From an uncultured Eubacteriales bacterium (GTDB lineage Bacteria; Bacillota; Clostridia; Peptostreptococcales; Anaerovoracaceae), in the NCBI GenBank assembly GCA_902786855.1, contig CADAEH010000001.1:248001-312000 (forward strand): a stretch of 64,000 bases of DNA, written 5' to 3'. Shown one piece after another: positions 1 to 64,000 of the stretch (position 1 is its first letter; the number at the start of each line of letters is the position of its first letter). Position numbers and translations under genes: made by a program. The notes beneath the pieces are model-generated. The model made no database searches. It saw nothing but the letters and a program-made list of their open reading frames with translations, and had not been told where the DNA came from.

Positions 1-3000
1 AATGAGTATGATGCTGACGGCAGAGTCATAGAACAGAGATTCGCGGATGATTCTCTGATGAAGTATACCTATGATGATGAAAACAATTCAACAATATTAT
101 GTGAAAGAAACGGTGTTGAGTCTTTTCACTATCATGACGATTTATCCAGAAACACAGAGAATGTGTATGACGATGGCTCCGAATCATATGAATATAACAA
201 TGACAACCAGATAACCTATGAATCCGACCGGAATGGGAATGAAACAAGGTACAGTTATGATAACCGGGGTAATGTCACAAAAGTCTTAATGGCGGACGGA
301 ACAGTTATCAATATCACTTACGAAAGACACAACAAGCCGGCAACGATATCTGTAAATGGCGAACGCAGGCAGAAGAATGTTTATGATGACAATGGAAATC
401 TGATCGAAACCACAGATGCTATCGGGCGCAGAACTTCGACTAAGTACAACGAAAAAGGAATGCCTGTAGAAATAAGATGGCCGGGTGGCGGTACTACAGA
501 GCTTACTTATGATGAGAGAAACAACCCTGTTACGATAACAGATGACATGGGTATCAAATACAGCTATGAATACGATGACCTTAACAGAGTCATCAGTTCT
601 ACCGACGGAAACAATAACAGAAGCAGTTTTGAATATGACAGATATGGCAATCTTATCGAAATAATAGATGCTGCAGGCAATTCGCGCTCATATAAATATA
701 ACAAGATCAACAAGATCACAGAAATGGTCGACTTCAACGGAGCCAGAACCAGAATCGATTATAATAATCTTGGCTTCCCGCACAGGATGACAGATCCGCT
801 TGGACGTATCACTGAACTTGGATATGACAAAATGTGGAACGTGACTTCCGAGAAGATGCCTAACGGAGGTGTCAGAAGCGTCGAATATAATGAAAATAAC
901 AGACCGGTAAAAGAAACGGATCCTCTTGGGAATGAGATTTTTTTCGAATATGACGGTAATGGCAACCTCATCTCAAGAATAGATGAAGAAGGTGGCTTGA
1001 CTGAGTTTAAGTATAACTCAATGGACGAGCTCATCTATGTCAGAGATCCTGAGGGAAACGAGACTAATTATGATTATGATAGCAGTGGTAACCTTGTTTA
1101 CGTTCGCAACGCAAACGGAGGTGAACTATATCTTGAGTACGATGCGGCGGGCCAGCTGATCAAGGAGACTGATGCTCTGGATCAGTCGAGAGAATACACA
1201 TATACTCAGGATGGCGACCTTGCAAGTGTAACTGATGAGGCCGGCCGTGTGATGAAGATAGAATATGCAGCTCAAGGTAAGGCCGCGAAAATTAGTTATC
1301 CTGACGGAAAAGAAGAATTCTTTACATATGATAGCAATGGTAATGTAAGGACCCGGTCCACGAATCAAGGCTTTACAATGAGCTATATGTATGATGCTCT
1401 AAACAGACTTATCGAGGCGAATGGAAGCAATGGAGAGCATCGTATTTATACATATGATGAAGTAGGAAATCTTACTTCAGCAGCTGATGCTGATGGAAAT
1501 ACAATTCTGTACGAATACAGTCTGAACGGACAGCTTGTCAGTGTTACAGACGAACTCGGCAACCGAACTGAATACGAATATGACGACCTGGATATGCTGA
1601 CCGGTATCAATAGAACCGGCGATGGTGAGGTCCACAGGACAGAATACATCCGTGATGTGGCCGGCAATGTTATTGAGACGGTAGATCCTCTGGGATATAT
1701 CGAGGAGTTCGCTTATAACAAAAAGGGTGAGCTGATAAGAAAGACAGACAAGGACGGATACCTTACTGAGTACGGATATGACTTTAATGGTAATCTGAAT
1801 TCCATAAGATACAGTGATGGCAGAGAAGTTATGATGAGCCATGATGCTCTTGATAAGCTTGCTGAAATCAGAGACTGGACAGGCGTTACCAAAGTCGAAA
1901 GTGACATACTCGGAAGAGTCACCAAAGTCATATATCCTGATGAAAGAACAGCGGAATACACATATGGCAAGACAGGAGAGAGGACCAGTATCAAGCATCC
2001 TGACGGAAGAGTAGTAAACTATAGCTACGATGAAGCCCTCAGACTCAGAAGTCTGAAAGAAGGGGATACGGACATAAGTTACTCATACGATGAGTTCGGA
2101 CAGCTTGCAGGAAAAGCTTTTGCCAGTGGCCTGGCTACCAGATATGCATATGACAATAAGGGACAGCTTACGGAACTGATCAGCTCTCATTCCGGCAAAA
2201 TACTCGATTCAGTCAAGATCGGATATGATGCGAATGGCAACAGGATTTCAGCAGAGCGGATGAGGGATGGTATTCCGCAGGATAGCGGACTGTTCGAGTA
2301 CGGATATGATGCAGCTGGCAGACTTACGGACGTAAGGAAAGACGGGACACTGCAGAGACAGTACAGCTATGATGCTTTCGGAAACAGGACCTCCATGCAG
2401 ACACCTGAAGGAAGGTCTGAATATCGTTATGATGCGATGGATCGTCTGCTCGAAGTCACAGGTCTGAAGAATGAATCCTTCAGATACGATAAGAGAGGAA
2501 ACGTCATTGGCAGATTCAGTGGGAACGTTGAAACGCATTCATATGTATATGGTGCGATGAACAGGCTGGAATCCGCACATAGCTCGAAAGGCGTTGCCTC
2601 TTATGAGTACAATGGACTCGGTCACAGAGTTGAAGACAGGATAAGATATGATCTTGAACCGGAGCGCAAGATAAGCTATACCCTCGATCTAACAAAGCCG
2701 TATAACAACCTGCTGGAAAGGAACATTGACGGAGTCTCCGATACATACATATGGGACGGAATCCTCGTTGGCCTTAAGGGCAGAGATAATTATGATTTTA
2801 TCTGCGATGATATGGGCAGCCCTTCCAGATTGATCGGAATGGACGGAAGCAATGCCGAGGTATACGGATATACTGATTTCGGTGCATCGCTCCTGGATGA
2901 TGCAGAGTTGCAGCCGTTTGGCTACATGGGATATAGAAATGACCCAGTAGCAGAAATGCACTTTGCTCAGGCAAGAGAATACATGCCGGAACATGGACGG

Positions 3001-3846
3001 TTTGCCGCACAGGATCCGCTCAAGGGAGACTGTGTCTATCCTATTACGATTAATCCGTACATTTACTGCGGAGACATGCCATATATCTACTATGACCCGG
3101 ATGGAATGTGGCTTCATATCCTTATCGGAGCTGCAGTTGGCGCTGTTGTAGATGGTGGCCTTGAGTTAGGTTCGCAGCTCGTTGGGCAGGTAATCAGCGG
3201 TAAAGGTATTAATTTAAAAGAAGTTAACTGGGGAAAAGTAGGCACATCTGCACTTGGTGGAGCAGTTAGAGGCGGGGTTACAGCGGCTACCGGTAATCCT
3301 GTAGCCGGAGATGTAGCAGGATCTTTTGTAAGCGGTTTTACCCAGGCCAAGTTTGTCGATAAAAAAGGATGGGGAGAATCATTACTTAATGGCGCAGTAG
3401 AAGGAGGAATGAGTTTCTTATTTTCAAAAGCAGGTGACGCCTTCAAAAATTCCAAATTGGGTCAGCGCCTGGCAGATCTTAAGATCAACAAGAAAGTGGA
3501 CGATTTCATGAAGCCATACAAAGGTGCTTATGAGATTATGGCAGGAAAGGAAGGAAATCTTGCCGGCTGGTGTTATCTGAAATTCTCTAATCCACTACGT
3601 GCGATCGGCGGAGTAATAGCGGGAGGATTATACAGTAAAGCATCAGGACGTCTAAAGCCGTTAAATTGGATCAAAAAAACAACCAAAGGAGTGCTCAAAT
3701 GTGCATTGAAACATTCAGGCATTTCACATGGACATACTGCCGCCAGAGAAGCTGCGGATGGATATACGGCCGGAGGCGGTGGCTATTCCTCAGGCGGCGG
3801 TGGCCGAGGGGCCTATGGCGGCGGTGGCCGTGCAGGAGGCAGATAA
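1..3846 (+). CDS. RHS/YD-repeat protein, polymorphic-toxin-like, 5' end outside window
   Basis: The frame is open from base 1 (first codon AAT), so the true start lies upstream; 1281 residues are visible. Most of it is tandem YD repeats (Y-D-x-x-G-N-L pattern), which in RHS proteins form a beta-strand shell that encloses a C-terminal toxin. An RHS core motif follows at about residues 975-1037 ('PFGYMGYRND', 'GRFAAQDP', 'YYDPDGMW'). After the DP-G-M cleavage-type motif the remaining 240 or so residues are a non-repetitive region with Gly/Ala-rich hydrophobic stretches, and the last 25 residues are almost only Gly, Ser, Arg, Ala and Tyr. I do not recognise a catalytic toxin fold there. It is followed after 59 bp by a small membrane protein that could be the cognate immunity protein. 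RHS assignment is secure; toxin function is inferred from architecture. Confidence 0.93.
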   Translation, partial: NEYDADGRVIEQRFADDSLMKYTYDDENNSTILCERNGVESFHYHDDLSRNTENVYDDGSESYEYNNDNQITYESDRNGNETRYSYDNRGNVTKVLMADGTVINITYERHNKPATISVNGERRQKNVYDDNGNLIETTDAIGRRTSTKYNEKGMPVEIRWPGGGTTELTYDERNNPVTITDDMGIKYSYEYDDLNRVISSTDGNNNRSSFEYDRYGNLIEIIDAAGNSRSYKYNKINKITEMVDFNGARTRIDYNNLGFPHRMTDPLGRITELGYDKMWNVTSEKMPNGGVRSVEYNENNRPVKETDPLGNEIFFEYDGNGNLISRIDEEGGLTEFKYNSMDELIYVRDPEGNETNYDYDSSGNLVYVRNANGGELYLEYDAAGQLIKETDALDQSREYTYTQDGDLASVTDEAGRVMKIEYAAQGKAAKISYPDGKEEFFTYDSNGNVRTRSTNQGFTMSYMYDALNRLIEANGSNGEHRIYTYDEVGNLTSAADADGNTILYEYSLNGQLVSVTDELGNRTEYEYDDLDMLTGINRTGDGEVHRTEYIRDVAGNVIETVDPLGYIEEFAYNKKGELIRKTDKDGYLTEYGYDFNGNLNSIRYSDGREVMMSHDALDKLAEIRDWTGVTKVESDILGRVTKVIYPDERTAEYTYGKTGERTSIKHPDGRVVNYSYDEALRLRSLKEGDTDISYSYDEFGQLAGKAFASGLATRYAYDNKGQLTELISSHSGKILDSVKIGYDANGNRISAERMRDGIPQDSGLFEYGYDAAGRLTDVRKDGTLQRQYSYDAFGNRTSMQTPEGRSEYRYDAMDRLLEVTGLKNESFRYDKRGNVIGRFSGNVETHSYVYGAMNRLESAHSSKGVASYEYNGLGHRVEDRIRYDLEPERKISYTLDLTKPYNNLLERNIDGVSDTYIWDGILVGLKGRDNYDFICDDMGSPSRLIGMDGSNAEVYGYTDFGASLLDDAELQPFGYMGYRNDPVAEMHFAQAREYMPEHGRFAAQDPLKGDCVYPITINPYIYCGDMPYIYYDPDGMWLHILIGAAVGAVVDGGLELGSQLVGQVISGKGINLKEVNWGKVGTSALGGAVRGGVTAATGNPVAGDVAGSFVSGFTQAKFVDKKGWGESLLNGAVEGGMSFLFSKAGDAFKNSKLGQRLADLKINKKVDDFMKPYKGAYEIMAGKEGNLAGWCYLKFSNPLRAIGGVIAGGLYSKASGRLKPLNWIKKTTKGVLKCALKHSGISHGHTAAREAADGYTAGGGGYSSGGGGRGAYGGGGRAGGR

Positions 3847-3905
3847 GCTACTCTGCAATTTCGCATTTTCAACATAACGCTATCCAGCTACTAGGAGATG
3901 GGAAT

Positions 3906-4406
3906 ATGAAATATATAGTATCAACAATTACGGTGTTTCTTATACCGGTTATTCTGAACCTGCTCACTTTTGTTGCTTCACGAAGCACAACTGAATCAAT
4001 TTATTACTTTGTAATGAAACCTACCAAGGCGATTCTAATTATTGGCTGGCCATGTGCGATCTTTTTCATGATATGTATCATTGGATCCAGTCTCGGCGGT
4101 CAGTTTAAGGGCCTGACGGCAGGCGTGTTTACTGTAATGTTCATAATTGGCGTGATCCTGATTTTATCTCCGGTAAAGGGATTTTATGATACTACTGTCG
4201 ATGGGGATCTCATGACATCATCAAGACTGTGGGTTATAAAGAAAACTGTAAACATCTCAGAGATTGACTATTGTGTAAGAACAAGAGGGTCAATCGATGT
4301 ATATATCCAGGGGCAGAACAAGAAAGCATGTGCTATAGACTCTATGAGCACCAACTTGCGCAACTTTTATGATCGAATGGAAAAAGAAGGCATAGAGATT
4401 GTATGA
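3906..4406 (+). CDS. Small three-helix membrane protein with a cytosolic beta-rich tail; candidate immunity protein
   Basis: A 166-residue protein. The open frame extends upstream into the RHS gene, but the ATG at 3906 is preceded by AGGAGATGGG and is the sensible start. Three hydrophobic segments are visible, at about residues 4-24, 37-58 and 67-86. A soluble tail of about 80 residues follows ('VDGDLMTSSRLWV', 'SEIDYCVRTRGSIDVYIQGQ'), whose alternating pattern recalls bacterial PH-like domains. Its position directly after an RHS toxin gene fits the usual toxin-immunity order, but nothing in the sequence proves immunity. I do not recognise a named family with certainty. Confidence 0.8.
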   Translation: MKYIVSTITVFLIPVILNLLTFVASRSTTESIYYFVMKPTKAILIIGWPCAIFFMICIIGSSLGGQFKGLTAGVFTVMFIIGVILILSPVKGFYDTTVDGDLMTSSRLWVIKKTVNISEIDYCVRTRGSIDVYIQGQNKKACAIDSMSTNLRNFYDRMEKEGIEIV

Positions 4407-4502
4407 TTACTACAGATACAATTAATCAGAGAAGAAGATTTAAAGCCCATATATAGCACTCTACCCAGAACTGCTTAAGGATACGGCAGATCTGAAACAA
4501 TT

Positions 4503-5504
4503 ATGAAATCGAAGAACAAGGTACTAATGATCATAATAATACTGATGCTTGCGCTTATAGCAGTCATGTCTGCCTGGATAGTTCGCAGAGGCATGATGAT
4601 CTATGAGGCAAAACAGGAAGAGATCCGAAGAATGACCGAAGAGATATGCCGGCAGGAGGACTTGCTTGGAAAAACCGCTGAGAAAGCAGCCGAAGCATTT
4701 GAGGACGCAGAGATAGCATCACATGTTTACTCTCATCGGGGAACGGATGGTTTTTACGAGCATTCATTCAAAGCTTATGACGAGGCAATTGAGGCTGGCT
4801 CCCATAATATAGAGCAGGATCTGGTTTTGTCTTCAGATGGAGTGCTATTCGTTGCTCATGATCTGAATGCTTCAGGTATGACTGGTGTCAATGCGTCCTA
4901 TTCATCGATGACAGCAGCAAAGATCGATTCACTTAAGACAAAAGCAGGATTCAAAGTCCTGAGGTTGTCTGAAGTGTTTGACAGGTATGGCAGAGATATC
5001 AATTACATTATTGAACTGAAAACATCAGATGATACTACAATTAAAGCATTCGAAAAAATTGTCGACGAATACGGATTTCAGGACATTATAACAGTTCAGT
5101 CAACAAACACAGATGTATTGGCACAATTAGAAAGAAAATATCCGGATATGCCGAAATTGCTGGTTTGTAAAAGCCAGCAAATGTTCAACAGCAGCCTGGA
5201 AATGCCACATGTTGATATCATCTCTGTAGCAATTAACCGGGGGCTTATGACAGCAGGCAATTGTGAGGCAGCTCATGCGCACGACAAGCTATTCAGTGCA
5301 TGGACACTCAGCAGTGAATCATCTATCCGGAACGCAATTGATATGAACGTTGATACATACTTTACGAACGATACACCATTGGCTCTTTCTCTGGAAAGAG
5401 AGTATGGTCTGGAAAAACGAGCAGAACTGAATTCTGAGAAGTCAGGATATTCCGGGATAGAAAAGAGTAATTATAATATTGGGCGTGAAGATTCAGAAGG
5501 ATAA
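4503..5504 (+). CDS. Membrane-anchored glycerophosphodiester phosphodiesterase family protein
   Basis: A 333-residue protein with an N-terminal signal anchor (about residues 7-26) and then a GDPD TIM-barrel domain facing outward. GDPD hallmarks are visible: HRG at residues 78-80, a Glu in 'FYEHS', the acidic metal ligands E104 and D106 in 'NIEQD', and H119-D120 in 'VAHD'; 'YIIELK' matches the later E-x-K motif. The family hydrolyses glycerophosphodiesters to glycerol 3-phosphate and an alcohol, and some members act on teichoic acid or lipids. The C-terminal 35 residues are Ser/Glu-rich and extra to the family. It sits 24 bp before the first kinase, suggesting co-transcription. The ribosome binding site is weak. 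Substrate is unknown. Confidence 0.87.
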   Translation: MKSKNKVLMIIIILMLALIAVMSAWIVRRGMMIYEAKQEEIRRMTEEICRQEDLLGKTAEKAAEAFEDAEIASHVYSHRGTDGFYEHSFKAYDEAIEAGSHNIEQDLVLSSDGVLFVAHDLNASGMTGVNASYSSMTAAKIDSLKTKAGFKVLRLSEVFDRYGRDINYIIELKTSDDTTIKAFEKIVDEYGFQDIITVQSTNTDVLAQLERKYPDMPKLLVCKSQQMFNSSLEMPHVDIISVAINRGLMTAGNCEAAHAHDKLFSAWTLSSESSIRNAIDMNVDTYFTNDTPLALSLEREYGLEKRAELNSEKSGYSGIEKSNYNIGREDSEG

Positions 5505-5528
5505 ATAAGTAGTCGCGGAGCAGTAAAA

Positions 5529-7544
5529 ATGGATGAGTACAAGAAATATGAGCCGATATTCGGATCATGGTATCTAAGCAGATTAATAGGAAAAGGCAGT
5601 TTTGGCAAGGTCTTCGAAATAGTCAGAGAGGAATACGGAACGACCTACAGATCAGCACTCAAGATCATAACGATCCCGCAGGATGACGATGATGTCAAAG
5701 CCAGGATGACTGAGGGAACAGATCTGGAAACTATATCAGAATATTATGAAAGCATCCTTAAAGAGATCGTCAATGAGAATGAGATCATGGCCCAGCTCAA
5801 GGGCAACAGCAATATTGTCAGCTACGAAGACCATCAGATCCTCCCTCATGACGACAAAATAGGATACGACATTCTCATTCGCATGGAGCTTCTGACACCT
5901 CTTATCGACCGAATGGTCGAGAGAAGACTGGATGAAGAAGAGGTCGTAAAACTCGGCATAGACATATGCAAGGCTCTCGAAGTATGTCACAAGAAGAACA
6001 TCATTCACAGAGATATCAAGCCGCAGAATATCTTTATCTCTGAAAATGGCGATTTTAAGCTTGGCGACTTCGGCATAGCCAGGACCATGGAAAAGACGAC
6101 AGGCGGAATGTCCAAGAAGGGTACATTCAAGTATATGGCGCCTGAGGTATACAGAGGAGAGCCTTATAACTCTACCGTAGATGTATATTCTCTTGGCATA
6201 GTTCTGTATGCTCTTCTGAACGGTAACAGAGGACCGTTTCTGCCGCCTCCGCCTGCAAAGGTGACATTTGCTGATGAGGAGGAAGCAAGAGCGAGGAGAT
6301 TCAAGGGTGAACCGATCCCGGCTCCAAGAGATGCAGGGCCGATGCTTGCTTACATAATCCAGAAAGCCTGTGCGAGTGATCCATGGGCAAGATATCAGAC
6401 GGCTGAGCAGATGAGGAGAGATCTTGAAAGCTATCTGGACAACTACAGCAGCCGGAATGACTATATGCCGGTGGATCCGGATGAAAAGACTGTTTTGGAT
6501 GAGAGCATCCGAGGATATGCGGGAAGCGTTGCTGCAGATCAGATGCGGTATACATCAAGACAGAACAACATGCGGAACACGGTCCAGCAGCCACAGCCTT
6601 ATATCCAGACAAGGGAAATACCGGAGAATAAACGCAAAAAAACGATCCCTCTGATCATTGCCTGTGTTGTACTCGGTATTGCAGTCGGTATCGGAGGATT
6701 TATTGCTATACAGTCTATAGGAACAAACGGAGTTAAGGACCTGGATCTGGCCGGAATGATGAGCGAACCATCATTCAGCGGCTATAATGGTTCCGGAATG
6801 ATAACGGGAAGCATCACTGCTGATGAGTCGAAAAAGCAAAGTTATCTTGCTGCCATAAAGAACATAGACAAAAGAAACAGAGCTGCAGAACTGCTCAACA
6901 GCATTTCTTATAGTCCAGAGCAGACAGAAGGCTTCAGTAATGGTGATAGTATAAATATACATGCCTCATATGATACTTCTATAGCTGAAGAGCTGGGAGT
7001 GGAGGTTACAGGTACATTCAGGAGCATCGAGGTATCAGGGCTTGAAGATCTCCCGGATTATCTCAACGGTGCTGTGGAGCATAATGGTCATTACTATAAA
7101 TTAGTTGATGATCCTATGTACTGGACTCAGGCAAAGGTAGCTTGTGAGCAGCAGAATGGACACCTGGCTACAGTTCTGGATGCAGATGAGCAGGCATTTA
7201 TAGAGAGTCTGGTGGAAAAAGGCGGTCTCTATCACTATTGGCTTGGGGCTAGTGATGAAGCATCTGAAGGAGACTGGAGATGGGTGACCGGAGAGAGAGT
7301 TCCTCTGCCGGGAGAAAGCGGATACCAGAACTGGTGCGGCAATCAGCCCAATAATATAGAGGCCTATGAAGAAGTCGGACAGGATTATATGGAACTCCAG
7401 AAGACTCGAGGCGATCAGGGAGCAGGAGAGTATATGACCTGGACAGATATAGGCGATTCCGGTGAAGCCAGTGAGATATTTTTCGGACCACCTGACTATA
7501 ATGAAACGAAATACTATGGATATATCTGTGAATGGGATATGTAG
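5529..7544 (+). CDS. Transmembrane Ser/Thr kinase with C-type lectin ectodomain (kinase 1)
   Basis: A 671-residue Hanks-type kinase. The cytosolic kinase domain spans about residues 14-310: glycine loop 'GKGSFGKVF', catalytic Lys45, HRD at 160-162 with 'KPQN', DFG at 180-182, an activation loop 'TTGGMSKKGTFKY' and APE. After the domain comes 'DEKTVLDESIRGY' with Thr321, a motif shared by the sister kinases. One transmembrane helix lies at about 371-395. Outside there is a small Ig-like module ('FSNGDSINI', about 396-510) and a C-type lectin fold (about 517-670; 'YNGHYY', 'NGHLATV', 'YWLGASDE', 'NQPNN', 'YICEWD'). It probably senses a surface or wall ligand and signals by phosphorylation; the ligand is unknown. 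Its closest relative here is the kinase at 23799, which matches over its full length. Confidence 0.93.
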   Translation: MDEYKKYEPIFGSWYLSRLIGKGSFGKVFEIVREEYGTTYRSALKIITIPQDDDDVKARMTEGTDLETISEYYESILKEIVNENEIMAQLKGNSNIVSYEDHQILPHDDKIGYDILIRMELLTPLIDRMVERRLDEEEVVKLGIDICKALEVCHKKNIIHRDIKPQNIFISENGDFKLGDFGIARTMEKTTGGMSKKGTFKYMAPEVYRGEPYNSTVDVYSLGIVLYALLNGNRGPFLPPPPAKVTFADEEEARARRFKGEPIPAPRDAGPMLAYIIQKACASDPWARYQTAEQMRRDLESYLDNYSSRNDYMPVDPDEKTVLDESIRGYAGSVAADQMRYTSRQNNMRNTVQQPQPYIQTREIPENKRKKTIPLIIACVVLGIAVGIGGFIAIQSIGTNGVKDLDLAGMMSEPSFSGYNGSGMITGSITADESKKQSYLAAIKNIDKRNRAAELLNSISYSPEQTEGFSNGDSINIHASYDTSIAEELGVEVTGTFRSIEVSGLEDLPDYLNGAVEHNGHYYKLVDDPMYWTQAKVACEQQNGHLATVLDADEQAFIESLVEKGGLYHYWLGASDEASEGDWRWVTGERVPLPGESGYQNWCGNQPNNIEAYEEVGQDYMELQKTRGDQGAGEYMTWTDIGDSGEASEIFFGPPDYNETKYYGYICEWDM

Positions 7545-7596
7545 CGTTAGCTGAAATAAATAACCACTGAAAAGCACATGAGAGAAAAACCTGATT

Positions 7597-9444
7597 ATGG
7601 ATACTGAGGAAAGAAACTATAACATTGAAGATACGGGAGCGCTGATGCTGGAGCAGCAAGCAAGAGTCAGACGCAAAGGTCTGATTCTTCTTGTTGTTGC
7701 TATTGTTGCAGTTGCAGTTGTTGCAGCAGTAGTTGGAATCAAGGTCGTCGGTGATAAGCGCTATGACGATCAGGTTGCTATAGCTGAAAAAGCGCTGAAG
7801 GAAGGTAATTACGAACAGGCCGAGACAGAGTATCTTGCAGCTGTAAAAATGAATAAGCGCAAGGTCAAAGCCCGCGAGGGACTTGCATATACATATGCTG
7901 TTGAGGAGAAGTTCGAGGAGTCGACCGACCTGTATCAGGGACTTTATGATGAGACGAAGAACGAGATATATAAAGTCGCAGCAGATGAAACAGCTTCCGG
8001 TATGATACCTTCAGTTGATGAAGTGGTCCCTGTCGAAAATCTATGGCTTGAGGTTCCTGTTGATCGCATGCCGGACCCTGAAGATTTCCTGCAGTTTATG
8101 AGCGCTTATCTGGAATATTACAGTTTCTATTCAATAGTAGATAAAGGAAAAACGGGTGATTCGTTCAAAGACTGGTATTACAATAACGAAAAACCGGAAC
8201 AGAGCTATTCCATTTTGATCGCAGAGAAACTCCTCTACGAGTATGATTATTTTGAGTATAAGGGAACGAGAGAAGACACTGCTGACCGCGACGAGGATCC
8301 AAGAGGATGGTATGATTTAGGGTATATTCAGATCGATAAGGCGACGCTCGATAGAGCCTTGATTGAACTGTTTAATACCCGTGAAGAAGATATTGAGTCT
8401 GCTGTGAAAACAGCAGAAAAAAGCCAGCTCATGTATCTGGATGGCGATTACTACTATATTATTATCTATCCTACTGACTTTAATTCTCTCAATGCATCCC
8501 CGGTAGAGATCTGGAAAAATGGTTCTAAGTACTGCATACACTATAAAGTAATTATGACCGCGATGGGCAGTAATGATACCAGTGACATCGGAGACTATTA
8601 TGCGGTGATGCGCAGAAAAGATGTTAATGGACAGCCACGATGGACGATGATATATAACGGTGTTGATATGCCATCAGAGGTAAAAGAAGGCATCCCATCC
8701 AAGGAAGGTTCTGCAGATACCACAGATAATGCTGCTGTATATAATGCCTATGCTCAAGTACTGAGAGAAAATGAGTCTGGCATTAAGGGTTATTGGTGGC
8801 AACTGGATAACAGAGGAGAATATTATAATGAATATGACTATGATACCGGCAGCGTTGCCGGTGATGTGACCAATCCATGCGTAGCGGTCAATGACCTTAA
8901 TGGCGATAGTATCCCCGAATTGTTGTTCATGAAAAAAAGTGCGGAGTATGAAGGCCAACTCCATATATACACATACTCAGGGGGCAAAGCAGTTGAATGC
9001 AGCTATTCAATCACTAATTATGGAGGCGAAAAGGGACCCTTCTCAGATGTCCATGTAGCCGCCGGGACCGTTTATATGATCTATACCGGAAAAGAAGAGT
9101 CAGTATTCTATATCGCACACGGTATGGGAGATGAAAGCTATACCGATACGATCTGTGAATTTGTCATGGATAAAAACGGTAGCATTTCTCAGAAAAACTG
9201 CATTCAGCACAAGACAGAACCTAATGAAGACTACTCAGGCACTTTGGAGACGTACACGTTTAATGACAGTGAGGTCAGCAAAGAGAAGGGATCCGGTGAG
9301 ATGAGCAGGATGCTGCAGGCATACAACAGCCTGATAATGTCCAGCTATCGACACGATGAATATGCCGAGTTCAGGAATACAGGAAATGAGAAAGCTGCAG
9401 CCATGAGCTATGATGAGGCGATCAAGAAACTTACGGAGGTCTGA
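7597..9444 (+). CDS. Membrane-anchored TPR-stalk protein with FG-GAP-like ectodomain
   Basis: A 615-residue protein. A short cytosolic tail carries 'NIEDTGALM' (Thr13), a motif shared with the proteins at 10303 and 11589. A transmembrane helix follows at about 28-51, then an extracytoplasmic TPR-like stalk ('IAEKALKEGNYEQAETEY', 'AREGLAYTYAVEEKFEE'). The large outer region is not recognised as an enzyme. Near residues 430-445 there is 'DLNGDSIPELLF', a calcium-binding-loop pattern of FG-GAP/VCBS beta-propeller repeats. It lies 52 bp after kinase 1 and overlaps nothing. The tail Thr is a plausible substrate of the neighbouring kinases, which is inference. The product is probably a surface receptor or scaffold. 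Confidence 0.85.
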   Translation: MDTEERNYNIEDTGALMLEQQARVRRKGLILLVVAIVAVAVVAAVVGIKVVGDKRYDDQVAIAEKALKEGNYEQAETEYLAAVKMNKRKVKAREGLAYTYAVEEKFEESTDLYQGLYDETKNEIYKVAADETASGMIPSVDEVVPVENLWLEVPVDRMPDPEDFLQFMSAYLEYYSFYSIVDKGKTGDSFKDWYYNNEKPEQSYSILIAEKLLYEYDYFEYKGTREDTADRDEDPRGWYDLGYIQIDKATLDRALIELFNTREEDIESAVKTAEKSQLMYLDGDYYYIIIYPTDFNSLNASPVEIWKNGSKYCIHYKVIMTAMGSNDTSDIGDYYAVMRRKDVNGQPRWTMIYNGVDMPSEVKEGIPSKEGSADTTDNAAVYNAYAQVLRENESGIKGYWWQLDNRGEYYNEYDYDTGSVAGDVTNPCVAVNDLNGDSIPELLFMKKSAEYEGQLHIYTYSGGKAVECSYSITNYGGEKGPFSDVHVAAGTVYMIYTGKEESVFYIAHGMGDESYTDTICEFVMDKNGSISQKNCIQHKTEPNEDYSGTLETYTFNDSEVSKEKGSGEMSRMLQAYNSLIMSSYRHDEYAEFRNTGNEKAAAMSYDEAIKKLTEV

Positions 9445-9446
9445 TT

Positions 9447-10280
9447 ATGTTTTGCGGAAATTGTGGAAAAAAGCTGCCGGACGATGCGATGTTCTGTCCT
9501 TTCTGCGGCGCAAAAACTGATCTGTATTATGATCAGGAATCGGGATCTGATGCCTGGGATGGGGCCTGGGACGGAGGAGCATACGCAGAAGAACCGGCAC
9601 CTGCCGCACCTGTGCAGCAGCCGGCATATACATACTCTGAAAACACCTATGTGAAGCCGGAATCAGGTCTGGATTCATTCACCAACAATATACAGGCAAA
9701 GCTGGGTGCAACGGATAACAGGCCTGTCACCCATGAGTACCAGAGACTCGGAGGCTGGCTGGCTCTTATTGCTTATGGCTGCCTGGCAGGAGCTATACTG
9801 ACACCGATAGAAGGCGTGATCAGCCTTATGGGTATGAGCAGCTTATCGTCGATGTTCGCAGGGTATCTCGACAACATGATCGCTGTAATTACATTGTTTA
9901 TCGTTATAGTATGCGGTGCTACCAGTTACCTGTGCTTCAAGATGTTTTCCAATATACTGAAGAAGGATACCGGTTTCCTGAGATTCTATGAGACGATCGG
10001 TATAGTATATATTGGTGTAATAGTGCTCGTGACAATAGTGGCATCAAGTTATATGCAAGCCACACTGGGAGAATACGCTTCTTATTTAATGCCTTCACTG
10101 ACGGGCAATACAATTGGAAGTGTCATTTCCGCAGCGCTGATATTTGCTGGCTGGACAACATATTTTGTGAAATCGGTCAGAGTCAGAACATACTTCGGAA
10201 CAGATGAATATATCAGGAAAAGCATATTCTGCAAGAACGTGACTCCACCCGTGCCGGCGGTCCCGGACAGAGACTTTTAG
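9447..10280 (+). CDS. Zinc-ribbon membrane protein with DUF2569-like domain
   Basis: A 277-residue protein beginning with a double-CxxC zinc ribbon ('MFCGNCGKKLPDDAMFCPF' then CGAK). A low-complexity Pro/Ala/Tyr linker follows, then a four-helix membrane domain starting 'YQRLGGWLALIAYG', which resembles DUF2569. No enzymatic motif is visible. The ATG at 9447 has a strong ACGGAGGT site and lies 2 bp after the stop codon of the TPR-stalk gene, so the two are translationally coupled. It is one of seven zinc-ribbon proteins in the locus. Function unknown; the ribbon probably faces the cytosol and binds a protein partner. Confidence 0.88.
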   Translation: MFCGNCGKKLPDDAMFCPFCGAKTDLYYDQESGSDAWDGAWDGGAYAEEPAPAAPVQQPAYTYSENTYVKPESGLDSFTNNIQAKLGATDNRPVTHEYQRLGGWLALIAYGCLAGAILTPIEGVISLMGMSSLSSMFAGYLDNMIAVITLFIVIVCGATSYLCFKMFSNILKKDTGFLRFYETIGIVYIGVIVLVTIVASSYMQATLGEYASYLMPSLTGNTIGSVISAALIFAGWTTYFVKSVRVRTYFGTDEYIRKSIFCKNVTPPVPAVPDRDF

Positions 10281-10302
10281 GAACCTGACAAGTTAAAAAA
10301 AG

Positions 10303-11433
10303 ATGAAAGCTAATAAACAACTTGATTATGATCCGAATCTTGAAGATACCGGCAGACTCATGACAGCATCGGGAAACCGCATCAAGAGGATCCGGATAAT
10401 TGTGGCCATTGCAGCATTGATTGTCGTGGCTGCTATTGCTGTGTTCGGAATCCGTGCGATAGGTGAGAAAAAGTATAACGATCAGATAGAGATCGCAGAA
10501 AAGGCCCTGATGGAAGGTGATTATGAGCAGGCAGAGACGAAATACCTTGCTGCGGTCGATATGAATAAAAGAAAACCTAAGGCAAGAGAAGGACTTGCTT
10601 ATGTCTATGCTTTAGAGGGTAAGTTTGAAGAAGCTACCATCGAATACCGGAATCTGTATGACGATACCGGAGACAGTATATACAGCACGGCAGCTGAGAA
10701 CACTGCTGCCGGGACAGTTCCGACAGAGGAGAAACTGATACCTGTAGAAAACCTGCCCGAGGCAGTCACGCAAGGATATCAGACAGTCACAGAGATGAAC
10801 GATCAGATGAAGACAGAGCTTGTAGACTTCATCGGATATCTGCCGTACTACTTCAACTCTTCTGTAAGCTGGGAGGATGATCCGAGCGGGAGCGGTTTTG
10901 GCAATTATGACTATAGAAATGCGGCTGAGTGCGGAATTGTCGGAGCCATTATATGGATCATTCCATGTATAGATTATTCAAAATATCCTGTGAACTTTGA
11001 GCGGGACGAAGGCGCAGACCGCAAGGACCCTCTGGGGAAAGTGCCGGATATGTGCTGCTCCAGAACTAATGCAGAGGCAGTGAACTGGGTCGCAAAGAAT
11101 ATATTCAATGCTTCTGATGAACAGATAAAAAAAGAGGTAGAGCTTTCATCTGCCGTTGATTGGAACAATAAAAAGTCCGGCAGAGATCTGTTTTACGAGT
11201 ATGAAGGATACTATTATCATATCTGGGGCGGAATAGGCTGGGAAACCAGCTATGACTTCACTATTGATAATTACACCGTTGAAGATGACTGCTTCATCAT
11301 CGACTATACACAGATCGAGTACATGATGAGTGAATCACCTTCGGATTACGTTCATTACAGGGTCCGGATGCAGTACAGGATAATAGACGGAAAAGGCTAC
11401 TGGTCACTTTACACAAGGGAAAGAGTAGAATAG
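10303..11433 (+). CDS. Membrane-anchored TPR-stalk protein, paralogue of the 7597 gene
   Basis: A 376-residue protein built like its paralogue at 7597: cytosolic tail with 'NLEDTGRLM' (Thr16), transmembrane helix at about 28-48, and a TPR-like stalk that is almost identical in pattern ('IAEKALMEGDYEQAETKY', 'AREGLAYVYALEGKFEEA'). The outer domain (about 150-376) is different and rich in Trp, Tyr and Asp; I do not recognise it. The conserved inside and stalk with a changed outer domain mirrors the pattern of the kinases. The ribosome binding site is weak. Gene order and spacing (22 bp) indicate the same transcript as the zinc-ribbon gene before it. Confidence 0.83.
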   Translation: MKANKQLDYDPNLEDTGRLMTASGNRIKRIRIIVAIAALIVVAAIAVFGIRAIGEKKYNDQIEIAEKALMEGDYEQAETKYLAAVDMNKRKPKAREGLAYVYALEGKFEEATIEYRNLYDDTGDSIYSTAAENTAAGTVPTEEKLIPVENLPEAVTQGYQTVTEMNDQMKTELVDFIGYLPYYFNSSVSWEDDPSGSGFGNYDYRNAAECGIVGAIIWIIPCIDYSKYPVNFERDEGADRKDPLGKVPDMCCSRTNAEAVNWVAKNIFNASDEQIKKEVELSSAVDWNNKKSGRDLFYEYEGYYYHIWGGIGWETSYDFTIDNYTVEDDCFIIDYTQIEYMMSESPSDYVHYRVRMQYRIIDGKGYWSLYTRERVE

Positions 11434-11588
11434 ATGCCAGGCGTTCCTTGTTGAACCAGATCGTGAAAAAGTGTATTTCGGGTCTGAAAACAGGCATTCC
11501 GTTACATATCTGACTTTTGGCTCAGATGCACTGCTATTCTTAAGACAGTAAAAACAAGTTGTTTAAAACACATCATCCAGGAAGAAGT

Positions 11589-13307
11589 ATGGGCCGACAC
11601 AGAGAAAACGCAGCAATGCAGAATGATATAAATATCGAAGATACCGGGGCGCTGATGACGAGATCCCGGAGAAGCGTACGGATCAGGAGAATTCTTCTGA
11701 TCCTCCTCGCTGTCATTGCTGTGCTCGCTATAGTGATGGCCGGTCTCCTCCTGATAGGAGAAAAGCAATACAACGAGCAGATCGTTATCGCGGAAAAGGC
11801 CCTTGCAGAGAGCAACTATGAGCAGGCAGAAGCAGGTTACCTGGCTGCGGTCAATATGCGCAGGCGCAGTGTTATCAAGCTGCGCAAACGCAATATCAAT
11901 GCGCTTGAAGGTCTGGCATACGTATATGCTGCAGAGAAAAAAGTAAACGAATCTGTAACGATATACGATCAGCTCTATGCTGAAACAAAAGAAGAAAAGT
12001 ATATAGATGCATCAAAGGAAGTTTCAGAAGGCGGACTTCCATCGGATCCGGATATCATTCCGGATGTTATAACGGATACATCTGATACATCTGCGAGACA
12101 GGAAACCGGACGGACAGATACCGGTGACAATTCGGGTAACGATCCGGATAAAAATACTGGCGAGTATGTAATGACCTCCGGTGCAACTGATGGCAAGACC
12201 CGCGATATCGCTCTGGTCCTGGATACATCGGGCAGTATGGACGGAGAGCCGATCCATGAGGTCGCAAGTGCAGTTTCGCGTTTCGGAGATACTGTACTGG
12301 GCACAACTGCAAAAGTTGGCGTCATATCATTCAGCAGTCAGGCAGAGGTGATGCTGCCGCTTTCTGCGAGCAATGATCAGATATCGAAAACAGCTGCTGA
12401 GCTTGAAAGTTTTGGCGGTACAAATATAGGAGCGGGTCTCGCAGCGGCAGCAGATATGCTTTCCGGAAGCACAGCGGACCGCAAGATAGTAGTTCTGATG
12501 ACGGACGGAGAACCGACTGACGGAATGGATACGGATGAGCTCATTCAATATGCCGGCAGGCTCAAGGAGCAAGGATATCTTGTCTATACACTGGGCTTTT
12601 TCTCTTCGATGTCGCCGGGGAGCAAGTCAGAGCCGCAGCGGCTTCTTGAGCACATTGCATCTGAGGGATGCCACTACGAGGTGTCCGATGCATCTGATCT
12701 CAAGTTCTTCTTCGGGGATATTGCCGATCAGATCAACGGCGTGCGCTACAATTACATACGTATCGCATGTCCGGTCAATGTATCTGTAAGCTACAACGGA
12801 GAGACACTTTCATCTGCAAGAACAGACAGCAGAGCCCGCACATCTTTCGGGACACTCACTTTTGAGGATGCATATAGAGGTGATGACGATTATGAAGGGG
12901 ATGGCGCAAACGCTGTAAAGATACTCAGGCTGCTCGAAGGTCCTGACTATGAGATCTCCATCAAGGGCACCGGCAACGGCTCTATGGATTATACGATAGG
13001 ATTCGTTGATGATAACGGGGAATACAGCGACATGCGTTACTTTGATCAGATCGAGATCAGTCCGAGGACTGAGATATCGACTGAGGCCAGAGTATCTGAT
13101 GTAACAAAGATGACTGTAGACTATGATGGAAACGGCATCATCGATAAGACCTATAAAGCAAAAGCCAGCAGCCATGCTGAGATAGTAGATAACACGCTGA
13201 CCGTAAAAATAGTGATGATCATATCTGCGGTCATATACGCGCTGCTGCTCTTCCTGATCATTCGGAGTACAGTCAGGCGCATACGCAGAAACATCAGAAT
13301 GATGTGA
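11589..13307 (+). CDS. Membrane protein with TPR stalk and von Willebrand factor A domain
   Basis: A 572-residue protein from the ATG at 11589 (AGGAAGA just upstream). An in-frame TTG at 11559 and an ATG at 11616 are alternatives; 11616 would still keep the tail motif. The tail has 'NIEDTGALM' (Thr19), then a transmembrane helix (about 33-55) and the same TPR-like stalk as its two paralogues. A vWA domain follows with the MIDAS metal site: 'DTSGS' at 212-216, a Thr in 'FGGTNIG', and Asp in 'MTDGEP'. A second hydrophobic helix near the C-terminus ('MIISAVIYALLLFLII') and a basic tail would anchor the other end. vWA domains bind proteins through a metal ion, so this is likely an adhesion or assembly module exposed at the surface. 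Confidence 0.88.
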   Translation: MGRHRENAAMQNDINIEDTGALMTRSRRSVRIRRILLILLAVIAVLAIVMAGLLLIGEKQYNEQIVIAEKALAESNYEQAEAGYLAAVNMRRRSVIKLRKRNINALEGLAYVYAAEKKVNESVTIYDQLYAETKEEKYIDASKEVSEGGLPSDPDIIPDVITDTSDTSARQETGRTDTGDNSGNDPDKNTGEYVMTSGATDGKTRDIALVLDTSGSMDGEPIHEVASAVSRFGDTVLGTTAKVGVISFSSQAEVMLPLSASNDQISKTAAELESFGGTNIGAGLAAAADMLSGSTADRKIVVLMTDGEPTDGMDTDELIQYAGRLKEQGYLVYTLGFFSSMSPGSKSEPQRLLEHIASEGCHYEVSDASDLKFFFGDIADQINGVRYNYIRIACPVNVSVSYNGETLSSARTDSRARTSFGTLTFEDAYRGDDDYEGDGANAVKILRLLEGPDYEISIKGTGNGSMDYTIGFVDDNGEYSDMRYFDQIEISPRTEISTEARVSDVTKMTVDYDGNGIIDKTYKAKASSHAEIVDNTLTVKIVMIISAVIYALLLFLIIRSTVRRIRRNIRMM

Positions 13308-13344
13308 CCGGAAAAGAAACAGGATTTCCCAAGGAGAGCTGTAA

Positions 13345-14007
13345 ATGTTTTGCCCTAAGTGTGGAACAAAAGTAGAAGGAAACTCTAAATACTGCCCGTC
13401 ATGCGGGGAAATGCTGCCGCCGCAGACTAAGATGAGAAACAGACCTGCTGTTACTGATACAGGCAGGGCGCTTTCCGTTGCCGGGCCGCATATCAGCAGG
13501 ACAGGATCATTTCTGATCGGAAACAGATACAGAATGATCGTTATAATAATGATGGCTTTTACAGTCGTATCGTTCATCTATGCTCTGGCGGGAACGCTTA
13601 AGCTGTCGCTGTCAGAACTGTCCGGACTTGAACGCCTGGAAGCCGGACTCGGAGCAGCTGCTTATATGGCATTCATGATAATACCGTGTCTGCTGTCTCT
13701 GGAATCGATCAGAGCAGCACTTATGAAACCCGTGAAAACAGGGATCAGGAGTTTTAACATCCGGATGGATGCTGTCGATAAGTCTGTGTATCTGCCTGCT
13801 GCATTGACCATGGCTATCTGCCTGCTGATGCTGGTATTTCCAGCCATCTCCGCAGCAGGAAAGCAGAGTGCTGTCGGTGCAGCACTTACGGTCATCCTCG
13901 GCAGCTGCAAAACAGCTGCGATTGCCGGACTTCTGCTTTGCGCCGGATCGATAGCGATCACTGTTTTTTCGAGAAAAAGGACAAAATCATTAAAAAGCGA
14001 GATCTGA
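13345..14007 (+). CDS. Zinc-ribbon membrane protein with T-D-T-G tail motif
   Basis: A 220-residue protein with an N-terminal double-CxxC zinc ribbon ('MFCPKCGTKVEGNSKYCPSC'), a short linker containing 'AVTDTGRAL' (Thr39), and about four hydrophobic helices. The linker motif resembles the E-D-T-G tail motif of the three TPR-stalk proteins. No enzymatic residues are apparent. The ATG at 13345 follows a strong AAGGAGAG site. It lies 37 bp after the vWA gene and 39 bp before the TPR kinase. Function unknown. Confidence 0.85.
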   Translation: MFCPKCGTKVEGNSKYCPSCGEMLPPQTKMRNRPAVTDTGRALSVAGPHISRTGSFLIGNRYRMIVIIMMAFTVVSFIYALAGTLKLSLSELSGLERLEAGLGAAAYMAFMIIPCLLSLESIRAALMKPVKTGIRSFNIRMDAVDKSVYLPAALTMAICLLMLVFPAISAAGKQSAVGAALTVILGSCKTAAIAGLLLCAGSIAITVFSRKRTKSLKSEI

Positions 14008-14046
14008 CGCTTTGTTGTATGGATAGTAAACAGGGACGATAAAGAA

Positions 14047-16128
14047 TTGACAGGATCAAGAGACTACAATCTGGAAAACAGAATAGATGCGATCTTCAAG
14101 GGGCGCTATGAGCTGCTCGGAAAACTGGGAAGCGGTGGCATGGGCATGGTATTTCTTGTGCAGGCCAATGACCTTGGGCGCAAGCACTATGCTCTTAAAG
14201 TCATAGACAAGAAGAGACCGGAAAATGCCGGGGTGGATGTATACGTTGAGATCCAGATACTCAAAGGGCTGAAACATCCGAATATCGTCAGCATCTATGA
14301 AGCGCTGGAGGACAGCGATTACGTGTACATCATCCAGGAGTTTATTGACGGAAGGACTCTCGCAGAGCTCAGGGATGATCCGCAGGCCCACAGGCTCATA
14401 GATACTGACACGGTCAGGCTGTGGATGATCGATGTAGCGGATGCTATGTCATATATCCACAGGATGGGCATCATACACAGGGACATCAAGCCGGGCAATA
14501 TAATGATCGACAGCGACGGGATCGCGAAACTGATCGATTTCGGTATAGCACGCAGGATATCTACGGTCAGAAAGAGAAAGAACAGCAGTACTGTCGGAAG
14601 CGCTCCGTATTCTCCTCTGGAAAGGCTCCAGGGAAGTGCAGATGGTGTCCAGACCGACATATATGCTTACGGCACCACTTTTTACTCGCTTCTCCGCAGA
14701 AGGATACCTTCAGTAAGCGGCAGAGAGATCAACACTCTCCGCACGAGCAATCAGAGCATCGAGCCGTATTACATGAACGCTTACCGCACGATGGTCGGAG
14801 ATCTTGAGAATATCGAAGACGAAGGGATCCGCAATCTGATACGAAGCTGCGTGGAGATCGATCCGGAAAAAAGAGTCAGAGATTTCAACAGCGTGAGATA
14901 CAGTCTCCAGAGTATCGAACATGTCGAACAGGAAGTTGCCTACGCAAAGCGCAGGCACGGTGCTGTGAGCAAAGCCCTTGTCGCTATGCTTATAGCCGGG
15001 ATCCTTTGTACCGGTCTCGGGATCGTGCAGATGAGACGCGATCATGCCCACAATTATGAAAAGATGATCCTGGAGGCAGACAACGCGTACGCTTCTTCAG
15101 ATTATCATGCGAGTGAGGACGCGGCGAGAAAAGCGATCGAGTTCGACCCTAACAATGAGGCCGGATATGTCGCAAAGTATAAGGCGGAAACGGCTTATGC
15201 ATATGAGATGAACGATGACAGCGCTTATGAGAAGCTCCTGAACGAAGCAGAGAATGACAGTATCGATCTGCCGAAGCTCAAAGAGAATCTGAATGTGTCC
15301 ACATATGTTGCCAATGCATGTTATGAGACAGGACAGTTCTCAAAAGCGATAAGTGAACTCGAGGGCAGAGAAGATCTTGGTGATGATCAGCTGCTCCTTC
15401 TCGGCGAAGCTCTCTATGAAAACGGAGAGAATTCAAAAGCGCTTTCATATCTGGAAAAGATGACGTCTGATGTGCCTCAGAGGTATTACCTCGAAGGACT
15501 GATCAATGAGAAGGCTGATTACGCTAAAGCGATCAGTATGTATGAAAAGGTGCTTAAGTCAGATGATCAGGAGCCGGGTTTCAACGACCTTCAGCGTAAA
15601 GCATTATCCCAGATAGCGAAAATATATACTGACAGAGGTGACTTCGAAAATGCTATCAAGGTCATAACCGACACTGTCAGGGAGATCCCGGAACTGAAAG
15701 AAAGTGCCAAGATCAATATAATGCTTATGGACTGCTACTACAGATCAGGCAATTACGCTGATGCGATCGCTCAGGCTGATACGGTGATCGCCAAGTACCC
15801 GAATGCCGGAGCATATGCAATAAAATGCAGTTCACAGGCAGAAACCGGTAATTATCAGGACGCGCTCAATACCATAGAGAAATGGGAGGACGATTATCAG
15901 GACGATGCCCGGCCGCATATACAGAGGGCTCTGATCTATAACAGGATCGCAGGAGGCGCGGACAGCGATGCTGAGAGGCGGGACAGATACCCTGATTTCA
16001 TCAGGGTATATGAGGAAGAGCTCAGGTGGCTCCAGGATCATAACGAACTGAATGATGAATTTTTAAGACTGGAAGGGTCATATCTCGAGGCTAAGAGAAT
16101 GCTGGAACAGATGGAGGCGGGCTTATGA
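14047..16128 (+). CDS. Transmembrane Ser/Thr kinase with TPR repeats (kinase 2)
   Basis: A 693-residue protein that starts with TTG at 14047; the next in-frame Met (about residue 32) would delete part of the glycine loop, so the TTG is required. The kinase domain covers about 20-295: 'GKLGSGGMGMVF', Lys51, HRD at 144-146 with 'KPGN', and DFG at 164-166. It is closer to PknB-type kinases than to the other six here and lacks their long insert after the catalytic Lys. A transmembrane helix lies at about 308-330. The outer part (about 340-690) is a run of TPR-like helical repeats ('ILEADNAYASSDYHASEDAA', 'QFSKAISELEGRED'). Stop and start overlap (ATGA) with the next gene. It probably detects a protein partner through the repeats. 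Confidence 0.92.
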   Translation: MTGSRDYNLENRIDAIFKGRYELLGKLGSGGMGMVFLVQANDLGRKHYALKVIDKKRPENAGVDVYVEIQILKGLKHPNIVSIYEALEDSDYVYIIQEFIDGRTLAELRDDPQAHRLIDTDTVRLWMIDVADAMSYIHRMGIIHRDIKPGNIMIDSDGIAKLIDFGIARRISTVRKRKNSSTVGSAPYSPLERLQGSADGVQTDIYAYGTTFYSLLRRRIPSVSGREINTLRTSNQSIEPYYMNAYRTMVGDLENIEDEGIRNLIRSCVEIDPEKRVRDFNSVRYSLQSIEHVEQEVAYAKRRHGAVSKALVAMLIAGILCTGLGIVQMRRDHAHNYEKMILEADNAYASSDYHASEDAARKAIEFDPNNEAGYVAKYKAETAYAYEMNDDSAYEKLLNEAENDSIDLPKLKENLNVSTYVANACYETGQFSKAISELEGREDLGDDQLLLLGEALYENGENSKALSYLEKMTSDVPQRYYLEGLINEKADYAKAISMYEKVLKSDDQEPGFNDLQRKALSQIAKIYTDRGDFENAIKVITDTVREIPELKESAKINIMLMDCYYRSGNYADAIAQADTVIAKYPNAGAYAIKCSSQAETGNYQDALNTIEKWEDDYQDDARPHIQRALIYNRIAGGADSDAERRDRYPDFIRVYEEELRWLQDHNELNDEFLRLEGSYLEAKRMLEQMEAGL

Positions 16129-16382
16129 GATATATACTTAACACAATAACACATATTGCCAGCTATGCAGGGATCGGGATGATACTGTTCTTTGTCGGTA
16201 TAATACTTATCATTGCTGCAGTGATAATGATGGGCAGACAGAGACGTATAAACCGAAGAGTAGTTACTGCGAACTTTAACCGGCAGTTTGTCAACGACAC
16301 AGGGTACAGGATCTCAGATGTTGAAGCGGGGGAAAAGCGCAGGGCTATTGCACATAACCTGGGCATAAGAAAGGAAAGGTAA
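16125..16382 (+). CDS. Small single-pass membrane protein
   Basis: An 85-residue protein whose ATG overlaps the stop of the TPR-kinase gene by 4 bp, so it is translationally coupled to it. A single strong hydrophobic helix at about residues 10-36 is followed by a basic tail ('RRINRRVVTANFNRQ'). No family recognised. The tight coupling suggests a partner or regulator of the TPR kinase, but that is only inference from context. Confidence 0.7.
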   Translation: MRYILNTITHIASYAGIGMILFFVGIILIIAAVIMMGRQRRINRRVVTANFNRQFVNDTGYRISDVEAGEKRRAIAHNLGIRKER

Positions 16383-16392
16383 AAAGTAAAAG

Positions 16393-16947
16393 ATGGAAGA
16401 TTTTGTTATTTGTCCTAATTGCGGAAAGAAAAACGACAAGGGAGATATGTTCTGCGGAAACTGCGGGACCCGCCTTGATGCACAGGCAAAACCGGCACAG
16501 AGGCCGGCTGCAGCGAATAACGCAGTGAAACCTGCCGGAATGGCAGCTGCAGCGAATCCGGGCGTCGCGGCAAAACCTGCTGCAGTGAATCCGAATGCTC
16601 AGGCAAGACCTGCTGCAAATCCGAATGCAGGACAGAATGTTGCTTTCAGCCAGAATGCGCCGGTTGGTCAGAACGGTGAAGCGGGCAAGGGTGCAGCGAC
16701 CGCCAGTCTGGTACTCGGAATACTTGCAGTGGTTTGCTGGTTCTTCGGATATTCTTCGATTTTGTCAGTAATTTTTGGAATAATAGGAGTTGCTCTGGCA
16801 GGAAAGTCCAAAAATGACGGATTTGAAGGCGGCACAAGAACTGCAGGCTTTATTCTTTCCCTGATAGGTCTTATCGGAGGTGCGCTGGTACTGGTTGCCT
16901 GTGTTGCCTGTGTAGGTTCTCTGGGAATCCTGGGAGCCTCACTATAA
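16393..16947 (+). CDS. Zinc-ribbon protein with DUF4190-like membrane domain
   Basis: A 184-residue protein. An N-terminal zinc ribbon ('CPNCGKKNDKGDMFCGNCGT') is followed by a low-complexity Pro/Ala/Asn linker of about 65 residues. The C-terminal two-helix membrane domain ('ATASLVLGILAVVCWF', 'AGFILSLIGLIGG') fits DUF4190. These proteins are common in Gram-positive bacteria and have no defined reaction. It lies 10 bp after the small membrane protein and 15 bp before the Lgt-like gene, within the same gene string. Confidence 0.87.
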   Translation: MEDFVICPNCGKKNDKGDMFCGNCGTRLDAQAKPAQRPAAANNAVKPAGMAAAANPGVAAKPAAVNPNAQARPAANPNAGQNVAFSQNAPVGQNGEAGKGAATASLVLGILAVVCWFFGYSSILSVIFGIIGVALAGKSKNDGFEGGTRTAGFILSLIGLIGGALVLVACVACVGSLGILGASL

Positions 16948-16962
16948 TGATAAAAAACAGCC

Positions 16963-17754
16963 GTGATTAACTCTCTACACCTGCTTGGTCATGAAATACC
17001 GATATATGGTCTTGCTGCAGCTATAGGTATATTCGTTGCAGTAATATACCTTAAAGTAAATGTCAGGAAGAGACAGTTTGCAGATCTCGACCGGGATCTT
17101 GAACTGGCATTTCTATATGCACTGATAGGAACAGCGGTCGGTTCAAAGCTGTTATATCTGCTGATAGAGTCAGGGCATATTATTGAAAACATATCAAAAT
17201 ACGGATCAATAAAGACGTGGTATGCTTATATCACGGGCGGTTTTGTCTTTTTTGGCGGATTTATCGGATGCATTGCAGCACTGTATATATACAGCAAAAG
17301 GGCGGGGATATCTTTTTCCCATCTGCTTCAGCTGATGCTGCCGGCATTTCCGCTGGCACACGCGATCAGCAGGACAGGATGCTTCCTGACAGGCTGCTGC
17401 TATGGAAAACAGGCACAGGTATTCTTTGCCGTTACATATACGTGTTCGAATTATGCACCTAACGGAGTCCCGCTGGTACCGGTCCAGATGATTGAGGCAG
17501 TATATGAGCTGCTGCTGTTTGTGTTACTGTGGAGAGATTCAAAGCGTTCAGAATCAGGAACCAAAATGCTGGCTGAGTACTGCATCCTGTACGGAACAGG
17601 AAGATTTATACTGGAATTTTTCAGGGGTGATGCTTACAGGGGCTTTATAGGGCCGCTGTCTGTCTCGCAGGTGATCTCACTGATATGTATGGCCGCGGGA
17701 TGCGCATATATATTGCATGTCAGGCAAGACAGGGGGAGAAGATGGATGAACTAA
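16963..17754 (+). CDS. Divergent Lgt-like membrane protein (prolipoprotein diacylglyceryl transferase fold)
   Basis: A 263-residue polytopic protein starting with GTG at 16963. Overall order matches Lgt: 'HEIPIYGLAAAIG' at the start, 'TGGFVFFGGFIGC' in the middle, 'HAISRTGCFLTGCCYG', and a C-terminal 'EFFRGD'. Lgt transfers diacylglycerol from phosphatidylglycerol to lipobox cysteines. However, the essential His of the H-G-G motif is replaced by Phe, and the Asn of G-R-x-G-N-F is replaced by Cys. Only one clear lipoprotein (37729) is encoded in the locus. It may be an Lgt paralogue with a different acceptor or no transferase activity. It overlaps the next kinase gene by 13 bp. Confidence 0.78.
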   Translation: MINSLHLLGHEIPIYGLAAAIGIFVAVIYLKVNVRKRQFADLDRDLELAFLYALIGTAVGSKLLYLLIESGHIIENISKYGSIKTWYAYITGGFVFFGGFIGCIAALYIYSKRAGISFSHLLQLMLPAFPLAHAISRTGCFLTGCCYGKQAQVFFAVTYTCSNYAPNGVPLVPVQMIEAVYELLLFVLLWRDSKRSESGTKMLAEYCILYGTGRFILEFFRGDAYRGFIGPLSVSQVISLICMAAGCAYILHVRQDRGRRWMN

Positions 17755-20648
17755 AAACGTGGCATGGGTGGAAAGTCGCCGGAGTCATAGGAAAAGGTTC
17801 ATATGGTACGGTATATCGGATCGAGAGGGAAGCTTTCGGACGCACATACAGCTCTGCACTCAAAGTGATCACCATACCGAATGACAAGAGTGAGTATGAC
17901 ACTTTGATTAGCACCGGAATGTCAGAAGAGGATGTAAAAGCATACTTTCATGACATGGCGAGGAGTATTTCCAATGAATTCGCACTCATGTCTGAGCTCA
18001 AGGGCAACAGCAATATTGTCAGTTTTGAAGACTATGAAGTGGAGCCGCTCGAAGACGGTTACAGCTGGAGAATATCCATCAGGATGGAGCTCCTGGAGCC
18101 GTTCGTGAAAGTGCTGAAAGATCATCGTATCGATGCGGATGAGGTCGTAAGGCTGGGTATCGATATGTGCAATGCTCTCGAACTGTGTGAGCAGAAGAAT
18201 ATAATCCATCGCGATATAAAGCCTGAGAACATCTTTCTATCGCCGCAAGGGACCTACAAGCTGGGAGATTTCGGTATAGCCAGAGAACTAGAACGCGCAT
18301 CAGCAGGACTATCCAAAAAAGGTACATATTCATATATGGCCCCGGAAGTATACCGCGGAGAGAACTACGGTCCCAATGTGGATATCTATTCGCTCGGGAT
18401 GGTGCTCTACAGGCTGATGAATAACAACAGACTGCCTTTCATGCCCGAATATCCTGCTAAGATAAGATTTGCGGATACAGAAAAAGCCAACGCGAGACGG
18501 ATGTCCGGGGAGAAGATCCCGCTTCCGGCAAACGCAGACCGGGAACTCGGGGAGATCATCCTGAGTGCGTGTGAGTTCGATCCCGGGAAGAGATATAGAA
18601 AGGCTGCGGATCTGCGAAAGGATCTCAAAGCGTATTCGGCAGGCAGATACAAACCTGTGAAAACTGCTCCTTCACTGATCGAAGAAACCGGGGAGATCGA
18701 TGAGGAGGCTACAGTGTTCTATCCTGTGGCTCCGGTCGATGATATGAAACAGGAGGCAGTGCCGGCCGTCGTTGGAACAGCGGTGATATCTGAAACGGAA
18801 GCGACACCCGGAACTGCATCCGCTTCAGAAGATATAAAAGATACAAAAGAATCTTCGACGGATGACCCTGTGAAGCCGATACAGAAAAAAGAGAAAAAGG
18901 CAAAGGGAGAAAAGAAAAATCACAACAGTAAACTGATACTTGGCGCGGCCGCTGCAGTGATTCTCATTCTGCTTGCGATCTTTGCGGTCATCAGGCTCGA
19001 GAGCGGAGTCACAATAGACGAGATGACATATAAAAGCAGCGAAACCACGTACGTTTCCTTTGGTGAAGCTGACGAGATCACTGCTGAAGACATTGTCAAG
19101 CTTGACAAGCTGAAGAATCTTCAGGAAGTAAGATTTGATTCGATGGAGCTCGACAATGACATGATCAAGGCGATAGGAAGCCTCAGGACCGGGATCACCA
19201 AGCTGACAATATCGAATTGCACCGGGTTTACAGACATTTCCCCGCTTTCTGAAATGAGCGGTGTACAGGAGCTCATACTGAAAAATGACAGCATCACTGA
19301 TGAGATGCTTGGGAATTCAGGTCTGGGCGGTATGAAGAGTCTTGCAGCTCTTAATCTGTCGCGCAACGAAGGCCTGAGCTCTCTGGAGCCGCTTAAGGAA
19401 ATGCTTCCGAAATGCATGGGACTTTCGATAAGCTGCACTAATATCAGTGACATAACGGCGCTCAAAGATGCGAAAAAGCTGTATGCTCTTTCTGCAGCAC
19501 ATAACGGTATCAGCGACATTTCCATGATAGACGGAAAGGAACTGTTATATATAAACCTGGACGGGAATAATATATCTGATATATCGCCTGTGAAAAACTG
19601 GAAGAAGCTGACGCATCTGATGTTGTCGGGCAATAAGATCTCTGATATCTCTCCGGTCGCCGGGCTGGAGCTGCTCGAGGATCTTGAGATATCAGGCAAT
19701 GAAATAACCGATCTGACACCTCTTTCAGGACACAGCTCGCTGGTGACCCTGTATGTCAATGACAACAGGATCACGTCTCTCAAGGGTCTGGAGCATGAAC
19801 TCGCGCTTGCCAATCTGGCGGCAGCTGACAACGAACTTGCAGATCTCGATGGTATCGCCAACTGTACGGTGCTGAAGAGCGTGTATCTGGACAACACAGG
19901 GATCACAGATCTGTCAGTGCTGAAAAAGAGTGCGGAAACTCTGGAATGGATATCAGTCAACGGAGACGATATCGGGTCACTCGATGTCATGAGGGACATG
20001 CCTAATCTTACAGATGTATATGCGGACGACACCGGCATAGACTCGATCGATGCTCTGGCAGGGTGCATGAACCTGGAGACGCTGTCTGCAGAGAGAAACA
20101 GCATAAGCTCTCTGGAAGCGCTGAGAGGTCATGATGCTCTGATGAATCTGTTTATGAAAAGCAATAAGATCGGAGACATGTCCGTGATGGAGGATATGCA
20201 GTTTGCTAACAGCGAAAGTTCGAGTGCAGGAATCGATCTTGCGGATAATGATATCAGAAGGCTGATCGTGAAGACTGGTACTTCCGGCTTCTATTATAAT
20301 CTGATCGGTAATCCTGTTGAGCAGTCGATAGAGTCAGGTGATAATAATTATTGTATAAGGATGTTCGGGATCAGCTATTATGACGGGATAGCTGAACTTG
20401 CTGATATGATGGGAGGCAATACCCTCTATCTGGATGGGTGCCCACTCGATAAGCAGCTTGGTGTAAGCGAGTCTTTGCCATCTATGAATGTTGTTTTCGA
20501 CTCGGCCCGCGAGGGAGCGGAAAAAGAAATGGCCGAGTACAAGGACAGCGTTCGGAGAAACATATCATATTCGACATATGCGTATTCTACGTCATATAAG
20601 GAAAAGAGTTTAGATGCCGATGAGCAGGTCTTAGACTTTATTTTATAA
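17742..20648 (+). CDS. Transmembrane Ser/Thr kinase with leucine-rich-repeat ectodomain (kinase 3)
   Basis: A 968-residue protein. The frame is open back to 17685, but the ATG at 17742 has the GGGGGAGAAG site and gives an N-terminus aligned with the other kinases. The kinase domain is at about 10-300: 'GKGSYGTVY', Lys41, 'HRDIKPEN', 'LGDFGIAREL', 'GLSKKGTYSYMAPE'. 'DEEATVFYP' (Thr324) follows, in the same place as the Thr of the sister kinases. A charged linker leads to a transmembrane helix at about 397-417. The outer part is about 20 leucine-rich repeats of internalin type ('NISDISPVKNWKKLTHLMLS', 'NEITDLTPLSGHSSLVTL'). Leucine-rich repeats bind proteins, so it is probably a receptor for a surface or host ligand. 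It overlaps the Lgt-like gene by 13 bp. Confidence 0.93.
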   Translation: MDELKTWHGWKVAGVIGKGSYGTVYRIEREAFGRTYSSALKVITIPNDKSEYDTLISTGMSEEDVKAYFHDMARSISNEFALMSELKGNSNIVSFEDYEVEPLEDGYSWRISIRMELLEPFVKVLKDHRIDADEVVRLGIDMCNALELCEQKNIIHRDIKPENIFLSPQGTYKLGDFGIARELERASAGLSKKGTYSYMAPEVYRGENYGPNVDIYSLGMVLYRLMNNNRLPFMPEYPAKIRFADTEKANARRMSGEKIPLPANADRELGEIILSACEFDPGKRYRKAADLRKDLKAYSAGRYKPVKTAPSLIEETGEIDEEATVFYPVAPVDDMKQEAVPAVVGTAVISETEATPGTASASEDIKDTKESSTDDPVKPIQKKEKKAKGEKKNHNSKLILGAAAAVILILLAIFAVIRLESGVTIDEMTYKSSETTYVSFGEADEITAEDIVKLDKLKNLQEVRFDSMELDNDMIKAIGSLRTGITKLTISNCTGFTDISPLSEMSGVQELILKNDSITDEMLGNSGLGGMKSLAALNLSRNEGLSSLEPLKEMLPKCMGLSISCTNISDITALKDAKKLYALSAAHNGISDISMIDGKELLYINLDGNNISDISPVKNWKKLTHLMLSGNKISDISPVAGLELLEDLEISGNEITDLTPLSGHSSLVTLYVNDNRITSLKGLEHELALANLAAADNELADLDGIANCTVLKSVYLDNTGITDLSVLKKSAETLEWISVNGDDIGSLDVMRDMPNLTDVYADDTGIDSIDALAGCMNLETLSAERNSISSLEALRGHDALMNLFMKSNKIGDMSVMEDMQFANSESSSAGIDLADNDIRRLIVKTGTSGFYYNLIGNPVEQSIESGDNNYCIRMFGISYYDGIAELADMMGGNTLYLDGCPLDKQLGVSESLPSMNVVFDSAREGAEKEMAEYKDSVRRNISYSTYAYSTSYKEKSLDADEQVLDFIL

Positions 20649-20681
20649 CAAGTTACATTTGACCTGTCGGGAGAGAACTGA

Positions 20682-21971
20682 ATGGAAGAAGCACTATTCG
20701 TATTACAGATAGAGAACAAGGGAAATGTTCAGACTGTCGATCTTACTGAAAGTATGACGATAGGGAGGAATGCGAAGAACAGTCATGCGGATATAGGGGT
20801 CGAGGGCAACTATATCTCAAGAAAACACGGACGGTTCGATCCCGGGGAAATGAGTTGCTGTTATACAGATCTCGGCAGCCTCAACGGTACCTGGCTCAAC
20901 GGCAGGAGGATCGATCCGGAAGTGCCGGTCGAGCTACGGAACGGAGATGTGCTCCAGATATGCGCAGGCGCTCCTGATTCCTGTGAAGAGTACACTACGA
21001 TTTATTTCCTTGTACCGGGATATACCATGAAGGCAGCACATGACCCGCTGGAGATTGCAGCGCGCATGAAGACAGAGGAACCTTATCCCGAACCTGCGGC
21101 TGATCTTGCTGACGAACCTGTTTTGGATAACGTGCGCAGCACGGCTGTGTCTGCAGGGGACTCCCTCTGTATAGATATACATAAGCGCTCCGTAAGCAGC
21201 TTCGGAAAAAAGAAAACACTGTTAAGGGACATTTCACTTGAGATCCCTTCGGGCAGCATGGTACTCATTCTCGGAGGTTCAGGTGCCGGCAAAACGACAT
21301 TCATGAATGCCGTAATGGGCTACGAGAAGGCTGACGCTGAGATCACATATGGGGACAACGACATCTATGAGGACTTTGAGGAGATGAAATACGAGATCGG
21401 ATACGTCCCTCAGCAGGATCTCATGAGAGGGAGCGACTCGGTATATGAGACTCTGAGAAATGCTGCAGAGCTGAAGCTCCCGGTCAGGATGAGCAGCTCA
21501 AAGAGAGAAGCCCGGATAGAGTATGTACTGGATATGCTGGGCCTTTCGCGGGAAACGGAGACGGCTGTATCAAGGCTTTCCGGTGGTCAGCGAAAGAGAC
21601 TGAGTATAGCTCTCGAATATGTATCCGACCCGTCGCTGTTTTTCCTTGACGAGCCAGACTCGGGTCTTGACGGTATAATGTCGCGCTCCCTGATGAACAG
21701 TCTCAGGTCGATAGCCGATGAAGGCAAGATCATACTGGTCATATCTCATGCTCCGGACAGAGTCAGAGAGCTGTTTGATGGTATTATAGTACTGGCTAAG
21801 AGTTCGGAAGACTGCGGAAGACTCGCCTTCTACGGAACACCGGAAGAGGCAGAGCGCTTTTTTGGCGTATCTTCACTCGAAGAGATAGTTGCTAAGATCA
21901 ACCGTCCTGACGAGGGCGGCGAGGGAAAAGCTGACTATTTCATAGAAAAGTTTGAAAAAATGAGGTCATAA
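20682..21971 (+). CDS. FHA-domain ABC transporter ATPase (ABCG type)
   Basis: A 429-residue fusion. The FHA domain (about 1-105) shows its phospho-Thr pocket: 'TIGRN', 'YISRKHGRF', 'LGSLNGTWLNG'. The ABC ATPase (about 165-425) shows Walker A 'GGSGAGKTT', Q-loop 'YVPQQD', signature 'LSGGQRKRLSIAL', Walker B 'LFFLDEPDSGLD' and switch 'VISHA', all of ABCG/ABC-2 type. FHA domains bind phosphorylated Thr, so the transporter is likely switched by the nearby kinases. The M. tuberculosis exporter Rv1747, controlled by PknF through FHA domains, is the closest known parallel, although there the permease is fused. The permease here is the next gene, 13 bp downstream. Confidence 0.93.
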   Translation: MEEALFVLQIENKGNVQTVDLTESMTIGRNAKNSHADIGVEGNYISRKHGRFDPGEMSCCYTDLGSLNGTWLNGRRIDPEVPVELRNGDVLQICAGAPDSCEEYTTIYFLVPGYTMKAAHDPLEIAARMKTEEPYPEPAADLADEPVLDNVRSTAVSAGDSLCIDIHKRSVSSFGKKKTLLRDISLEIPSGSMVLILGGSGAGKTTFMNAVMGYEKADAEITYGDNDIYEDFEEMKYEIGYVPQQDLMRGSDSVYETLRNAAELKLPVRMSSSKREARIEYVLDMLGLSRETETAVSRLSGGQRKRLSIALEYVSDPSLFFLDEPDSGLDGIMSRSLMNSLRSIADEGKIILVISHAPDRVRELFDGIIVLAKSSEDCGRLAFYGTPEEAERFFGVSSLEEIVAKINRPDEGGEGKADYFIEKFEKMRS

Positions 21972-21984
21972 GGAAAGGCAAAAC

Positions 21985-22824
21985 ATGGAACGGGCGTCAA
22001 GGGTCCAGCAGGCAGGCATCTATTTCGGAAAATGCCGCAGAGCATTTGTCAACGAGAAAGGATGGAAAAACCTGATCAGCACTTTGATAATATCGATACT
22101 CATCATAGCTGTGGTACCGGAGTCCATGCTATACAGCTACGGAGCTACAAGAAACGGCTGCTTCGCCATGATCTGCGCATGCATATGGATCGGGGTTTTT
22201 AATTCCATCCAGTCGATATGCAGGGAGAGGGACATATTAAAGCGCGAACACAGATCAGGACTCCATATGTCGGCCTATATTGCTGCTCACATGCTGTATG
22301 AGATGCTGCTGAGTTTTGCCGAAGCGCTGATCGTGACTGCTGTCTTTACCATTGGCACAGATACATTATATACATCAGACTATCAGGGGATAATGTCAGC
22401 TGTTCCGCCAACGGTCACAGGTATGCCGGCGGTCATTGAGCTTATGATCACATTCTTTCTGCTGATTTACAGCTCTGATGCACTGGGCATAATGATATCG
22501 AGCATAGTGAAGACTCCGAATTCAGCTATGACTGTGATGCCTTTCGTGCTGATCATAGAGCTCGTTATGTGCGGTTATATATTCGAGCTGGAGGGTGCAA
22601 CAGATCTGATATCCAATCTCACAGTAAGCAAATGGGCCATGTATGCTATGTGCACTGTAGTGGATGTCAACTCAATGGACGATTATATCCCGCAGTTTGC
22701 AGCGAACTACACACACAGCGCAGGACACCTGCTCAGCATGTGGATGATACTTATCGGCTTTACATTGCTGTATGGAGTGCTTGCGACTGTGAGTCTGGAA
22801 TTCATAGACAGAGACAAGAGATGA
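21985..22824 (+). CDS. ABC-2 type transporter permease, partner of the FHA-ATPase
   Basis: A 279-residue protein with about six hydrophobic helices and an ABC2-membrane layout typical of ABCG half-transporters: 'CRERDILKREHRSGLHMSAY' is the conserved E-R-x-x-x-x-R-E segment before helix 3. It lies 13 bp after the FHA-ATPase gene with an AAGGAAAGG site. Together they form one exporter. The cargo is not shown by the sequence; a lipid or cell-wall component is reasonable for this family. The gene is followed by a 164-bp gap, the longest break in the kinase locus. Confidence 0.88.
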   Translation: MERASRVQQAGIYFGKCRRAFVNEKGWKNLISTLIISILIIAVVPESMLYSYGATRNGCFAMICACIWIGVFNSIQSICRERDILKREHRSGLHMSAYIAAHMLYEMLLSFAEALIVTAVFTIGTDTLYTSDYQGIMSAVPPTVTGMPAVIELMITFFLLIYSSDALGIMISSIVKTPNSAMTVMPFVLIIELVMCGYIFELEGATDLISNLTVSKWAMYAMCTVVDVNSMDDYIPQFAANYTHSAGHLLSMWMILIGFTLLYGVLATVSLEFIDRDKR

Positions 22825-22988
22825 CATGCGAATGTCAATGGTATAGAAAAATGTGTGATCTGTATGCAAAAGTGTGCATTTCGGTACTGATAATCTGCAT
22901 TTCATGACTTGTTACAGGTATATATGGTTACTTTAAGTATAATATAGATACTACAAAAGAATGTCGTAAGCAGTTACAGTGAACATAT
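22825..22988 (+). promoter_or_regulatory. 164-bp gap with possible internal promoter
   Basis: This gap separates the FHA-ABC genes from the second half of the kinase locus. A TATAAT at about 22939-22944 ('AAGTATAATATAG') could be a -10 box, but no good -35 lies 16-18 bp upstream. A short direct repeat TGCATTTC occurs twice near 22876 and 22900. No terminator hairpin with a T-run is visible, so read-through from upstream is also likely. This is the best candidate for a second promoter inside the 40-kb co-oriented block. Confidence 0.3.
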
Positions 22989-23783
22989 ATGTATAAACAG
23001 TTTTGCCCCTTTTGCGGTATGAAAATCGATTCGGATGACGCGTTCTGCAGCTACTGTGGAGCGAGACTTTGCGTTCCGGAGAATTATCCTGTCAGCGCAG
23101 AAGAGCCTTCCGAATATACAGAAAAGGGCGGGAAGACTTCCGGAAGAAAGTTTATATATATTGCAGCTGCGATATCAGTACTGCTGCTCAGCATGTGCTG
23201 GATCATGTTCGGCATATCAATGGTAGACATTCTGAAGAATATGCTGGTGGAGAGCAACAGTGTCTCAATCTGGCCGATATTCGTGCTTGCAGCATATTTC
23301 TTCGCTGTTCTCTTCAGCGGTCTGTCCGTCTATGATTCAGTCGCCTTCAGCAGGCGTAACAGGATGCTGAAGATAGCAGACCTTAAGCTCTGGCTGTCTT
23401 CGGCCATGCTGGTGCTGACACTGATAGACTATAATGTAGTGCTGATCTCAGTCCGGCTGATCAGACAGAATACAGGAGAGCTTTCTATAAATGCTTTAAC
23501 GGGATTGTACGGTCTTGCCGGACAGATCTGGACAGGCGAAGGACTTGCAGCAGTAAATTGTATCCTCGCAATCGCGCTGATACTTATTACTGCTCTGAAC
23601 ATTGATATCAGAAAAGTGCCCGCTAAGGCGAGATCAAAAAAAGCGGATATCCAGATGCAGAAACAGAGTAAACAGAAGAGAACTTTGCAAAATCAGCATC
23701 CGGAGGTAAGACAGTTCCTGAGAGGAAGCGCTGTAAAAGTGCAGGAGCAGGAACAGAAACTGAAAAAATTCGTTGGTCGATAA
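22989..23783 (+). CDS. Zinc-ribbon membrane protein
   Basis: A 264-residue protein with an N-terminal zinc ribbon ('FCPFCGMKIDSDDAFCSYC'), a short polar linker and about five hydrophobic helices. The C-terminal 55 residues are basic and Gln/Lys-rich ('QMQKQSKQKRTLQNQ'), presumably cytosolic. No family beyond the ribbon is recognised. The ATG at 22989 has only a weak ribosome site. It lies 15 bp before kinase 4. Confidence 0.82.
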   Translation: MYKQFCPFCGMKIDSDDAFCSYCGARLCVPENYPVSAEEPSEYTEKGGKTSGRKFIYIAAAISVLLLSMCWIMFGISMVDILKNMLVESNSVSIWPIFVLAAYFFAVLFSGLSVYDSVAFSRRNRMLKIADLKLWLSSAMLVLTLIDYNVVLISVRLIRQNTGELSINALTGLYGLAGQIWTGEGLAAVNCILAIALILITALNIDIRKVPAKARSKKADIQMQKQSKQKRTLQNQHPEVRQFLRGSAVKVQEQEQKLKKFVGR

Positions 23784-23798
23784 TATCCCGGGGGAAAA

Positions 23799-25811
23799 AT
23801 GGAAGAATACAGAAAATATGAGCCTATATTCGGATCATGGTATCTGAGCAGGCTGTTGGGCAAAGGCAGCTTCGGCAAGGTCTTTGAGATAGTCAGAGAA
23901 GAATACGGGACGACATACAGATCGGCGCTCAAGATCATCACCATCCCACAGGATGACGATGATGTCAAAGCCAGGATGACAGAAGGCACGGACCTCAATA
24001 CTGTTTCCGAGTACTATGAGGGTATTCTGAAAGAGATCATTAACGAGAACGAGATCATGGCCCAGCTCAAGGGCAACAGCAATATCGTCAGCTATGAAGA
24101 TCACCAGATCATCCCGCATGGGGACGGCATAGGCTACGATATCCTGATCCGCATGGAGCTTCTGACACCTCTCATCGATCGCATGGTCGAGAAGAAACTG
24201 GATGAGAAAGAGGTCGTGAAGCTCGGCATAGATATGTGCAAGGCGCTTGAGGTGTGCCACAAGAAGAATATCATCCACAGAGATATAAAGCCTCAGAACA
24301 TATTTGTCTCGGATACAGGAGACTTCAAGCTCGGAGATTTTGGCATAGCCAGAACTATGGAGAAAACCACAGGGGGCATGTCTAAGAAGGGCACATACAA
24401 ATACATGGCGCCTGAAGTTTTCCGTGGAGAGCCATATGACTCCACTGTCGATATATATTCCCTTGGCATAGTTTTGTATTCACTCCTTAACGGCAACAGA
24501 GGACCGTTTTTGCCGCCACCGCCAGCCAGGGTAACACATAATGACGAAGAAGAAGCGAGGATGAGAAGGTTCAGAGGAGAACCGATCCCTGCACCGAGAG
24601 ATGCAGGACCGATGCTCACATATATCATACAGAAAGCCTGCGCAAACGATCCATGGAGCAGATATCAGACTGCCGAACAGATGCGGGGTGATCTTGAAAG
24701 CTATCTGAGCAACTATGGCAGCGCGGCCGGGTACATACCTGCAGCTGCAGGAACCTCAGGAGAAGAGACTGTTGTTGACGAGAGCATCAGAGGATACACA
24801 GGAAGTGTTGCCGCAGATCAGATGAGATATACCTCAAGGCAGGACAGTATCCATAACACAATGCAGCAGCCGCGTCCTTATATCCAGCCGGGAGATGTTC
24901 CGGGGGAAAGGAAAAAGAAGAAAATAATACCTTTGATCATTGCCTGTGTCGTACTCGGGATAGCAGTCGGGGTCGGAGGTTTCCTGGCACTTCAGGCATT
25001 GAGCAGAGGAGCAGATCTGGATCTGGACCTGGCCGGTATGATGAATGAGCCGACAGTCAGCGGCTATGACGGATCTGGTAAAATAGACGGAGATATCACC
25101 ATTGATGAGGTGAAAAAGCAGAATTATCTTGATGCTATCAAGAAGGAAGACAAGAGAAACCGTGCAAATGACCTGCTGAACAGCATTTCGTACAGTGCGG
25201 ATAAGACAGAAGGTCTCAGTAACGGGGACAGCATAAGCGTAAACGCTTCGTATGATAGTGCTATAGCCGAAGAACTTGGGGTAAACATCAGCGGAACAAG
25301 TACAACTATAAATGTATCAGGCCTGAAGAATATCCCTGAATATCTCAGTGGAACTACGGAGTATAACGGGCACTATTATCTGGTAGTAAACGAGGCTATG
25401 TACTGGACAGAAGCGAAAGCTACATGTGAACAGCGAAATGGTCATCTGGCTACCATCACAAGCGCGGATGAGCAGCAGTTTATCAGATCATTGCTTGAGA
25501 AGGATGCTGCCAAGTACAATTTCTGGCTCGGCGCGACTGATGATGGTCATGAAGGTACCTGGACATGGATCACAGGAGAACAATGGTCATACACTAACTG
25601 GAGGAAAAACCAGCCTGACAACAGAGCTGGTGAGTCCGAGGACGGAGATCAGAATTACCTGCAGATATGCTGCGGATCTGCTGACAGTGACAGATACATG
25701 CTGTGGTGGGATATGTCAAATTCCGGTATCTCTGAAAAGTTTAAAGATGCGCCTAATTTCAAAGATACCCAGTACTGCGGATATATCTGTGAATGGGATG
25801 GTCTTGAATAA
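23799..25811 (+). CDS. Transmembrane Ser/Thr kinase with C-type lectin ectodomain (kinase 4)
   Basis: A 670-residue kinase, the full-length sister of the one at 5529. Kinase motifs: 'GKGSFGKVF', Lys45, 'HRDIKPQN', 'LGDFGIART', 'GGMSKKGTYKYMAPE'. Thr324 lies in 'GEETVVDESIRGY' just after the domain. A transmembrane helix is at about 377-400. Outside are the Ig-like 'LSNGDSISVNASYD' module and a C-type lectin fold ('YNGHYYLVV', 'NGHLATITSADEQQF', 'FWLGATDDGHEGTW', 'NQPDN', 'YICEWD'). The lectin has a 'QICCGS' segment that kinase 1 lacks. Start ATG at 23799 follows GGGGGAAAA. Confidence 0.93.
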   Translation: MEEYRKYEPIFGSWYLSRLLGKGSFGKVFEIVREEYGTTYRSALKIITIPQDDDDVKARMTEGTDLNTVSEYYEGILKEIINENEIMAQLKGNSNIVSYEDHQIIPHGDGIGYDILIRMELLTPLIDRMVEKKLDEKEVVKLGIDMCKALEVCHKKNIIHRDIKPQNIFVSDTGDFKLGDFGIARTMEKTTGGMSKKGTYKYMAPEVFRGEPYDSTVDIYSLGIVLYSLLNGNRGPFLPPPPARVTHNDEEEARMRRFRGEPIPAPRDAGPMLTYIIQKACANDPWSRYQTAEQMRGDLESYLSNYGSAAGYIPAAAGTSGEETVVDESIRGYTGSVAADQMRYTSRQDSIHNTMQQPRPYIQPGDVPGERKKKKIIPLIIACVVLGIAVGVGGFLALQALSRGADLDLDLAGMMNEPTVSGYDGSGKIDGDITIDEVKKQNYLDAIKKEDKRNRANDLLNSISYSADKTEGLSNGDSISVNASYDSAIAEELGVNISGTSTTINVSGLKNIPEYLSGTTEYNGHYYLVVNEAMYWTEAKATCEQRNGHLATITSADEQQFIRSLLEKDAAKYNFWLGATDDGHEGTWTWITGEQWSYTNWRKNQPDNRAGESEDGDQNYLQICCGSADSDRYMLWWDMSNSGISEKFKDAPNFKDTQYCGYICEWDGLE

Positions 25812-25854
25812 CGGAACAGTGCAGCAATCAGTACGGATCGCGGAGAGTTGAAAA

Positions 25855-27102
25855 GTGAGAGACAAAAGAAACAGATCTACGGTAATTCGCATAATAGCAA
25901 TAATAGTATCTGTTGCAGCGATAGCAGGAATAGCTGCCGTCTTGTATTTCGGCGATCTCATCAAAATACCTGCACAGAAGGAATCGGCTCAGACTGAAAC
26001 TGAAACTATTTCTCCTTCAGAGATCAGCCACGATACAGAACCTCTGGATACAGTATTCTTCGTATCTGATTATCAGATAATGCCAGGATGGGATACCCCG
26101 GCTGAAAATCTGACCGCCATACTAAGGGCGGTAAAGAAAGCCGGAAAAGAACCGACAAATGTTGTATTCTGCGGTGATTACACGAATGACAGCAGGCTTT
26201 CTGACTATGAACTCAGTCCGGATGCGTCCATACAGGAGATAAAAAATATCATAGCTTCAGAATGCAGCAGTGTATCAGAAAAAGATCTGATCTTTGAGCA
26301 GGGAAATCACGATCAGCTGACCGATGCTATCACGCCTACAGGACTGTATGAATATGAAAACTATTACGTGTATGTTCTGAATACCCAGTATGATTTCCCA
26401 TGGAAGCAGGGAAAGAAAACAGAATACAGGGACAGGGTGATCCAGGCAGCTGAAAACCTGAAAACAAGTCTCAACGGCCTGATCGACGCGGGTGAAACAA
26501 GGCCGGTATTTATAGCCGGACATGTACCGCTCCACTTTACGGCTAAGACTTCCTCAAGGTTTACTACCGGGGACAACATGTATTCTTCGTACATCTTTGA
26601 TGCAGTCAACAGCTGTGCAGAATATCTGGATATAATATACTTTACCGGCCACAATCATTCTAAAGGCTGGGACTGCTATATGGGCGGGAGCTGCATTTTC
26701 AAAGTGCCGGGTGATACGATACTGATACCGGATGCAGGAGGGCATTCCCGCAATACAGACTCATTCAATGAGAAAACGCTGAACTTTACATATATGAATG
26801 CGGGATATGTAGGATTTTATATAAACTGTTCACCAAAAGATTTCCGAAACGGAAATTCCGGCAACTATCGCGCTGCAGATGAAACACTGACCGGAACAGT
26901 TTGTGAGATCCTCCCGACAGAACTGGTACTGTCCAGATATTCACCGGAAGGAATACATCCTCTATGCGGCGATGGTGATGGCAATCCTTACAGGGGCAAT
27001 ATCGATGCATCACTCATCAGTGAAAATTACTACAGCATGAAAAGAGAAAGTCCGGTCCACATCGAGCGGAAAGCACTGATCAGCAAGATACAGATATTTT
27101 AG
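25855..27102 (+). CDS. Membrane-anchored calcineurin-like metallophosphoesterase
   Basis: A 415-residue protein starting with GTG at 25855, with a signal anchor at about 10-33 and an outward-facing metallophosphoesterase domain. The metal-binding blocks are seen in order: 'FFVSDYQ', 'VFCGDYTND', 'QGNHDQ', 'IAGHVPLH' and 'FTGHNHS'. In the first block the usual D-x-H is D-Y-Q, so one common metal ligand is changed; the other ligands are intact. The family cleaves phosphomonoesters or diesters. The substrate is unknown, but it must be outside the cell, perhaps a lipid or teichoic acid phosphate. It lies between two kinase genes. Confidence 0.87.
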   Translation: MRDKRNRSTVIRIIAIIVSVAAIAGIAAVLYFGDLIKIPAQKESAQTETETISPSEISHDTEPLDTVFFVSDYQIMPGWDTPAENLTAILRAVKKAGKEPTNVVFCGDYTNDSRLSDYELSPDASIQEIKNIIASECSSVSEKDLIFEQGNHDQLTDAITPTGLYEYENYYVYVLNTQYDFPWKQGKKTEYRDRVIQAAENLKTSLNGLIDAGETRPVFIAGHVPLHFTAKTSSRFTTGDNMYSSYIFDAVNSCAEYLDIIYFTGHNHSKGWDCYMGGSCIFKVPGDTILIPDAGGHSRNTDSFNEKTLNFTYMNAGYVGFYINCSPKDFRNGNSGNYRAADETLTGTVCEILPTELVLSRYSPEGIHPLCGDGDGNPYRGNIDASLISENYYSMKRESPVHIERKALISKIQIF

Positions 27103-27149
27103 AAAACATATTGAGAAGGATAACGATAAGTTCTAAGGAGAGTAAAACT

Positions 27150-28091
27150 ATGAGATGTCCTAACTGTGGAAATGAGAATAAGGCGACCAACAAGTTCTGT
27201 ACAAAGTGCGGAACACCTCTTCCGAGGGAAGAAGAGATCCGGAGAGACTCTTTTTACGGCGGAATGTCCGACATGTCTTCTGCAGTACGATCATTTGACA
27301 GCTTTGAAGACGAGAAGACGGCAGTCCTTGATGACTTTGACAGCTTTGAGAACGAGAAAACAGTAGTATTGGATGACTTTGATACATTCGAGGATGAAAA
27401 GACCGTTGTCCTTGACGATTTTGACAGTTTCGAGGACGAAAAGACTGTCGTTCTTGACGATTTTGACAGTTTAGAGGATGAAAAGACCGTCGTTCTTGAC
27501 GATTTTGACAGTTTCGAGGACGAAAAGACCGTTGTCCTTGACGATTTTGACAGCTTTGAAGATGAAAAGACCGTTGTCCTTGACGATTTTGACAGTTTTG
27601 AAAACAAAATGGCAGTGACCGTTGATGACATTCCGGAGCCTGCCCGCGAAGAAACTGAAGTCAGGGATGACGCCTACGGCTTCGAGATCTTTGAAAACGA
27701 GGATACTTACAGACCGGACAAAGGATCCGCGGAGATAAAGGCGGCAGCAGAAGAAAAATCTGCCGCAAGCGAAGCCGCTGCCAATGTCGCTGTCAATGCT
27801 GATGCTGGTGCCAACGTCAATGCTAATGCCAATACCAATACCAATACCAATGCTAATGGTTATGATATCAGTGCTGTTGATGATGAGATCACGGTGATCC
27901 TTCAGGAGCCGGGAAGAACACCTCCGCCGGCACCTACATTCAATTACAGATCAGTGTATAAAGAACATTATAATAATGTCCAGGATACAGCTTATATCGA
28001 TCATCTGAGGAAGCTGAAAGGGCTGCTTGATGACGGCATCATAACAGAAGAAGAATTCGTACAGAAGAAGAAACAGATACTGGGGATTTAA
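27150..28091 (+). CDS. Zinc-ribbon/SHOCT protein with eight tandem 14-residue T-V-V-L-D repeats
   Basis: A 313-residue soluble protein. The frame opens at a TTG (27111), but the ATG at 27150 has an AAGGAG site 9 bp upstream. An N-terminal zinc ribbon ('CPNCGNENKATNKFCTKCGT') is followed by eight 14-residue repeats (about residues 49-160; consensus F-D-S-F-E-D-E-K-T-V-V-L-D-D), then an Asn/Ala/Thr low-complexity stretch, a ninth related site 'DDEITVILQE', and a C-terminal SHOCT helix pair ('LKGLLDDGIITEEEFVQKK'). The repeated acidic Thr site resembles the E-x-T-V-x-D motif after each kinase domain and looks like an array of phosphorylation sites. The PP2C gene begins 12 bp downstream. It is probably a scaffold or signal integrator. 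Confidence 0.88.
   Translation: MRCPNCGNENKATNKFCTKCGTPLPREEEIRRDSFYGGMSDMSSAVRSFDSFEDEKTAVLDDFDSFENEKTVVLDDFDTFEDEKTVVLDDFDSFEDEKTVVLDDFDSLEDEKTVVLDDFDSFEDEKTVVLDDFDSFEDEKTVVLDDFDSFENKMAVTVDDIPEPAREETEVRDDAYGFEIFENEDTYRPDKGSAEIKAAAEEKSAASEAAANVAVNADAGANVNANANTNTNTNANGYDISAVDDEITVILQEPGRTPPPAPTFNYRSVYKEHYNNVQDTAYIDHLRKLKGLLDDGIITEEEFVQKKKQILGI
27294..27629 (+). repeat. Eight tandem 42-bp coding repeats
   Basis: Eight in-frame 42-bp units encode the acidic Thr repeats of the zinc-ribbon/SHOCT protein. Units 4 to 7 differ by only a few bases from each other, and the first, second, third and eighth are more diverged. Near-identical tandem coding units can gain or lose copies by slippage, so copy number probably varies between strains. 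Confidence 0.93.
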
Positions 28092-28103
28092 TATCGGGAG
28101 CAG

Positions 28104-28889
28104 ATGAAAATGAAAATAACAGCAACCGGAGCTTCTCACAGAGGTAATATCAGGGGGCACAACGAAGACAACATATATGTGGACGGCGCTTATCGAAATG
28201 ATCTGTCCATGGATAATGTTTTGATAAGCAGCCGGCGCACCTCAGGACCGTATACCTATGCAGTATTTGACGGACTCGGAGGCGAAGCCTGCGGAGAACA
28301 GGCCTCTCTTATAGCCGCTCTCGGCCTGAAGGCAATAGAGGATAGAGGTCATATCAAAGATATCGATACTTACATTATCACTACACATAAGGCAATTCTC
28401 AACGAGTCAGTGAGAAGAGATGCGCGCAATATGGGTACCACAGTTGCTGTTGTATGTGTAGATGGCAATACAGCAGATGTTTTCAACGTCGGAGACAGTA
28501 AAGTCTACCTGTACCGGGCCGGGACGATCAGGCAGCTTTCAAAGGACCACAGTGTAGCTCAGTCGCTTATAGACAGCGGTCTGCTGAAAGAGGCTGATAA
28601 GAGCTCAAGCATTTACGCAAGTGAACTGACCCAGTATGTAGGAATGAATTCAGAGGAGGACATTGAACCGAGTGCATATCAGACAACGGTCAATATTGTG
28701 CCCGGCGACATTATCCTTCTGTGCAGTGACGGACTCACAGGGGAACTGAGCGATAAGGAGATCCTGGATCTGATCGACAGGAACAAAAGTGATACGACAG
28801 AGAGACTGGCGGTGAAGCTGGTAAAGAAAGCAGTAGAAAGGCAAGGCAGAGACAACGTATCCGTGATAGTGGTATCTGTGATGCAGTAA
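28104..28889 (+). CDS. PP2C-family Ser/Thr protein phosphatase
   Basis: A 261-residue soluble phosphatase with the metal-binding motifs of the PPM/PP2C family: 'RGHNEDN', 'VFDGLGGEACG', 'MGTTVAVV', 'NVGDSKVYLYR', 'LLCSDGLTG' and 'GRDNVSVIVV'. It removes phosphate from Ser/Thr and is the only protein phosphatase in the locus, so it is the likely reset enzyme for all seven kinases. It lies 12 bp after the repeat protein and 25 bp before kinase 5, an arrangement that supports a common pathway. Either ATG at 28104 or 28110 could start it. Confidence 0.95.
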   Translation: MKMKITATGASHRGNIRGHNEDNIYVDGAYRNDLSMDNVLISSRRTSGPYTYAVFDGLGGEACGEQASLIAALGLKAIEDRGHIKDIDTYIITTHKAILNESVRRDARNMGTTVAVVCVDGNTADVFNVGDSKVYLYRAGTIRQLSKDHSVAQSLIDSGLLKEADKSSSIYASELTQYVGMNSEEDIEPSAYQTTVNIVPGDIILLCSDGLTGELSDKEILDLIDRNKSDTTERLAVKLVKKAVERQGRDNVSVIVVSVMQ

Positions 28890-28914
28890 CTGTGAAATCA
28901 GACAGGGGACAATA

Positions 28915-30654
28915 ATGGAAGAGTACAGAAAATACGAGCCGATATTCGGGTCATGGTATCTGAGCAGATTGCTGGGAAAGGGCAGTTTCGGCAAGGTCTT
29001 CGAGATAACCAGAGAGGAGTTCGGAACGACATACCGATCCGCGCTCAAGATCATTTCCATTCCTCAGGACGATGACGATGTCAAAGCCAGGATGACTGAG
29101 GCCAATGATATACAAACAGTATCTGAGTATTACGAAGGGATCCTCAGGGAGATCATTACCGAAAATGAGATCATGGCCCAGCTCAAGGGCAACAGCAATA
29201 TCGTCAGCTATGAAGATCACCAGATCATCCCTCACGAAGACGGGATAGGCTATGACATCCTGATCCGGATGGAACTTCTGACACCGCTCATCGACCGCAT
29301 GGTCGAGAAAAGGCTTGATGAAAAAGAGGTCGTGAAACTCGGCGTAGACATTTGCAAGGCCCTTGAGGTATGCCATAAAAAGAACATAATCCACAGAGAC
29401 ATAAAGCCTCAGAACATATTCATCTCGGACACCGGAGACTTCAAACTCGGTGATTTCGGTATAGCCAGAACGATCGAAAAGACCACGGGCGGCATGTCGA
29501 AGAAGGGGACATACAAGTATATGGCTCCTGAGGTGTTCAGGGGAGAGCATTATGACTCGACCGTAGACATATACTCACTTGGTATCGTTCTCTACTCGCT
29601 TCTGAATGGCAACAGAGGACCGTTCCTCCCGCCGCCGCCGGCCAAGGTGACGCATAATGACGAGGAAGAAGCGAGGATGAGAAGGTTCCGCGGAGAGCCG
29701 ATCCCTGCACCGAGAGATGCAGGACCGATGCTTGCGTATATCATCCAGAAGGCATGCGCAAATGATCCGTGGGCGAGGTACCGTACTGCTGAACAGATGA
29801 GGAGAGACCTCGAGAGCTATCTGAACAATTACGGCAGCGGAACTGGATTCATACCCGCAGGCGGTGTTGAAGAAGGGACGGTCGTTGATGACAGCATCCG
29901 CAATACAACACAGCAGCCTCGGCCTTATATTCCGCAAGGACAGGGCCCGAGTCAGCAGGATGGTAAAAAGAAAATCATTATAATAAGCCTGATCGCGGCC
30001 GTACTGCTTGGAGCGATCATCGGCACGGCAGTACTCCTGAAAAACCGCAGCGCTGAAGATCAGGGCCAGACTGCAGGAGCTGACGGACAGGTGCAGACAG
30101 AAGAAGGTGATGATCAGGAAGAACTCCCGGGATATCTCCGGGATGCGTCGAAACTGGAATACAACGGTCACTATTATCAGGTGTTTACCGACGGGATATC
30201 CTGGTCAGAGGCTAAGGCAGCCTGCGAGAAGATGAACGGGCACCTTGCTACAGTAACAAGTCAGGAAGAACATGATTTTATCCAGAATCTGATCGAAAGA
30301 ACGCGAGCGAAAACAGACGATAAAAAGTACAATTTCTGGCTTGGCGGATATGAACAGGACGGTAAATGGAAATGGGTCACCGGGGAAAACTTCCCTGACA
30401 GGGATGCTCCGCCGGAAGCAGGATTCCAGAACTGGTATAAAAACGAACCTAACGACAAAACCACCGAGACGCCTGACGGAGTGAAGGAAAACCAGAACTA
30501 TCTGCAGATGTGCTGCGGCTCAACAGACAGCGAAAAATACATGAAATGGTGGGACATGTCAGATTCAGGATATTCAAACAAAAAGACATGGGATGCCCCT
30601 TACTACAAAAAACCTGAATTTACCGGATATGTCTGTGAATGGGATACAAAATAA
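28915..30654 (+). CDS. Transmembrane Ser/Thr kinase with C-type lectin ectodomain (kinase 5)
   Basis: A 579-residue kinase. The kinase domain is nearly the same as in kinases 1 and 4 ('GKGSFGKVFEITREE', Lys45, 'HRDIKPQN', 'LGDFGIARTIEK', 'GGMSKKGTYKYMAPE'), followed by 'EEGTVVDDSIRN' (Thr322). A transmembrane helix lies at about 358-378. The Ig-like module of kinases 1 and 4 is missing, and a short acidic Gln-rich stalk leads straight to the C-type lectin domain (about 415-578; 'YNGHYYQVF', 'NGHLATVTSQEEHDF', 'FWLGGYEQDGKWKW', 'NEPND', 'YVCEWD'). The site 'QMCCGSTDSEKYM' matches kinase 4. Confidence 0.93.
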   Translation: MEEYRKYEPIFGSWYLSRLLGKGSFGKVFEITREEFGTTYRSALKIISIPQDDDDVKARMTEANDIQTVSEYYEGILREIITENEIMAQLKGNSNIVSYEDHQIIPHEDGIGYDILIRMELLTPLIDRMVEKRLDEKEVVKLGVDICKALEVCHKKNIIHRDIKPQNIFISDTGDFKLGDFGIARTIEKTTGGMSKKGTYKYMAPEVFRGEHYDSTVDIYSLGIVLYSLLNGNRGPFLPPPPAKVTHNDEEEARMRRFRGEPIPAPRDAGPMLAYIIQKACANDPWARYRTAEQMRRDLESYLNNYGSGTGFIPAGGVEEGTVVDDSIRNTTQQPRPYIPQGQGPSQQDGKKKIIIISLIAAVLLGAIIGTAVLLKNRSAEDQGQTAGADGQVQTEEGDDQEELPGYLRDASKLEYNGHYYQVFTDGISWSEAKAACEKMNGHLATVTSQEEHDFIQNLIERTRAKTDDKKYNFWLGGYEQDGKWKWVTGENFPDRDAPPEAGFQNWYKNEPNDKTTETPDGVKENQNYLQMCCGSTDSEKYMKWWDMSDSGYSNKKTWDAPYYKKPEFTGYVCEWDTK

Positions 30655-30674
30655 ATAACGGGAGGAATAGTAAT

Positions 30675-32588
30675 ATGTTTTGTCCAAAGTGCGGTACTCA
30701 ACTCGAAGAAGGCGATCTGTTTTGCCCTAACTGCGGTACACGGATCTCTGCCCCTGCGGAACTAAACAATAGCATTGTAAATAGAAATAATGCAATAGAA
30801 GCAAGGGCTTATGAAGTTACGGAGAAGCCGTTTCCGTTCAGGAACAGACCGGGCATCGTAAAGCCTAAGCGGCGCATCGACACAAAATGGATCATCGGGA
30901 TCGCGCTGATCGTCCTGGTCGCAGCCGGAGCTGTTGCAGCTTTTACTCTGCTGGGCGGCAAGGGCTCAGGTAAAAATACTGTCGTCATGTTGTCAGACGG
31001 CCAATATATAGTCACTAACAACCCGGCAAAAGAAAAAAAGAATATTGAGATGGCGTCCGCTCATAATGATTATACATATGACAATCTAGTAAGATTCAGC
31101 CCGGACGGTAAGTATGTTTATTACTTTACTAAGCTGGAAGACTACCGTGGTTCATTATGCAAGGCAGAAATCGGAAAGTTGAAAAAAGACTCTTCGAAAA
31201 ATGATAAGTATATTGAAACGATAGCATCGAATGCTATGCCGGGCCTGCACATGATGCGCAATGGTACTCTGGTGTATATGGCAGGCGAGAATAATCTGTA
31301 CTATTACGATGGAAAAGAATCGATACAGATCGCTAAAAACATCGATGACTACTGGACGGACAAAGACTACAGAATAGTCTATTCTGTTTCACAGACCGAT
31401 GAATATGATGACTATCAATCATATGCGCTGTATGGAGTAGACCTCAACGATATCGACAACAAATTCAAGATGGCGTCAGATGTATCGTTCACCAATTATG
31501 TCGAAGATTTTGACAGAATAGTCTTTGGGAAGTACGATGCTTACGATAATTCATCGCTGTATATGACAGCATTCGGAAAGGAGCCTGAGAAATTAAGTAA
31601 CAATGGTTATATCGTTCTGAATAAAGGGGATGATTTCTACTATATGGACGGGACAGGCAGAAAGCTGAATCTGTATGACTATGTAAATGATGATGCAGCA
31701 AGCGATGACTATTACTATGACGACATAAGGTATGAACTCAGAAGTGATGAGAATGCAGTACCTGTCTACAACCTGTATAGTTATAAAAAAGGGGCAAAGC
31801 AACTGGTCGCTGAGAATGTGCTTAACGCATATGGCGAAAACGGATTAATAGTGTATAACACAGTTGATATGATAAATGATAAGGTGTCGATCTATGATGT
31901 AGGAGACACATATGACGTGAATAGAATCTTTGATATCAACTATGAGGTCGCAAATTACATACTTGCCGATGAACCGGACAGGAAGCTGAAAATGTCATCG
32001 AGGACAGCAGATGTTCTGGGATTATACAATGAGGATACATGGGCTTCTTTCTATGTGGTAGGTCCGAGAATATATGTTACCTCAGGTTCCGGCATCTTTG
32101 AAACAGCTGTCAACGACGGAGAGATCGCCGGTGATAAGGTCATAACTGATGAAGGAAATGTTATGGGAACCGATGACAACAGCCTGTACTATAATGCTAA
32201 CGGGTATGATGGCAGCGAGGCTTATTTCTGCGATATCTATAAAGTTACTGATGGAGAAAAAGTCCGTCTTGCTCAGGATGTGGCAAGCTCCGATCTTCAG
32301 CTGTATGAAGACGGAAACCTTTTCGCGTATACTGACTACAGATATTACGGTGATCAGGGAAGCGGAGAACTGGCCATATTTAATCCGGCAGGCGAGAAAA
32401 AGAAAGTAGGAGATGACGTTACGCAGTATGTCCGTGTAGATAAGAACAAGGTCCTGTTCATTTCCGATGATAAACTGTATCTGTTCGACGGAAAAGAAAA
32501 AGAGTCACTTCAGAATGACGTTGAGCAGATCTGGTGCAAGAACTACCTGAAGCCAACAGATACATTGATCTATGGCATTGGAGACTGA
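30675..32588 (+). CDS. Zinc-ribbon, single-pass membrane protein with beta-propeller-like ectodomain
   Basis: A 637-residue protein. The open frame reaches back into the kinase gene, but the ATG at 30675 has GGGAGG 9 bp upstream and begins exactly at the ribbon. An N-terminal zinc ribbon ('MFCPKCGTQLEEGDLFCPN') is followed by a basic linker, a transmembrane helix at about 76-96, and a large Asp/Tyr-rich outer domain. That domain has recurring 'YYxDG', 'YVYYFTK' and 'LYYYDGKES' elements, as in the propeller-like DUF5050 type of repeats. No catalytic motif is seen. Probably a cell-surface sensor or binding protein linked to the locus through its cytosolic ribbon. Confidence 0.85.
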   Translation: MFCPKCGTQLEEGDLFCPNCGTRISAPAELNNSIVNRNNAIEARAYEVTEKPFPFRNRPGIVKPKRRIDTKWIIGIALIVLVAAGAVAAFTLLGGKGSGKNTVVMLSDGQYIVTNNPAKEKKNIEMASAHNDYTYDNLVRFSPDGKYVYYFTKLEDYRGSLCKAEIGKLKKDSSKNDKYIETIASNAMPGLHMMRNGTLVYMAGENNLYYYDGKESIQIAKNIDDYWTDKDYRIVYSVSQTDEYDDYQSYALYGVDLNDIDNKFKMASDVSFTNYVEDFDRIVFGKYDAYDNSSLYMTAFGKEPEKLSNNGYIVLNKGDDFYYMDGTGRKLNLYDYVNDDAASDDYYYDDIRYELRSDENAVPVYNLYSYKKGAKQLVAENVLNAYGENGLIVYNTVDMINDKVSIYDVGDTYDVNRIFDINYEVANYILADEPDRKLKMSSRTADVLGLYNEDTWASFYVVGPRIYVTSGSGIFETAVNDGEIAGDKVITDEGNVMGTDDNSLYYNANGYDGSEAYFCDIYKVTDGEKVRLAQDVASSDLQLYEDGNLFAYTDYRYYGDQGSGELAIFNPAGEKKKVGDDVTQYVRVDKNKVLFISDDKLYLFDGKEKESLQNDVEQIWCKNYLKPTDTLIYGIGD

Positions 32589-32629
32589 CCTCTGTAAAAA
32601 CTGGATCTAATTGAATGGAGAGTGACAAT

Positions 32630-33082
32630 ATGGCTATTTATGATGATTTAAAGGGTAAAATATCACTGACAGGCCAGTCAGCTGTCAGCAAGGTAAAGGA
32701 TCTCTCTGAGACTGTCCGCCTGACTGGCACGATCAGTGAGGTCGAAAGTGAGATCAACGAGCTTTACAAAAAGATCGGATATGAGACCTATGTGGCATAT
32801 TTAAATGATTCTGTTCCGGAAACAGAGGAACTGATATCTCAGGTGAGTGCGCTGCATCAGAGGATCGAGGACATGAAAGCACAGATGCAGGCCATCCAGA
32901 CGGCTAACACATGTCCGAACTGCGGCAGCAAAACTAAGATGGGAATGTTATTCTGCAGCAACTGCGGTTTTAAACTGCCGGAACCGGTTGCAGAGGAACA
33001 TCCGGGTTTCTGCAAAAACTGCGGAGCGCCGATCGTGAAGGGAGCACAGTTCTGCACATCATGCGGGACCCCGCTTAAATAG
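32630..33082 (+). CDS. Soluble coiled-coil protein with two zinc ribbons
   Basis: A 150-residue protein. The ATG at 32615 is in frame, but 32630 has GGAG at the right distance. Residues 1-90 are mostly helical and charged, with a coiled-coil feel ('VESEINELYKKIGYE', 'QRIEDMKAQMQAIQ'). Two CxxC zinc-ribbon units follow ('CPNCGSKTKMGMLFCSNC' and 'FCKNCGAPIVKGAQFCTSC'). There is no membrane helix, so it is a cytosolic zinc-ribbon protein. Probably an adaptor; function unknown. Confidence 0.85.
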   Translation: MAIYDDLKGKISLTGQSAVSKVKDLSETVRLTGTISEVESEINELYKKIGYETYVAYLNDSVPETEELISQVSALHQRIEDMKAQMQAIQTANTCPNCGSKTKMGMLFCSNCGFKLPEPVAEEHPGFCKNCGAPIVKGAQFCTSCGTPLK

Positions 33083-33192
33083 CTTTCTGATCAATGTAAC
33101 GATATAATTGTTTTATGCCTCTCTGCTGAGGGGCATTTCGTGGTAGAGGAAAAGCCGGGATCCGGCAGTAAAAACTTTTAAAAGGGCAAGTT
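33083..33192 (+). promoter_or_regulatory. 110-bp leader with two hairpins and a possible -10 box
   Basis: TATAAT at 33103-33108 could be a -10 box, but the -35 region is poor. Two hairpins follow: GCCTCTC/GAGGGGC (about 33117-33134) and GCCGG/CCGGC (33154-33166). Neither has a proper T-run, so they are not clear terminators. They may stabilise or punctuate the transcript ahead of kinase 6. Confidence 0.3.
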
Positions 33193-35106
33193 ATGGAAGA
33201 GTACAGAAAATATGAGCCGATATTCGGTTCGTGGTATCTGAACAGATTAATAGGTAAAGGCAGCTTCGGCAAGGTATTCGAGATCATAAGGGAGGAGTAC
33301 GGGACGACTTACAGATCCGCGCTCAAGATCATTACCATTCCGCAGGACGATGACGATGTCAAGACCAGGATGACTGAAGGGTCGGATATAAAGACGGTAT
33401 CCGAGTACTATGAGGGGATCCTCAGAGAGATCATCAATGAGAATGAGATCATGGCTCAGCTCAAGGGCAACAGCAATATCGTCAGCTATGAAGACCATCA
33501 GATCATTCCTCACGGGGACGGGATCGGGTATGATATCCTGATCAGAATGGAGCTTCTGACACCTCTCATCGACCGCATGATCGAGAAAAGACTTGATGAA
33601 AAAGATGTTGTAAAACTCGGCATAGACATCTGCAAAGCACTTGAGATATGCCATAAGAAGAACATCATCCACAGAGACATCAAGCCGCAGAACATTTTTA
33701 TCTCGGACAACGGCGATTATAAGCTCGGAGATTTTGGCATAGCCAGAACTATGGAAAAGACCACAGGGGGCATGTCCAAGAAGGGCACATACAAATATAT
33801 GGCGCCTGAGGTGTTCAGGGGAGAAGATTATGACTCTACCGTAGACATCTACTCTCTGGGCATAGTCCTGTATTCCCTGCTCAACGGCAACAGGGGACCG
33901 TTTCTCCCGCCTCCGCCTGCAAAGGTGACACATAATGATGAGGACGAGGCGAGACTGAGAAGGTTCAGGGGAGAGCCACTGCCTCCGCCGAGAGACGCAG
34001 GACCGATGCTTGCATATGTAATCCAGAAGGCCTGCGCAAATGATCCATTGGAGAGGTATCGCACTGCCGGGCAGATGAGGAGAGACCTCGAGAGCTACCT
34101 GAACAATTATGGGCTTCAGGCAGACACGGCATCAGCAGATCTGTCTGAAGAGGATACAGTCCTGGATGAGAGCATACGAGGATATACCGGGAGCTATGCC
34201 GGCAGATACACGGGAAGATATAATACTGCAGGTTCCCGCACCGGCAGCGTTTCCTATCGGAATAATACCGGATCCGGATCAGCTGACTATTCGCTGACCC
34301 GCCGCCATGAACAGGAGATACGGGAGAGGCAGGAGCGTGAGCGTAAGATGAAACTTGCCGGGATAATAGGCGGTGCCGCACTGGCTGTGGTCATATTGCT
34401 TGGCGTGATCATATTCAAGGTAGTGATCCCGCAACATCAGTATAATACTGCACTTGAGGGCTCTGAGAACGGAAACTATTCGGAAGCATCCAGTGAAGAC
34501 CCGGCGTCCAGGAAAAAGAATAAGCAGTGTATCGCTTTATACCAGAAGGTACTCGACGGCAGCTATGTGCCGGACGGCATTGAGGATGCTGATTTTGGAA
34601 GTAAGATCAAGGATCCCGGGCGAGCATCATTCGCATTTTGCCGGATCGTCGAGGGCGGTATCCCTGTACTTGCTGTCCAGATCGACAGTACCGTTTATTT
34701 CATCGGAATCGATGAAAACGGAGACGGGAGTCTCGGCTCACCGAGGTTTATAAGAGGCAGAGATCCTGCACCTTATAATGCCTCAGCATTCACCAAAAGA
34801 AAATACTACGAAAATATGGGATATATCACGTTTGAGGTCCAGTATAATGACGGCTCGTATCAGGAATGGATCCCGCTTTATCCGGGACAGGGCGACAATC
34901 TCTACAGAAGATACTATAAAAAAATGGATGAAGAGCATAAAGAGCATACCGTTTTCTATATTACGGACCGTGATGGGAAGAATACTCGCTACCCGGAAAA
35001 GGATCCATTCTATGATGAGCTGCATTTACGCACAGACAAAAACGCTAGCAGAGATATATTATTCACACAAAACACAGAAGAGGCTCGCGACAATATTTCA
35101 TGGTAG
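33193..35106 (+). CDS. Transmembrane Ser/Thr kinase with unrecognised ectodomain (kinase 6)
   Basis: A 637-residue kinase with the shared cytosolic domain ('GKGSFGKVFEIIREE', Lys45, 'HRDIKPQN', 'LGDFGIARTMEK', 'GGMSKKGTYKYMAPE') and 'EEDTVLDESIRGY' (Thr322). The juxtamembrane part contains R-Y-T-G and related short repeats and a charged 'RRHEQEIRERQERERK' helix. The transmembrane helix is at about 393-415. The outer 220 residues begin with 'YNTALEGSENGNYSEAS' and then have an aromatic-rich beta pattern ('GGIPVLAVQIDSTVYFIG', 'GYITFEVQYNDGSYQEWIPL'); I do not recognise the fold. This kinase supports the idea of one signalling core with swapped sensors. Confidence 0.9.
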   Translation: MEEYRKYEPIFGSWYLNRLIGKGSFGKVFEIIREEYGTTYRSALKIITIPQDDDDVKTRMTEGSDIKTVSEYYEGILREIINENEIMAQLKGNSNIVSYEDHQIIPHGDGIGYDILIRMELLTPLIDRMIEKRLDEKDVVKLGIDICKALEICHKKNIIHRDIKPQNIFISDNGDYKLGDFGIARTMEKTTGGMSKKGTYKYMAPEVFRGEDYDSTVDIYSLGIVLYSLLNGNRGPFLPPPPAKVTHNDEDEARLRRFRGEPLPPPRDAGPMLAYVIQKACANDPLERYRTAGQMRRDLESYLNNYGLQADTASADLSEEDTVLDESIRGYTGSYAGRYTGRYNTAGSRTGSVSYRNNTGSGSADYSLTRRHEQEIRERQERERKMKLAGIIGGAALAVVILLGVIIFKVVIPQHQYNTALEGSENGNYSEASSEDPASRKKNKQCIALYQKVLDGSYVPDGIEDADFGSKIKDPGRASFAFCRIVEGGIPVLAVQIDSTVYFIGIDENGDGSLGSPRFIRGRDPAPYNASAFTKRKYYENMGYITFEVQYNDGSYQEWIPLYPGQGDNLYRRYYKKMDEEHKEHTVFYITDRDGKNTRYPEKDPFYDELHLRTDKNASRDILFTQNTEEARDNISW

Positions 35107-35149
35107 TGAATGTATCCCGGCTTGAATAAAGCCGTATGAAAGGATAAAG

Positions 35150-36901
35150 ATGGAAGAATACAGAAAGTATGAGCCGATATTCGGGTCATGGTATCTGAGC
35201 AGGCTGATCGGCAAAGGCAGCTTTGGCAAGGTCTTTGAGATAGTCAGAGAAGAATATGGAACTACATACAGATCTGCGCTCAAGGTCATTTCTGTGCCTC
35301 AGGATGATGACGATATCAGGTCGCGGATGACTGACGGGAACGGAGTGGAATCTGTAACCGAGTATTATGAGGGCATCCTGAAGGAGATCATCAACGAAAA
35401 CGAGATCATGGCCCAGCTCAAGGGCAACAGCAATATCGTCAGCTATGAAGACCACCAGATCATCCCGCATGCAGACGGTATAGGCTACGACATACTCATA
35501 CGTATGGAGCTCCTGACACCTCTGATCGATCGCATGGTCGAGAAGAAACTGGATGAGAAAGAGGTCGTGAAACTCGGCATAGACATGTGCAAGGCTCTTG
35601 AGGTGTGCCACAGGAAGAATATCATTCACAGAGACATCAAGCCTCAGAACATCTTCATTTCGGATACCGGCGATTTCAAGCTCGGTGATTTTGGCATAGC
35701 CAGAACGATGGAGAAGACCACAGGCGGCATGTCGAAGAAGGGCACATACAAGTACATGGCGCCGGAAGTGTTCCACGGGGAGCATTATGATTCTACTGTT
35801 GATATATATTCCCTTGGTATAGTTCTGTATTCGCTCCTGAACGGCAACAGAGGACCGTTTCTCCCGCCTCCGCCGGCTAAAGTGACACACAATGATGAAG
35901 AAGAAGCAAGGATGAGGAGGTTCAGAGGAGAGCCGATCCCTGCACCGAGAGACGCAGGACCGATGCTTGCATATATAATCCAGAAGGCTTGCGCAAACGA
36001 TCCGTGGGACAGATATCAGACTGCTGAACAGATGAGGGGAGACCTCGAGAGTTATCTGAACAATTATGGTATGCAGGCAGATCCGGCAATAGCAGACATC
36101 TTCGGGGAAGAAACCGTCCCGGATGCGAACATCAGAGGTTACACCGGAAGATACACAGGCAGATATACGGGAAGATATACAGGAAAATTCGATTCTGCAG
36201 ACCGCCGCACCGGGAGCTATACTTCCCCGGGTTACAATACCGGCAGTATACCTCCATATCAGGCAAGGAATACGATGGGTCCGTATAATACTCAGAATAT
36301 CCCTGTTCAGCCTTACGGTGAGCCGGGCAATAACGGCGGAAAAGGAAAAAAGACGATGCTGATTGCAGGGGCGGTCGTAGTAGCGATCCTGCTGATCTGC
36401 GGAGCTGTTACTGTAACCTCTCTTGTATTACGGAATTCCGGATCTGACACCGCATCAAGTGATGCCGGCCAGAGTGGGCATGAAGAATATTACAATGAGG
36501 ACGATGTGAGTAATACCGGCTCAAATGAAGCCTCGCAGAGTCAAAGCAATATTAATGACTCACAGAACGCCAATGTGAATACAGAACCATATGAACAGGA
36601 TAACGGTTCGGCGGCTGCCTACAGCGATGAATATATAATGCCTGATGCAGATATAAGGGTCTATGAAAGCTGGGAGATCGCAGATTTCGATGAACACGAT
36701 ACCCAGATGGCGATCAATGAACTGTTTGCAAGACATGGGCGCATCTTCAAGGACGACGATGTCAGAAGATATTTTAATAATATATCCTGGTATTATCCTG
36801 AAAAGGAAGAAGTTGATCCTAAGGAAGAGTTCAATTCCTGTGAATATCAGAACTATAATCTGCTCTGCAACCATAGAGATGAATTAAAGAAAAATGATTA
36901 G
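35150..36901 (+). CDS. Transmembrane Ser/Thr kinase with YARHG ectodomain (kinase 7)
   Basis: A 583-residue kinase with the shared cytosolic domain (Lys45, 'HRDIKPQN', 'LGDFGIARTMEK') and 'GEETVPDANIRGY' (Thr322), followed by four R-Y-T-G units in a row. A transmembrane helix lies at about 404-425. After an Asn/Ser/Gln-rich stalk the C-terminus is a YARHG domain ('MAINELFARHGRIFKDDDV', 'YFNNISWYYP'), a module found outside the cell in Gram-positive and other bacteria and thought to bind wall components. The next gene, an amidase, overlaps it by 8 bp, which hints that the wall is both sensed and cut by this pair. Confidence 0.92.
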   Translation: MEEYRKYEPIFGSWYLSRLIGKGSFGKVFEIVREEYGTTYRSALKVISVPQDDDDIRSRMTDGNGVESVTEYYEGILKEIINENEIMAQLKGNSNIVSYEDHQIIPHADGIGYDILIRMELLTPLIDRMVEKKLDEKEVVKLGIDMCKALEVCHRKNIIHRDIKPQNIFISDTGDFKLGDFGIARTMEKTTGGMSKKGTYKYMAPEVFHGEHYDSTVDIYSLGIVLYSLLNGNRGPFLPPPPAKVTHNDEEEARMRRFRGEPIPAPRDAGPMLAYIIQKACANDPWDRYQTAEQMRGDLESYLNNYGMQADPAIADIFGEETVPDANIRGYTGRYTGRYTGRYTGKFDSADRRTGSYTSPGYNTGSIPPYQARNTMGPYNTQNIPVQPYGEPGNNGGKGKKTMLIAGAVVVAILLICGAVTVTSLVLRNSGSDTASSDAGQSGHEEYYNEDDVSNTGSNEASQSQSNINDSQNANVNTEPYEQDNGSAAAYSDEYIMPDADIRVYESWEIADFDEHDTQMAINELFARHGRIFKDDDVRRYFNNISWYYPEKEEVDPKEEFNSCEYQNYNLLCNHRDELKKND

Positions 36902-37706
36902 AAGGCACTGGAGACTTATACTTGCTTTAGAACTGATAATTGCAATGGCACTGATCGGTGTTATTGCTTATATCCATATCAATAACCTTAAAGCAGAGGA
37001 AGAGACTGCAGCTGTCTCCGGAGCAAAGGATAACGGTTCCGCAAGTGACACAGCATCGGTGGGCAGCGGTGATGCGGATCCTTCCGATACTGCAGCACAA
37101 ACACAGAAAACTGACGGGAATTCCGGAAAGACGGCAACTCAGTATACTGTTTTTGTTGAGACTGGTCACGGTACGGATGAGAACGGAAACTGGGATACCG
37201 GTTGCACCTGGTCGGACGGAACGACAGAATACGTCGAGGCAGATGTGATGCTCCCTATTGCAAAGTCTATGGTGAAATATCTTCGTGATTCAGGCGTCAC
37301 AGTCATCACAGACGCAGACAGCGGCAATGACTCGAATCTGTTTGCAGCACTTGATTATATGGAAACACATCAGGTCGACGCTTTCGTCAATCTACATTGT
37401 GACTACGAGGGCGCTGACTCAGGAACAATGCCTCTGTACAGAACAGACGAGCAAAAGGCATTAGGTCTGGCTCTGTCAAAAGGAGTACATGAATACATAG
37501 ATATTCCGGACAGAGGCCCGCAATACAGAGAAGATCTGGATACCCTTAACAGTGAAAAGCCAAAGTGCCCGGCAGTACTGTTTGAGACAGGCTGCATCAG
37601 TTCAGACAATAAGATCCTGACAACACAGTACGATGAATACGGGAAAGGACTCGCGAAAGGAATGTGCGACTTCTTGGGTATTAGATTCCATGAGGCAGAG
37701 AAATAA
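36894..37706 (+). CDS. Membrane-anchored N-acetylmuramoyl-L-alanine amidase family protein (Amidase_3)
   Basis: A 270-residue protein with an N-terminal signal anchor (about 7-26), a Ser/Asp/Thr-rich linker and an Amidase_3 domain outside. Zinc ligands and catalytic residues are visible: 'VETGHGTDENG', the Glu of 'EADVMLPIAKSM', the His of 'FVNLHCDYEG', and the catalytic Glu in 'VLFETGCISS'. The family cleaves the bond between muramic acid and L-alanine in peptidoglycan. The ATG at 36894 overlaps the YARHG kinase gene by 8 bp. It could be an output enzyme of the kinase system. Confidence 0.9.
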   Translation: MIRRHWRLILALELIIAMALIGVIAYIHINNLKAEEETAAVSGAKDNGSASDTASVGSGDADPSDTAAQTQKTDGNSGKTATQYTVFVETGHGTDENGNWDTGCTWSDGTTEYVEADVMLPIAKSMVKYLRDSGVTVITDADSGNDSNLFAALDYMETHQVDAFVNLHCDYEGADSGTMPLYRTDEQKALGLALSKGVHEYIDIPDRGPQYREDLDTLNSEKPKCPAVLFETGCISSDNKILTTQYDEYGKGLAKGMCDFLGIRFHEAEK

Positions 37707-37728
37707 AAGATCTGGAAGGAGGATGCTT

Positions 37729-38163
37729 ATGAAAAAAACAGGTATGCTGCTGGTTATAATGTTACTGATTGTATGTTTTGTTGCCTGCGGGTGTGCCTGC
37801 AGTTCAAGCAATGAAAAAGAGAAAGTAGGATTGGTAACCTGGGAGGAGAATCCGGATACAGAAATGATCCTTGAAACCTGCGGTTTGGATCCTGACAGTT
37901 ATGATGTCGTGTATAATAGCATTCCCGGTGCCGACAAGGAACGAAACAGCGATGGTACAATCGATTCGTCAGGCGAGGATGCTCAGATAGAAGCTAATGT
38001 GTGTAAAATGGCATCGGATTATAAGATGTCATGCACTGTTATAGTGTTTCAAATCGGAAGTAGATATAGTACGGGCATAGATGAATTTCTTTCAGAAAAT
38101 GAGGGCAGAACAGTGTTCGTATTAAGTACTGACGGGACTGAGGTATTGGATTCACAAAACTAG
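37729..38163 (+). CDS. Small secreted lipoprotein
   Basis: A 144-residue protein. The ATG at 37729 has AAGGAGG 6 bp upstream; longer frames into the amidase gene are unlikely. The N-terminus is a lipoprotein signal: Lys-rich start, hydrophobic stretch 'MLLVIMLLIVCFVA', and cysteines at a lipobox-like position ('VACGCACSSS'). The mature part is short and acidic with no recognised family. It is the clearest lipoprotein in the locus and a possible substrate of an Lgt-type enzyme. Confidence 0.78.
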   Translation: MKKTGMLLVIMLLIVCFVACGCACSSSNEKEKVGLVTWEENPDTEMILETCGLDPDSYDVVYNSIPGADKERNSDGTIDSSGEDAQIEANVCKMASDYKMSCTVIVFQIGSRYSTGIDEFLSENEGRTVFVLSTDGTEVLDSQN

Positions 38164-38204
38164 AGTAGCAGCTATGGATCTATAGAAAAAAAGGGAGGAA
38201 AAAT

Positions 38205-38840
38205 ATGAAGAAAAGATTGATTACTATACTTGTGACTGCTGCACTAATAGTAGCGTCTTTTGCTCCTGCAACCTTTGCTGCCTCGAAGGGCACGAAAAAA
38301 ATGACGGTATACAATACCATAAAAAACGGGAATGTCGTTTACTGCTCTGACCGGCTGTTGTCCGGGGTATATAAGATCGATCTCAGTACAAAAGGCGTCG
38401 CTAAGATTGCTTCAGAGTATGGTGAATGGATGCGTCTTCACAAGGGATATCTCTACTATTACCACTATTATGGATATAATTCAAAGCTCTCCAGAATAAA
38501 CCTTTCGAACAATAAGGCAAGTACTGTTTTCAAATGCAACGGCAGGGATATTCATTACGCTATCAGTAAGTCCAAAATCTACACAAGTTATGAATCCGCC
38601 AAAAACGGAAAGACCAAAAGAAAGGTCATGAAGCTCAGCGGCAAGAGCAAAAAATCCAGCAAGACCAAAGTGAGAATGACGGAAAAAGCAACCAATGCAG
38701 ATGGGTATTTTATCAAAGTCAACTATACCGGCGGCTATGAGGACGGAGAGTATTATGACGACCTTTACTATTCCGTATATTTTGTAACACCTGCCTGGAA
38801 CATCCTTCTTGAGAAAGGCAAATCAGAAGATGTGGAATAG
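38205..38840 (+). CDS. Secreted protein with propeller-like repeats
   Basis: A 211-residue protein with a clear signal peptide (residues 1-26, cleavage after 'PATFAA' likely) and a strong GGGAGG site. The mature part has repeated short beta elements ('GNVVYCSDRLLSGVYKIDL', 'GYLYYYHYYGYNSKLSRINL', 'KSKIYTSYESAKNGK'), as in DUF5050-like propeller blades, but too few for a full propeller. Very basic overall. Function unknown. Confidence 0.8.
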   Translation: MKKRLITILVTAALIVASFAPATFAASKGTKKMTVYNTIKNGNVVYCSDRLLSGVYKIDLSTKGVAKIASEYGEWMRLHKGYLYYYHYYGYNSKLSRINLSNNKASTVFKCNGRDIHYAISKSKIYTSYESAKNGKTKRKVMKLSGKSKKSSKTKVRMTEKATNADGYFIKVNYTGGYEDGEYYDDLYYSVYFVTPAWNILLEKGKSEDVE

Positions 38841-38899
38841 CGAAATGCAAATAATGAGCCGCACGAATATTTTACTCATAGAACTGTGGAGGAATGAAA

Positions 38900-40498
38900 A
38901 TGAGAAAACATAAAATCACGGCGCTGATACTGACACTTGCTCTGATATTTTCATGCATGCCTGTGTTCGCAATTGATGAAGCAGACGAAAACACCTCAAG
39001 CGACCTGAACTTGGTTGATGAACTGACGCTGGAAGAAGATGATGCCGAAGCAGCTGCAGAAAATAATGTATTGGCTCAAGAATTGACTGATGAGCGAGCT
39101 GATCCGTTTGCTGCAGGCGCATCTTTTCCGACCGCAACGCAGATAGCTCTTAATAAACCAGTATCTGACTACTTATCAAAAAGCGGTGAGAATGACTATT
39201 TTAAGTTCACATTGGCGCAAGAAGGACTCGTCCAGATTGCTTTTGCAAGACCAATGCAAGCGAAGAGCAGTGCTTACTGGAGAGTATCAGTATACGATTC
39301 CAAGCAAGAGAGGCTTGTTTATACACAAATGACGGGAAACTATACTGAAAGTCAGGTTCCTGATATGGGTCTGCCAGCCGGAACATATTACATAAAAGTA
39401 GAAACGGCTTCATATCATTCGAGCGATACATACACGATTACCGTGAAATATACTGTATCGGATCAATGGGAGAAAGAATACAATGATGCAGCACCTAATG
39501 CATCGTTTATGTCTGTAAACAAACAGTATTATGGGAGCCTCGGGACACTCCCTGACAAAGATTACTATATGTTTACTACAAGCGGCACGGGCGTCGTGAA
39601 GATCACCTTTACCTCAAAGATGCAGGAAAAGACCTCGAATTATTGGCGACTGAGCCTATACGATAAAAATATAAAGGAGATCACACATCTGAACATCGGT
39701 GGAGGCTATGAAAAAACAAGCTTTCCTCAGATCGGTCTGCCAGCCGGAACATATTACATAGAAGTGGAGGAAGCTTCGTATTATTCAGATGATACTTATG
39801 GGCTGAGAGTTGATTATGCGGCGTCCAATCTGTGGGAAAAAGAAATCAATGACTCAGCCGCTAAAGCGTCACCAATGAATGCAGGTACTGCTATACATGG
39901 GTCACTTTGTGATATCTCAGATAAAGATTATTACGTAATAAACATTTCGAGAGCAGGTAAATACAAGGTCGCACTACGAACTCCGATGGTTTCAAAAAGT
40001 GGATCATACTGGCAAGTATATATATATGATACAAATGTAAATAGTCTTGATAACTATAATGTCAAAGGCACTAGTGGCGGCGGTAGTAAAGATATCTATC
40101 TAGCGGCAGGGAGATACTATATAAAAGTAGTTTCAGGGTCTTATTATTCCGGCGCTACATATGATCTTTCGATATCGCTAAAGCCTGATGTGATACAGGA
40201 TCTTGCTGCAGTAAAGATTTCCAAGCCAAAAGCCGGGAAAGGATCCATGACTGTCAAGTGGAAGAAAGTATCAAAGAAGAACCGGAAAAAGATTCAGGGC
40301 ATAGAGATTCAGGTAAGTACAGATTCAACATTCAGTAATATTGTAAAATCCACTACAGCCGGAAAAAAGAAAACTTCTAAAAAAATAAAAGGACTTAGTA
40401 AGAAAACAAAATACTGGGTGCGTATCCGTGCATACAGAAATGATACCAATGGTAAGCATGTTTCCGCATGGAAATATAAATCGATAAAAGTCAAATAG
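38900..40498 (+). CDS. Secreted protein with three pre-peptidase C-terminal-like repeats and an FN3 domain
   Basis: A 532-residue protein. ATG codons at 38894 and 38900 are both in frame; 38900 gives the better distance from GTGGAGG. A signal peptide (about residues 1-24) is followed by an acidic stretch. Three repeats of about 115 residues come next, each with 'DYYxF', 'YWRLSLYD' and 'GLPAGTYYIKVE' patterns, like bacterial pre-peptidase C-terminal (PPC) domains. A C-terminal fibronectin type III domain closes it ('GSMTVKWKKVSKKNRKK', 'YWVRIRAYR'). No protease domain is present, so it is probably a surface-binding or structural protein. A strong terminator follows. Confidence 0.88.
   Translation: MRKHKITALILTLALIFSCMPVFAIDEADENTSSDLNLVDELTLEEDDAEAAAENNVLAQELTDERADPFAAGASFPTATQIALNKPVSDYLSKSGENDYFKFTLAQEGLVQIAFARPMQAKSSAYWRVSVYDSKQERLVYTQMTGNYTESQVPDMGLPAGTYYIKVETASYHSSDTYTITVKYTVSDQWEKEYNDAAPNASFMSVNKQYYGSLGTLPDKDYYMFTTSGTGVVKITFTSKMQEKTSNYWRLSLYDKNIKEITHLNIGGGYEKTSFPQIGLPAGTYYIEVEEASYYSDDTYGLRVDYAASNLWEKEINDSAAKASPMNAGTAIHGSLCDISDKDYYVINISRAGKYKVALRTPMVSKSGSYWQVYIYDTNVNSLDNYNVKGTSGGGSKDIYLAAGRYYIKVVSGSYYSGATYDLSISLKPDVIQDLAAVKISKPKAGKGSMTVKWKKVSKKNRKKIQGIEIQVSTDSTFSNIVKSTTAGKKKTSKKIKGLSKKTKYWVRIRAYRNDTNGKHVSAWKYKSIKVK
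39368..39394 (+). repeat. 27-bp direct repeat, copy 1
   Basis: These 27 bases encode the 'GLPAGTYYI' part of the first PPC-like repeat and are identical to positions 39734-39760 in the second. The rest of the repeats differ more, so this block is unusually conserved at DNA level. Confidence 0.85.
39734..39760 (+). repeat. 27-bp direct repeat, copy 2
   Basis: Identical to 39368-39394, 366 bp upstream, within the second PPC-like repeat of the same gene. Confidence 0.85.
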
Positions 40499-40527
40499 AA
40501 CAGAACCAACAGATCGATAGTAATATA

Positions 40528-40568
40528 AAAGGAGCCGTCTCAGTCTTTTCAGATGAGACAGCTCCTTT
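40528..40568. terminator. Bidirectional rho-independent terminator
   Basis: An AAAGGAGC-c-GTCTCA stem pairs with TGAGAC-a-GCTCCTTT around a short loop, flanked by A-rich and T-rich sides. It lies between convergent genes (38900 on + and 40587 on -) and would end both transcripts. It is the first clear terminator in the window. Confidence 0.9.
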
Positions 40569-40586
40569 ATGCTTGAATAAAGATTC

Positions 40587-41300
40587 TCAGGATGCGTTGT
40601 ATTCTGCTTTGATGATGTCTATCGCGGTCTGCAGCGGATCGAATATCGTTTTATCCGGGGCAAAACCGAGATCGACGGCGGCCTTGTACATGATCGGCAG
40701 CTCGGTGCAGCCCATGATGACACAGTCCTCGTCGAAAGAGTCCGTGAAGGCTTTGAACTTTGCTGCGACATTTTCATCGATCGCGTTCTGCTTGACGGCT
40801 TCGATGAATTCGCGGAGCTGCGAGTATTCTGCCTCGGTCGGTGCGGTGACATGGATGCCGTACGGAGCGAATGTGTCAGTGTAGATGCCCGAGTCGATGG
40901 TGCCCTCGGTGGCCATAAGGCCGACTGACTTTATACCCTTTGCGGCGAGATCCTTTCCGAGCGCATCTATGATATGCAGGATGACGGTCTTGCTTTCCGG
41001 GATTTTTGCATACACAGCAGGGATGAAGCAGTGCGAAGTGTTGCAGGCAAAAACTATGCGCGACACGCCCATGTCCAACATATGGGAGACAGAGTCAGTC
41101 AGAGCAGTCTCGAGCTCTTCACGTTTTTCGCCATACAGCAAAGCCCTGACACGGCTCGGCATCGTGCAGTTGTTGTCTATTATGATGCGGGGTCTGTCCC
41201 ATTCCTTTTCTACAGGGAAGGCGTCGATGAGACGCTTGAAAAAATCCACCGTTGCATACGAGCCCATTCCGCCAACTATTCCTACTACATAATCCTTCAT
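40587..41300 (-). CDS. Aspartate/glutamate racemase family protein
   Basis: A 237-residue protein from the ATG at 41300, which has AAAGGAAG upstream; a longer frame to 41336 is less likely. It has the two catalytic cysteines of the Asp/Glu racemase fold in 'FACNTSH' and 'IMGCTELP', and the N-terminal 'GIVGGMGSYAT'. The family interconverts L- and D-aspartate or glutamate, for example for peptidoglycan. It is close to aspartate racemase types, and the substrate cannot be set by sequence alone. It is on its own transcript, opposite to its neighbours. Confidence 0.9.
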   Translation of the reverse strand: MKDYVVGIVGGMGSYATVDFFKRLIDAFPVEKEWDRPRIIIDNNCTMPSRVRALLYGEKREELETALTDSVSHMLDMGVSRIVFACNTSHCFIPAVYAKIPESKTVILHIIDALGKDLAAKGIKSVGLMATEGTIDSGIYTDTFAPYGIHVTAPTEAEYSQLREFIEAVKQNAIDENVAAKFKAFTDSFDEDCVIMGCTELPIMYKAAVDLGFAPDKTIFDPLQTAIDIIKAEYNAS

Positions 41301-41390
41301 ACAATGCTTCCTTTCATTGTGCGACCTGACAGGCATAGACGGATATCCTGTGCCGCAGGTCTGCTGTTCTGTATTGTGATGCCCGGCGAT

Positions 41391-41415
41391 AAATGCCGGT
41401 TCCCGGCATTTTTTT
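41391..41415 (+). terminator. Terminator-like hairpin in a divergent gap
   Basis: AAATGCCGG pairs with CCGGCATTT around a 3-base loop, ending in seven T on the + strand. There is no + strand gene just upstream, so its purpose is unclear. The GCCGG arm could instead pair with CCGGC at 41383-41387, giving two mutually exclusive hairpins as in attenuators. Confidence 0.6.
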
Positions 41416-41472
41416 GAGCGCTTTTTCGCGAGCAGGCCTACTATTCACAAATTAATCATACATATTATTACC

Positions 41473-41494
41473 CTATGCTGTTATAATAGCATAG
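41473..41494 (+). promoter_or_regulatory. Extended -10 promoter with overlapping inverted repeat
   Basis: TGT-TATAAT (41479-41487) is an extended -10 box, and the -35 region is poor. A 7-bp inverted repeat CTATGCT/AGCATAG (41473-41479 and 41488-41494) surrounds the -10 box and could be an operator. It would drive the TagD-like gene at 41559. Confidence 0.5.
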
Positions 41495-41558
41495 TTAAAG
41501 GGTATTGTATCCGATGAAACGCGGAAAGATACCGCTGATTCAGACAAGAGGACGATAA

Positions 41559-41963
41559 ATGACAAAAGTTGTGACATTCGGGGTGTTCGACTATTTTCAC
41601 TACGGACATCTCAAGCTCTTTGAAAGAGCAAAAGCCATGGGAGACTATCTCATCGTCGCGATCCAGGCTGAAGAATACATCCTCAAGTACAAGCCGGATG
41701 CCCAGATCCTGTATTCACAGGAGCAGAGGATGGAGCTTATCAATGCTCTTGAGGTAGTAGATGAGGTCGCTGTCTACACAGATATCGACAAGTCGATCAA
41801 AGAGATCGACTTTGACGTGTGGGCAAAAGGCGAAGACCAGAATCATGCCGGATTCCAGGCTGCGGAGAAGTGGGCTCTCGAGCAGGGCAAGACAGTTAAG
41901 GTGCTGCCTAGAACGCCTAATATCTCAACAACCAAGATCAGGCAGCAGCTGATCAAAGACTGA
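41559..41963 (+). CDS. tagD: Glycerol-3-phosphate cytidylyltransferase-like protein
   Basis: A 134-residue nucleotidyltransferase, the usual length for TagD. It has 'GVFDYFHYGHLKLFERAK' with the catalytic H-x-G-H, and the C-terminal 'RTPNISTTKIR' that binds CTP. TagD makes CDP-glycerol from CTP and glycerol 3-phosphate, the precursor of poly-glycerol-phosphate teichoic acids. Related enzymes use other polyol or alcohol phosphates, so the substrate is probable rather than certain. Downstream glycerophosphotransferase-like genes support the role. Confidence 0.87.
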   Translation: MTKVVTFGVFDYFHYGHLKLFERAKAMGDYLIVAIQAEEYILKYKPDAQILYSQEQRMELINALEVVDEVAVYTDIDKSIKEIDFDVWAKGEDQNHAGFQAAEKWALEQGKTVKVLPRTPNISTTKIRQQLIKD

Positions 41964-41982
41964 TGCTTTTGCGGGCTGCATG

Positions 41983-41991
41983 TGTTATAAT
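41983..41991 (+). promoter_or_regulatory. Extended -10 promoter before the exporter genes
   Basis: TGT-TATAAT at 41983-41991, 61 bp before the ABC permease ATG, is an extended -10 box. No -35 is obvious. A GGCTC/GAGCC hairpin follows in the leader at about 42003-42016. Confidence 0.4.
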
Positions 41992-42052
41992 TTTGCAAAG
42001 CGGGCTCTGATGAGCCTGTGTGTTTTGATGTTATAAGAATAGTATTAAAGAT

Positions 42053-42865
42053 ATGATAGAAACAGTAAAACAGATCTATGAAGAACACAGATCGCTGGGG
42101 TGGGTCAGGATCTACAGACTGGCAAAGTCTGACCTGATCAGGCTTTACCGCGGCGCCGCCCTCGGATGGGCCTGGGCACTGGTCAAGCCTATCATGACCC
42201 TGTTCGTATTTTATTTCGGAATCAGGATCGGACTCAGACATGGCGGAGAAGTGAACGGAATGCCTTATTTCCTGTGGCAGCTGGCAGGATTCCTGCCTTG
42301 GTTCTATATGAGGAGACTGATCCCGGGCGGCGCAGGCTGCATCAGGAAATACAATCATCTTGTTACCAAGATGAAATTCCCGGTCTCAACAATACCTACA
42401 TTTCTTAATATATCCGAACTGATGGTGCATCTGGCGCTCCTTGCACTGACGCTTATTACTTTTGCGTGCTTCGGCTGCAAGCCGGATCTCTATCTGCTGC
42501 AGATACCTCTGTACATGTTCCTGATGGTAATATCATTTACTTCATGGAGCCTGTTCGCCGGCATGCTCGGCGCGATGAGCAAGGACTTCCTCAACCTCAT
42601 CAAGTCCCTGTCTACAGCTATATTCTGGATGTCAGGCATCATATATGATGTCAACGAGATACATAATAAGTATCTCAGATTTGTACTCAAGCTCAATCCG
42701 GTCACATTCATTTCCAGCGGATACAGAGATGTCTTCATCTACAAGAAATGGATCATAGAAGATAAGGTCGGTATAATTTGCTACCTCATAACACTGGTCG
42801 CCACGATATTAGGCGCGATCTGGGCTTACAAGAGGCTGCGTAAAGAGATCCCTGACGTACTGTAG
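42053..42865 (+). CDS. Polysaccharide/teichoic acid ABC exporter permease (TagG/Wzm-like)
   Basis: A 270-residue ABC-2 permease with six hydrophobic helices and the polysaccharide-exporter pattern: 'LIRLYRGAALGWAWALVKPI' early, 'FLPWFYMRRLIPGGAGCI' and a late 'NPVTFISSGYRDVF'. It forms the membrane channel for a lipid-linked polymer. It pairs with the ATPase gene 43 bp downstream. Together with TagD and glycerophosphotransferase-like genes it suggests export of a teichoic acid. Confidence 0.9.
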   Translation: MIETVKQIYEEHRSLGWVRIYRLAKSDLIRLYRGAALGWAWALVKPIMTLFVFYFGIRIGLRHGGEVNGMPYFLWQLAGFLPWFYMRRLIPGGAGCIRKYNHLVTKMKFPVSTIPTFLNISELMVHLALLALTLITFACFGCKPDLYLLQIPLYMFLMVISFTSWSLFAGMLGAMSKDFLNLIKSLSTAIFWMSGIIYDVNEIHNKYLRFVLKLNPVTFISSGYRDVFIYKKWIIEDKVGIICYLITLVATILGAIWAYKRLRKEIPDVL

Positions 42866-42908
42866 AGGTCGTAAAGACAGAGTATTTTTCAATTATCAAG
42901 GGTAAGAA

Positions 42909-43703
42909 ATGGCAATAAACACCAAAGATTTTGCAGAAATAAGAAAAGTAAGAGAAGAAAACAGGGCGCAGGAGGGCGAACGCAAGCTCGTGGTCTCGTT
43001 TACCAATGTCACAAAAGAGTACAAACTCTACAAGACAGCCAAAGCCCGTTTTAAAGGTCTCTTCTCAAAAAAGGTGCCGTTCAAGGTCAACAGAGCTGTA
43101 GACAATCTGTCTTTCGAAGTCAGGCAGGGCGATGCTCTTGCTTTGCTCGGACATAACGGCGCCGGCAAGTCCACCATTCTCAAGATGGTCACCGGCGTTA
43201 CATTCCCTACTTCAGGCGAGATATACGTCGACGGAACCATAAGCGCGCTCCTCGAGCTGAGTGCAGGTTTTGACGGCGAGTCTTCAGGCAGGGACAACAT
43301 ATATTTCAAGTGCGGCCTTCTGGGCATGGAAAAAGAAGAGATCGCTGCGCTTGAGCAGGAGATCATAGATTTTGCAGACATAGGCGAATACATCGATCAG
43401 CCGATGAGGTCGTACTCAAGCGGTATGAAAGCCAGACTGGGATTCGCCATATCAGTCAACGTCAAGCCTGACATACTCATCGTCGATGAGGCGCTCAGTG
43501 TCGGTGATAAGAAGTTCAGAAAGAAATGCACCGCCAAGGTCAAGGAGATCATGGCTAACAAGGATGTTACGCTTCTGTTCGTAACACACGCAAGCGAGAC
43601 TGCAAAGGCTTTCTGCGAAAGGGCGATCGTGCTCGAGAAGGGCAGGAAGCTGTTCGAGGGAGATATAGACGAGGCAATAGAATTCTATGAAGGAACTCAA
43701 TAA
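42909..43703 (+). CDS. Polysaccharide/teichoic acid ABC exporter ATPase (TagH/Wzt-like)
   Basis: A 264-residue ATPase with Walker A 'GHNGAGKST', the signature '[15 protein letters not shown]', Walker B '[12 protein letters not shown]' and switch 'FVTHA'. '[19 protein letters not shown]' is typical of the TagH/Wzt group. It ends soon after the ATPase core, so the extra C-terminal domain of many TagH or Wzt proteins is missing. A 36-residue N-terminal extension precedes the fold. The next gene begins 17 bp before its stop. Confidence 0.91.
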
Positions 43704-44904
43704 TACACAGGTAGGGCTGCACAGGGACAGGCGCGCAAGAGGTGTGGCTCTGAGACCTGAAGGGGCAGAGATCGTATATAACGGCTGCTCTAAGGTCCCT
43801 CACGACAATCGATACCGGAATGCTGCAGTGCGTGAAGCCATCAGAGAGGACTCCGTTACGGCTTCCACTTCGAACGCTGCTGCATCTTCTGCTGCGGGCA
43901 GGATCCGTAAACATCAGTGGAAGAGACTGACCAAAAAGCAGGCACGTAAATTTAATGTGGCGATTCTTTTGATCTGCATCCTCGGACTTGGAGGAGCGGT
44001 CGCCTGGAGCAGCAGCCCATGTGCTATCACGATCAACGATGAGCCGGTCTGCTATGTATCCAGCACAGATGACGCCATCAAGACCATGAAGCTTCTCGCC
44101 GAGGACAATATCCCTAACGGATCTGCAGTCAAAGCGATCTCAGTCGGAGAAAACCTCGGGACACGCAAGGTGATCGGTTTTGACAAAAGGATCAGGACCC
44201 CTGAAGAGGCAATGCAGTATATCAGGGACAAATACCTGCATAAAAACAAAGCCGAAATGATCACCGCCAGCACCAAGGTGACTTTCGAAAAATTCAATCC
44301 AAGCCCGGATTTCCGCAAGGATGACGATATGCTTGCAGGGCAGGAACGCATCGAGAGCGAATCGATCTCAGGTGAGCAGAAGGTGACAACACAGTACTCT
44401 GTCCGGAATGGGCAGATGACCGGCGAGGATGTCGTCGATGTCGAGGTCATCGATAAGGGCACTCCGGCTGTTATCTACAGAGGAACTCTCGGTCTCCCTG
44501 AGGGTGAGGACTGGAAAACATATGAGGGCATGCCTGTCTTCAACGATGGCGAAGATCTCATCACAGACGCAAAGCATTACCTCGGACTCAGATACATCTG
44601 GGGCGGATTCAACCTGAACAAGGGTGTTGACTGCGTAGGCTTCGTTGTAGAGATGTACAAGAAATTCGGTATCAAGCTGCCGCACAGCCATGCGGGGCTC
44701 AGAAAATCCGGCATCGCGGTACCGTCAATCAAAGAGGCCAGAGCCGGTGATATCATCTGCTATAACGGACATGTTGCGCTGTACATGGGCAACGGAAAGA
44801 TCATCCATGCCACAAGAGGCAAGTCCAACAATGTCCACATTTCCAACAGTGTAAATTACAACAAAAAGAGACATATCATCACAATCAGAAGGATAGTTAA
44901 TTAA
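43687..44904 (+). CDS. Membrane-anchored NlpC/P60 cell-wall endopeptidase
   Basis: A 405-residue protein overlapping the exporter ATPase by 17 bp. An unusually long basic cytosolic tail (about 95 residues) precedes a transmembrane helix at about 96-115. The outer part has a G5-like segment ('[16 protein letters not shown]', 'GTPAVIYRG') and a C-terminal NlpC/P60 domain: catalytic Cys in '[16 protein letters not shown]', His in '[17 protein letters not shown]'. NlpC/P60 enzymes cut peptide bonds of peptidoglycan. Co-transcription with a polymer exporter suggests a role in opening the wall for, or attaching, the exported polymer. Confidence 0.9.
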
Positions 44905-44908
44905 TAGG

Positions 44909-44934
44909 ATTGGCGGTCGTTAAAAGCCGCCAAT
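44909..44934 (+). terminator. Possible weak terminator or leader hairpin
   Basis: ATTGGCGG pairs with CCGCCAAT over a 10-base loop, followed by only TTAATATTAA. Without a proper T-run it may merely reduce read-through into the glycerophosphotransferase gene 20 bp downstream. Confidence 0.4.
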
Positions 44935-44953
44935 TAATATTAAGGGCGGAACA

Positions 44954-46204
44954 GTGAATAAAATAGCTAAAACTGCAAAAAAGAAAATATTTGATCTTGC
45001 CAAGAAGAACAAGACATTCCGTGTTGCTGCAAGAGGCGGCAGGGATGTTGCTTATCATGCCAAAATGGTCCTCGATGAGCCTTTCGGTAAGATCGATGAC
45101 AAGAAGGTATTCTTTCAGACCTTCTCCGGCCGCGGATACAGCGACTCTCCGCGGGCGATGTACGAATATATGCTGAATGCGCCTGAATACGCTGACTACC
45201 ATTTTGTCTGGAGTTTCAGGGAACCGGAAAAGTTCGCTTTTCTCAAGGGACCGAGGACTGAGGTCGTCAAGTTCAGAAGCAGAGCTGACAACAAGGCTAT
45301 GAGAACTTCGAAGTACTGGATCTCCAACTACAGGATGCTCGACCATCAGCATCCGCGCAGAGGCCAGATCTATGTTCAGTGCTGGCACGGTACGCCGCTC
45401 AAGAGACTCGGATATGATCTCGAAGCGAGTGATAATTCCATGAACTCCATCCGGGAGATCAGGAGCAAGTACAGGACAGATGCGAAAAAGTTCACATATC
45501 TTATATCGCCGTCGCCGTTCTGTACGAAGGTGTTCTCAACAGCGTGGAACCTTATAGAGACCAACCAGACGCACAAGATAATAGAGGAAGGGTATCCGAG
45601 GAATGACAGGCTCATCAATGCAACAAGTAAAGAGCGTGATGAGATCAGAAAGTCGCTCGGAGTCGAAGGCAAAAAGGTGATCCTCTACGCACCTACCTGG
45701 AGAGATAACCAGCACACAAGCGGAGAGGGTTATACATATAAGACAGAAGTGGATTTTGACAAGCTGCAAAGGGAGCTGGGAGATGATTACGTGATCCTCT
45801 TCAGGGCACACTATCTGGTTGCCAACAGCTTTGACTTTGACAGGTATCAGGGATTCATCCGCGATGTCTCAACCTACAGCGACATCAACGACCTCTACAT
45901 AGCGGCAGATATCCTTATAACAGACTACTCAAGCGTTTTCTTCGATTTTGCCAACCTGAGAAAACCGGAGATCTTCTACATGTACGATCTCGAGGAATAC
46001 GCCAATGAGCTGAGAGGTTTTTACATCTCGCTCGACGAGCTCCCGGGTCCGATCGTCCGTGATGAGGATGCGCTCATCGAAGAAATAAAAGCCGCAGATG
46101 ACTGGCAGCCGGACGAGAAGTATGAAGCATTCCGTGCGAGGTTCAATCCGAAAGATGACGGGCAGGCATCAAAGCGCACCCTCGCACACATCATCAAAAA
46201 ATAG
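44954..46204 (+). CDS. CDP-glycerol:poly(glycerophosphate) glycerophosphotransferase family protein (TagB/TagF-like)
   Basis: A 416-residue protein starting with GTG at 44954 after AAGGGCGG. Family blocks are present: 'VQCWHGTPLKRLG', 'LYAPTWRDN', 'VILFRAHYLV', 'ILITDYSSVFFDFANL' and 'FYMYDLEEY'. These enzymes move glycerol phosphate from CDP-glycerol to a lipid-linked acceptor or growing chain in teichoic acid synthesis. Length fits a TagB/TagF catalytic domain without a large extra N-terminal domain. It probably uses the product of the TagD-like enzyme. Confidence 0.92.
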   Translation: MNKIAKTAKKKIFDLAKKNKTFRVAARGGRDVAYHAKMVLDEPFGKIDDKKVFFQTFSGRGYSDSPRAMYEYMLNAPEYADYHFVWSFREPEKFAFLKGPRTEVVKFRSRADNKAMRTSKYWISNYRMLDHQHPRRGQIYVQCWHGTPLKRLGYDLEASDNSMNSIREIRSKYRTDAKKFTYLISPSPFCTKVFSTAWNLIETNQTHKIIEEGYPRNDRLINATSKERDEIRKSLGVEGKKVILYAPTWRDNQHTSGEGYTYKTEVDFDKLQRELGDDYVILFRAHYLVANSFDFDRYQGFIRDVSTYSDINDLYIAADILITDYSSVFFDFANLRKPEIFYMYDLEEYANELRGFYISLDELPGPIVRDEDALIEEIKAADDWQPDEKYEAFRARFNPKDDGQASKRTLAHIIKK

Positions 46205-46265
46205 TGATACAGAACCGTCCGCAAGGACATATTAAAACAACCCCGATTAATCACAGGAGAACAAT

Positions 46266-47609
46266 ATGGGATTCATCAGACAGGAAACACGAAATGTGAT
46301 GACTCTGTACTATCTTCTCAAGCTGGACAAGAAGATACCTACAGATCCTGACAAGATCAGGGCTAAGCAGAACAAGCTCATCTACAAGAATATGAAGAGA
46401 GCCTATAAGCATGTGCCTTTCTACAGGAAGAGATTTGAGGAACTCGGACTGAAGCCGGAAGATTTCAGATGTGCAGAAGACCTTAACAAGTTCCCTCTTC
46501 TGACAAGAAAGGACCTGCGCGAATGGATGCAGGATGAACTCGACACTCATCCTGACAAAGCGAAGAACTGGATCCTCCACAGCACGAGCGGTTCTTCCGG
46601 CATTCCTGTCAAGTTCCTGATGAGCAGACGCGAAGAAGCCTGCTACAACGCGAACTGGATAAGAGTGCTGATGATGGCAGGTTATGAGCCGTTCACAGGC
46701 AAGATGCTTACCTTCCTCACGACACACAGCAAGGTCGACCCTAAGAAGGGCGACTCCTGGGTACAGAAGCTCGGCATTCTCAGACGCAGGATCGTTCCTG
46801 AACACCTTTATGTCGGTGAGGGCATGAAGGATCTGATCGATCTTGTCAATGACTATAAGCCTGACATGCTCTGTTTCCGCAAGAATGTACTGGTCAGGAT
46901 GGCTCTTTACGCCAACAAGCACGGTATGAAGATCCATCATCCTAAGGTCTATAACCCTGTTAGCGAAAAAGTCGATGAGATCACTCTCAAGCTGCTGACG
47001 GATGCCTTCGGTCCTAACATGCTGGATGCATATGGATGCAATGAGACCGGAAGCTGCGGCATCAAGGTGCCGGGAAGCGATGTTTACTACATCCCTCGCG
47101 ACACGCATGCGATCAACCTGATCGATGATGACGGCAACCTCACAGACAACGGGCACGTCATCATCACAACACTTTACAAAAGGGACTTCCCGATCATCAA
47201 CTATGATGTCGGCGATACGGCTACCTTTGAAAACAGGGGAGGCGTCAACTATATCAAGACCATCATCGGCCGCACCAATGACATGGTCAAACACAAGGAT
47301 GGCACTCTGACCTCTGCTACTGAGCTGTACAAGATCCCTAACGGCATCACAGGCGTAGCCCAGTTCAGATACGTCCAGAATACGATCGACGATATCGATA
47401 TCCTTCTGGTCTACGATCCTAAGGAAAAGAAGAATTCAAAAGAAGATATAGAAAAACACTTCACGGACAAGATCAACGATCTGTACGGCATGAAGGACGG
47501 AAAGCCTGAATACCAGCTGCACTACAAGTGGATGGACGAGGTACCGCCTGATGTCAACGGCAAGATGAGATGCTTTATCTGCAACGTGAAAGACGAGGAG
47601 GCAAAATGA
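46266..47609 (+). CDS. PaaK/CapK-like adenylate-forming enzyme
   Basis: A 447-residue protein of the phenylacetate-CoA ligase-like family found in surface-polysaccharide clusters. The AMP-binding P-loop 'LHSTSGSSGIPVKFLMSR' is visible, as is 'DAYGCNETGSCGIKV' and 'DFPIINYDVGDTATF'. The family activates a carboxylate as an acyl-adenylate. Here the substrate is unknown and may be an acid to be placed on the polymer. It overlaps the ATP-grasp gene by 4 bp (ATGA), so the two are coupled and probably act in sequence. Confidence 0.87.
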   Translation: MGFIRQETRNVMTLYYLLKLDKKIPTDPDKIRAKQNKLIYKNMKRAYKHVPFYRKRFEELGLKPEDFRCAEDLNKFPLLTRKDLREWMQDELDTHPDKAKNWILHSTSGSSGIPVKFLMSRREEACYNANWIRVLMMAGYEPFTGKMLTFLTTHSKVDPKKGDSWVQKLGILRRRIVPEHLYVGEGMKDLIDLVNDYKPDMLCFRKNVLVRMALYANKHGMKIHHPKVYNPVSEKVDEITLKLLTDAFGPNMLDAYGCNETGSCGIKVPGSDVYYIPRDTHAINLIDDDGNLTDNGHVIITTLYKRDFPIINYDVGDTATFENRGGVNYIKTIIGRTNDMVKHKDGTLTSATELYKIPNGITGVAQFRYVQNTIDDIDILLVYDPKEKKNSKEDIEKHFTDKINDLYGMKDGKPEYQLHYKWMDEVPPDVNGKMRCFICNVKDEEAK

Positions 47610-48817
47610 AAAAGATACTGATACTCGGTGCAGGCATTTACCAGGTACCGCTGATCGAGGCTGCTAAAAAGATCGGTCTCTACACCATAGTCACCAGTAT
47701 TCCGGGCAACTATCCGGGATTCAAGATCGCTGACAAGGTATGCTATGTGAATACCACCGATCAGGAAGCAGTGGTCGCGCTCGCCAGAGAAGAAAAAGTA
47801 GATGCTGTCATCACAGCAGGTACCGACGTTGCGGTGCCGGCTATGGCAAGAGTATGTGATGAACTCGGGCTCCCGGGTCTTTCATACGAGGCAGCCATGA
47901 ACTCTTCTGATAAGTTCTACATGAAGACCCAGTACGAAAAGTACGGTGTCAGAACAGCAAGGTTCAGAAAGATCGATTACGCTGATCAGGACTACATGGA
48001 AAAGCTCGCCGATTTCGAATATCCGATGATCGTAAAAGCTGTGGACTCGTCCGGCAGCAGAGGCATCACCAGAGTCGATTCAGCAGAGGAATTCCCTGCG
48101 GCAATCGCTACAGCCAGAGCAAGCAGCCGTGCTGACTACTATCTGGTAGAGGAATTCATCGAAGCAGAGGACGAATTCGGTGCTCAGGGCTTCGTTGTTG
48201 ACGGAGAGCTGCAGTTCGTACTTCCTCACGGAGATTACCTGCTGCACCTGGCAACAGGAGTCCCTTACGGACACTATGCTCCATATGCTCTGCCTGACGA
48301 TATCATGAAAGATCTCTTCGAGCAGACGGAACTCTGCGTAAAAGCTATGCACATAGATAACTGCGCGCTCAACTGCGACTTCCTTATCAAGGACGGCAAA
48401 GTGTACGTGCTCGAGATCGCAGGCAGAGGCGGCGGCGCCAATCTGATGGATCTCACTGCCATCTATTTTGGCATAGACTACCATGAAATGATCGTCAGAT
48501 GCGCCCTCGGTGAGAAGGTCAGCTTCAACACAGGCGGCGACAGAAGGAATCCGGCATCCTATGTCGGTACTCCTAATGACTGCATGATGCTCAAGTCAGA
48601 CAAGTCCGGCCGTATCGTCAGACAGGAGAACAATAACGATCCTGATGATCCGGACATCCTGCAGATCGTATTCGATTACGAGGTAGGCGATGAGGTCCGC
48701 GCTTTCAGGGTCAGCCCTGACAGACTCGGTCACGTCATCACCAAAGGCCGCACACTTGAAGAGGCTCAGGCCAAGAACAGAGAAGCCATCTCCAACATCG
48801 TGCTTGAGATCGAGTAG
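47606..48817 (+). CDS. ATP-grasp ligase family protein
   Basis: A 403-residue protein. The ATG at 47606 overlaps the previous stop and has GAGGAGG; the longer frame from 47570 is rejected. It has a Rossmann-like N-terminus ('KKILILGAGIYQVPLIEAAK') and an ATP-grasp core ('YPMIVKAVDSSGSRGITRV', 'YYLVEEFIEAEDEFGAQGF', 'CALNCDFLIKDGKVYVLEIA', 'GRGGGANL'), similar to carbamoyl-phosphate synthase-like and amino acid ligase proteins. Such enzymes join a carboxylate and an amine through an acyl-phosphate. With the PaaK-like enzyme it may attach an amino acid or acid to the glycopolymer. Confidence 0.9.
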   Translation: MKKILILGAGIYQVPLIEAAKKIGLYTIVTSIPGNYPGFKIADKVCYVNTTDQEAVVALAREEKVDAVITAGTDVAVPAMARVCDELGLPGLSYEAAMNSSDKFYMKTQYEKYGVRTARFRKIDYADQDYMEKLADFEYPMIVKAVDSSGSRGITRVDSAEEFPAAIATARASSRADYYLVEEFIEAEDEFGAQGFVVDGELQFVLPHGDYLLHLATGVPYGHYAPYALPDDIMKDLFEQTELCVKAMHIDNCALNCDFLIKDGKVYVLEIAGRGGGANLMDLTAIYFGIDYHEMIVRCALGEKVSFNTGGDRRNPASYVGTPNDCMMLKSDKSGRIVRQENNNDPDDPDILQIVFDYEVGDEVRAFRVSPDRLGHVITKGRTLEEAQAKNREAISNIVLEIE

Positions 48818-48851
48818 AATACCCGGAGCAGCATAAGAAATGCGAACGAAG

Positions 48852-48886
48852 AGAGACCCTTTCCGATCAGGAAAAGGTCTCTTTTA
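48852..48886 (+). terminator. Rho-independent terminator
   Basis: AGAGACCCTTTCC pairs with GGAAAAGGTCTCT (one mismatch) over a short GATCA loop and runs into TTTT. It ends the transcript of the ATP-grasp gene and, by its inverse strand, could also end the GT2 gene coming from the other side. Confidence 0.85.
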
Positions 48887-48940
48887 ATGTTCGGTCATTA
48901 TGTAAATGTTCTGTCTTTCCGGTTGATGACGCGAGGACGG

Positions 48941-49927
48941 TCAGTCTTTTCCGCTGATGATGCGATTTGCGCCGCCTGTTTTTATGCGTTCGGGATCGGA
49001 TGTGTAAACATCACGTACTACATACTGAGGGTAGTTGCCCATGGAAAGGAACATCCTGCCAACGTATTCTCCGACCATTCCGATGGTGAACATCAGCATG
49101 CCTGAGAAGAAGAATATCGCAACGATCATCGATGCCCAGCCTATGACCATCGAAGGATGCATGAGCTTTCTTATTATAAGTATCAGGGCTCCGAGGAGAC
49201 CGAGAACGGAAATGCCGAAACCGCATCTCTTGGTGATCTGCAGAGGGACCACTGAAAAGCCTGCGATGTTGGACCAGAGACCGAGCAGTTTCTTGAGGGT
49301 GTAATTGGACTTGCCGTAGGCTCTCTCAAAGTGCTCGATCGGTACACTGGTGATCCTTTCCGGAGAGACAGTGCGGAGAACCAGACCTTGCAGATGGGAA
49401 TACTGCTCGTGGTACTGCTTCATATTCTCGCATACGTATCTTCTCATCACACAGTAGCTGGAAGTACGCATATCTTTTGGCTTTCCGATCAGTATGCGCA
49501 CGGTCATAAAGTTGACCCATGAGCCGAAATTACGGAAACCGGAATGCTTTTTGTCCGGATAGTAGCCGTAGATAACATCATAGCCTTCGTCAAGCTTTGC
49601 AAGCAGCTTGCCAAGCTGAGACGGATGTGTCTGCATGTCATCGTCCATGGTTATGATGATGTCGCCGGCAGCATAAGCGAGACCGGCCATTACTGCATTG
49701 TGCTGTCCGGTATTGCGCGCAAGCTCGACCGCGGTAACATAAGTGTACTCGTCTGCAAGGGCTCTGAGCACATTGATCGTTTCTCCGCCGTCCGGCGAGC
49801 AGTCATCTACAAGGACGAATTCAAAATCATCGATACCCAGGCGTCCGAATTCTTCAGCAGTCAGTTCAACTACATTTCTGACAGTGTGTGAAGAGCGATA
49901 GCATGGGATAACAATACTGTATTTCAT
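48941..49927 (-). CDS. Family 2 glycosyltransferase with C-terminal membrane helices
   Basis: A 328-residue protein. The frame extends to 50011, but the ATG at 49927 has TGAGGA upstream and gives the classic N-terminus 'MKYSIVIPCYRSSHTV'. GT2 motifs are 'FVLVDDCSPDGG', 'ARNTGQHNAVMAGLAYA' and 'ITMDDDMQTHP'. Two membrane helices follow near residues 225-295. This is the polyprenyl-phosphate sugar transferase layout (DPM1 or ArnC-like). It likely loads a sugar onto a lipid carrier for decoration of the surface polymer. Confidence 0.92.
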   Translation of the reverse strand: MKYSIVIPCYRSSHTVRNVVELTAEEFGRLGIDDFEFVLVDDCSPDGGETINVLRALADEYTYVTAVELARNTGQHNAVMAGLAYAAGDIIITMDDDMQTHPSQLGKLLAKLDEGYDVIYGYYPDKKHSGFRNFGSWVNFMTVRILIGKPKDMRTSSYCVMRRYVCENMKQYHEQYSHLQGLVLRTVSPERITSVPIEHFERAYGKSNYTLKKLLGLWSNIAGFSVVPLQITKRCGFGISVLGLLGALILIIRKLMHPSMVIGWASMIVAIFFFSGMLMFTIGMVGEYVGRMFLSMGNYPQYVVRDVYTSDPERIKTGGANRIISGKD

Positions 49928-50203
49928 AATGGTTTCCTCAGGAATGTCTGTGACATAATTATCCAATCGTATAGTTAAAGCAATTCTATTATCTTTTGCA
50001 GATCTTGGCAATAAACATTAACAGAGTTATATATCTGCATTCAGCAGCATCATGCCGATTTGATCGCCAGAGCTGCGAATCAAGGTATGGTCAGATGGAA
50101 CTGCATAGCGGTCAGAAAAAAGCATGGCTGTGGTCAATACGGTTGAAAGAAAAGCGTGGACAATGTAAAATACCATTGTTTACAGACGGAGAATAGTTTC
50201 ACA
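49928..50203. promoter_or_regulatory. 276-bp divergent intergenic region
   Basis: Between the GT2 gene (-) and the flippase gene (+). A good + promoter at 50143-50171 is listed separately. On the - strand a weak TTGCTT with TAATTA-like -10 may serve the GT2 gene. Nothing else is clear. Confidence 0.5.
50143..50171 (+). promoter_or_regulatory. Promoter for the flippase gene
   Basis: TTGAAA, 17 bp, then TAAAAT at 50166-50171. It lies 33 bp before the ATG at 50204 and covers the rival GTG start at 50156, which supports the shorter reading frame. Confidence 0.65.
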
Positions 50204-51535
50204 ATGCTTGACGGAATAGTAAGACTTCTGGAAAAAACGAATAATGTAAAAAGGAGTTCGTACTTCTGGAATGCTGTGAGCGCTATGGTGCTCGCGATGC
50301 AGAGCCCGGTGATCCTGATGGTGATGAACAGGACCAACGGGGTCGTTGATGCGGGCATTTTTTCCATTGCGATCGCTGTCGGCAACCTCATGATGTATGT
50401 CGGTCAGTATGGGCTGCGGAGATTCCAGTCCTCAGATATCCGTGAGCAGTACACATTCAACACATACCATGGGATGAGGATAGTGACCTGTTCGATCATG
50501 GTCATAGCTTGCCTTGCATACTGCATGTTCGGCAGGATGTTCAGGAACTATACCGGTGATAAGGCCATTGTAGTTTTCCTCGTCTGCATGCTCAAACTTT
50601 TCCAGGCATATACCGATGTTTACCATGGGCACATGCAGCAAAGAGGAAGGCTCGATGTTGCCACAAAATGTTCTTCCATAAGATATGCCTTAGAGATCGC
50701 TGCATACTGTATCACGCTTATTATCACACCGAATCTGGTGCTGGCTACATATGTATGCGTCGGAGTGTCGTTCGTAGTGATGATGCTTACAACCATAAAT
50801 GCGGGCAGATATTACAGTGACTCACTGAAGCCTGAGTTCACACTGAGAAAACTCAGATCCCTCGCTATCGACGGATTCCCGCTTTTCCTGAGTATGTTCC
50901 TTAATATATATGTGGGCAATGCGCCAAAATACGCTATTGACGCATATCTGACTGATGATGTCCAGGCCATCTTCAACATGATATTTATGCCGGCGTTCGT
51001 GATCCAGATCATCGCCCATTTCATATTCAACCCGATCCTGACCACATACGCTGAGCTGTGGATGGCTGAAGAGAAGAGCAAGTTCAGTGAGATGATGAAG
51101 CTTGTCAGAAAACAGTGCATGTTCGTACTGGGATTGCTTGTTCTGGCGATACTCGTGGCACTGACGATCGGCCTGCCTGTCCTGTCACTGTGGTTCGGTG
51201 AGGACCTGAGTGCATATAAAGCAGAGCTGTGCATCATCATGTTCGGCGGAGCCATGCTCGCTTACTCGGTCTACTTCAGCACGATCATTGCGATCATCAG
51301 GGTACAGAGATCGCTGATCTTCTGCTACGGCGCAGTCTCCATAGTTTCACTGGTGATCTCGAAATGGATGGTAGTCGATCATGGCATGATGGGCGCATCG
51401 CTTCTGTATGCTGTGTTGATGACCATACTTGCGGCAGCTCTCGCGGCAGTCGTATTCAGAGCTTTTGCAGCTGAGAGAGCGAGGCTGAACAGGGCAAGAG
51501 CGGCAGGGGGCATTGCAGACGACACTTTAGACTGA
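50204..51535 (+). CDS. Polysaccharide flippase-like membrane protein (Wzx/MATE fold)
   Basis: A 443-residue protein with about twelve hydrophobic helices and a pattern typical of O-antigen and teichoic-type flippases. 'FFSIAIAVGNLM'-like early helices, 'MYVGQYGLRRFQ' and 'GFPLFLSMFLNIYVGNAPKY' fit the family. A GTG at 50156 is in frame, but lies inside a promoter, so the ATG at 50204 (GGAGAATAG site) is preferred. It probably flips a lipid-linked sugar across the membrane. The polymer may thus use both an ABC exporter and a flippase for different precursors. Confidence 0.88.
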   Translation: MLDGIVRLLEKTNNVKRSSYFWNAVSAMVLAMQSPVILMVMNRTNGVVDAGIFSIAIAVGNLMMYVGQYGLRRFQSSDIREQYTFNTYHGMRIVTCSIMVIACLAYCMFGRMFRNYTGDKAIVVFLVCMLKLFQAYTDVYHGHMQQRGRLDVATKCSSIRYALEIAAYCITLIITPNLVLATYVCVGVSFVVMMLTTINAGRYYSDSLKPEFTLRKLRSLAIDGFPLFLSMFLNIYVGNAPKYAIDAYLTDDVQAIFNMIFMPAFVIQIIAHFIFNPILTTYAELWMAEEKSKFSEMMKLVRKQCMFVLGLLVLAILVALTIGLPVLSLWFGEDLSAYKAELCIIMFGGAMLAYSVYFSTIIAIIRVQRSLIFCYGAVSIVSLVISKWMVVDHGMMGASLLYAVLMTILAAALAAVVFRAFAAERARLNRARAAGGIADDTLD

Positions 51536-51757
51536 CCATGTGGTTAGAAAAAGGGCGACAGCGAAACTCTGTGAAACTCGTTTCGCGACCAGATGTAAAG
51601 TCTTCTTTACGTTGAAATTTCAACGATGTAAAGTGTTCTTGACTAGACAAATATAAAGGTTAATAAACATCAAGTTTCGTTGATGTTTATTTTTTTTTAC
51701 CTAAAATTAAATGCATCACAGAAAAATAGAAAAACATTGACGAGAGGAAGTGACGTT
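51536..51757 (+). promoter_or_regulatory. 222-bp gap dense in inverted repeats, operator-like
   Basis: It contains GCGAAAC/GTTTCGC (51561-51586), two similar half-site pairs GTAAAG-N4-CTTTAC (51595-51610) and GTAAAG-N4-CTTGAC (51628-51643), and between them a perfect 16-bp palindrome CGTTGAAATTTCAACG (51610-51625). A terminator follows at 51665-51698. The pattern looks like a tandem repressor site; no clear promoter for the next gene is seen. Confidence 0.5.
51665..51698 (+). terminator. Rho-independent terminator
   Basis: TAAACATCAA pairs perfectly with TTGATGTTTA over a 6-base loop and is followed by eight T. It ends the flippase transcript, or acts as a leader attenuator for the gene starting 60 bp downstream. 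Confidence 0.85.
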
Positions 51758-53200
51758 ATGCAAAGCAAAGTTTGCAGTATGTCTGCTATTATTAAGGTTA
51801 CGCTGATTTCAGCAATAATGATCGCAGCGCTGATAATATGTTCTGTCAGCGCCGATGCTCTGTCCGGAACTACCGGAAATATCAAGGCTGCTACAGCGGT
51901 AAGGGCGTCCGCATCAGTCAAAGGCAAACAGGTAGGCTCTTTTGGCGGTAATGCGAAGGTCACTATTATCAGGGAAAAATTCACGACCAAGAAAAGCACC
52001 AAAAAGACCAAGATCTGGTACTATGTGACCGATGGCAAGACGACTGGCTATGTCAGATCTGATATGGTAGGCAATATCAGCTACAGCAAAACTCCGGTCA
52101 AGGTCAAAGTGAAAACCAAAGCCCGCAAGGGTGCCGGTGATAAGATGAAGAAAAAAGGCACCTACAAGAAGGGCAAGTCTCTGACTGTCGTAATGGAGGC
52201 GAAAGCCAAAAACGGATCAACGTGGTACAAGGTCAAAAAGGGTTCCGGATATGCTTACATAAAGGCTAAGCATGCCAGAGTGACCGGAAAAACTACATCG
52301 CCTGCAACGAATACGGCAGCGGCAAAAGCTTCACCGGCAGCAGCAGCACCATCTTTACCAGCCGCGGATCCATCCGCACCGCTGTCCATCACCACCAGCA
52401 ATGTAAGGCTGCCGGAAGACAGGGTCACAAATCTTCCGTTCAGCATCATGGGCACGGTAAGCTCAAACCATATAATCCAGAAGGCAGAGGTCGGCATCAC
52501 CGATTCTTCAGATAAGTGGGTCCGCAAGGCAACAGCAGATGTAAACAGCACAGTGTTCAATATTGCTTCCGTCGACGCTCAGATCAAGTTCGGAACTCTG
52601 ACACCGGGAACATACACTTACAAGGTGAGAGTCAAGGTCGACGGAAAGTGGAGTACACAGGCAAGCAAAAAGTTCAAAGTCAGAAAGGCTGTCGTCCCGG
52701 CACAGCTAACGCAGACAGCACTTTCACTTGCATGGCCAAGAGGGACTTCCTCATCAGTTTATTCATACTCAGGCGGTTCTCCGACACCGAATTTTGTTAA
52801 TGCTATCAATACTGTTTTCCCGGACAGAAGCAACTGGTCAGCAGCTCCGAAAGCAGGTGCCAGCTGTGATGTGTTCGTAGGAACTACAGTCAGGACATCA
52901 GGATATGACCCATATTATCCGAGAGGGTGGGATGATCAGTACAGTTACCTGCAGGCATCAGACAAGTGGGTCAGAATAGCATACAGCGGCAGCCTGTCAA
53001 CACTGCAGAGCGGAGATATCATCCTGTATAAGAGATCCTCCGGCGGATGCCATACTTGCATCTATGTAGAGATCGACGGAACTCCATATCTTGCAGAAGC
53101 GCAGATCAGCAGAAACTATGGATACCTGAATTCCAGTACCAGTAAGATACAGAAGTTCAGTGACAAAAAACTTCTGGTTGTATACAGAGCAACCAATTAA
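51758..53200 (+). CDS. Secreted SH3-domain NlpC/P60-like wall protein
   Basis: A 480-residue protein. The ATG at 51758 with GAGGAAG is chosen over the open frame from 51680. A signal peptide is at about residues 10-34. Two bacterial SH3 domains follow ('AATAVRASASVKGKQVG'-like and 'VKTKARKGAGDKMKKKG'), an Ala/Pro linker, an Ig-like region ('LPFSIMGTVSSNHI'), and a C-terminal NlpC/P60-like domain with the Cys of 'AGASCDVFVGTTVR' and the His of 'SGGCHTCIYVEIDG'. It should bind and cut peptidoglycan. The catalytic third residue is not clear. Confidence 0.86.
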   Translation: MQSKVCSMSAIIKVTLISAIMIAALIICSVSADALSGTTGNIKAATAVRASASVKGKQVGSFGGNAKVTIIREKFTTKKSTKKTKIWYYVTDGKTTGYVRSDMVGNISYSKTPVKVKVKTKARKGAGDKMKKKGTYKKGKSLTVVMEAKAKNGSTWYKVKKGSGYAYIKAKHARVTGKTTSPATNTAAAKASPAAAAPSLPAADPSAPLSITTSNVRLPEDRVTNLPFSIMGTVSSNHIIQKAEVGITDSSDKWVRKATADVNSTVFNIASVDAQIKFGTLTPGTYTYKVRVKVDGKWSTQASKKFKVRKAVVPAQLTQTALSLAWPRGTSSSVYSYSGGSPTPNFVNAINTVFPDRSNWSAAPKAGASCDVFVGTTVRTSGYDPYYPRGWDDQYSYLQASDKWVRIAYSGSLSTLQSGDIILYKRSSGGCHTCIYVEIDGTPYLAEAQISRNYGYLNSSTSKIQKFSDKKLLVVYRATN

Positions 53201-53230
53201 TCCGAAAACTTCGTCAATGATAATATTTTT

Positions 53231-53272
53231 CAGCCTGAAGCACAGATCAGTACTGATCTGTGCTTCAGGCTG
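53231..53272. terminator. Terminator with a perfect 42-bp palindrome
   Basis: A 20-bp arm (starting CAGCCTGAAG) is followed by TA and its exact complement, then TTTTGCTGTTTTT. It gives an unusually long perfect hairpin and ends the transcript of the SH3-NlpC/P60 gene. Confidence 0.9.
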
Positions 53273-53312
53273 TTTTGCTGTTTTTCACAGCATAGTCCGC
53301 ACCATATATGAT

Positions 53313-53342
53313 TTGCTATTATGCGTGATGTTTTGGTATAAT
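53313..53342 (+). promoter_or_regulatory. Promoter for the L,D-transpeptidase gene
   Basis: TTGCTA, 18 bp, then a perfect TATAAT (53337-53342), 51 bp before the ATG at 53394. It lies right after the terminator of the preceding gene, so the transpeptidase gene has its own promoter. Confidence 0.7.
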
Positions 53343-53393
53343 AACTGCAAGTTGGCATTAAATTGCGAAAATTTAAGGAAAAGGAAGTTTGTT

Positions 53394-54386
53394 ATGAAGA
53401 AAACAGCAAGAATTTTATCAATTTTCATGGCAATCATGATGCTGTTTACAACAGCTGCGATCAGCGTTTTTGCTGAAGGAGAGGCTCCTGCTGTTCCGGC
53501 TAACGTAAACGCTTATCCTGATTACCATTCAGTAACAGTCAAGTGGGACGCATCACCGAATGCAGCCAAGTACATTGTTACAAGAAATGACGGTAAGACA
53601 TTTGAAGCTACCGCCACAGAGTATAACGATGCAACTGCTACATGGACAGGTGATGAGGGTGCGCTGAAGTACACTTACACAGTAACTGCTGTTGACGCTA
53701 ACGGAAATGCTTCTGCAGCATCTGCTCCGACAGCTGAGACATCCAGAGTACGTACTGCTTACTATTACGGTACAGTCAAGGCTAAGGTCACACTCAAGAG
53801 CCATGACAAGAAGAAGAAAAAGATCACTCTTAAGAAGGGTGACATCGTCAGATCTGAAGGCTTCAGCCAGGGCGCATTCAAGTTCACACGCAACGGACGT
53901 CCTTATGAGGCAAAGTGGTTCAGATTCAAGAAGGTAAAAGCGGACTTCACCAAGAACGCTTATGTCAACGGCTTTACACCTGAAGCTTATGTCAACCACG
54001 GTAACTTCGGAAGCAAGACCGGTTACCTGATCTGGATCAACATTTACTCACAGAGAGTATTCATCTTCCAGGGATCAAAGGGCAACTGGAAACTGATCAA
54101 CAAGGATGAGCGCGACGGTATGGACGGATATCTCTGCGGATCAGGAAAGGCAAAATTCCCTACACCTACAGGAATGAACAAGTCTCTCCACAAGAAGATG
54201 AAGAAGTACAGCAAGCACAGCTACTGGAACTGCTTCTCCGGAACCAATGCTATCCATGACTCAAAGAAGTGGGAACTCAAGTATCTCGGAAAGATGATCT
54301 CCAACGGATGCGTAAGAGTTACACATAACGAGGCTGTATGGATCTACAAGAATGTACCTAAGAAGACAAGAGTTATCGTATTCTAG
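53394..54386 (+). CDS. Secreted L,D-transpeptidase (YkuD) with FN3 domain
   Basis: A 330-residue protein. The frame extends upstream to 53160, but the ATG at 53394 has AAGGAAAAGGAAG and gives a clear signal peptide (residues 1-24, 'AAISVFAEGE'). An FN3-like domain (about 28-105) is followed by a basic SH3-like part and the YkuD domain (about 205-330). The active-site block is 'MISNGCVRVTHNEAVWIY' with the catalytic Cys, and the preceding His is in 'GTNAIHDSKKW'. Such enzymes make 3-3 cross-links in peptidoglycan or attach proteins to it. Confidence 0.92.
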   Translation: MKKTARILSIFMAIMMLFTTAAISVFAEGEAPAVPANVNAYPDYHSVTVKWDASPNAAKYIVTRNDGKTFEATATEYNDATATWTGDEGALKYTYTVTAVDANGNASAASAPTAETSRVRTAYYYGTVKAKVTLKSHDKKKKKITLKKGDIVRSEGFSQGAFKFTRNGRPYEAKWFRFKKVKADFTKNAYVNGFTPEAYVNHGNFGSKTGYLIWINIYSQRVFIFQGSKGNWKLINKDERDGMDGYLCGSGKAKFPTPTGMNKSLHKKMKKYSKHSYWNCFSGTNAIHDSKKWELKYLGKMISNGCVRVTHNEAVWIYKNVPKKTRVIVF

Positions 54387-54480
54387 TCAACCGGCCGGTA
54401 CAAGTCCGGGGCAGTTGCTTTAGTAAAAGCAGTTGACCGGGAGCTGAAGACCAATCAAAGGTCAGACAACAACTAATAAA

Positions 54481-54518
54481 TGAGGAGGTAAGACAAAAGT
54501 CTGACCTCCTCATTTTAT
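54481..54518. terminator. Rho-independent terminator between convergent genes
   Basis: GAGGAGGT-a-AGAC pairs with GTCT-g-ACCTCCTC over an AAAA loop and runs into ATTTTATT. It separates the L,D-transpeptidase gene (+) and the GT-C-like gene (-). Confidence 0.87.
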
Positions 54519-54556
54519 TGCAATGTGATTTCTGCTGACGGCGACGCCCGCTCCGA

Positions 54557-56815
54557 TCAGGCTGCATCATCAGTTATCTCATAAATATCAACGTCATCGT
54601 TGGTGAAGCACAGTTCGTAGTCATCGCCTTCGAGGCTTGGGATATCTGTAAATCGCTTGGAGACTACGACATAATCGACTCCGAGTTCCTGAGCGAGCTC
54701 ACCGCGTTCTTCGTTTTCCGGATCATACAGCTTGCTGTTAGTCTCGAGCATCTCCTGCCTTATCGGCCATTCATTGGCTCCGAGGTTGTAGCCCGACCCG
54801 GCGATGTAGCAGAACCTCTGTGAGTATACTGCGTACAGGAAGAATCTGTTGGCCCATCTGTTCTCGTAAGAGTATTTATCCAGAGCTACACTGTAATAGC
54901 GGTCAGTCGCCAGCAGAGAGTCTTTAGGTGTGTTGTCACGCAGCCACACCATCGCTTCATATTCATCATTGCTGATGCTTTTGTACTTATTGTATGTGCG
55001 GGCAGGATCGGCGTGATTTTTAGCTTCTCTGATATTAGCCTGGTAATTCATGCCAAGTGACACAGTAGTTGCAATCAGCAGGATGCAGGTCACTGTTTTA
55101 AGTGCACCGAGAGCTATGCCGCGGCTTTTGCCGCTGGCGCGTTTCTCTTCCATATCCTCAAAGAGCCAATATGAGATGATCGGCGCGAAGAAGACGGTGA
55201 CCAGACCAAAATAGATCTGGCTGTGTCCGCTGTAGTTCAGTATGAACATGAGGATAAGGCCGACGAGTGAGGCGGCGTATATCGTGACTCTGGTGAAGTC
55301 GAATTCCTTCCTGCCTGTGAGTACCATAAAGAGTTCTCTGATATATCCGATCGCAAACGGCAGGAAAAATGCTGTAAACATGAAGATCAGGAAGACCAGC
55401 AGTATGATCGCCAGCATAGCTGTATAAGGTACGCCGGCAGACTTCATCATTTCAGTAAGCGGAGCTTTCCAGAAGGAAATGTCCGAAATAGTCGCGAGTG
55501 CGAACAGAGCTTTTCCGCTGCTGTTGCTCTGGCCTTTGCTGCCGAGCACGGTCAGATAGACTGTGATGAACCCGGCTGACAGTACAAGAAGCGGCAGGAC
55601 TTTCGAGAATCTGACCTTGCGCATTATCAGGCCGAGGAGGAATGTTCCCCATATGCCTGCGATGATAACAGCACCCATAGGACCCTTGATGCCGGTCTCA
55701 CACATCATCAGAGCAAGAAGCACGAGCAGGGAAGGAATGCTTTTGATCACACCTGCAAAGCTCAGAGATGCTTCGGACTGCCCGGCCTCAGATGCTGCAG
55801 CCTTAACGGTGACGCCCGGAGAGTGCTCATACCACTCTTTGAACATGAGGACCAGAGCCATCGCGCCGGCGATACCGAACCCGGCGGTGTTCTCATTCTT
55901 GTATGCAAAGAGAAAAGCAATAGAGCTGCTGATGTTCCTGACTATGAAAATGTTGGAAAGGAGCATGAGCAGGCAATACAGGCCGGCGCGGTCTGCGCGC
56001 CTGCAAAGTGTGCGGAAGAACGCATAGAATGTCGTGCACAGTGTATATGCGGTCATCAGCGGTCCGCATGAAGAGAGGACCACGTCAGAAGATATACCGA
56101 AGAGCCTTACCGGGATAGCGTAAAGTATCTCGGTAAATATGTGATAGGTGATATATCTGCCCTGTATCCATGGGCTCTGCAGCGGATAGTCATATGCGAG
56201 TGAATTGATCAGACCCATATGATAAGCCTTGTCAGCATTCATGTATATGAAGTCGCAGTATTCAGGCGACATGTATACATACTGGGTCTTGAGCAGGATA
56301 AAGAGCAGAGACATCGCAAAGAACAGACACCATGAAGCAGGCAGTCTGCGCAGATCGAGACGCTGCATCATCAGCTCATTTCTTGCCTTGATGGAAGAAA
56401 CCTCTGGCCCGTTTCCTCCGGACGCCTTTTTCCTGCCGGCTGTATTTCTCATCCAGCTGAAGCTGCAGACAAGCAGGTATGCTGCAGAAAGCGCCGGACC
56501 GATGGTCAGAAGCAGGATGTCAGTCTTTATATAATCTGTAATAAAGTAAAGCAGCATCATAAGAGACCATCCGGTGAAAAGTCCGATCACGATCTCTGCT
56601 GAGGCATGTTTAGGCTTTATGCCTGCGAGCCTTATGATAAAGAGGCCCGGCAGCTGCACATAGAAGATTATGTATGCAATGAATATGCATACCGACTGTA
56701 CATGTGCTTTGTACACGACAATACTGACTGCGAGCATCGCGACGACGGCCAGCGCAGACAGGATCTTTACGATGTTGCTCAATATTCCGTTCTGGTGGTT
56801 TGATGTATTGCTCAT
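54557..56815 (-). CDS. Large polytopic membrane protein, GT-C glycosyltransferase-like
   Basis: A 752-residue protein with about 14 hydrophobic helices and a C-terminal soluble domain of about 140 residues ('AMVWLRDNTPKDSLLATDRY', 'QELGVDYVVVSKRF'). This architecture, and an early Asp-rich loop after the first helices, fits GT-C enzymes that use lipid-linked sugars outside the membrane. I cannot name a subfamily, and no catalytic residue is certain. It may add side sugars to the surface polymer. The next gene upstream on the same strand lies 45 bp away, so they probably share a transcript. Confidence 0.8.
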   Translation of the reverse strand: MSNTSNHQNGILSNIVKILSALAVVAMLAVSIVVYKAHVQSVCIFIAYIIFYVQLPGLFIIRLAGIKPKHASAEIVIGLFTGWSLMMLLYFITDYIKTDILLLTIGPALSAAYLLVCSFSWMRNTAGRKKASGGNGPEVSSIKARNELMMQRLDLRRLPASWCLFFAMSLLFILLKTQYVYMSPEYCDFIYMNADKAYHMGLINSLAYDYPLQSPWIQGRYITYHIFTEILYAIPVRLFGISSDVVLSSCGPLMTAYTLCTTFYAFFRTLCRRADRAGLYCLLMLLSNIFIVRNISSSIAFLFAYKNENTAGFGIAGAMALVLMFKEWYEHSPGVTVKAAASEAGQSEASLSFAGVIKSIPSLLVLLALMMCETGIKGPMGAVIIAGIWGTFLLGLIMRKVRFSKVLPLLVLSAGFITVYLTVLGSKGQSNSSGKALFALATISDISFWKAPLTEMMKSAGVPYTAMLAIILLVFLIFMFTAFFLPFAIGYIRELFMVLTGRKEFDFTRVTIYAASLVGLILMFILNYSGHSQIYFGLVTVFFAPIISYWLFEDMEEKRASGKSRGIALGALKTVTCILLIATTVSLGMNYQANIREAKNHADPARTYNKYKSISNDEYEAMVWLRDNTPKDSLLATDRYYSVALDKYSYENRWANRFFLYAVYSQRFCYIAGSGYNLGANEWPIRQEMLETNSKLYDPENEERGELAQELGVDYVVVSKRFTDIPSLEGDDYELCFTNDDVDIYEITDDAA

Positions 56816-56860
56816 ATGGTTATTAATTGATCATAAGGGATCATAGGTTGAAAGATCTGC

Positions 56861-57370
56861 CTATCTTTTTCTGGTCAGAACCGTGTTGACCATGTCTTCC
56901 GGTTCGCCTTCTTCAGCATCATTTCTCTGCATGACAAGTGTTCCGTCTTCTGTGAAACACAGAGTGACATCGATCCACTCGTTGATCACATGCATCGTGT
57001 TACCTTCCATTCTCCAGACACCGTCCATCTTTTCTTCAGTGATGTTGCCTGTCCATTTTCCTCCGTCTTTAATGGTGAGCTCAAAATTGCCGTACAGGTA
57101 GAGAGCCATATCGGATGTGGCTTCCCATGTCCCGTAGAAATCCTCTTCCTTGGCCTGAGCCTTTACGATATCAGCACCGTCCATTTCTTCTTCGAACATG
57201 ATGCCGTTACCTTCAACGACATCTTCATCCTCCATCAGCTCCGCATCTTCAGACTGCGGCGGGATCTCATCCTCAGGTTTGTTATTCTGGTGATTTGCGA
57301 AAGCAAAGCCGGCAATCAGCGCAGCTACGACAACGAGCATGATACCAATCAGTAAACCTTTTTTATTCAA
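56861..57370 (-). CDS. Membrane-anchored protein with lipocalin-like beta domain
   Basis: A 169-residue protein starting with TTG at 57370, supported by a strong AGGAGGT 7 bp upstream. One signal anchor (about 4-25) is followed by an acidic linker and a beta-rich domain ('FYGTWEATSDMALYLYG', 'GKWTGNITEEKMDGVWRM', 'LVMQRND') that resembles small lipocalin-like or DUF4923-type domains. Function unknown. It is the first gene of the - strand pair with the GT-C-like protein. Confidence 0.8.
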   Translation of the reverse strand: MNKKGLLIGIMLVVVAALIAGFAFANHQNNKPEDEIPPQSEDAELMEDEDVVEGNGIMFEEEMDGADIVKAQAKEEDFYGTWEATSDMALYLYGNFELTIKDGGKWTGNITEEKMDGVWRMEGNTMHVINEWIDVTLCFTEDGTLVMQRNDAEEGEPEDMVNTVLTRKR

Positions 57371-57747
57371 ATCTGCACCTCCTGTGTCAGTAAGTAATGT
57401 CAGTAAATAATAATGTAGAAATATTGTGCCGGGTGACAGACGATATATTATGCCACTGCCGGGATATTATCCATAACATTATAATAGATTACTGTGAAAA
57501 ATCTATATGTATTTGTTGAAATATGATTCTCATCAATAACTATAATAACTATGAAAACAGTGACTGTTCTGCTCATGAACAAACCGCTGTGTATTGGCTG
57601 CCTCCTTGTATTGATCACAGATGTAATATAAAATAGCTATGTATGGGCAAATGTGCTAATGGCACATATACATAATGTATGAAAGTATGCGTGCCGAACC
57701 GGATACGGCATACCGGCAAAAACGATAACAGCACAGAGGGGGCAGTT
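57371..57747. promoter_or_regulatory. 377-bp divergent intergenic region
   Basis: Between the lipocalin-like gene (-) and the aminotransferase gene (+). It is A/T-rich. A + strand TTGAAA (57516) with TATAAT (57541-57546) has a 19-bp spacer, and another TATAAA lies at about 57622. A - strand TATAAT near 57470 may serve the lipocalin-like gene. A frame opening at 57679 in front of the aminotransferase is not coding by its context. No RNA gene recognised. Confidence 0.45.
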
Positions 57748-58878
57748 ATGATCAAATTCAACAACGTACCTTTTACGGGAAGAGAACTCGAATATATAGA
57801 GAAGGCGATAGCCTCCAATAAGATCTGCGGTGACGGACAGTTTACCAAAAAGTGCAGCGAGTGGATCGAGGAAAAGACCGGTGTTTCCAAAGCGCTTCTG
57901 ACGACTGCATGTTCTACAGCACTCGACATGTCTGCAATGCTGGCAGATGTCGGTCCCGGCGATGAAGTCATCCTCCCGTCGTTCACTTTTGTCTCCACTG
58001 CGAATGCTTTTGCTCTGCGAGGGGCGACACTGGTGTTCGTGGATATCAGACCTGACACCCAGAACATCGATGAAAATCTGATAGAGGATGCGATCACTGA
58101 CAAGACCAAAGCGATCGTTCCTGTACACTATGCCGGGGTCGGCTGCGAGATGGATACAATTATGGACATTGCACGGAGACACGGGCTTCTCGTCATAGAG
58201 GATGCAGCTCAGGGCGTAATGTCTTCATATAAGGGCAGGGCTCTCGGCGGTATCGGTGACTATGGGTGCTATAGTTTCCATGAGACCAAGAACTACAGCA
58301 TGGGAGAAGGCGGAGCTCTCCTGATCAGAGATCAGGAAAAGGTCGAAAAAGCCGAGATCATACGCGAAAAAGGAACTGACAGAAGCAAGTTCTTAAGAGG
58401 ACAGGTCGACAAGTACACCTGGGTCGAGGTCGGTTCATCTTATCTTCCGAGCGAACTCAATGCCGCGTACCTCATGGCTCAGATAGAGGTGGCAGATAAG
58501 ATCAATGATGACAGACTCAGGAGCTGGGCATCCTACTATGAACAGCTGAGCGGTCTTGCTGATGAGGGCAGGATCGTACTTCCGGTCATACCTGAAGAGT
58601 GCGAGCACAATGCGCACATGTTCTATATCAAGGCGGCAGACATCGAAGAGAGAGACGCACTGATCTCTTTCCTCAAGGAAAACGGTGTTATGGCTGTTTT
58701 CCACTATGTGCCTCTCCACTCATCACCTGCAGGCAGCAAGCTGGGCAGATTCCACGGAGAAGACAGATATACGACCAATACATTTGAAAGGCTTCTCAGG
58801 CTGCCGATGTACTACGGACTCACGCAGGACAACGTGGACTACATCTGTGCTAAGATAAGAGAATTCTATTCAAAATAA
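57748..58878 (+). CDS. rffA: dTDP-4-amino-4,6-dideoxygalactose transaminase-like protein
   Basis: A 376-residue PLP enzyme of the DegT/DnrJ/EryC1/StrS family, starting at the ATG with GAGGGGG upstream. It matches the enterobacterial WecE/RffA pattern very closely: 'KICGDGQFTKKC', 'PSFTFVSTANAFALRGA', 'VFVDIRPDTQNIDENLIEDA', 'VPVHYAGVGCEMDTIMDIA', 'EDAAQGVMSSYKGRALGGIG' and the PLP Lys in 'FHETKNYSMGEGGA'. WecE makes the 4-amino sugar used for Fuc4NAc. No other gene for this nucleotide sugar is in the window. It probably supplies an amino sugar for the surface polymer. Confidence 0.93.
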   Translation: MIKFNNVPFTGRELEYIEKAIASNKICGDGQFTKKCSEWIEEKTGVSKALLTTACSTALDMSAMLADVGPGDEVILPSFTFVSTANAFALRGATLVFVDIRPDTQNIDENLIEDAITDKTKAIVPVHYAGVGCEMDTIMDIARRHGLLVIEDAAQGVMSSYKGRALGGIGDYGCYSFHETKNYSMGEGGALLIRDQEKVEKAEIIREKGTDRSKFLRGQVDKYTWVEVGSSYLPSELNAAYLMAQIEVADKINDDRLRSWASYYEQLSGLADEGRIVLPVIPEECEHNAHMFYIKAADIEERDALISFLKENGVMAVFHYVPLHSSPAGSKLGRFHGEDRYTTNTFERLLRLPMYYGLTQDNVDYICAKIREFYSK

Positions 58879-58964
58879 TAAGTGAGGAAACTCAGATAGC
58901 AAAACATCATACAAAGAAAAGAATATTCAAAAAGCAGACTGACAGCCAGCCTGAAGTTTCTGAT

Positions 58965-60593
58965 GTGCAGAATACTGCAGCAAGTACTTCAGAAGCAGAA
59001 ACAGCAGCGGACGATGCCGTCAGGATGCCTGAAGAAGAAGCCAAAGCCCCCGGCGAACAGGAAGGGGCTTTGTTGTCGTCTGAAACGGTGAAGACTGCAG
59101 ATCAGCCGGCACCCAGAATCAGCCGCTTCAGAAGTCTGACGATAAGACAAAAGCGCCGCCATGTCAGGGTCGGTCTGCTGCTGCTCGTCCTGATGACTGC
59201 AGCTGCTGCATTCACGATCTATACAGACTACAGAGAACGGCCCGGAATAATAGAGACCGGCTCGATCAGGGCTTCCGAGAGAACGCCTGACAGTATCACA
59301 CTCGAATGGGATCATGTCCGGAACACTGACACCTATGCGCTTTATTACAAAAGACACGGCAACAAGTACAAGGAGTGGACTCGCCTTGAACTGGACGCGG
59401 AATCGCTCAGAAGCAAAGAAATAAAACCCGGAGAATCTGAGCGTGAGAACGATGACGAGACACATATCCACGTCGTAAAAAAGGTAGACGGGCTCGAAGA
59501 GGGTGTGAAGTACGTGTTCAGGGTCCGTGCGGATAACGATGAGCGAAAGGGATTCCTGACCGGAGGCAAAACTTTCAGCACCATGAAGAAGCAGAAAGTC
59601 GAGGTCAGAGACAATATCACCAAGCTGACCTCGAGCAAGCCGTTTACATTAGGAGCTAAGGCAAAGACTGAGCTTTCCTATAAGTCGAGCGACACGGACG
59701 TCGCCAAGGTGGACAAAAAGACCGGCAAGGTAACGATCACCGGGCCGGGAAAGGTGACTATCACAGTCAAGGCAAAGGAAACCGACGTATATATAAGCGC
59801 CAAAAAGAAAGTGCATATCCTTGTCATCCAGTCTGATCCGGTCAATGCATCCGGCGCATCCGCGTTCGCTATCTATACTCTTGACTCAGATAACTGCGAG
59901 GCGGTAAAAGCAGTAGTCGGAGCGGGCGGTAACACTCATTGTCCGCAGGCTTTCGGCTATTCCGGGGATAAGTACTATATCGCATACGGTTCATCCGGTG
60001 CGCAGAGGATCATCACCTATGATGTCGATGGCGACGGAAGGACCGTATCGGTACCTGACATCGCGCTCGGACATCCGAACGGTTTCTGCTATGCTGACAG
60101 CACCGGACTCTGCTACTGCGTCAGGGGCTGGAGCGGCAGATGCGTGACTTACTCACCTGAGACGGGCGACTATGGGGTCATCACTTTGCCTCGCGGAGCT
60201 TCCGGTATAGGCTATGACAGAGATAAGAACAGATTCTACACCAGCTCGAGGACGGGAATGGTCTCGTATTCAGGTGATGGCTCGTTCAAGATCCTCAATA
60301 CAGTCGGTGTCGTAAAGCACAGAGGCTATACTTATACGCAGGACTGCGGCGGGCACGCCGGTATCATGATGAGGTGCCTCTCGGGAAAGGAAAAGCACGG
60401 CACTAACTACATCGATCTCTACGACATGGAGGGCGGAAAGTACCTTGGCAGTCTGGTCTGCCAGCTGAGTGAAGTAGAGAGCGCAGTATGTGACGATGAC
60501 GGGTACTTGCTGATACTCGCCAACAACACAGCAGATACCGATTACATATGGAAGACCGATATCAATATCAAAGATATTGCAGAAGGGCTTTAG
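58965..60593 (+). CDS. Membrane-anchored FN3/Ig-like/propeller surface protein
   Basis: A protein of 542 residues from the GTG at 58965. The frame is open further upstream to an ATA at 58896 that has GAGGA at ideal distance and would add a basic 'AKHHTKKRIFKKQTD' tail, so the true start may be there. A cytosolic Ala/Glu-rich tail, a transmembrane helix at about 66-88, an FN3-like domain ('DSITLEWDHVRNTDTYALYY'), a Big_2-type Ig domain ('YKSSDTDVAKVDKKTG', 'GKVTITVKAKE') and a C-terminal propeller-like part ('HPNGFCYADSTGLCYCV') follow. Probably a surface protein; function unknown. It lies downstream of the aminotransferase on the same strand. Confidence 0.82.
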   Translation: MQNTAASTSEAETAADDAVRMPEEEAKAPGEQEGALLSSETVKTADQPAPRISRFRSLTIRQKRRHVRVGLLLLVLMTAAAAFTIYTDYRERPGIIETGSIRASERTPDSITLEWDHVRNTDTYALYYKRHGNKYKEWTRLELDAESLRSKEIKPGESERENDDETHIHVVKKVDGLEEGVKYVFRVRADNDERKGFLTGGKTFSTMKKQKVEVRDNITKLTSSKPFTLGAKAKTELSYKSSDTDVAKVDKKTGKVTITGPGKVTITVKAKETDVYISAKKKVHILVIQSDPVNASGASAFAIYTLDSDNCEAVKAVVGAGGNTHCPQAFGYSGDKYYIAYGSSGAQRIITYDVDGDGRTVSVPDIALGHPNGFCYADSTGLCYCVRGWSGRCVTYSPETGDYGVITLPRGASGIGYDRDKNRFYTSSRTGMVSYSGDGSFKILNTVGVVKHRGYTYTQDCGGHAGIMMRCLSGKEKHGTNYIDLYDMEGGKYLGSLVCQLSEVESAVCDDDGYLLILANNTADTDYIWKTDINIKDIAEGL

Positions 60594-60603
60594 GCCTTTG
60601 CTC

Positions 60604-60632
60604 TTGAATGACATACCTTTTGCTTATACAAT
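60604..60632 (+). promoter_or_regulatory. Possible promoter for the TagF-like gene
   Basis: TTGAAT, 17 bp, TACAAT (60627-60632). The start of transcription would fall at about 60639, only 16 bp before the ATG at 60655. It begins 10 bp after the stop of the previous gene. Confidence 0.5.
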
Positions 60633-60654
60633 AATGATGGCGGAGAATAATCTG

Positions 60655-62298
60655 ATGGAAAAACGCACCAGATCACCGATTATAGGTATCCTTACTCATA
60701 AGGAGAGAGAAGAAGGCGGTAAGATAATTATCGCCGGGCTTTGTGTTGTCACGATGCAGGGCAGTCGTGAGCTTCTTGATACTTACAGGATCAGGATCGA
60801 TATCCCCGTAAAAGAGAATGCAGCCGAGATCAAGTTCGGCTCGAGATACGGCAGAAAGCTTCCGCGCGGAGGCAGCATCAACCAGTACGAGATCAGTATC
60901 GACCGCGAAGAAGCCAAGAGTTTTGATATACAAAACAAGCTGATCGTAAGATATGACGGGCTCGAGGGAAGGATACTGTATTCAGCCTATGACCTTAAAA
61001 AGGGCCATAACAGGAACAGCAAGGTCTTCGTGAAGGACGGCATCGCGATGTACTTCAGACAGAGTAAGTACAACTCCCTCACTTTTACTGTCAGGGATGC
61101 CAACCGGTACGATTATCCTGAAGAACAGGACAGGATACGGAAGGCATATAGAAAGTCTCTTACAGCTAAGAAGAAGAGAGTCGCTCACGGCAGGGAGGGT
61201 CTCGACAGATCGGGCGAACCGATCCTGATGTATGAGAAGAACTGCTCAAGATATGAGGAGAGCGCCTCGGTGCTTTATGAAAAGCTCATAGATGCAGGCT
61301 ATGACAATGTCTACTATGTAGTGAACGAAGATAATCCGGAGATAAAAGATCTGCCGGAAAAATATCGCAGAAATCTTGTCTGGAAGGATTCGGACAGGCA
61401 TCTTGAGCTGATCTTCGAAAGCGATACATATATAGCGACTGAGTCGACTGAGCATGCGCTGCAGCTCAGGATCGCGAATAAGCTGGTTATGGACAAGATC
61501 AAGAGCCGTGACCTGAGATATGTTTTCCTCCAGCACGGAGTCATGTACATGGTATCGCTCAACTCCGAGATGAGGACGGGCTTCAGAAATGCCGGCATGA
61601 GACTGCAGAGGACGGTAGTTTCTTCGGAGCTCGAGGCAGAGCACTTCATTGAGCTCGCCGGGATGAAGAGAGAAGACCTTTACATCACAGGCCTTGCTAA
61701 GTTTGACAACTCATACAGGCATGAAGATGCTGACAGGATCGTCATAATGCTCACATGGCGCAGATGGGAGACCAATCAGGCAAGAGATGATCTGAGGGAT
61801 ACAGGCTATTACCGCATGACTGAGCGTATCTTCAATGCGGTCCCTGCAGAGCTGAGGGACAAAGTGATAATCCTCCCGCACCCGCTGATGGCAGACAGAT
61901 TTGCAGCCGTCAGAAGCGACATGGGCGGACATATAGTGACGGGTCAGAGCTATGACAGGATCCTGAGGGATACTGATCTTCTGATCACCGACTATTCATC
62001 GATAGCTTATGACGCTTTCTACAGAGGCGCCAATGTCATATTCTGCTGGGATGAGAAGGATGAGTGCATGGAGCACTACGGCGAGGGCACATACCTGATG
62101 CTGAATGAAGACAATGTATTCGGCGATGTGTGCATGAGCCCTGAGGAGATCACCGAGGCGGTGAAGAGGAATTACAGGCAGCCACAGTCAGAGCGGAATA
62201 CAGCCAGATACAGCAGGATAGTGGAATTCCGCGACGGAAGGAATTCCGAGCGTATAATAGAGCATCTGATAAAAGACGGTCTGCTGGATAAAAGATAG
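60655..62298 (+). CDS. CDP-glycerol/CDP-ribitol polyolphosphotransferase-like protein (TagF/TarL-like)
   Basis: A 547-residue protein from the ATG at 60655; ATGs at 60634 and 60637 and a TTG at 60577 are also in frame. The N-terminal 180 residues are a beta-rich domain not found in the shorter paralogue at 44954. The C-terminal part has the family blocks 'FLQHGVMYMVSLN', 'MLTWRRWETNQ', 'VIILPHPLMADRF', 'LLITDYSSIAYDAFYRGA' and 'FCWDEKDECMEHYG'. It transfers polyol phosphate from a CDP-polyol to a polymer. The TarI and TarJ genes downstream would make CDP-ribitol, so ribitol phosphate is a likely donor. Confidence 0.92.
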   Translation: MEKRTRSPIIGILTHKEREEGGKIIIAGLCVVTMQGSRELLDTYRIRIDIPVKENAAEIKFGSRYGRKLPRGGSINQYEISIDREEAKSFDIQNKLIVRYDGLEGRILYSAYDLKKGHNRNSKVFVKDGIAMYFRQSKYNSLTFTVRDANRYDYPEEQDRIRKAYRKSLTAKKKRVAHGREGLDRSGEPILMYEKNCSRYEESASVLYEKLIDAGYDNVYYVVNEDNPEIKDLPEKYRRNLVWKDSDRHLELIFESDTYIATESTEHALQLRIANKLVMDKIKSRDLRYVFLQHGVMYMVSLNSEMRTGFRNAGMRLQRTVVSSELEAEHFIELAGMKREDLYITGLAKFDNSYRHEDADRIVIMLTWRRWETNQARDDLRDTGYYRMTERIFNAVPAELRDKVIILPHPLMADRFAAVRSDMGGHIVTGQSYDRILRDTDLLITDYSSIAYDAFYRGANVIFCWDEKDECMEHYGEGTYLMLNEDNVFGDVCMSPEEITEAVKRNYRQPQSERNTARYSRIVEFRDGRNSERIIEHLIKDGLLDKR

Positions 62299-62395
62299 AA
62301 GTTATATACAGTCCGGTGGAATAGCGGCCTTCAGCATGGAATATCAGACATGCAGAATGGCTCAGTACCGGATCCAAACTGAAAGGAGACACTAA

Positions 62396-63103
62396 ATGAT
62401 ATACGGAGCAGTGCTTGCAGGCGGAGTCGGAAAGAGAATGGGAAATGCCGAGAAGCCAAAACAGTTTCTCACTATAGGCGGTAAGCCGATCATAGTGCAC
62501 ACAGTAGAGAAATTCGCGCTTTGTACAGAGTTTGAGAAGATCATAGTTCTCACGCCGGCAAAGTGGATAGCACATACCAGAAACATTCTCTCTAAGAACA
62601 TCCCTGACATGTCCCGCATCGAGGTCATAGCCGGAGGCGATACCAGAAATGAGACCCTGATGAATGCGATCAACTTCATCGATGAAGAGGGCAATCTCGA
62701 CGATGATACTATCATCGTTACCCATGACGCCGTGAGGCCTTTTGTCACATACAGAATACTCAGGGACAATATCGAAGCAGCCGGGAGAGTCGGCGCATGC
62801 GATACTGCTTTCCCTGCGACAGATACCATCGTAAGATCTGAAGACGGAAAGATCGTCACGGAGATCCCTGACAGATCACAGCTGTGGCAGGGCCAGACTC
62901 CGCAGAGCTTTAAAGCGAAGAAACTCAGAGCCCTGTATCAGAGCCTCACCGACGAGGAGAAGGACATACTCACCGATGCAGCCAAGATATTCGTAATGAA
63001 GGGCGAGGATGTTGAGATCGTCAGAGGAGAGAGCTTCAACCTCAAGATCACTTATCCGTATGACATCAAGGTCGCTGAGACGATCCTCAAAGGAGACGAA
63101 TAA
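62396..63103 (+). CDS. tarI: Ribitol-5-phosphate cytidylyltransferase (TarI/IspD family)
   Basis: A 235-residue protein of the IspD/TarI cytidylyltransferase family: 'GAVLAGGVGKRMGNAEKPKQ', 'VTHDAVRPFVTYR', 'FPATDTIVRSEDG' and 'LWQGQTPQSFK'. TarI makes CDP-ribitol from ribitol 5-phosphate and CTP; IspD is the methylerythritol enzyme of the same fold. The next gene is a TarJ-like reductase overlapping by 1 bp (TAATG), so TarI is the better name. AAAGGAGA precedes the start. Confidence 0.88.
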   Translation: MIYGAVLAGGVGKRMGNAEKPKQFLTIGGKPIIVHTVEKFALCTEFEKIIVLTPAKWIAHTRNILSKNIPDMSRIEVIAGGDTRNETLMNAINFIDEEGNLDDDTIIVTHDAVRPFVTYRILRDNIEAAGRVGACDTAFPATDTIVRSEDGKIVTEIPDRSQLWQGQTPQSFKAKKLRALYQSLTDEEKDILTDAAKIFVMKGEDVEIVRGESFNLKITYPYDIKVAETILKGDE

Positions 63104-64000
63104 TGCTTAATGCGGTTTACAGGCTTGTTGAGCCAAGGCGCTTTGAGGTCGAATGGAACGACATAGACCTCACTGCAGACCAGGTCATTGTCAGGCCGAC
63201 TCACCTGTCCATATGCAATGCAGATCAGAGGTATTATCAGGGCAGAAGACCTGCGGCCGTCCTTGCGAAAAAACTGCCGATGGCGCTCATCCACGAGGGC
63301 ATCGGCCGCGTCGTGATGGACAGATCGGGAGAGTTTATGCCTGGCCAGGCGGTGGTCATGATCCCTAACACACCGTATGAAGAGGATGAGATCATCGCTG
63401 AGAATTATCTGAGATCGAGCAAGTTCAGGGCCAGCGGGTTCGACGGATTCATGCAGGACAATGTCGCTCTGAGAAGAGACAGAGTCGTGCCTCTGCCGGA
63501 CGGGATCAACCCTGAGGTAGCGGCTTTTACCGAATTCACTTCGGTCTGTTATCATGCGATCAGCAGATTCCGGAACTTCTCTCACAGCAGGAGAAACAGG
63601 ATCGCCATATGGGGAGACGGCAATCTCGCATTCATCATCGCGCTCATACTCAGCTACAGAGAACCGGAAGCAGAGCTGCACATTTTCGGTAAGCACGAGG
63701 ACAAGCTCGCCAATTTCTCATTCGCTGAAGCGACGTATTTTATCAATGAGATCCCTGATGATATCACCTTTGATCACGCATTCGAATGCGTAGGCAGCTC
63801 GGGCGCTCCGTCTGCCATCAACCAGATCATCGATCATATAGCTCCCGAGGGAACGATCTCCATTCTCGGTGTGACAGAAGAGCTTGCTCCGATCAACACC
63901 AGGATGGTGCTCGAGAAGGGCCTCAGGATATTCGGCAGCAGCCGGAGCGGCAGACAGGACTTCCTCGACACGGTCAACATGTACACAGAACACCCGGAAA
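63103..64000 (+). CDS. tarJ: Ribulose-5-phosphate reductase-like protein (TarJ), 3' end outside window
   Basis: The frame is open from ATG 63103 to the window end (299 codons seen, no stop). It is a zinc-dependent alcohol dehydrogenase fold of the TarJ type: 'IVRPTHLSICNADQRYYQGR', 'LPMALIHEGIGRVV', 'VVMIPNTPYEEDEIIAENYL', 'FRASGFDGFMQDNVALR', and a nucleotide-binding 'IAIWGDGNLAFIIAL'. TarJ reduces ribulose 5-phosphate to ribitol 5-phosphate with NADPH, and TarI activates that product. The start has AAAGGAGA and overlaps the stop of tarI. Confidence 0.9.
   Translation, partial: MLNAVYRLVEPRRFEVEWNDIDLTADQVIVRPTHLSICNADQRYYQGRRPAAVLAKKLPMALIHEGIGRVVMDRSGEFMPGQAVVMIPNTPYEEDEIIAENYLRSSKFRASGFDGFMQDNVALRRDRVVPLPDGINPEVAAFTEFTSVCYHAISRFRNFSHSRRNRIAIWGDGNLAFIIALILSYREPEAELHIFGKHEDKLANFSFAEATYFINEIPDDITFDHAFECVGSSGAPSAINQIIDHIAPEGTISILGVTEELAPINTRMVLEKGLRIFGSSRSGRQDFLDTVNMYTEHPE

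What the first reader, a model, noticed from the sequence alone, without database searches (positions are those of the whole stretch)
5529..37706. Seven Ser/Thr kinases, one PP2C phosphatase and an FHA exporter in one 32-kb string
Directly seen: seven complete kinases with intact Lys, HRD and DFG motifs (5529, 14047, 17742, 23799, 28915, 33193, 35150), a single PP2C gene (28104) and an FHA-ABC ATPase (20682), all on the + strand with short or overlapping spacers. Known: bacteria usually carry few such kinases per locus, and Hanks-type kinases with PP2C and FHA form phospho-Thr circuits. Inference: it is one sensory system in which several surface sensors feed a common phospho-signal. I know of no described system with this composition.
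Basis: partly seen in the sequence, partly recalled or inferred. Interest (0 to 1): 0.85.

Follow-up and report, generated by a model that had tools for sequence, protein, structure and literature searches.

The report
Sensor-kinase array beside type VII secretion
A ruminant-gut bacterium carries, next to a protein-secretion machine, a row of surface sensors that share almost the same kinase engine, together with phosphatases, phospho-threonine readers and a repeat protein that looks made to be phosphorylated, so many outside signals could be merged into one internal signal.

Summary
In detail: seven intact Hanks kinases, a PP2C and an FHA-ABC gene lie on one strand. But the locus is larger. 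Directly upstream is a type VII secretion (T7SS) locus: EssC above its curated cut-off, YukD, WXG100 genes, an RHS candidate substrate, an eighth (PASTA) kinase, a second PP2C and FHA-bearing proteins. Eight of 11 kinase hits and 5 of 6 FHA hits of the genome fall in 54 kb. In 48 genomes of the genus, all 5 with this EssC carry array-type kinases; 1 of the other 43 does. Five kinases share 86-93% identical catalytic domains but differ outside (three C-type lectins). Kinase halves group by genome, lectin halves by orthology: the engine stays uniform while sensors diverge. A Zn-ribbon/SHOCT protein just before the PP2C carries tandem acidic-Thr units (Thr in 21 of 22 units, four species). I read it as a shared phospho-Thr hub for FHA readers; nothing here shows phosphorylation. 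T7SS with kinase, phosphatase and FHA is already described (T7SSc-j), a related kinase/FHA-ABC island occurs without such an EssC in another genus, and FHA-ABC was not seen in the clade's other genomes, so control of secretion is unproven. New variant of a known kind.

The parts
58..3846 (+). C-terminal part of a 1620-aa RHS protein (whole gene G000:C1:246984-251846), candidate T7SS substrate
   Evidence: RHS_repeat E 1e-106; start lies upstream of the window, DUF6531 in its N-terminal part
4503..5504 (+). GDPD phosphodiesterase with N-terminal hydrophobic stretch
   Evidence: GDPD E 2e-22; relatives in the G066 and G008 loci
5529..7544 (+). Kinase kLec1: kinase - linker with EKTVLD - TM - C-type lectin
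   Evidence: Pkinase 1e-42, Lectin_C 1e-12; TM and linker
7597..9444 (+). TPR protein with N-terminal tail NIEDTGALM before a hydrophobic stretch
   Evidence: TPR_16 5e-07, just under its cut-off; tail shared with G008 and G071
9447..10280 (+). Zn-ribbon + DUF2569 protein
10303..11433 (+). TPR-like protein, tail NLEDTGRLM
   Evidence: TPR under cut-off; tail
11559..13307 (+). VWA protein, tail NIEDTGALM
   Evidence: VWA 5e-22; tail
13345..14007 (+). Zn-ribbon protein
14047..16128 (+). Kinase kTPR: kinase - TM - TPR
   Evidence: Pkinase 1e-51, TPR; TM; 58% relatives beside the T7SS in G008 and G071
16393..16947 (+). Zn-ribbon protein with weak DUF4190 match
16963..17754 (+). Lgt-like prolipoprotein diacylglyceryl transferase
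   Evidence: LGT 9e-47; under the NCBIfam cut-offs; 56% relative in G066
17742..20648 (+). Kinase kLRR: kinase - linker with EATVF - TM - leucine-rich repeats
   Evidence: Pkinase 2e-38, LRR_4 6e-31; TM and linker
20682..21971 (+). FHA - ABC ATPase; FHA motifs GR, SRKH, LNG intact
   Evidence: FHA 2e-16, ABC_tran 4e-25; motifs; no FHA hit in a frame of this size in the other four clade genomes
21985..22824 (+). ABC2 permease, probable partner of the FHA-ABC ATPase
   Evidence: ABC2_membrane 2e-15
22989..23783 (+). Zn-ribbon protein
23799..25811 (+). Kinase kLec2: kinase - linker EETVVD - TM - N-terminal ectodomain - C-type lectin
   Evidence: Pkinase 5e-43, Lectin_C 4e-16; TM and linker; model matches C-type lectins
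25855..27102 (+). Calcineurin-like phosphoesterase
   Evidence: Metallophos 1e-06; relatives in G066, G008 and G002 stretches
27111..28091 (+). Proposed phospho-Thr hub: Zn-ribbon, 7 units [FL]E[DN]EKT[VA]VLDD and an eighth degenerate unit, SHOCT
   Evidence: SHOCT and Zn_Ribbon; 42-bp repeats; units; alignment
27294..27609 (+). 42-bp tandem repeat coding the acidic-Thr units
   Evidence: TRF, 7.3 copies of 42 bp, also 2.5 of 126 bp
28104..28889 (+). PP2C phosphatase with metal-site motifs kept
   Evidence: PP2C 4e-17; motifs; a PP2C directly before a kinase also in G071, L014, L015, L017, G309
28915..30654 (+). Kinase kLec3: kinase - linker EGTVVD - TM - C-type lectin
   Evidence: Pkinase 7e-43, Lectin_C 1e-12; TM and linker
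30639..32588 (+). Zn-ribbon protein with large C-terminal part
32615..33082 (+). Double Zn-ribbon protein
33193..35106 (+). Kinase with linker EDTVLD, TM and unassigned ectodomain
   Evidence: Pkinase 4e-42; TM and linker; ectodomain model unusable, pLDDT 51
35150..36901 (+). Kinase with linker EETVPD, TM and YARHG ectodomain
   Evidence: Pkinase 3e-43, YARHG 5e-11; TM and linker
36894..37706 (+). N-acetylmuramoyl-L-alanine amidase, overlapping the last kinase gene
   Evidence: Amidase_3 2e-19

Best explanation
A locally concentrated phospho-threonine circuit attached to a type VII secretion locus. Membrane kinases with different outside domains (C-type lectins, LRR, TPR, PASTA, YARHG) carry the same kind of cytoplasmic kinase domain. 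On stimulation they phosphorylate a common class of acidic-Thr motifs: in their own linkers, in the tails of TPR/VWA proteins (EDT[GA]xLM), and above all in the repeat protein 27111, a multivalent hub. FHA domains of the double-FHA protein, of the protease-like FHA protein, of EssC and, in this genome, of the ABC exporter 20682 read the marks and so gate secretion and export; the PP2Cs reset them. Shown: the genes, their linkage in relatives, uniform kinase halves with diverging sensor halves, repeats with nearly invariant Thr, FHA signature motifs. Inferred: phosphorylation, FHA binding, convergence, and control of secretion.
For: 8 of 11 kinase hits and 5 of 6 FHA hits of the genome lie in 53.65 kb. 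In 48 genomes of the genus (own included), 5 of 5 with this EssC have array-type kinases (A1 E<1e-150) against 1 of 43 without (Fisher 3.5e-6; the genomes are related and the cut-offs were chosen after seeing the tables, so this p is optimistic). EssC, PP2C_b and kinases share a contig in 4 of those 5. In G008 no kinase was seen in the 15 kb before EssC, so the array kinases are the ones next to it. Kinase domains 86-93% identical among five paralogs; AU tests reject kinase-half orthology (p 0.0004, 0.0007) and grouping of the lectin halves by genome (p 4e-6). Repeat protein directly before PP2C_b in G000, G066, G008 and G071: 22 recognisable units, 21 with Thr, one degenerate G000 unit with Ala, none with Ser; Thr-motif counts 8, 7 and 4 in G000, G066 and G008 against shuffle means of 0.72, 0.50 and 0.41. 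No hit to its profile at E<=1e-12 in the other 296 genomes of the order sample. Linker motif [DE]xT[VMTLI] in 7 of 7 own and 12 of 24 relatives' kinase linkers (1.6 and 3.1 expected from shuffles). FHA-ABC and second FHA of the double-FHA protein: GR/SRxH/NG kept.
Against: The Ser version of the linker motif is also above shuffles (own 6 of 7, 1.7 expected; relatives 10 of 24, 4.25 expected), and the pattern was fixed after the linkers had been looked at. Over whole proteins acidic-Thr motifs are no more enriched than acidic-Ser ones. 6 of 12 array-type kinases of G066 lack the linker motif. G008's 4 repeat motifs equal the highest of 5000 shuffles. G002, which has this EssC, gave only a SHOCT-end match to the repeat profile (30 bits). 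FHA-ABC was not seen in the other four clade genomes. A kinase/PP2C/FHA-ABC island occurs in G301 and G309, which gave no EssC match at E<=1e-100, so the array need not serve the T7SS; 7 of 10 order genomes with an EssC match have no A1 kinase at E<=1e-70. EssC FHA has K for R in G000 and G for S in G002 and G008. Tree support for the kinase groupings is moderate (0.86, 0.79) and most forks of the careful kinase tree are open. The genomes of the clade are incomplete (79-90%).
Confidence: 0.45

Rival explanations
1. Two neighbouring but separate modules: (A) a T7SS with its own PASTA-kinase/PP2C/FHA triad, as in described T7SS variants, and (B) a PP2C-kinase island, in this genome with an FHA-ABC exporter, for envelope export or homeostasis that expanded its sensors and merely sits beside the T7SS.
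For: PP2C, kinases and FHA-ABC without an EssC match (E<=1e-100) in G301 (=L014) and G309, and PP2C-kinase with FHA-ABC in the fetched stretches L015 and L017. Kinase-PP2C-FHA run before EssC, with one kinase seen, in G237. GDPD, phosphoesterase, Lgt-like and amidase genes in the array point to the envelope.
Against: Array-type kinases at high identity are found almost only with this EssC in the genus; in G008 the array kinases and the repeat protein follow the WXG100 genes and no kinase was seen before EssC, and G071 has the same downstream order (its contig starts inside EssC). FHA-ABC is missing from the other four clade genomes as far as seen; their FHA hits lie mostly on the T7SS contig (7 of 8 in G066, 4 of 5 in G002, 3 of 5 in G008; the only one of G071 is elsewhere).
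Confidence: 0.35
2. Insulated parallel sensors: tandem duplication gave many kinases, gene conversion keeps their catalytic halves alike, but each kinase has its own partner and there is no common signal.
For: Within-genome conversion signature: synonymous differences lower in kinase halves (pS 0.28-0.47 among three G066 copies) than in the rest (0.71-0.78); weaker in G000 (0.48-0.69 against 0.68-0.84).
Against: Strong purifying selection on the kinase halves (pN 0.04-0.07 in G000 against 0.25-0.61 in the rest); one repeat protein and one PP2C in the window array.
Confidence: 0.15
3. An anti-phage defence island built on kinases.
For: Kinase domains match PADLOC PD-T4-6 and MADS6 models, and the FHA-ABC ATPase matches mad3 and mad8.
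Against: The kinase matches lie in or around the generic kinase domain and the mad3/mad8 matches in the ATPase; PP2C, repeat protein and VWA had none, and MADS6 is far under its NCBIfam cut-off (105 and 124 of 460 bits).
Confidence: 0.03

Closest known systems
T7SSe / T7SSj (Garrett, Higginson & Palmer 2024, PMC11217815; abstract, sections 7, 9, 14, 15, 16 and passages read)
   Same: EssC-type ATPase with FHA, WXG100 proteins, YukD-like protein, membrane kinase, PPM phosphatase, separate FHA protein, small apparent single-TM protein, RHS candidate substrate
   Different: No full TsxI-like Ig giant found, no DUF6382 in the FHA protein; instead a multi-sensor kinase array, an FHA-ABC exporter and a tandem-Thr repeat protein, none of which I saw in what I read of the paper
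PknF / Rv1747 FHA-ABC exporter of mycobacteria (abstract starts in the listing)
   Same: Hanks kinase gene beside an ABC exporter ATPase with FHA
   Different: One kinase and two FHA domains there; here split ATPase and permease, one FHA, many kinases
T6SS threonine-phosphorylation pathway (PpkA-PppA-Fha; names partly recalled, Agrobacterium case told in PMC11217815)
   Same: Kinase, phosphatase and FHA protein at a secretion locus (logic); double-FHA protein matches the TagH model weakly
   Different: Different secretion machine; FHA match is under the TagH cut-off (65 of 120 bits)
PrkC/PrpC-type PASTA kinase and PP2C pairs (passage of PMC6213207)
   Same: PP2C gene directly next to the kinase gene
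   Different: Window kinases have lectin, LRR, TPR, YARHG or unassigned ectodomains; only the upstream kinase has PASTA

Membership tests
Type VII secretion system | EssC/EccC FtsK-type ATPase | tested here: met
   NCBIfam T7_EssCb_Firm 1056 bits, cut-off 778; YukB structure 9qks E 2e-131
Type VII secretion system | WXG100 proteins at the locus | tested here: met
   WXG100 over cut-off for four small proteins, one just under (26.9 of 27.3); a sixth, 125 aa, without match
T7SSb | EssB/YukC (PF10140) | tested here: not met
   0 of 5 genomes of the clade; among the controls B. subtilis rings
T7SSe/T7SSj | FHA-bearing ATPase, YukD-like protein, membrane kinase and PPM phosphatase | tested here: met
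T7SSe/T7SSj | TsxI, large Ig-like envelope protein | tested here: not met
   1905-aa protein of G036 as query: no match in G066, G008, G071; only 30-34% over about 130 aa in G000 and G002; genomes incomplete
T7SSe/T7SSj | TsxJ with DUF6382 + FHA | tested here: not met
   Double-FHA protein shows no DUF6382 in G000 and G002; other proteins of the genome not scanned
T7SSc-j subtypes | Place of TsxC in the published ATPase tree | not tested
   Reference accessions not at hand
PknF/Rv1747-type phospho-regulated exporter | FHA domain on ABC exporter ATPase, kinase adjacent | tested here: met
   kinase 17742 ends 33 bp before it
PknF/Rv1747-type phospho-regulated exporter | Two FHA domains (listing), with the permease on one polypeptide (recalled) | tested here: not met
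   One FHA, separate permease gene; the 763- and 803-aa relatives in G309 and L013 have two FHA stretches and a permease
PP2C-PASTA kinase pair | PASTA ectodomain | tested here: not met
   None of the seven window kinases; met by the upstream kinase
Phospho-Thr/FHA circuit | Phosphorylation of Thr sites and FHA binding | not testable with these tools
   needs biochemistry

The most novel reading that the evidence does not exclude
A sensor-integrating secretion switch: interchangeable surface receptors (lectin, LRR, PASTA, YARHG) with a catalytic domain kept uniform by concerted evolution write on one multivalent tandem-Thr hub, whose phosphorylation state is read by FHA domains of the T7SS ATPase, its companions and an exporter, so that secretion is triggered by combinations of outside cues. 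In effect this would be a bacterial counterpart of many receptors sharing one phospho-scaffold.
Probability: 0.25. Interest if true: 0.85.

Novelty: new variant of a known kind. Interest (0 to 1): 0.62.

Why it matters
T7SS variants with kinases, phosphatases and FHA proteins were described in 2024 from gene neighbourhoods and models, and what their kinases sense or mark is open. This locus offers a concrete, testable acceptor (repeat Thr in 27111), named readers and candidate sensors. The split history of kinase and sensor halves suggests how bacteria can multiply receptors while keeping one output.

Tried and rejected
Whole-protein acidic-Thr motif enrichment: not Thr-specific, dropped as evidence (superlocus 33 of 975 Thr and 26 of 1323 Ser, background 25 of 1606 and 16 of 1847). 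Promoter scan: no more sites than shuffles (33 against 32.3 in 23-42 kb, 37 against 35.9 in 3.8-23.7 kb); terminator-like sites exceed shuffles (23 against 13.5; 22 against 12.6, both strands together) and neither support nor exclude one transcript. Structure of the 33193 ectodomain: pLDDT 51, not used. kLec2 ectodomain: C-type lectin fold by Foldseek, top hits a Ca-independent shellfish lectin and a galactose-type human lectin, but the second half of the lectin is modelled poorly (blocks of 36-75 pLDDT from residue 181), so no sugar preference is claimed; the EPN/QPD-like positions vary, and the link of such motifs to sugars is recalled. Defence-system reading rejected. Literature: in the listings no title or abstract start points to a multi-kinase array at a T7SS or a bacterial tandem-Thr FHA hub; the library lacks most subscription papers. 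The preference of FHA domains for certain residues at pThr+3 is recalled.

Rows dropped: L010 was left out of the linker test because it duplicates G008; kTPR-type kinases, linkers under 15 residues and proteins without a found TM were not among the 24. The notebook says 13 G066 kinases on contig 25; the listing gives 12. The notebook also writes 8 repeat units for G000 in one place; the count used here is 7 with Thr and one degenerate.
Full report
What is there. The window is G000:C1:248001-312000 of a 2.9-Mb, 62-contig, 87%-complete genome. The named relatives found are MAGs, several with ruminant gut in their titles; the closest kinase match listed is on a 'Mogibacterium sp.' contig from sheep jejunum (JAFWMD010000049.1, 89%), whose length equals that of G066 contig 25. 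All seven kinases, the PP2C and the FHA-ABC ATPase are confirmed. All kinases keep Lys, HRD and DFG. The genes taken from 4503 to 38163 run on the + strand with a median spacing of 25 bp.

Outside the window. The stretch just upstream (L001, L002) carries, in order: a kinase with three PASTA stretches (C1:231252), PP2C (233489), double-FHA protein (234471), Zn-ribbon protein with a weak DnaJ_C match (235747), a 68-aa protein with one apparent TM by eye (236282), EssC with FHA (236485-241518), LytTR regulator (241515), a 218-aa protein without Pfam match (242227), YukD (242862), a 125-aa protein and five WXG100-like proteins (243214-245323), a trypsin-like protein with C-terminal FHA (245329) and the RHS protein whose end opens the window (246984-251846). 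EssC passes the NCBIfam cut-off (1056 against 778 bits). EssB/YukC gave no match in the five genomes of the clade. So the finding is the downstream half of a T7SS superlocus.

Concentration. Of 11 Pkinase hits in the genome 8, and of 6 FHA hits 5, lie between C1:231252 and 284901, 1.9% of the assembly. In 243 genomes of the class, 232 have a Pkinase hit at E<=1e-30; only this genome exceeds seven (at most 10 candidates scored per genome).

Conservation. Among 48 genomes of the genus, own included, EssC of this clade (64% identity or more) occurs in G000, G002, G008, G066 and G071; four others have a more distant EssC. Kinases matching the array profile A1 at E<1e-150 occur in the same five and in G010 (71% complete). 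Four of the five hold EssC, PP2C_b and kinases on one contig: G000; G066, with 12 A1 matches (E<=1e-20) between 67 and 118 kb of contig 25, its T7SS starting at 122 kb, and three PP2C relatives; G008; G071. In G002 EssC and the PP2C and kinase genes are on separate short contigs. In 297 genomes of the order 10 have an EssC match at E<=1e-100 and 9 an A1 kinase at E<=1e-70; three have both (G000, G253, G237), each with the two genes within about 5 kb; 7 of the 10 have EssC without such a kinase. Against a simple T7SS reading: G301 and G309 have PP2C, kinases, FHA-ABC and FHA proteins (VWA-FHA and Zn-ribbon proteins in G309) without such an EssC match. And FHA-ABC itself was not seen in the clade's other four genomes: no FHA hit there lies in a frame of that size. 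The kinase part therefore looks like a module that can live apart and has been joined to, and expanded beside, a T7SS in this clade, with the exporter as a variable partner.

Uniform engine, changing sensor. Kinase domains of 5529, 23799, 28915, 33193 and 35150 are 86-93% identical; 17742 and the PASTA kinase are about 51-56% to them, 14047 about 33-35%. In a tree, the five G000 domains group together and five G066 domains group together (support 0.86 and 0.79), yet by ectodomain kLec1 is nearest to one G066 lectin kinase (62%) and kLec2 to another (57%). AU tests on 10 lectin kinases: the kinase half rejects kLec1+G066_LecA (p 0.0004) and kLec2+G066_LecB (p 0.0007); the lectin half rejects one clade of the three G000 lectins (p 4e-6) and kLec1+kLec2 (p 4e-71) (the groups were named after the tree, and most forks of the small kinase tree are open). 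Synonymous differences in kinase halves are lower within a genome (three G066 copies pS 0.28-0.47 against 0.71-0.78 in the rest of the same genes; G000 0.48-0.69 against 0.68-0.84), and amino-acid-changing differences are very low in kinase halves (pN 0.04-0.07 in G000 against 0.25-0.61 in the rest). This is what concerted evolution plus purifying selection of a shared catalytic module would give.

The proposed hub. Gene 27111 codes an N-terminal Zn-ribbon, a 42-bp tandem repeat giving seven units [FL]E[DN]EKT[VA]VLDD plus a degenerate eighth with Ala at the Thr position, and a C-terminal SHOCT. It ends 12 bp before PP2C 28104. G066 has the same architecture with seven units FEN[DE]ETxxL. In G008 the corresponding protein has four units (DEKT[VM]II, EATVII), SHOCT and a second Zn-ribbon. 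In G071 three units and the Zn-ribbon are read in one frame and the SHOCT in another. In all four the gene lies directly before PP2C_b. So 21 of 22 recognisable units have Thr, one Ala, none Ser. Profile A4 finds only matches of up to about 35 bits, at the SHOCT end, in the other 44 genomes of the genus, G002 among them, and none at E<=1e-12 in the other 296 genomes of the order sample. A separate series of five such motifs lies in the linker of the T7SS-side kinase of G237, from another family. Thr-motif counts are 8, 7, 4 and 5 for G000, G066, G008 and the G237 linker, with shuffle means of 0.72, 0.50, 0.41 and 0.37 and maxima of 5, 4, 4 and 3 in 5000; the Ser versions count 1, 0, 0 and 2. 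The N-terminal tails of three TPR/VWA proteins here and of one each in G008 and G071 share EDT[GA]xLM. Kinase linkers carry [DE]xT[VMTLI] in 7 of 7 non-TPR kinases here (1.6 expected) and 12 of 24 from relatives (3.1 expected); the Ser form in 6 of 7 (1.7) and 10 of 24 (4.25). Over whole proteins there is no Thr-specific enrichment. I therefore rest the hub idea on the repeats and the tails, not on motif counts elsewhere.

Readers. Signature positions GR / SRxH / NG are kept in the FHA-ABC protein and in the second FHA of the double-FHA protein; the first FHA of that protein has A for N; EssC FHA of G000 has GK, SRKH, NG, while G002 and G008 have G for S and G066 keeps S with GK; the protease-like FHA protein has GK, SRHH, NG. 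Whether they bind pThr is untested.

Mechanism. The most likely scheme is: ectodomain cue, kinase activation, phosphorylation of hub and tails, FHA recruitment at the T7SS and, here, at the exporter, reset by PP2C. Only anatomy and conservation are shown. The main rival is that the island is an envelope-signalling module of its own and the T7SS keeps its own triad; I give it 0.35 against 0.45.

Known and new. Garrett et al. 2024 (abstract, sections 7, 9, 14, 15 and 16 and passages read) describe T7SSc-j, several with kinase, PPM phosphatase, FHA proteins and RHS or LXG substrates, and suggest phospho-control. This locus shares that plan but fails two features they give for T7SSe/j (TsxI-like protein; DUF6382) and EssB of T7SSb, so I leave it as an unassigned T7SS variant. 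Two kinase papers searched for the word (PMC6213207, PMC1262709) have 0 occurrences of 'lectin'. In the searches named under Tried and rejected I found no description of a multi-sensor kinase array at a T7SS or of a tandem-Thr hub.

Noticed in passing
L013:8817-9980; L014:19424-20512: Genes with an N-terminal TIR domain and FHA domains beside FHA-ABC and kinase genes (TIR_2 and two FHA stretches by Pfam for L013; the L014 gene looks alike but was not scanned).
   Followed up: partly
L002:13329-14831 (C1:245329-246831): Trypsin-like protein with C-terminal FHA; in G000 the expected His and Ser positions read D and E, so it may be a pseudoprotease; G066, G002 and G036 keep a His-like motif, and my Ser pattern found nothing in those three.
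   Followed up: partly
16963-17754: An Lgt-like gene inside the array, also in the G066 array (56%); may modify local lipoproteins.
   Followed up: no
linkers of kinases 5529, 23799, 33193, 35150; G066 C25 array: YTG or YAG motifs, often repeated, between kinase domain and TM (e.g. RGYTGRYTGRYTG, MRQYTGQYT), unexplained.
   Followed up: no
4503-5504, 25855-27102, 36894-37706: GDPD, calcineurin-like phosphoesterase and amidase genes between or beside the kinases; GDPD and phosphoesterase relatives also in the G066 and G008 stretches, pointing to envelope lipid or wall turnover.
   Followed up: partly
9447, 13345, 16393, 22989, 27111, 30639, 32615: Seven proteins with similar Zn-ribbons fused to unrelated parts; similar ones recur in relatives' islands, role unknown.
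   Followed up: no
L029:14777-15700 (G071): Repeat-hub gene lies in two reading frames before PP2C_b; frameshift or assembly error not distinguished.
   Followed up: partly
L032:1691-16482 and on (G036:C2): Another congener (G036, similarly G021) carries a different T7SS with a 1905-aa Ig-like TsxI-type protein, kinases and FHA proteins, in G036 also PP2C and trypsin-FHA.
   Followed up: partly
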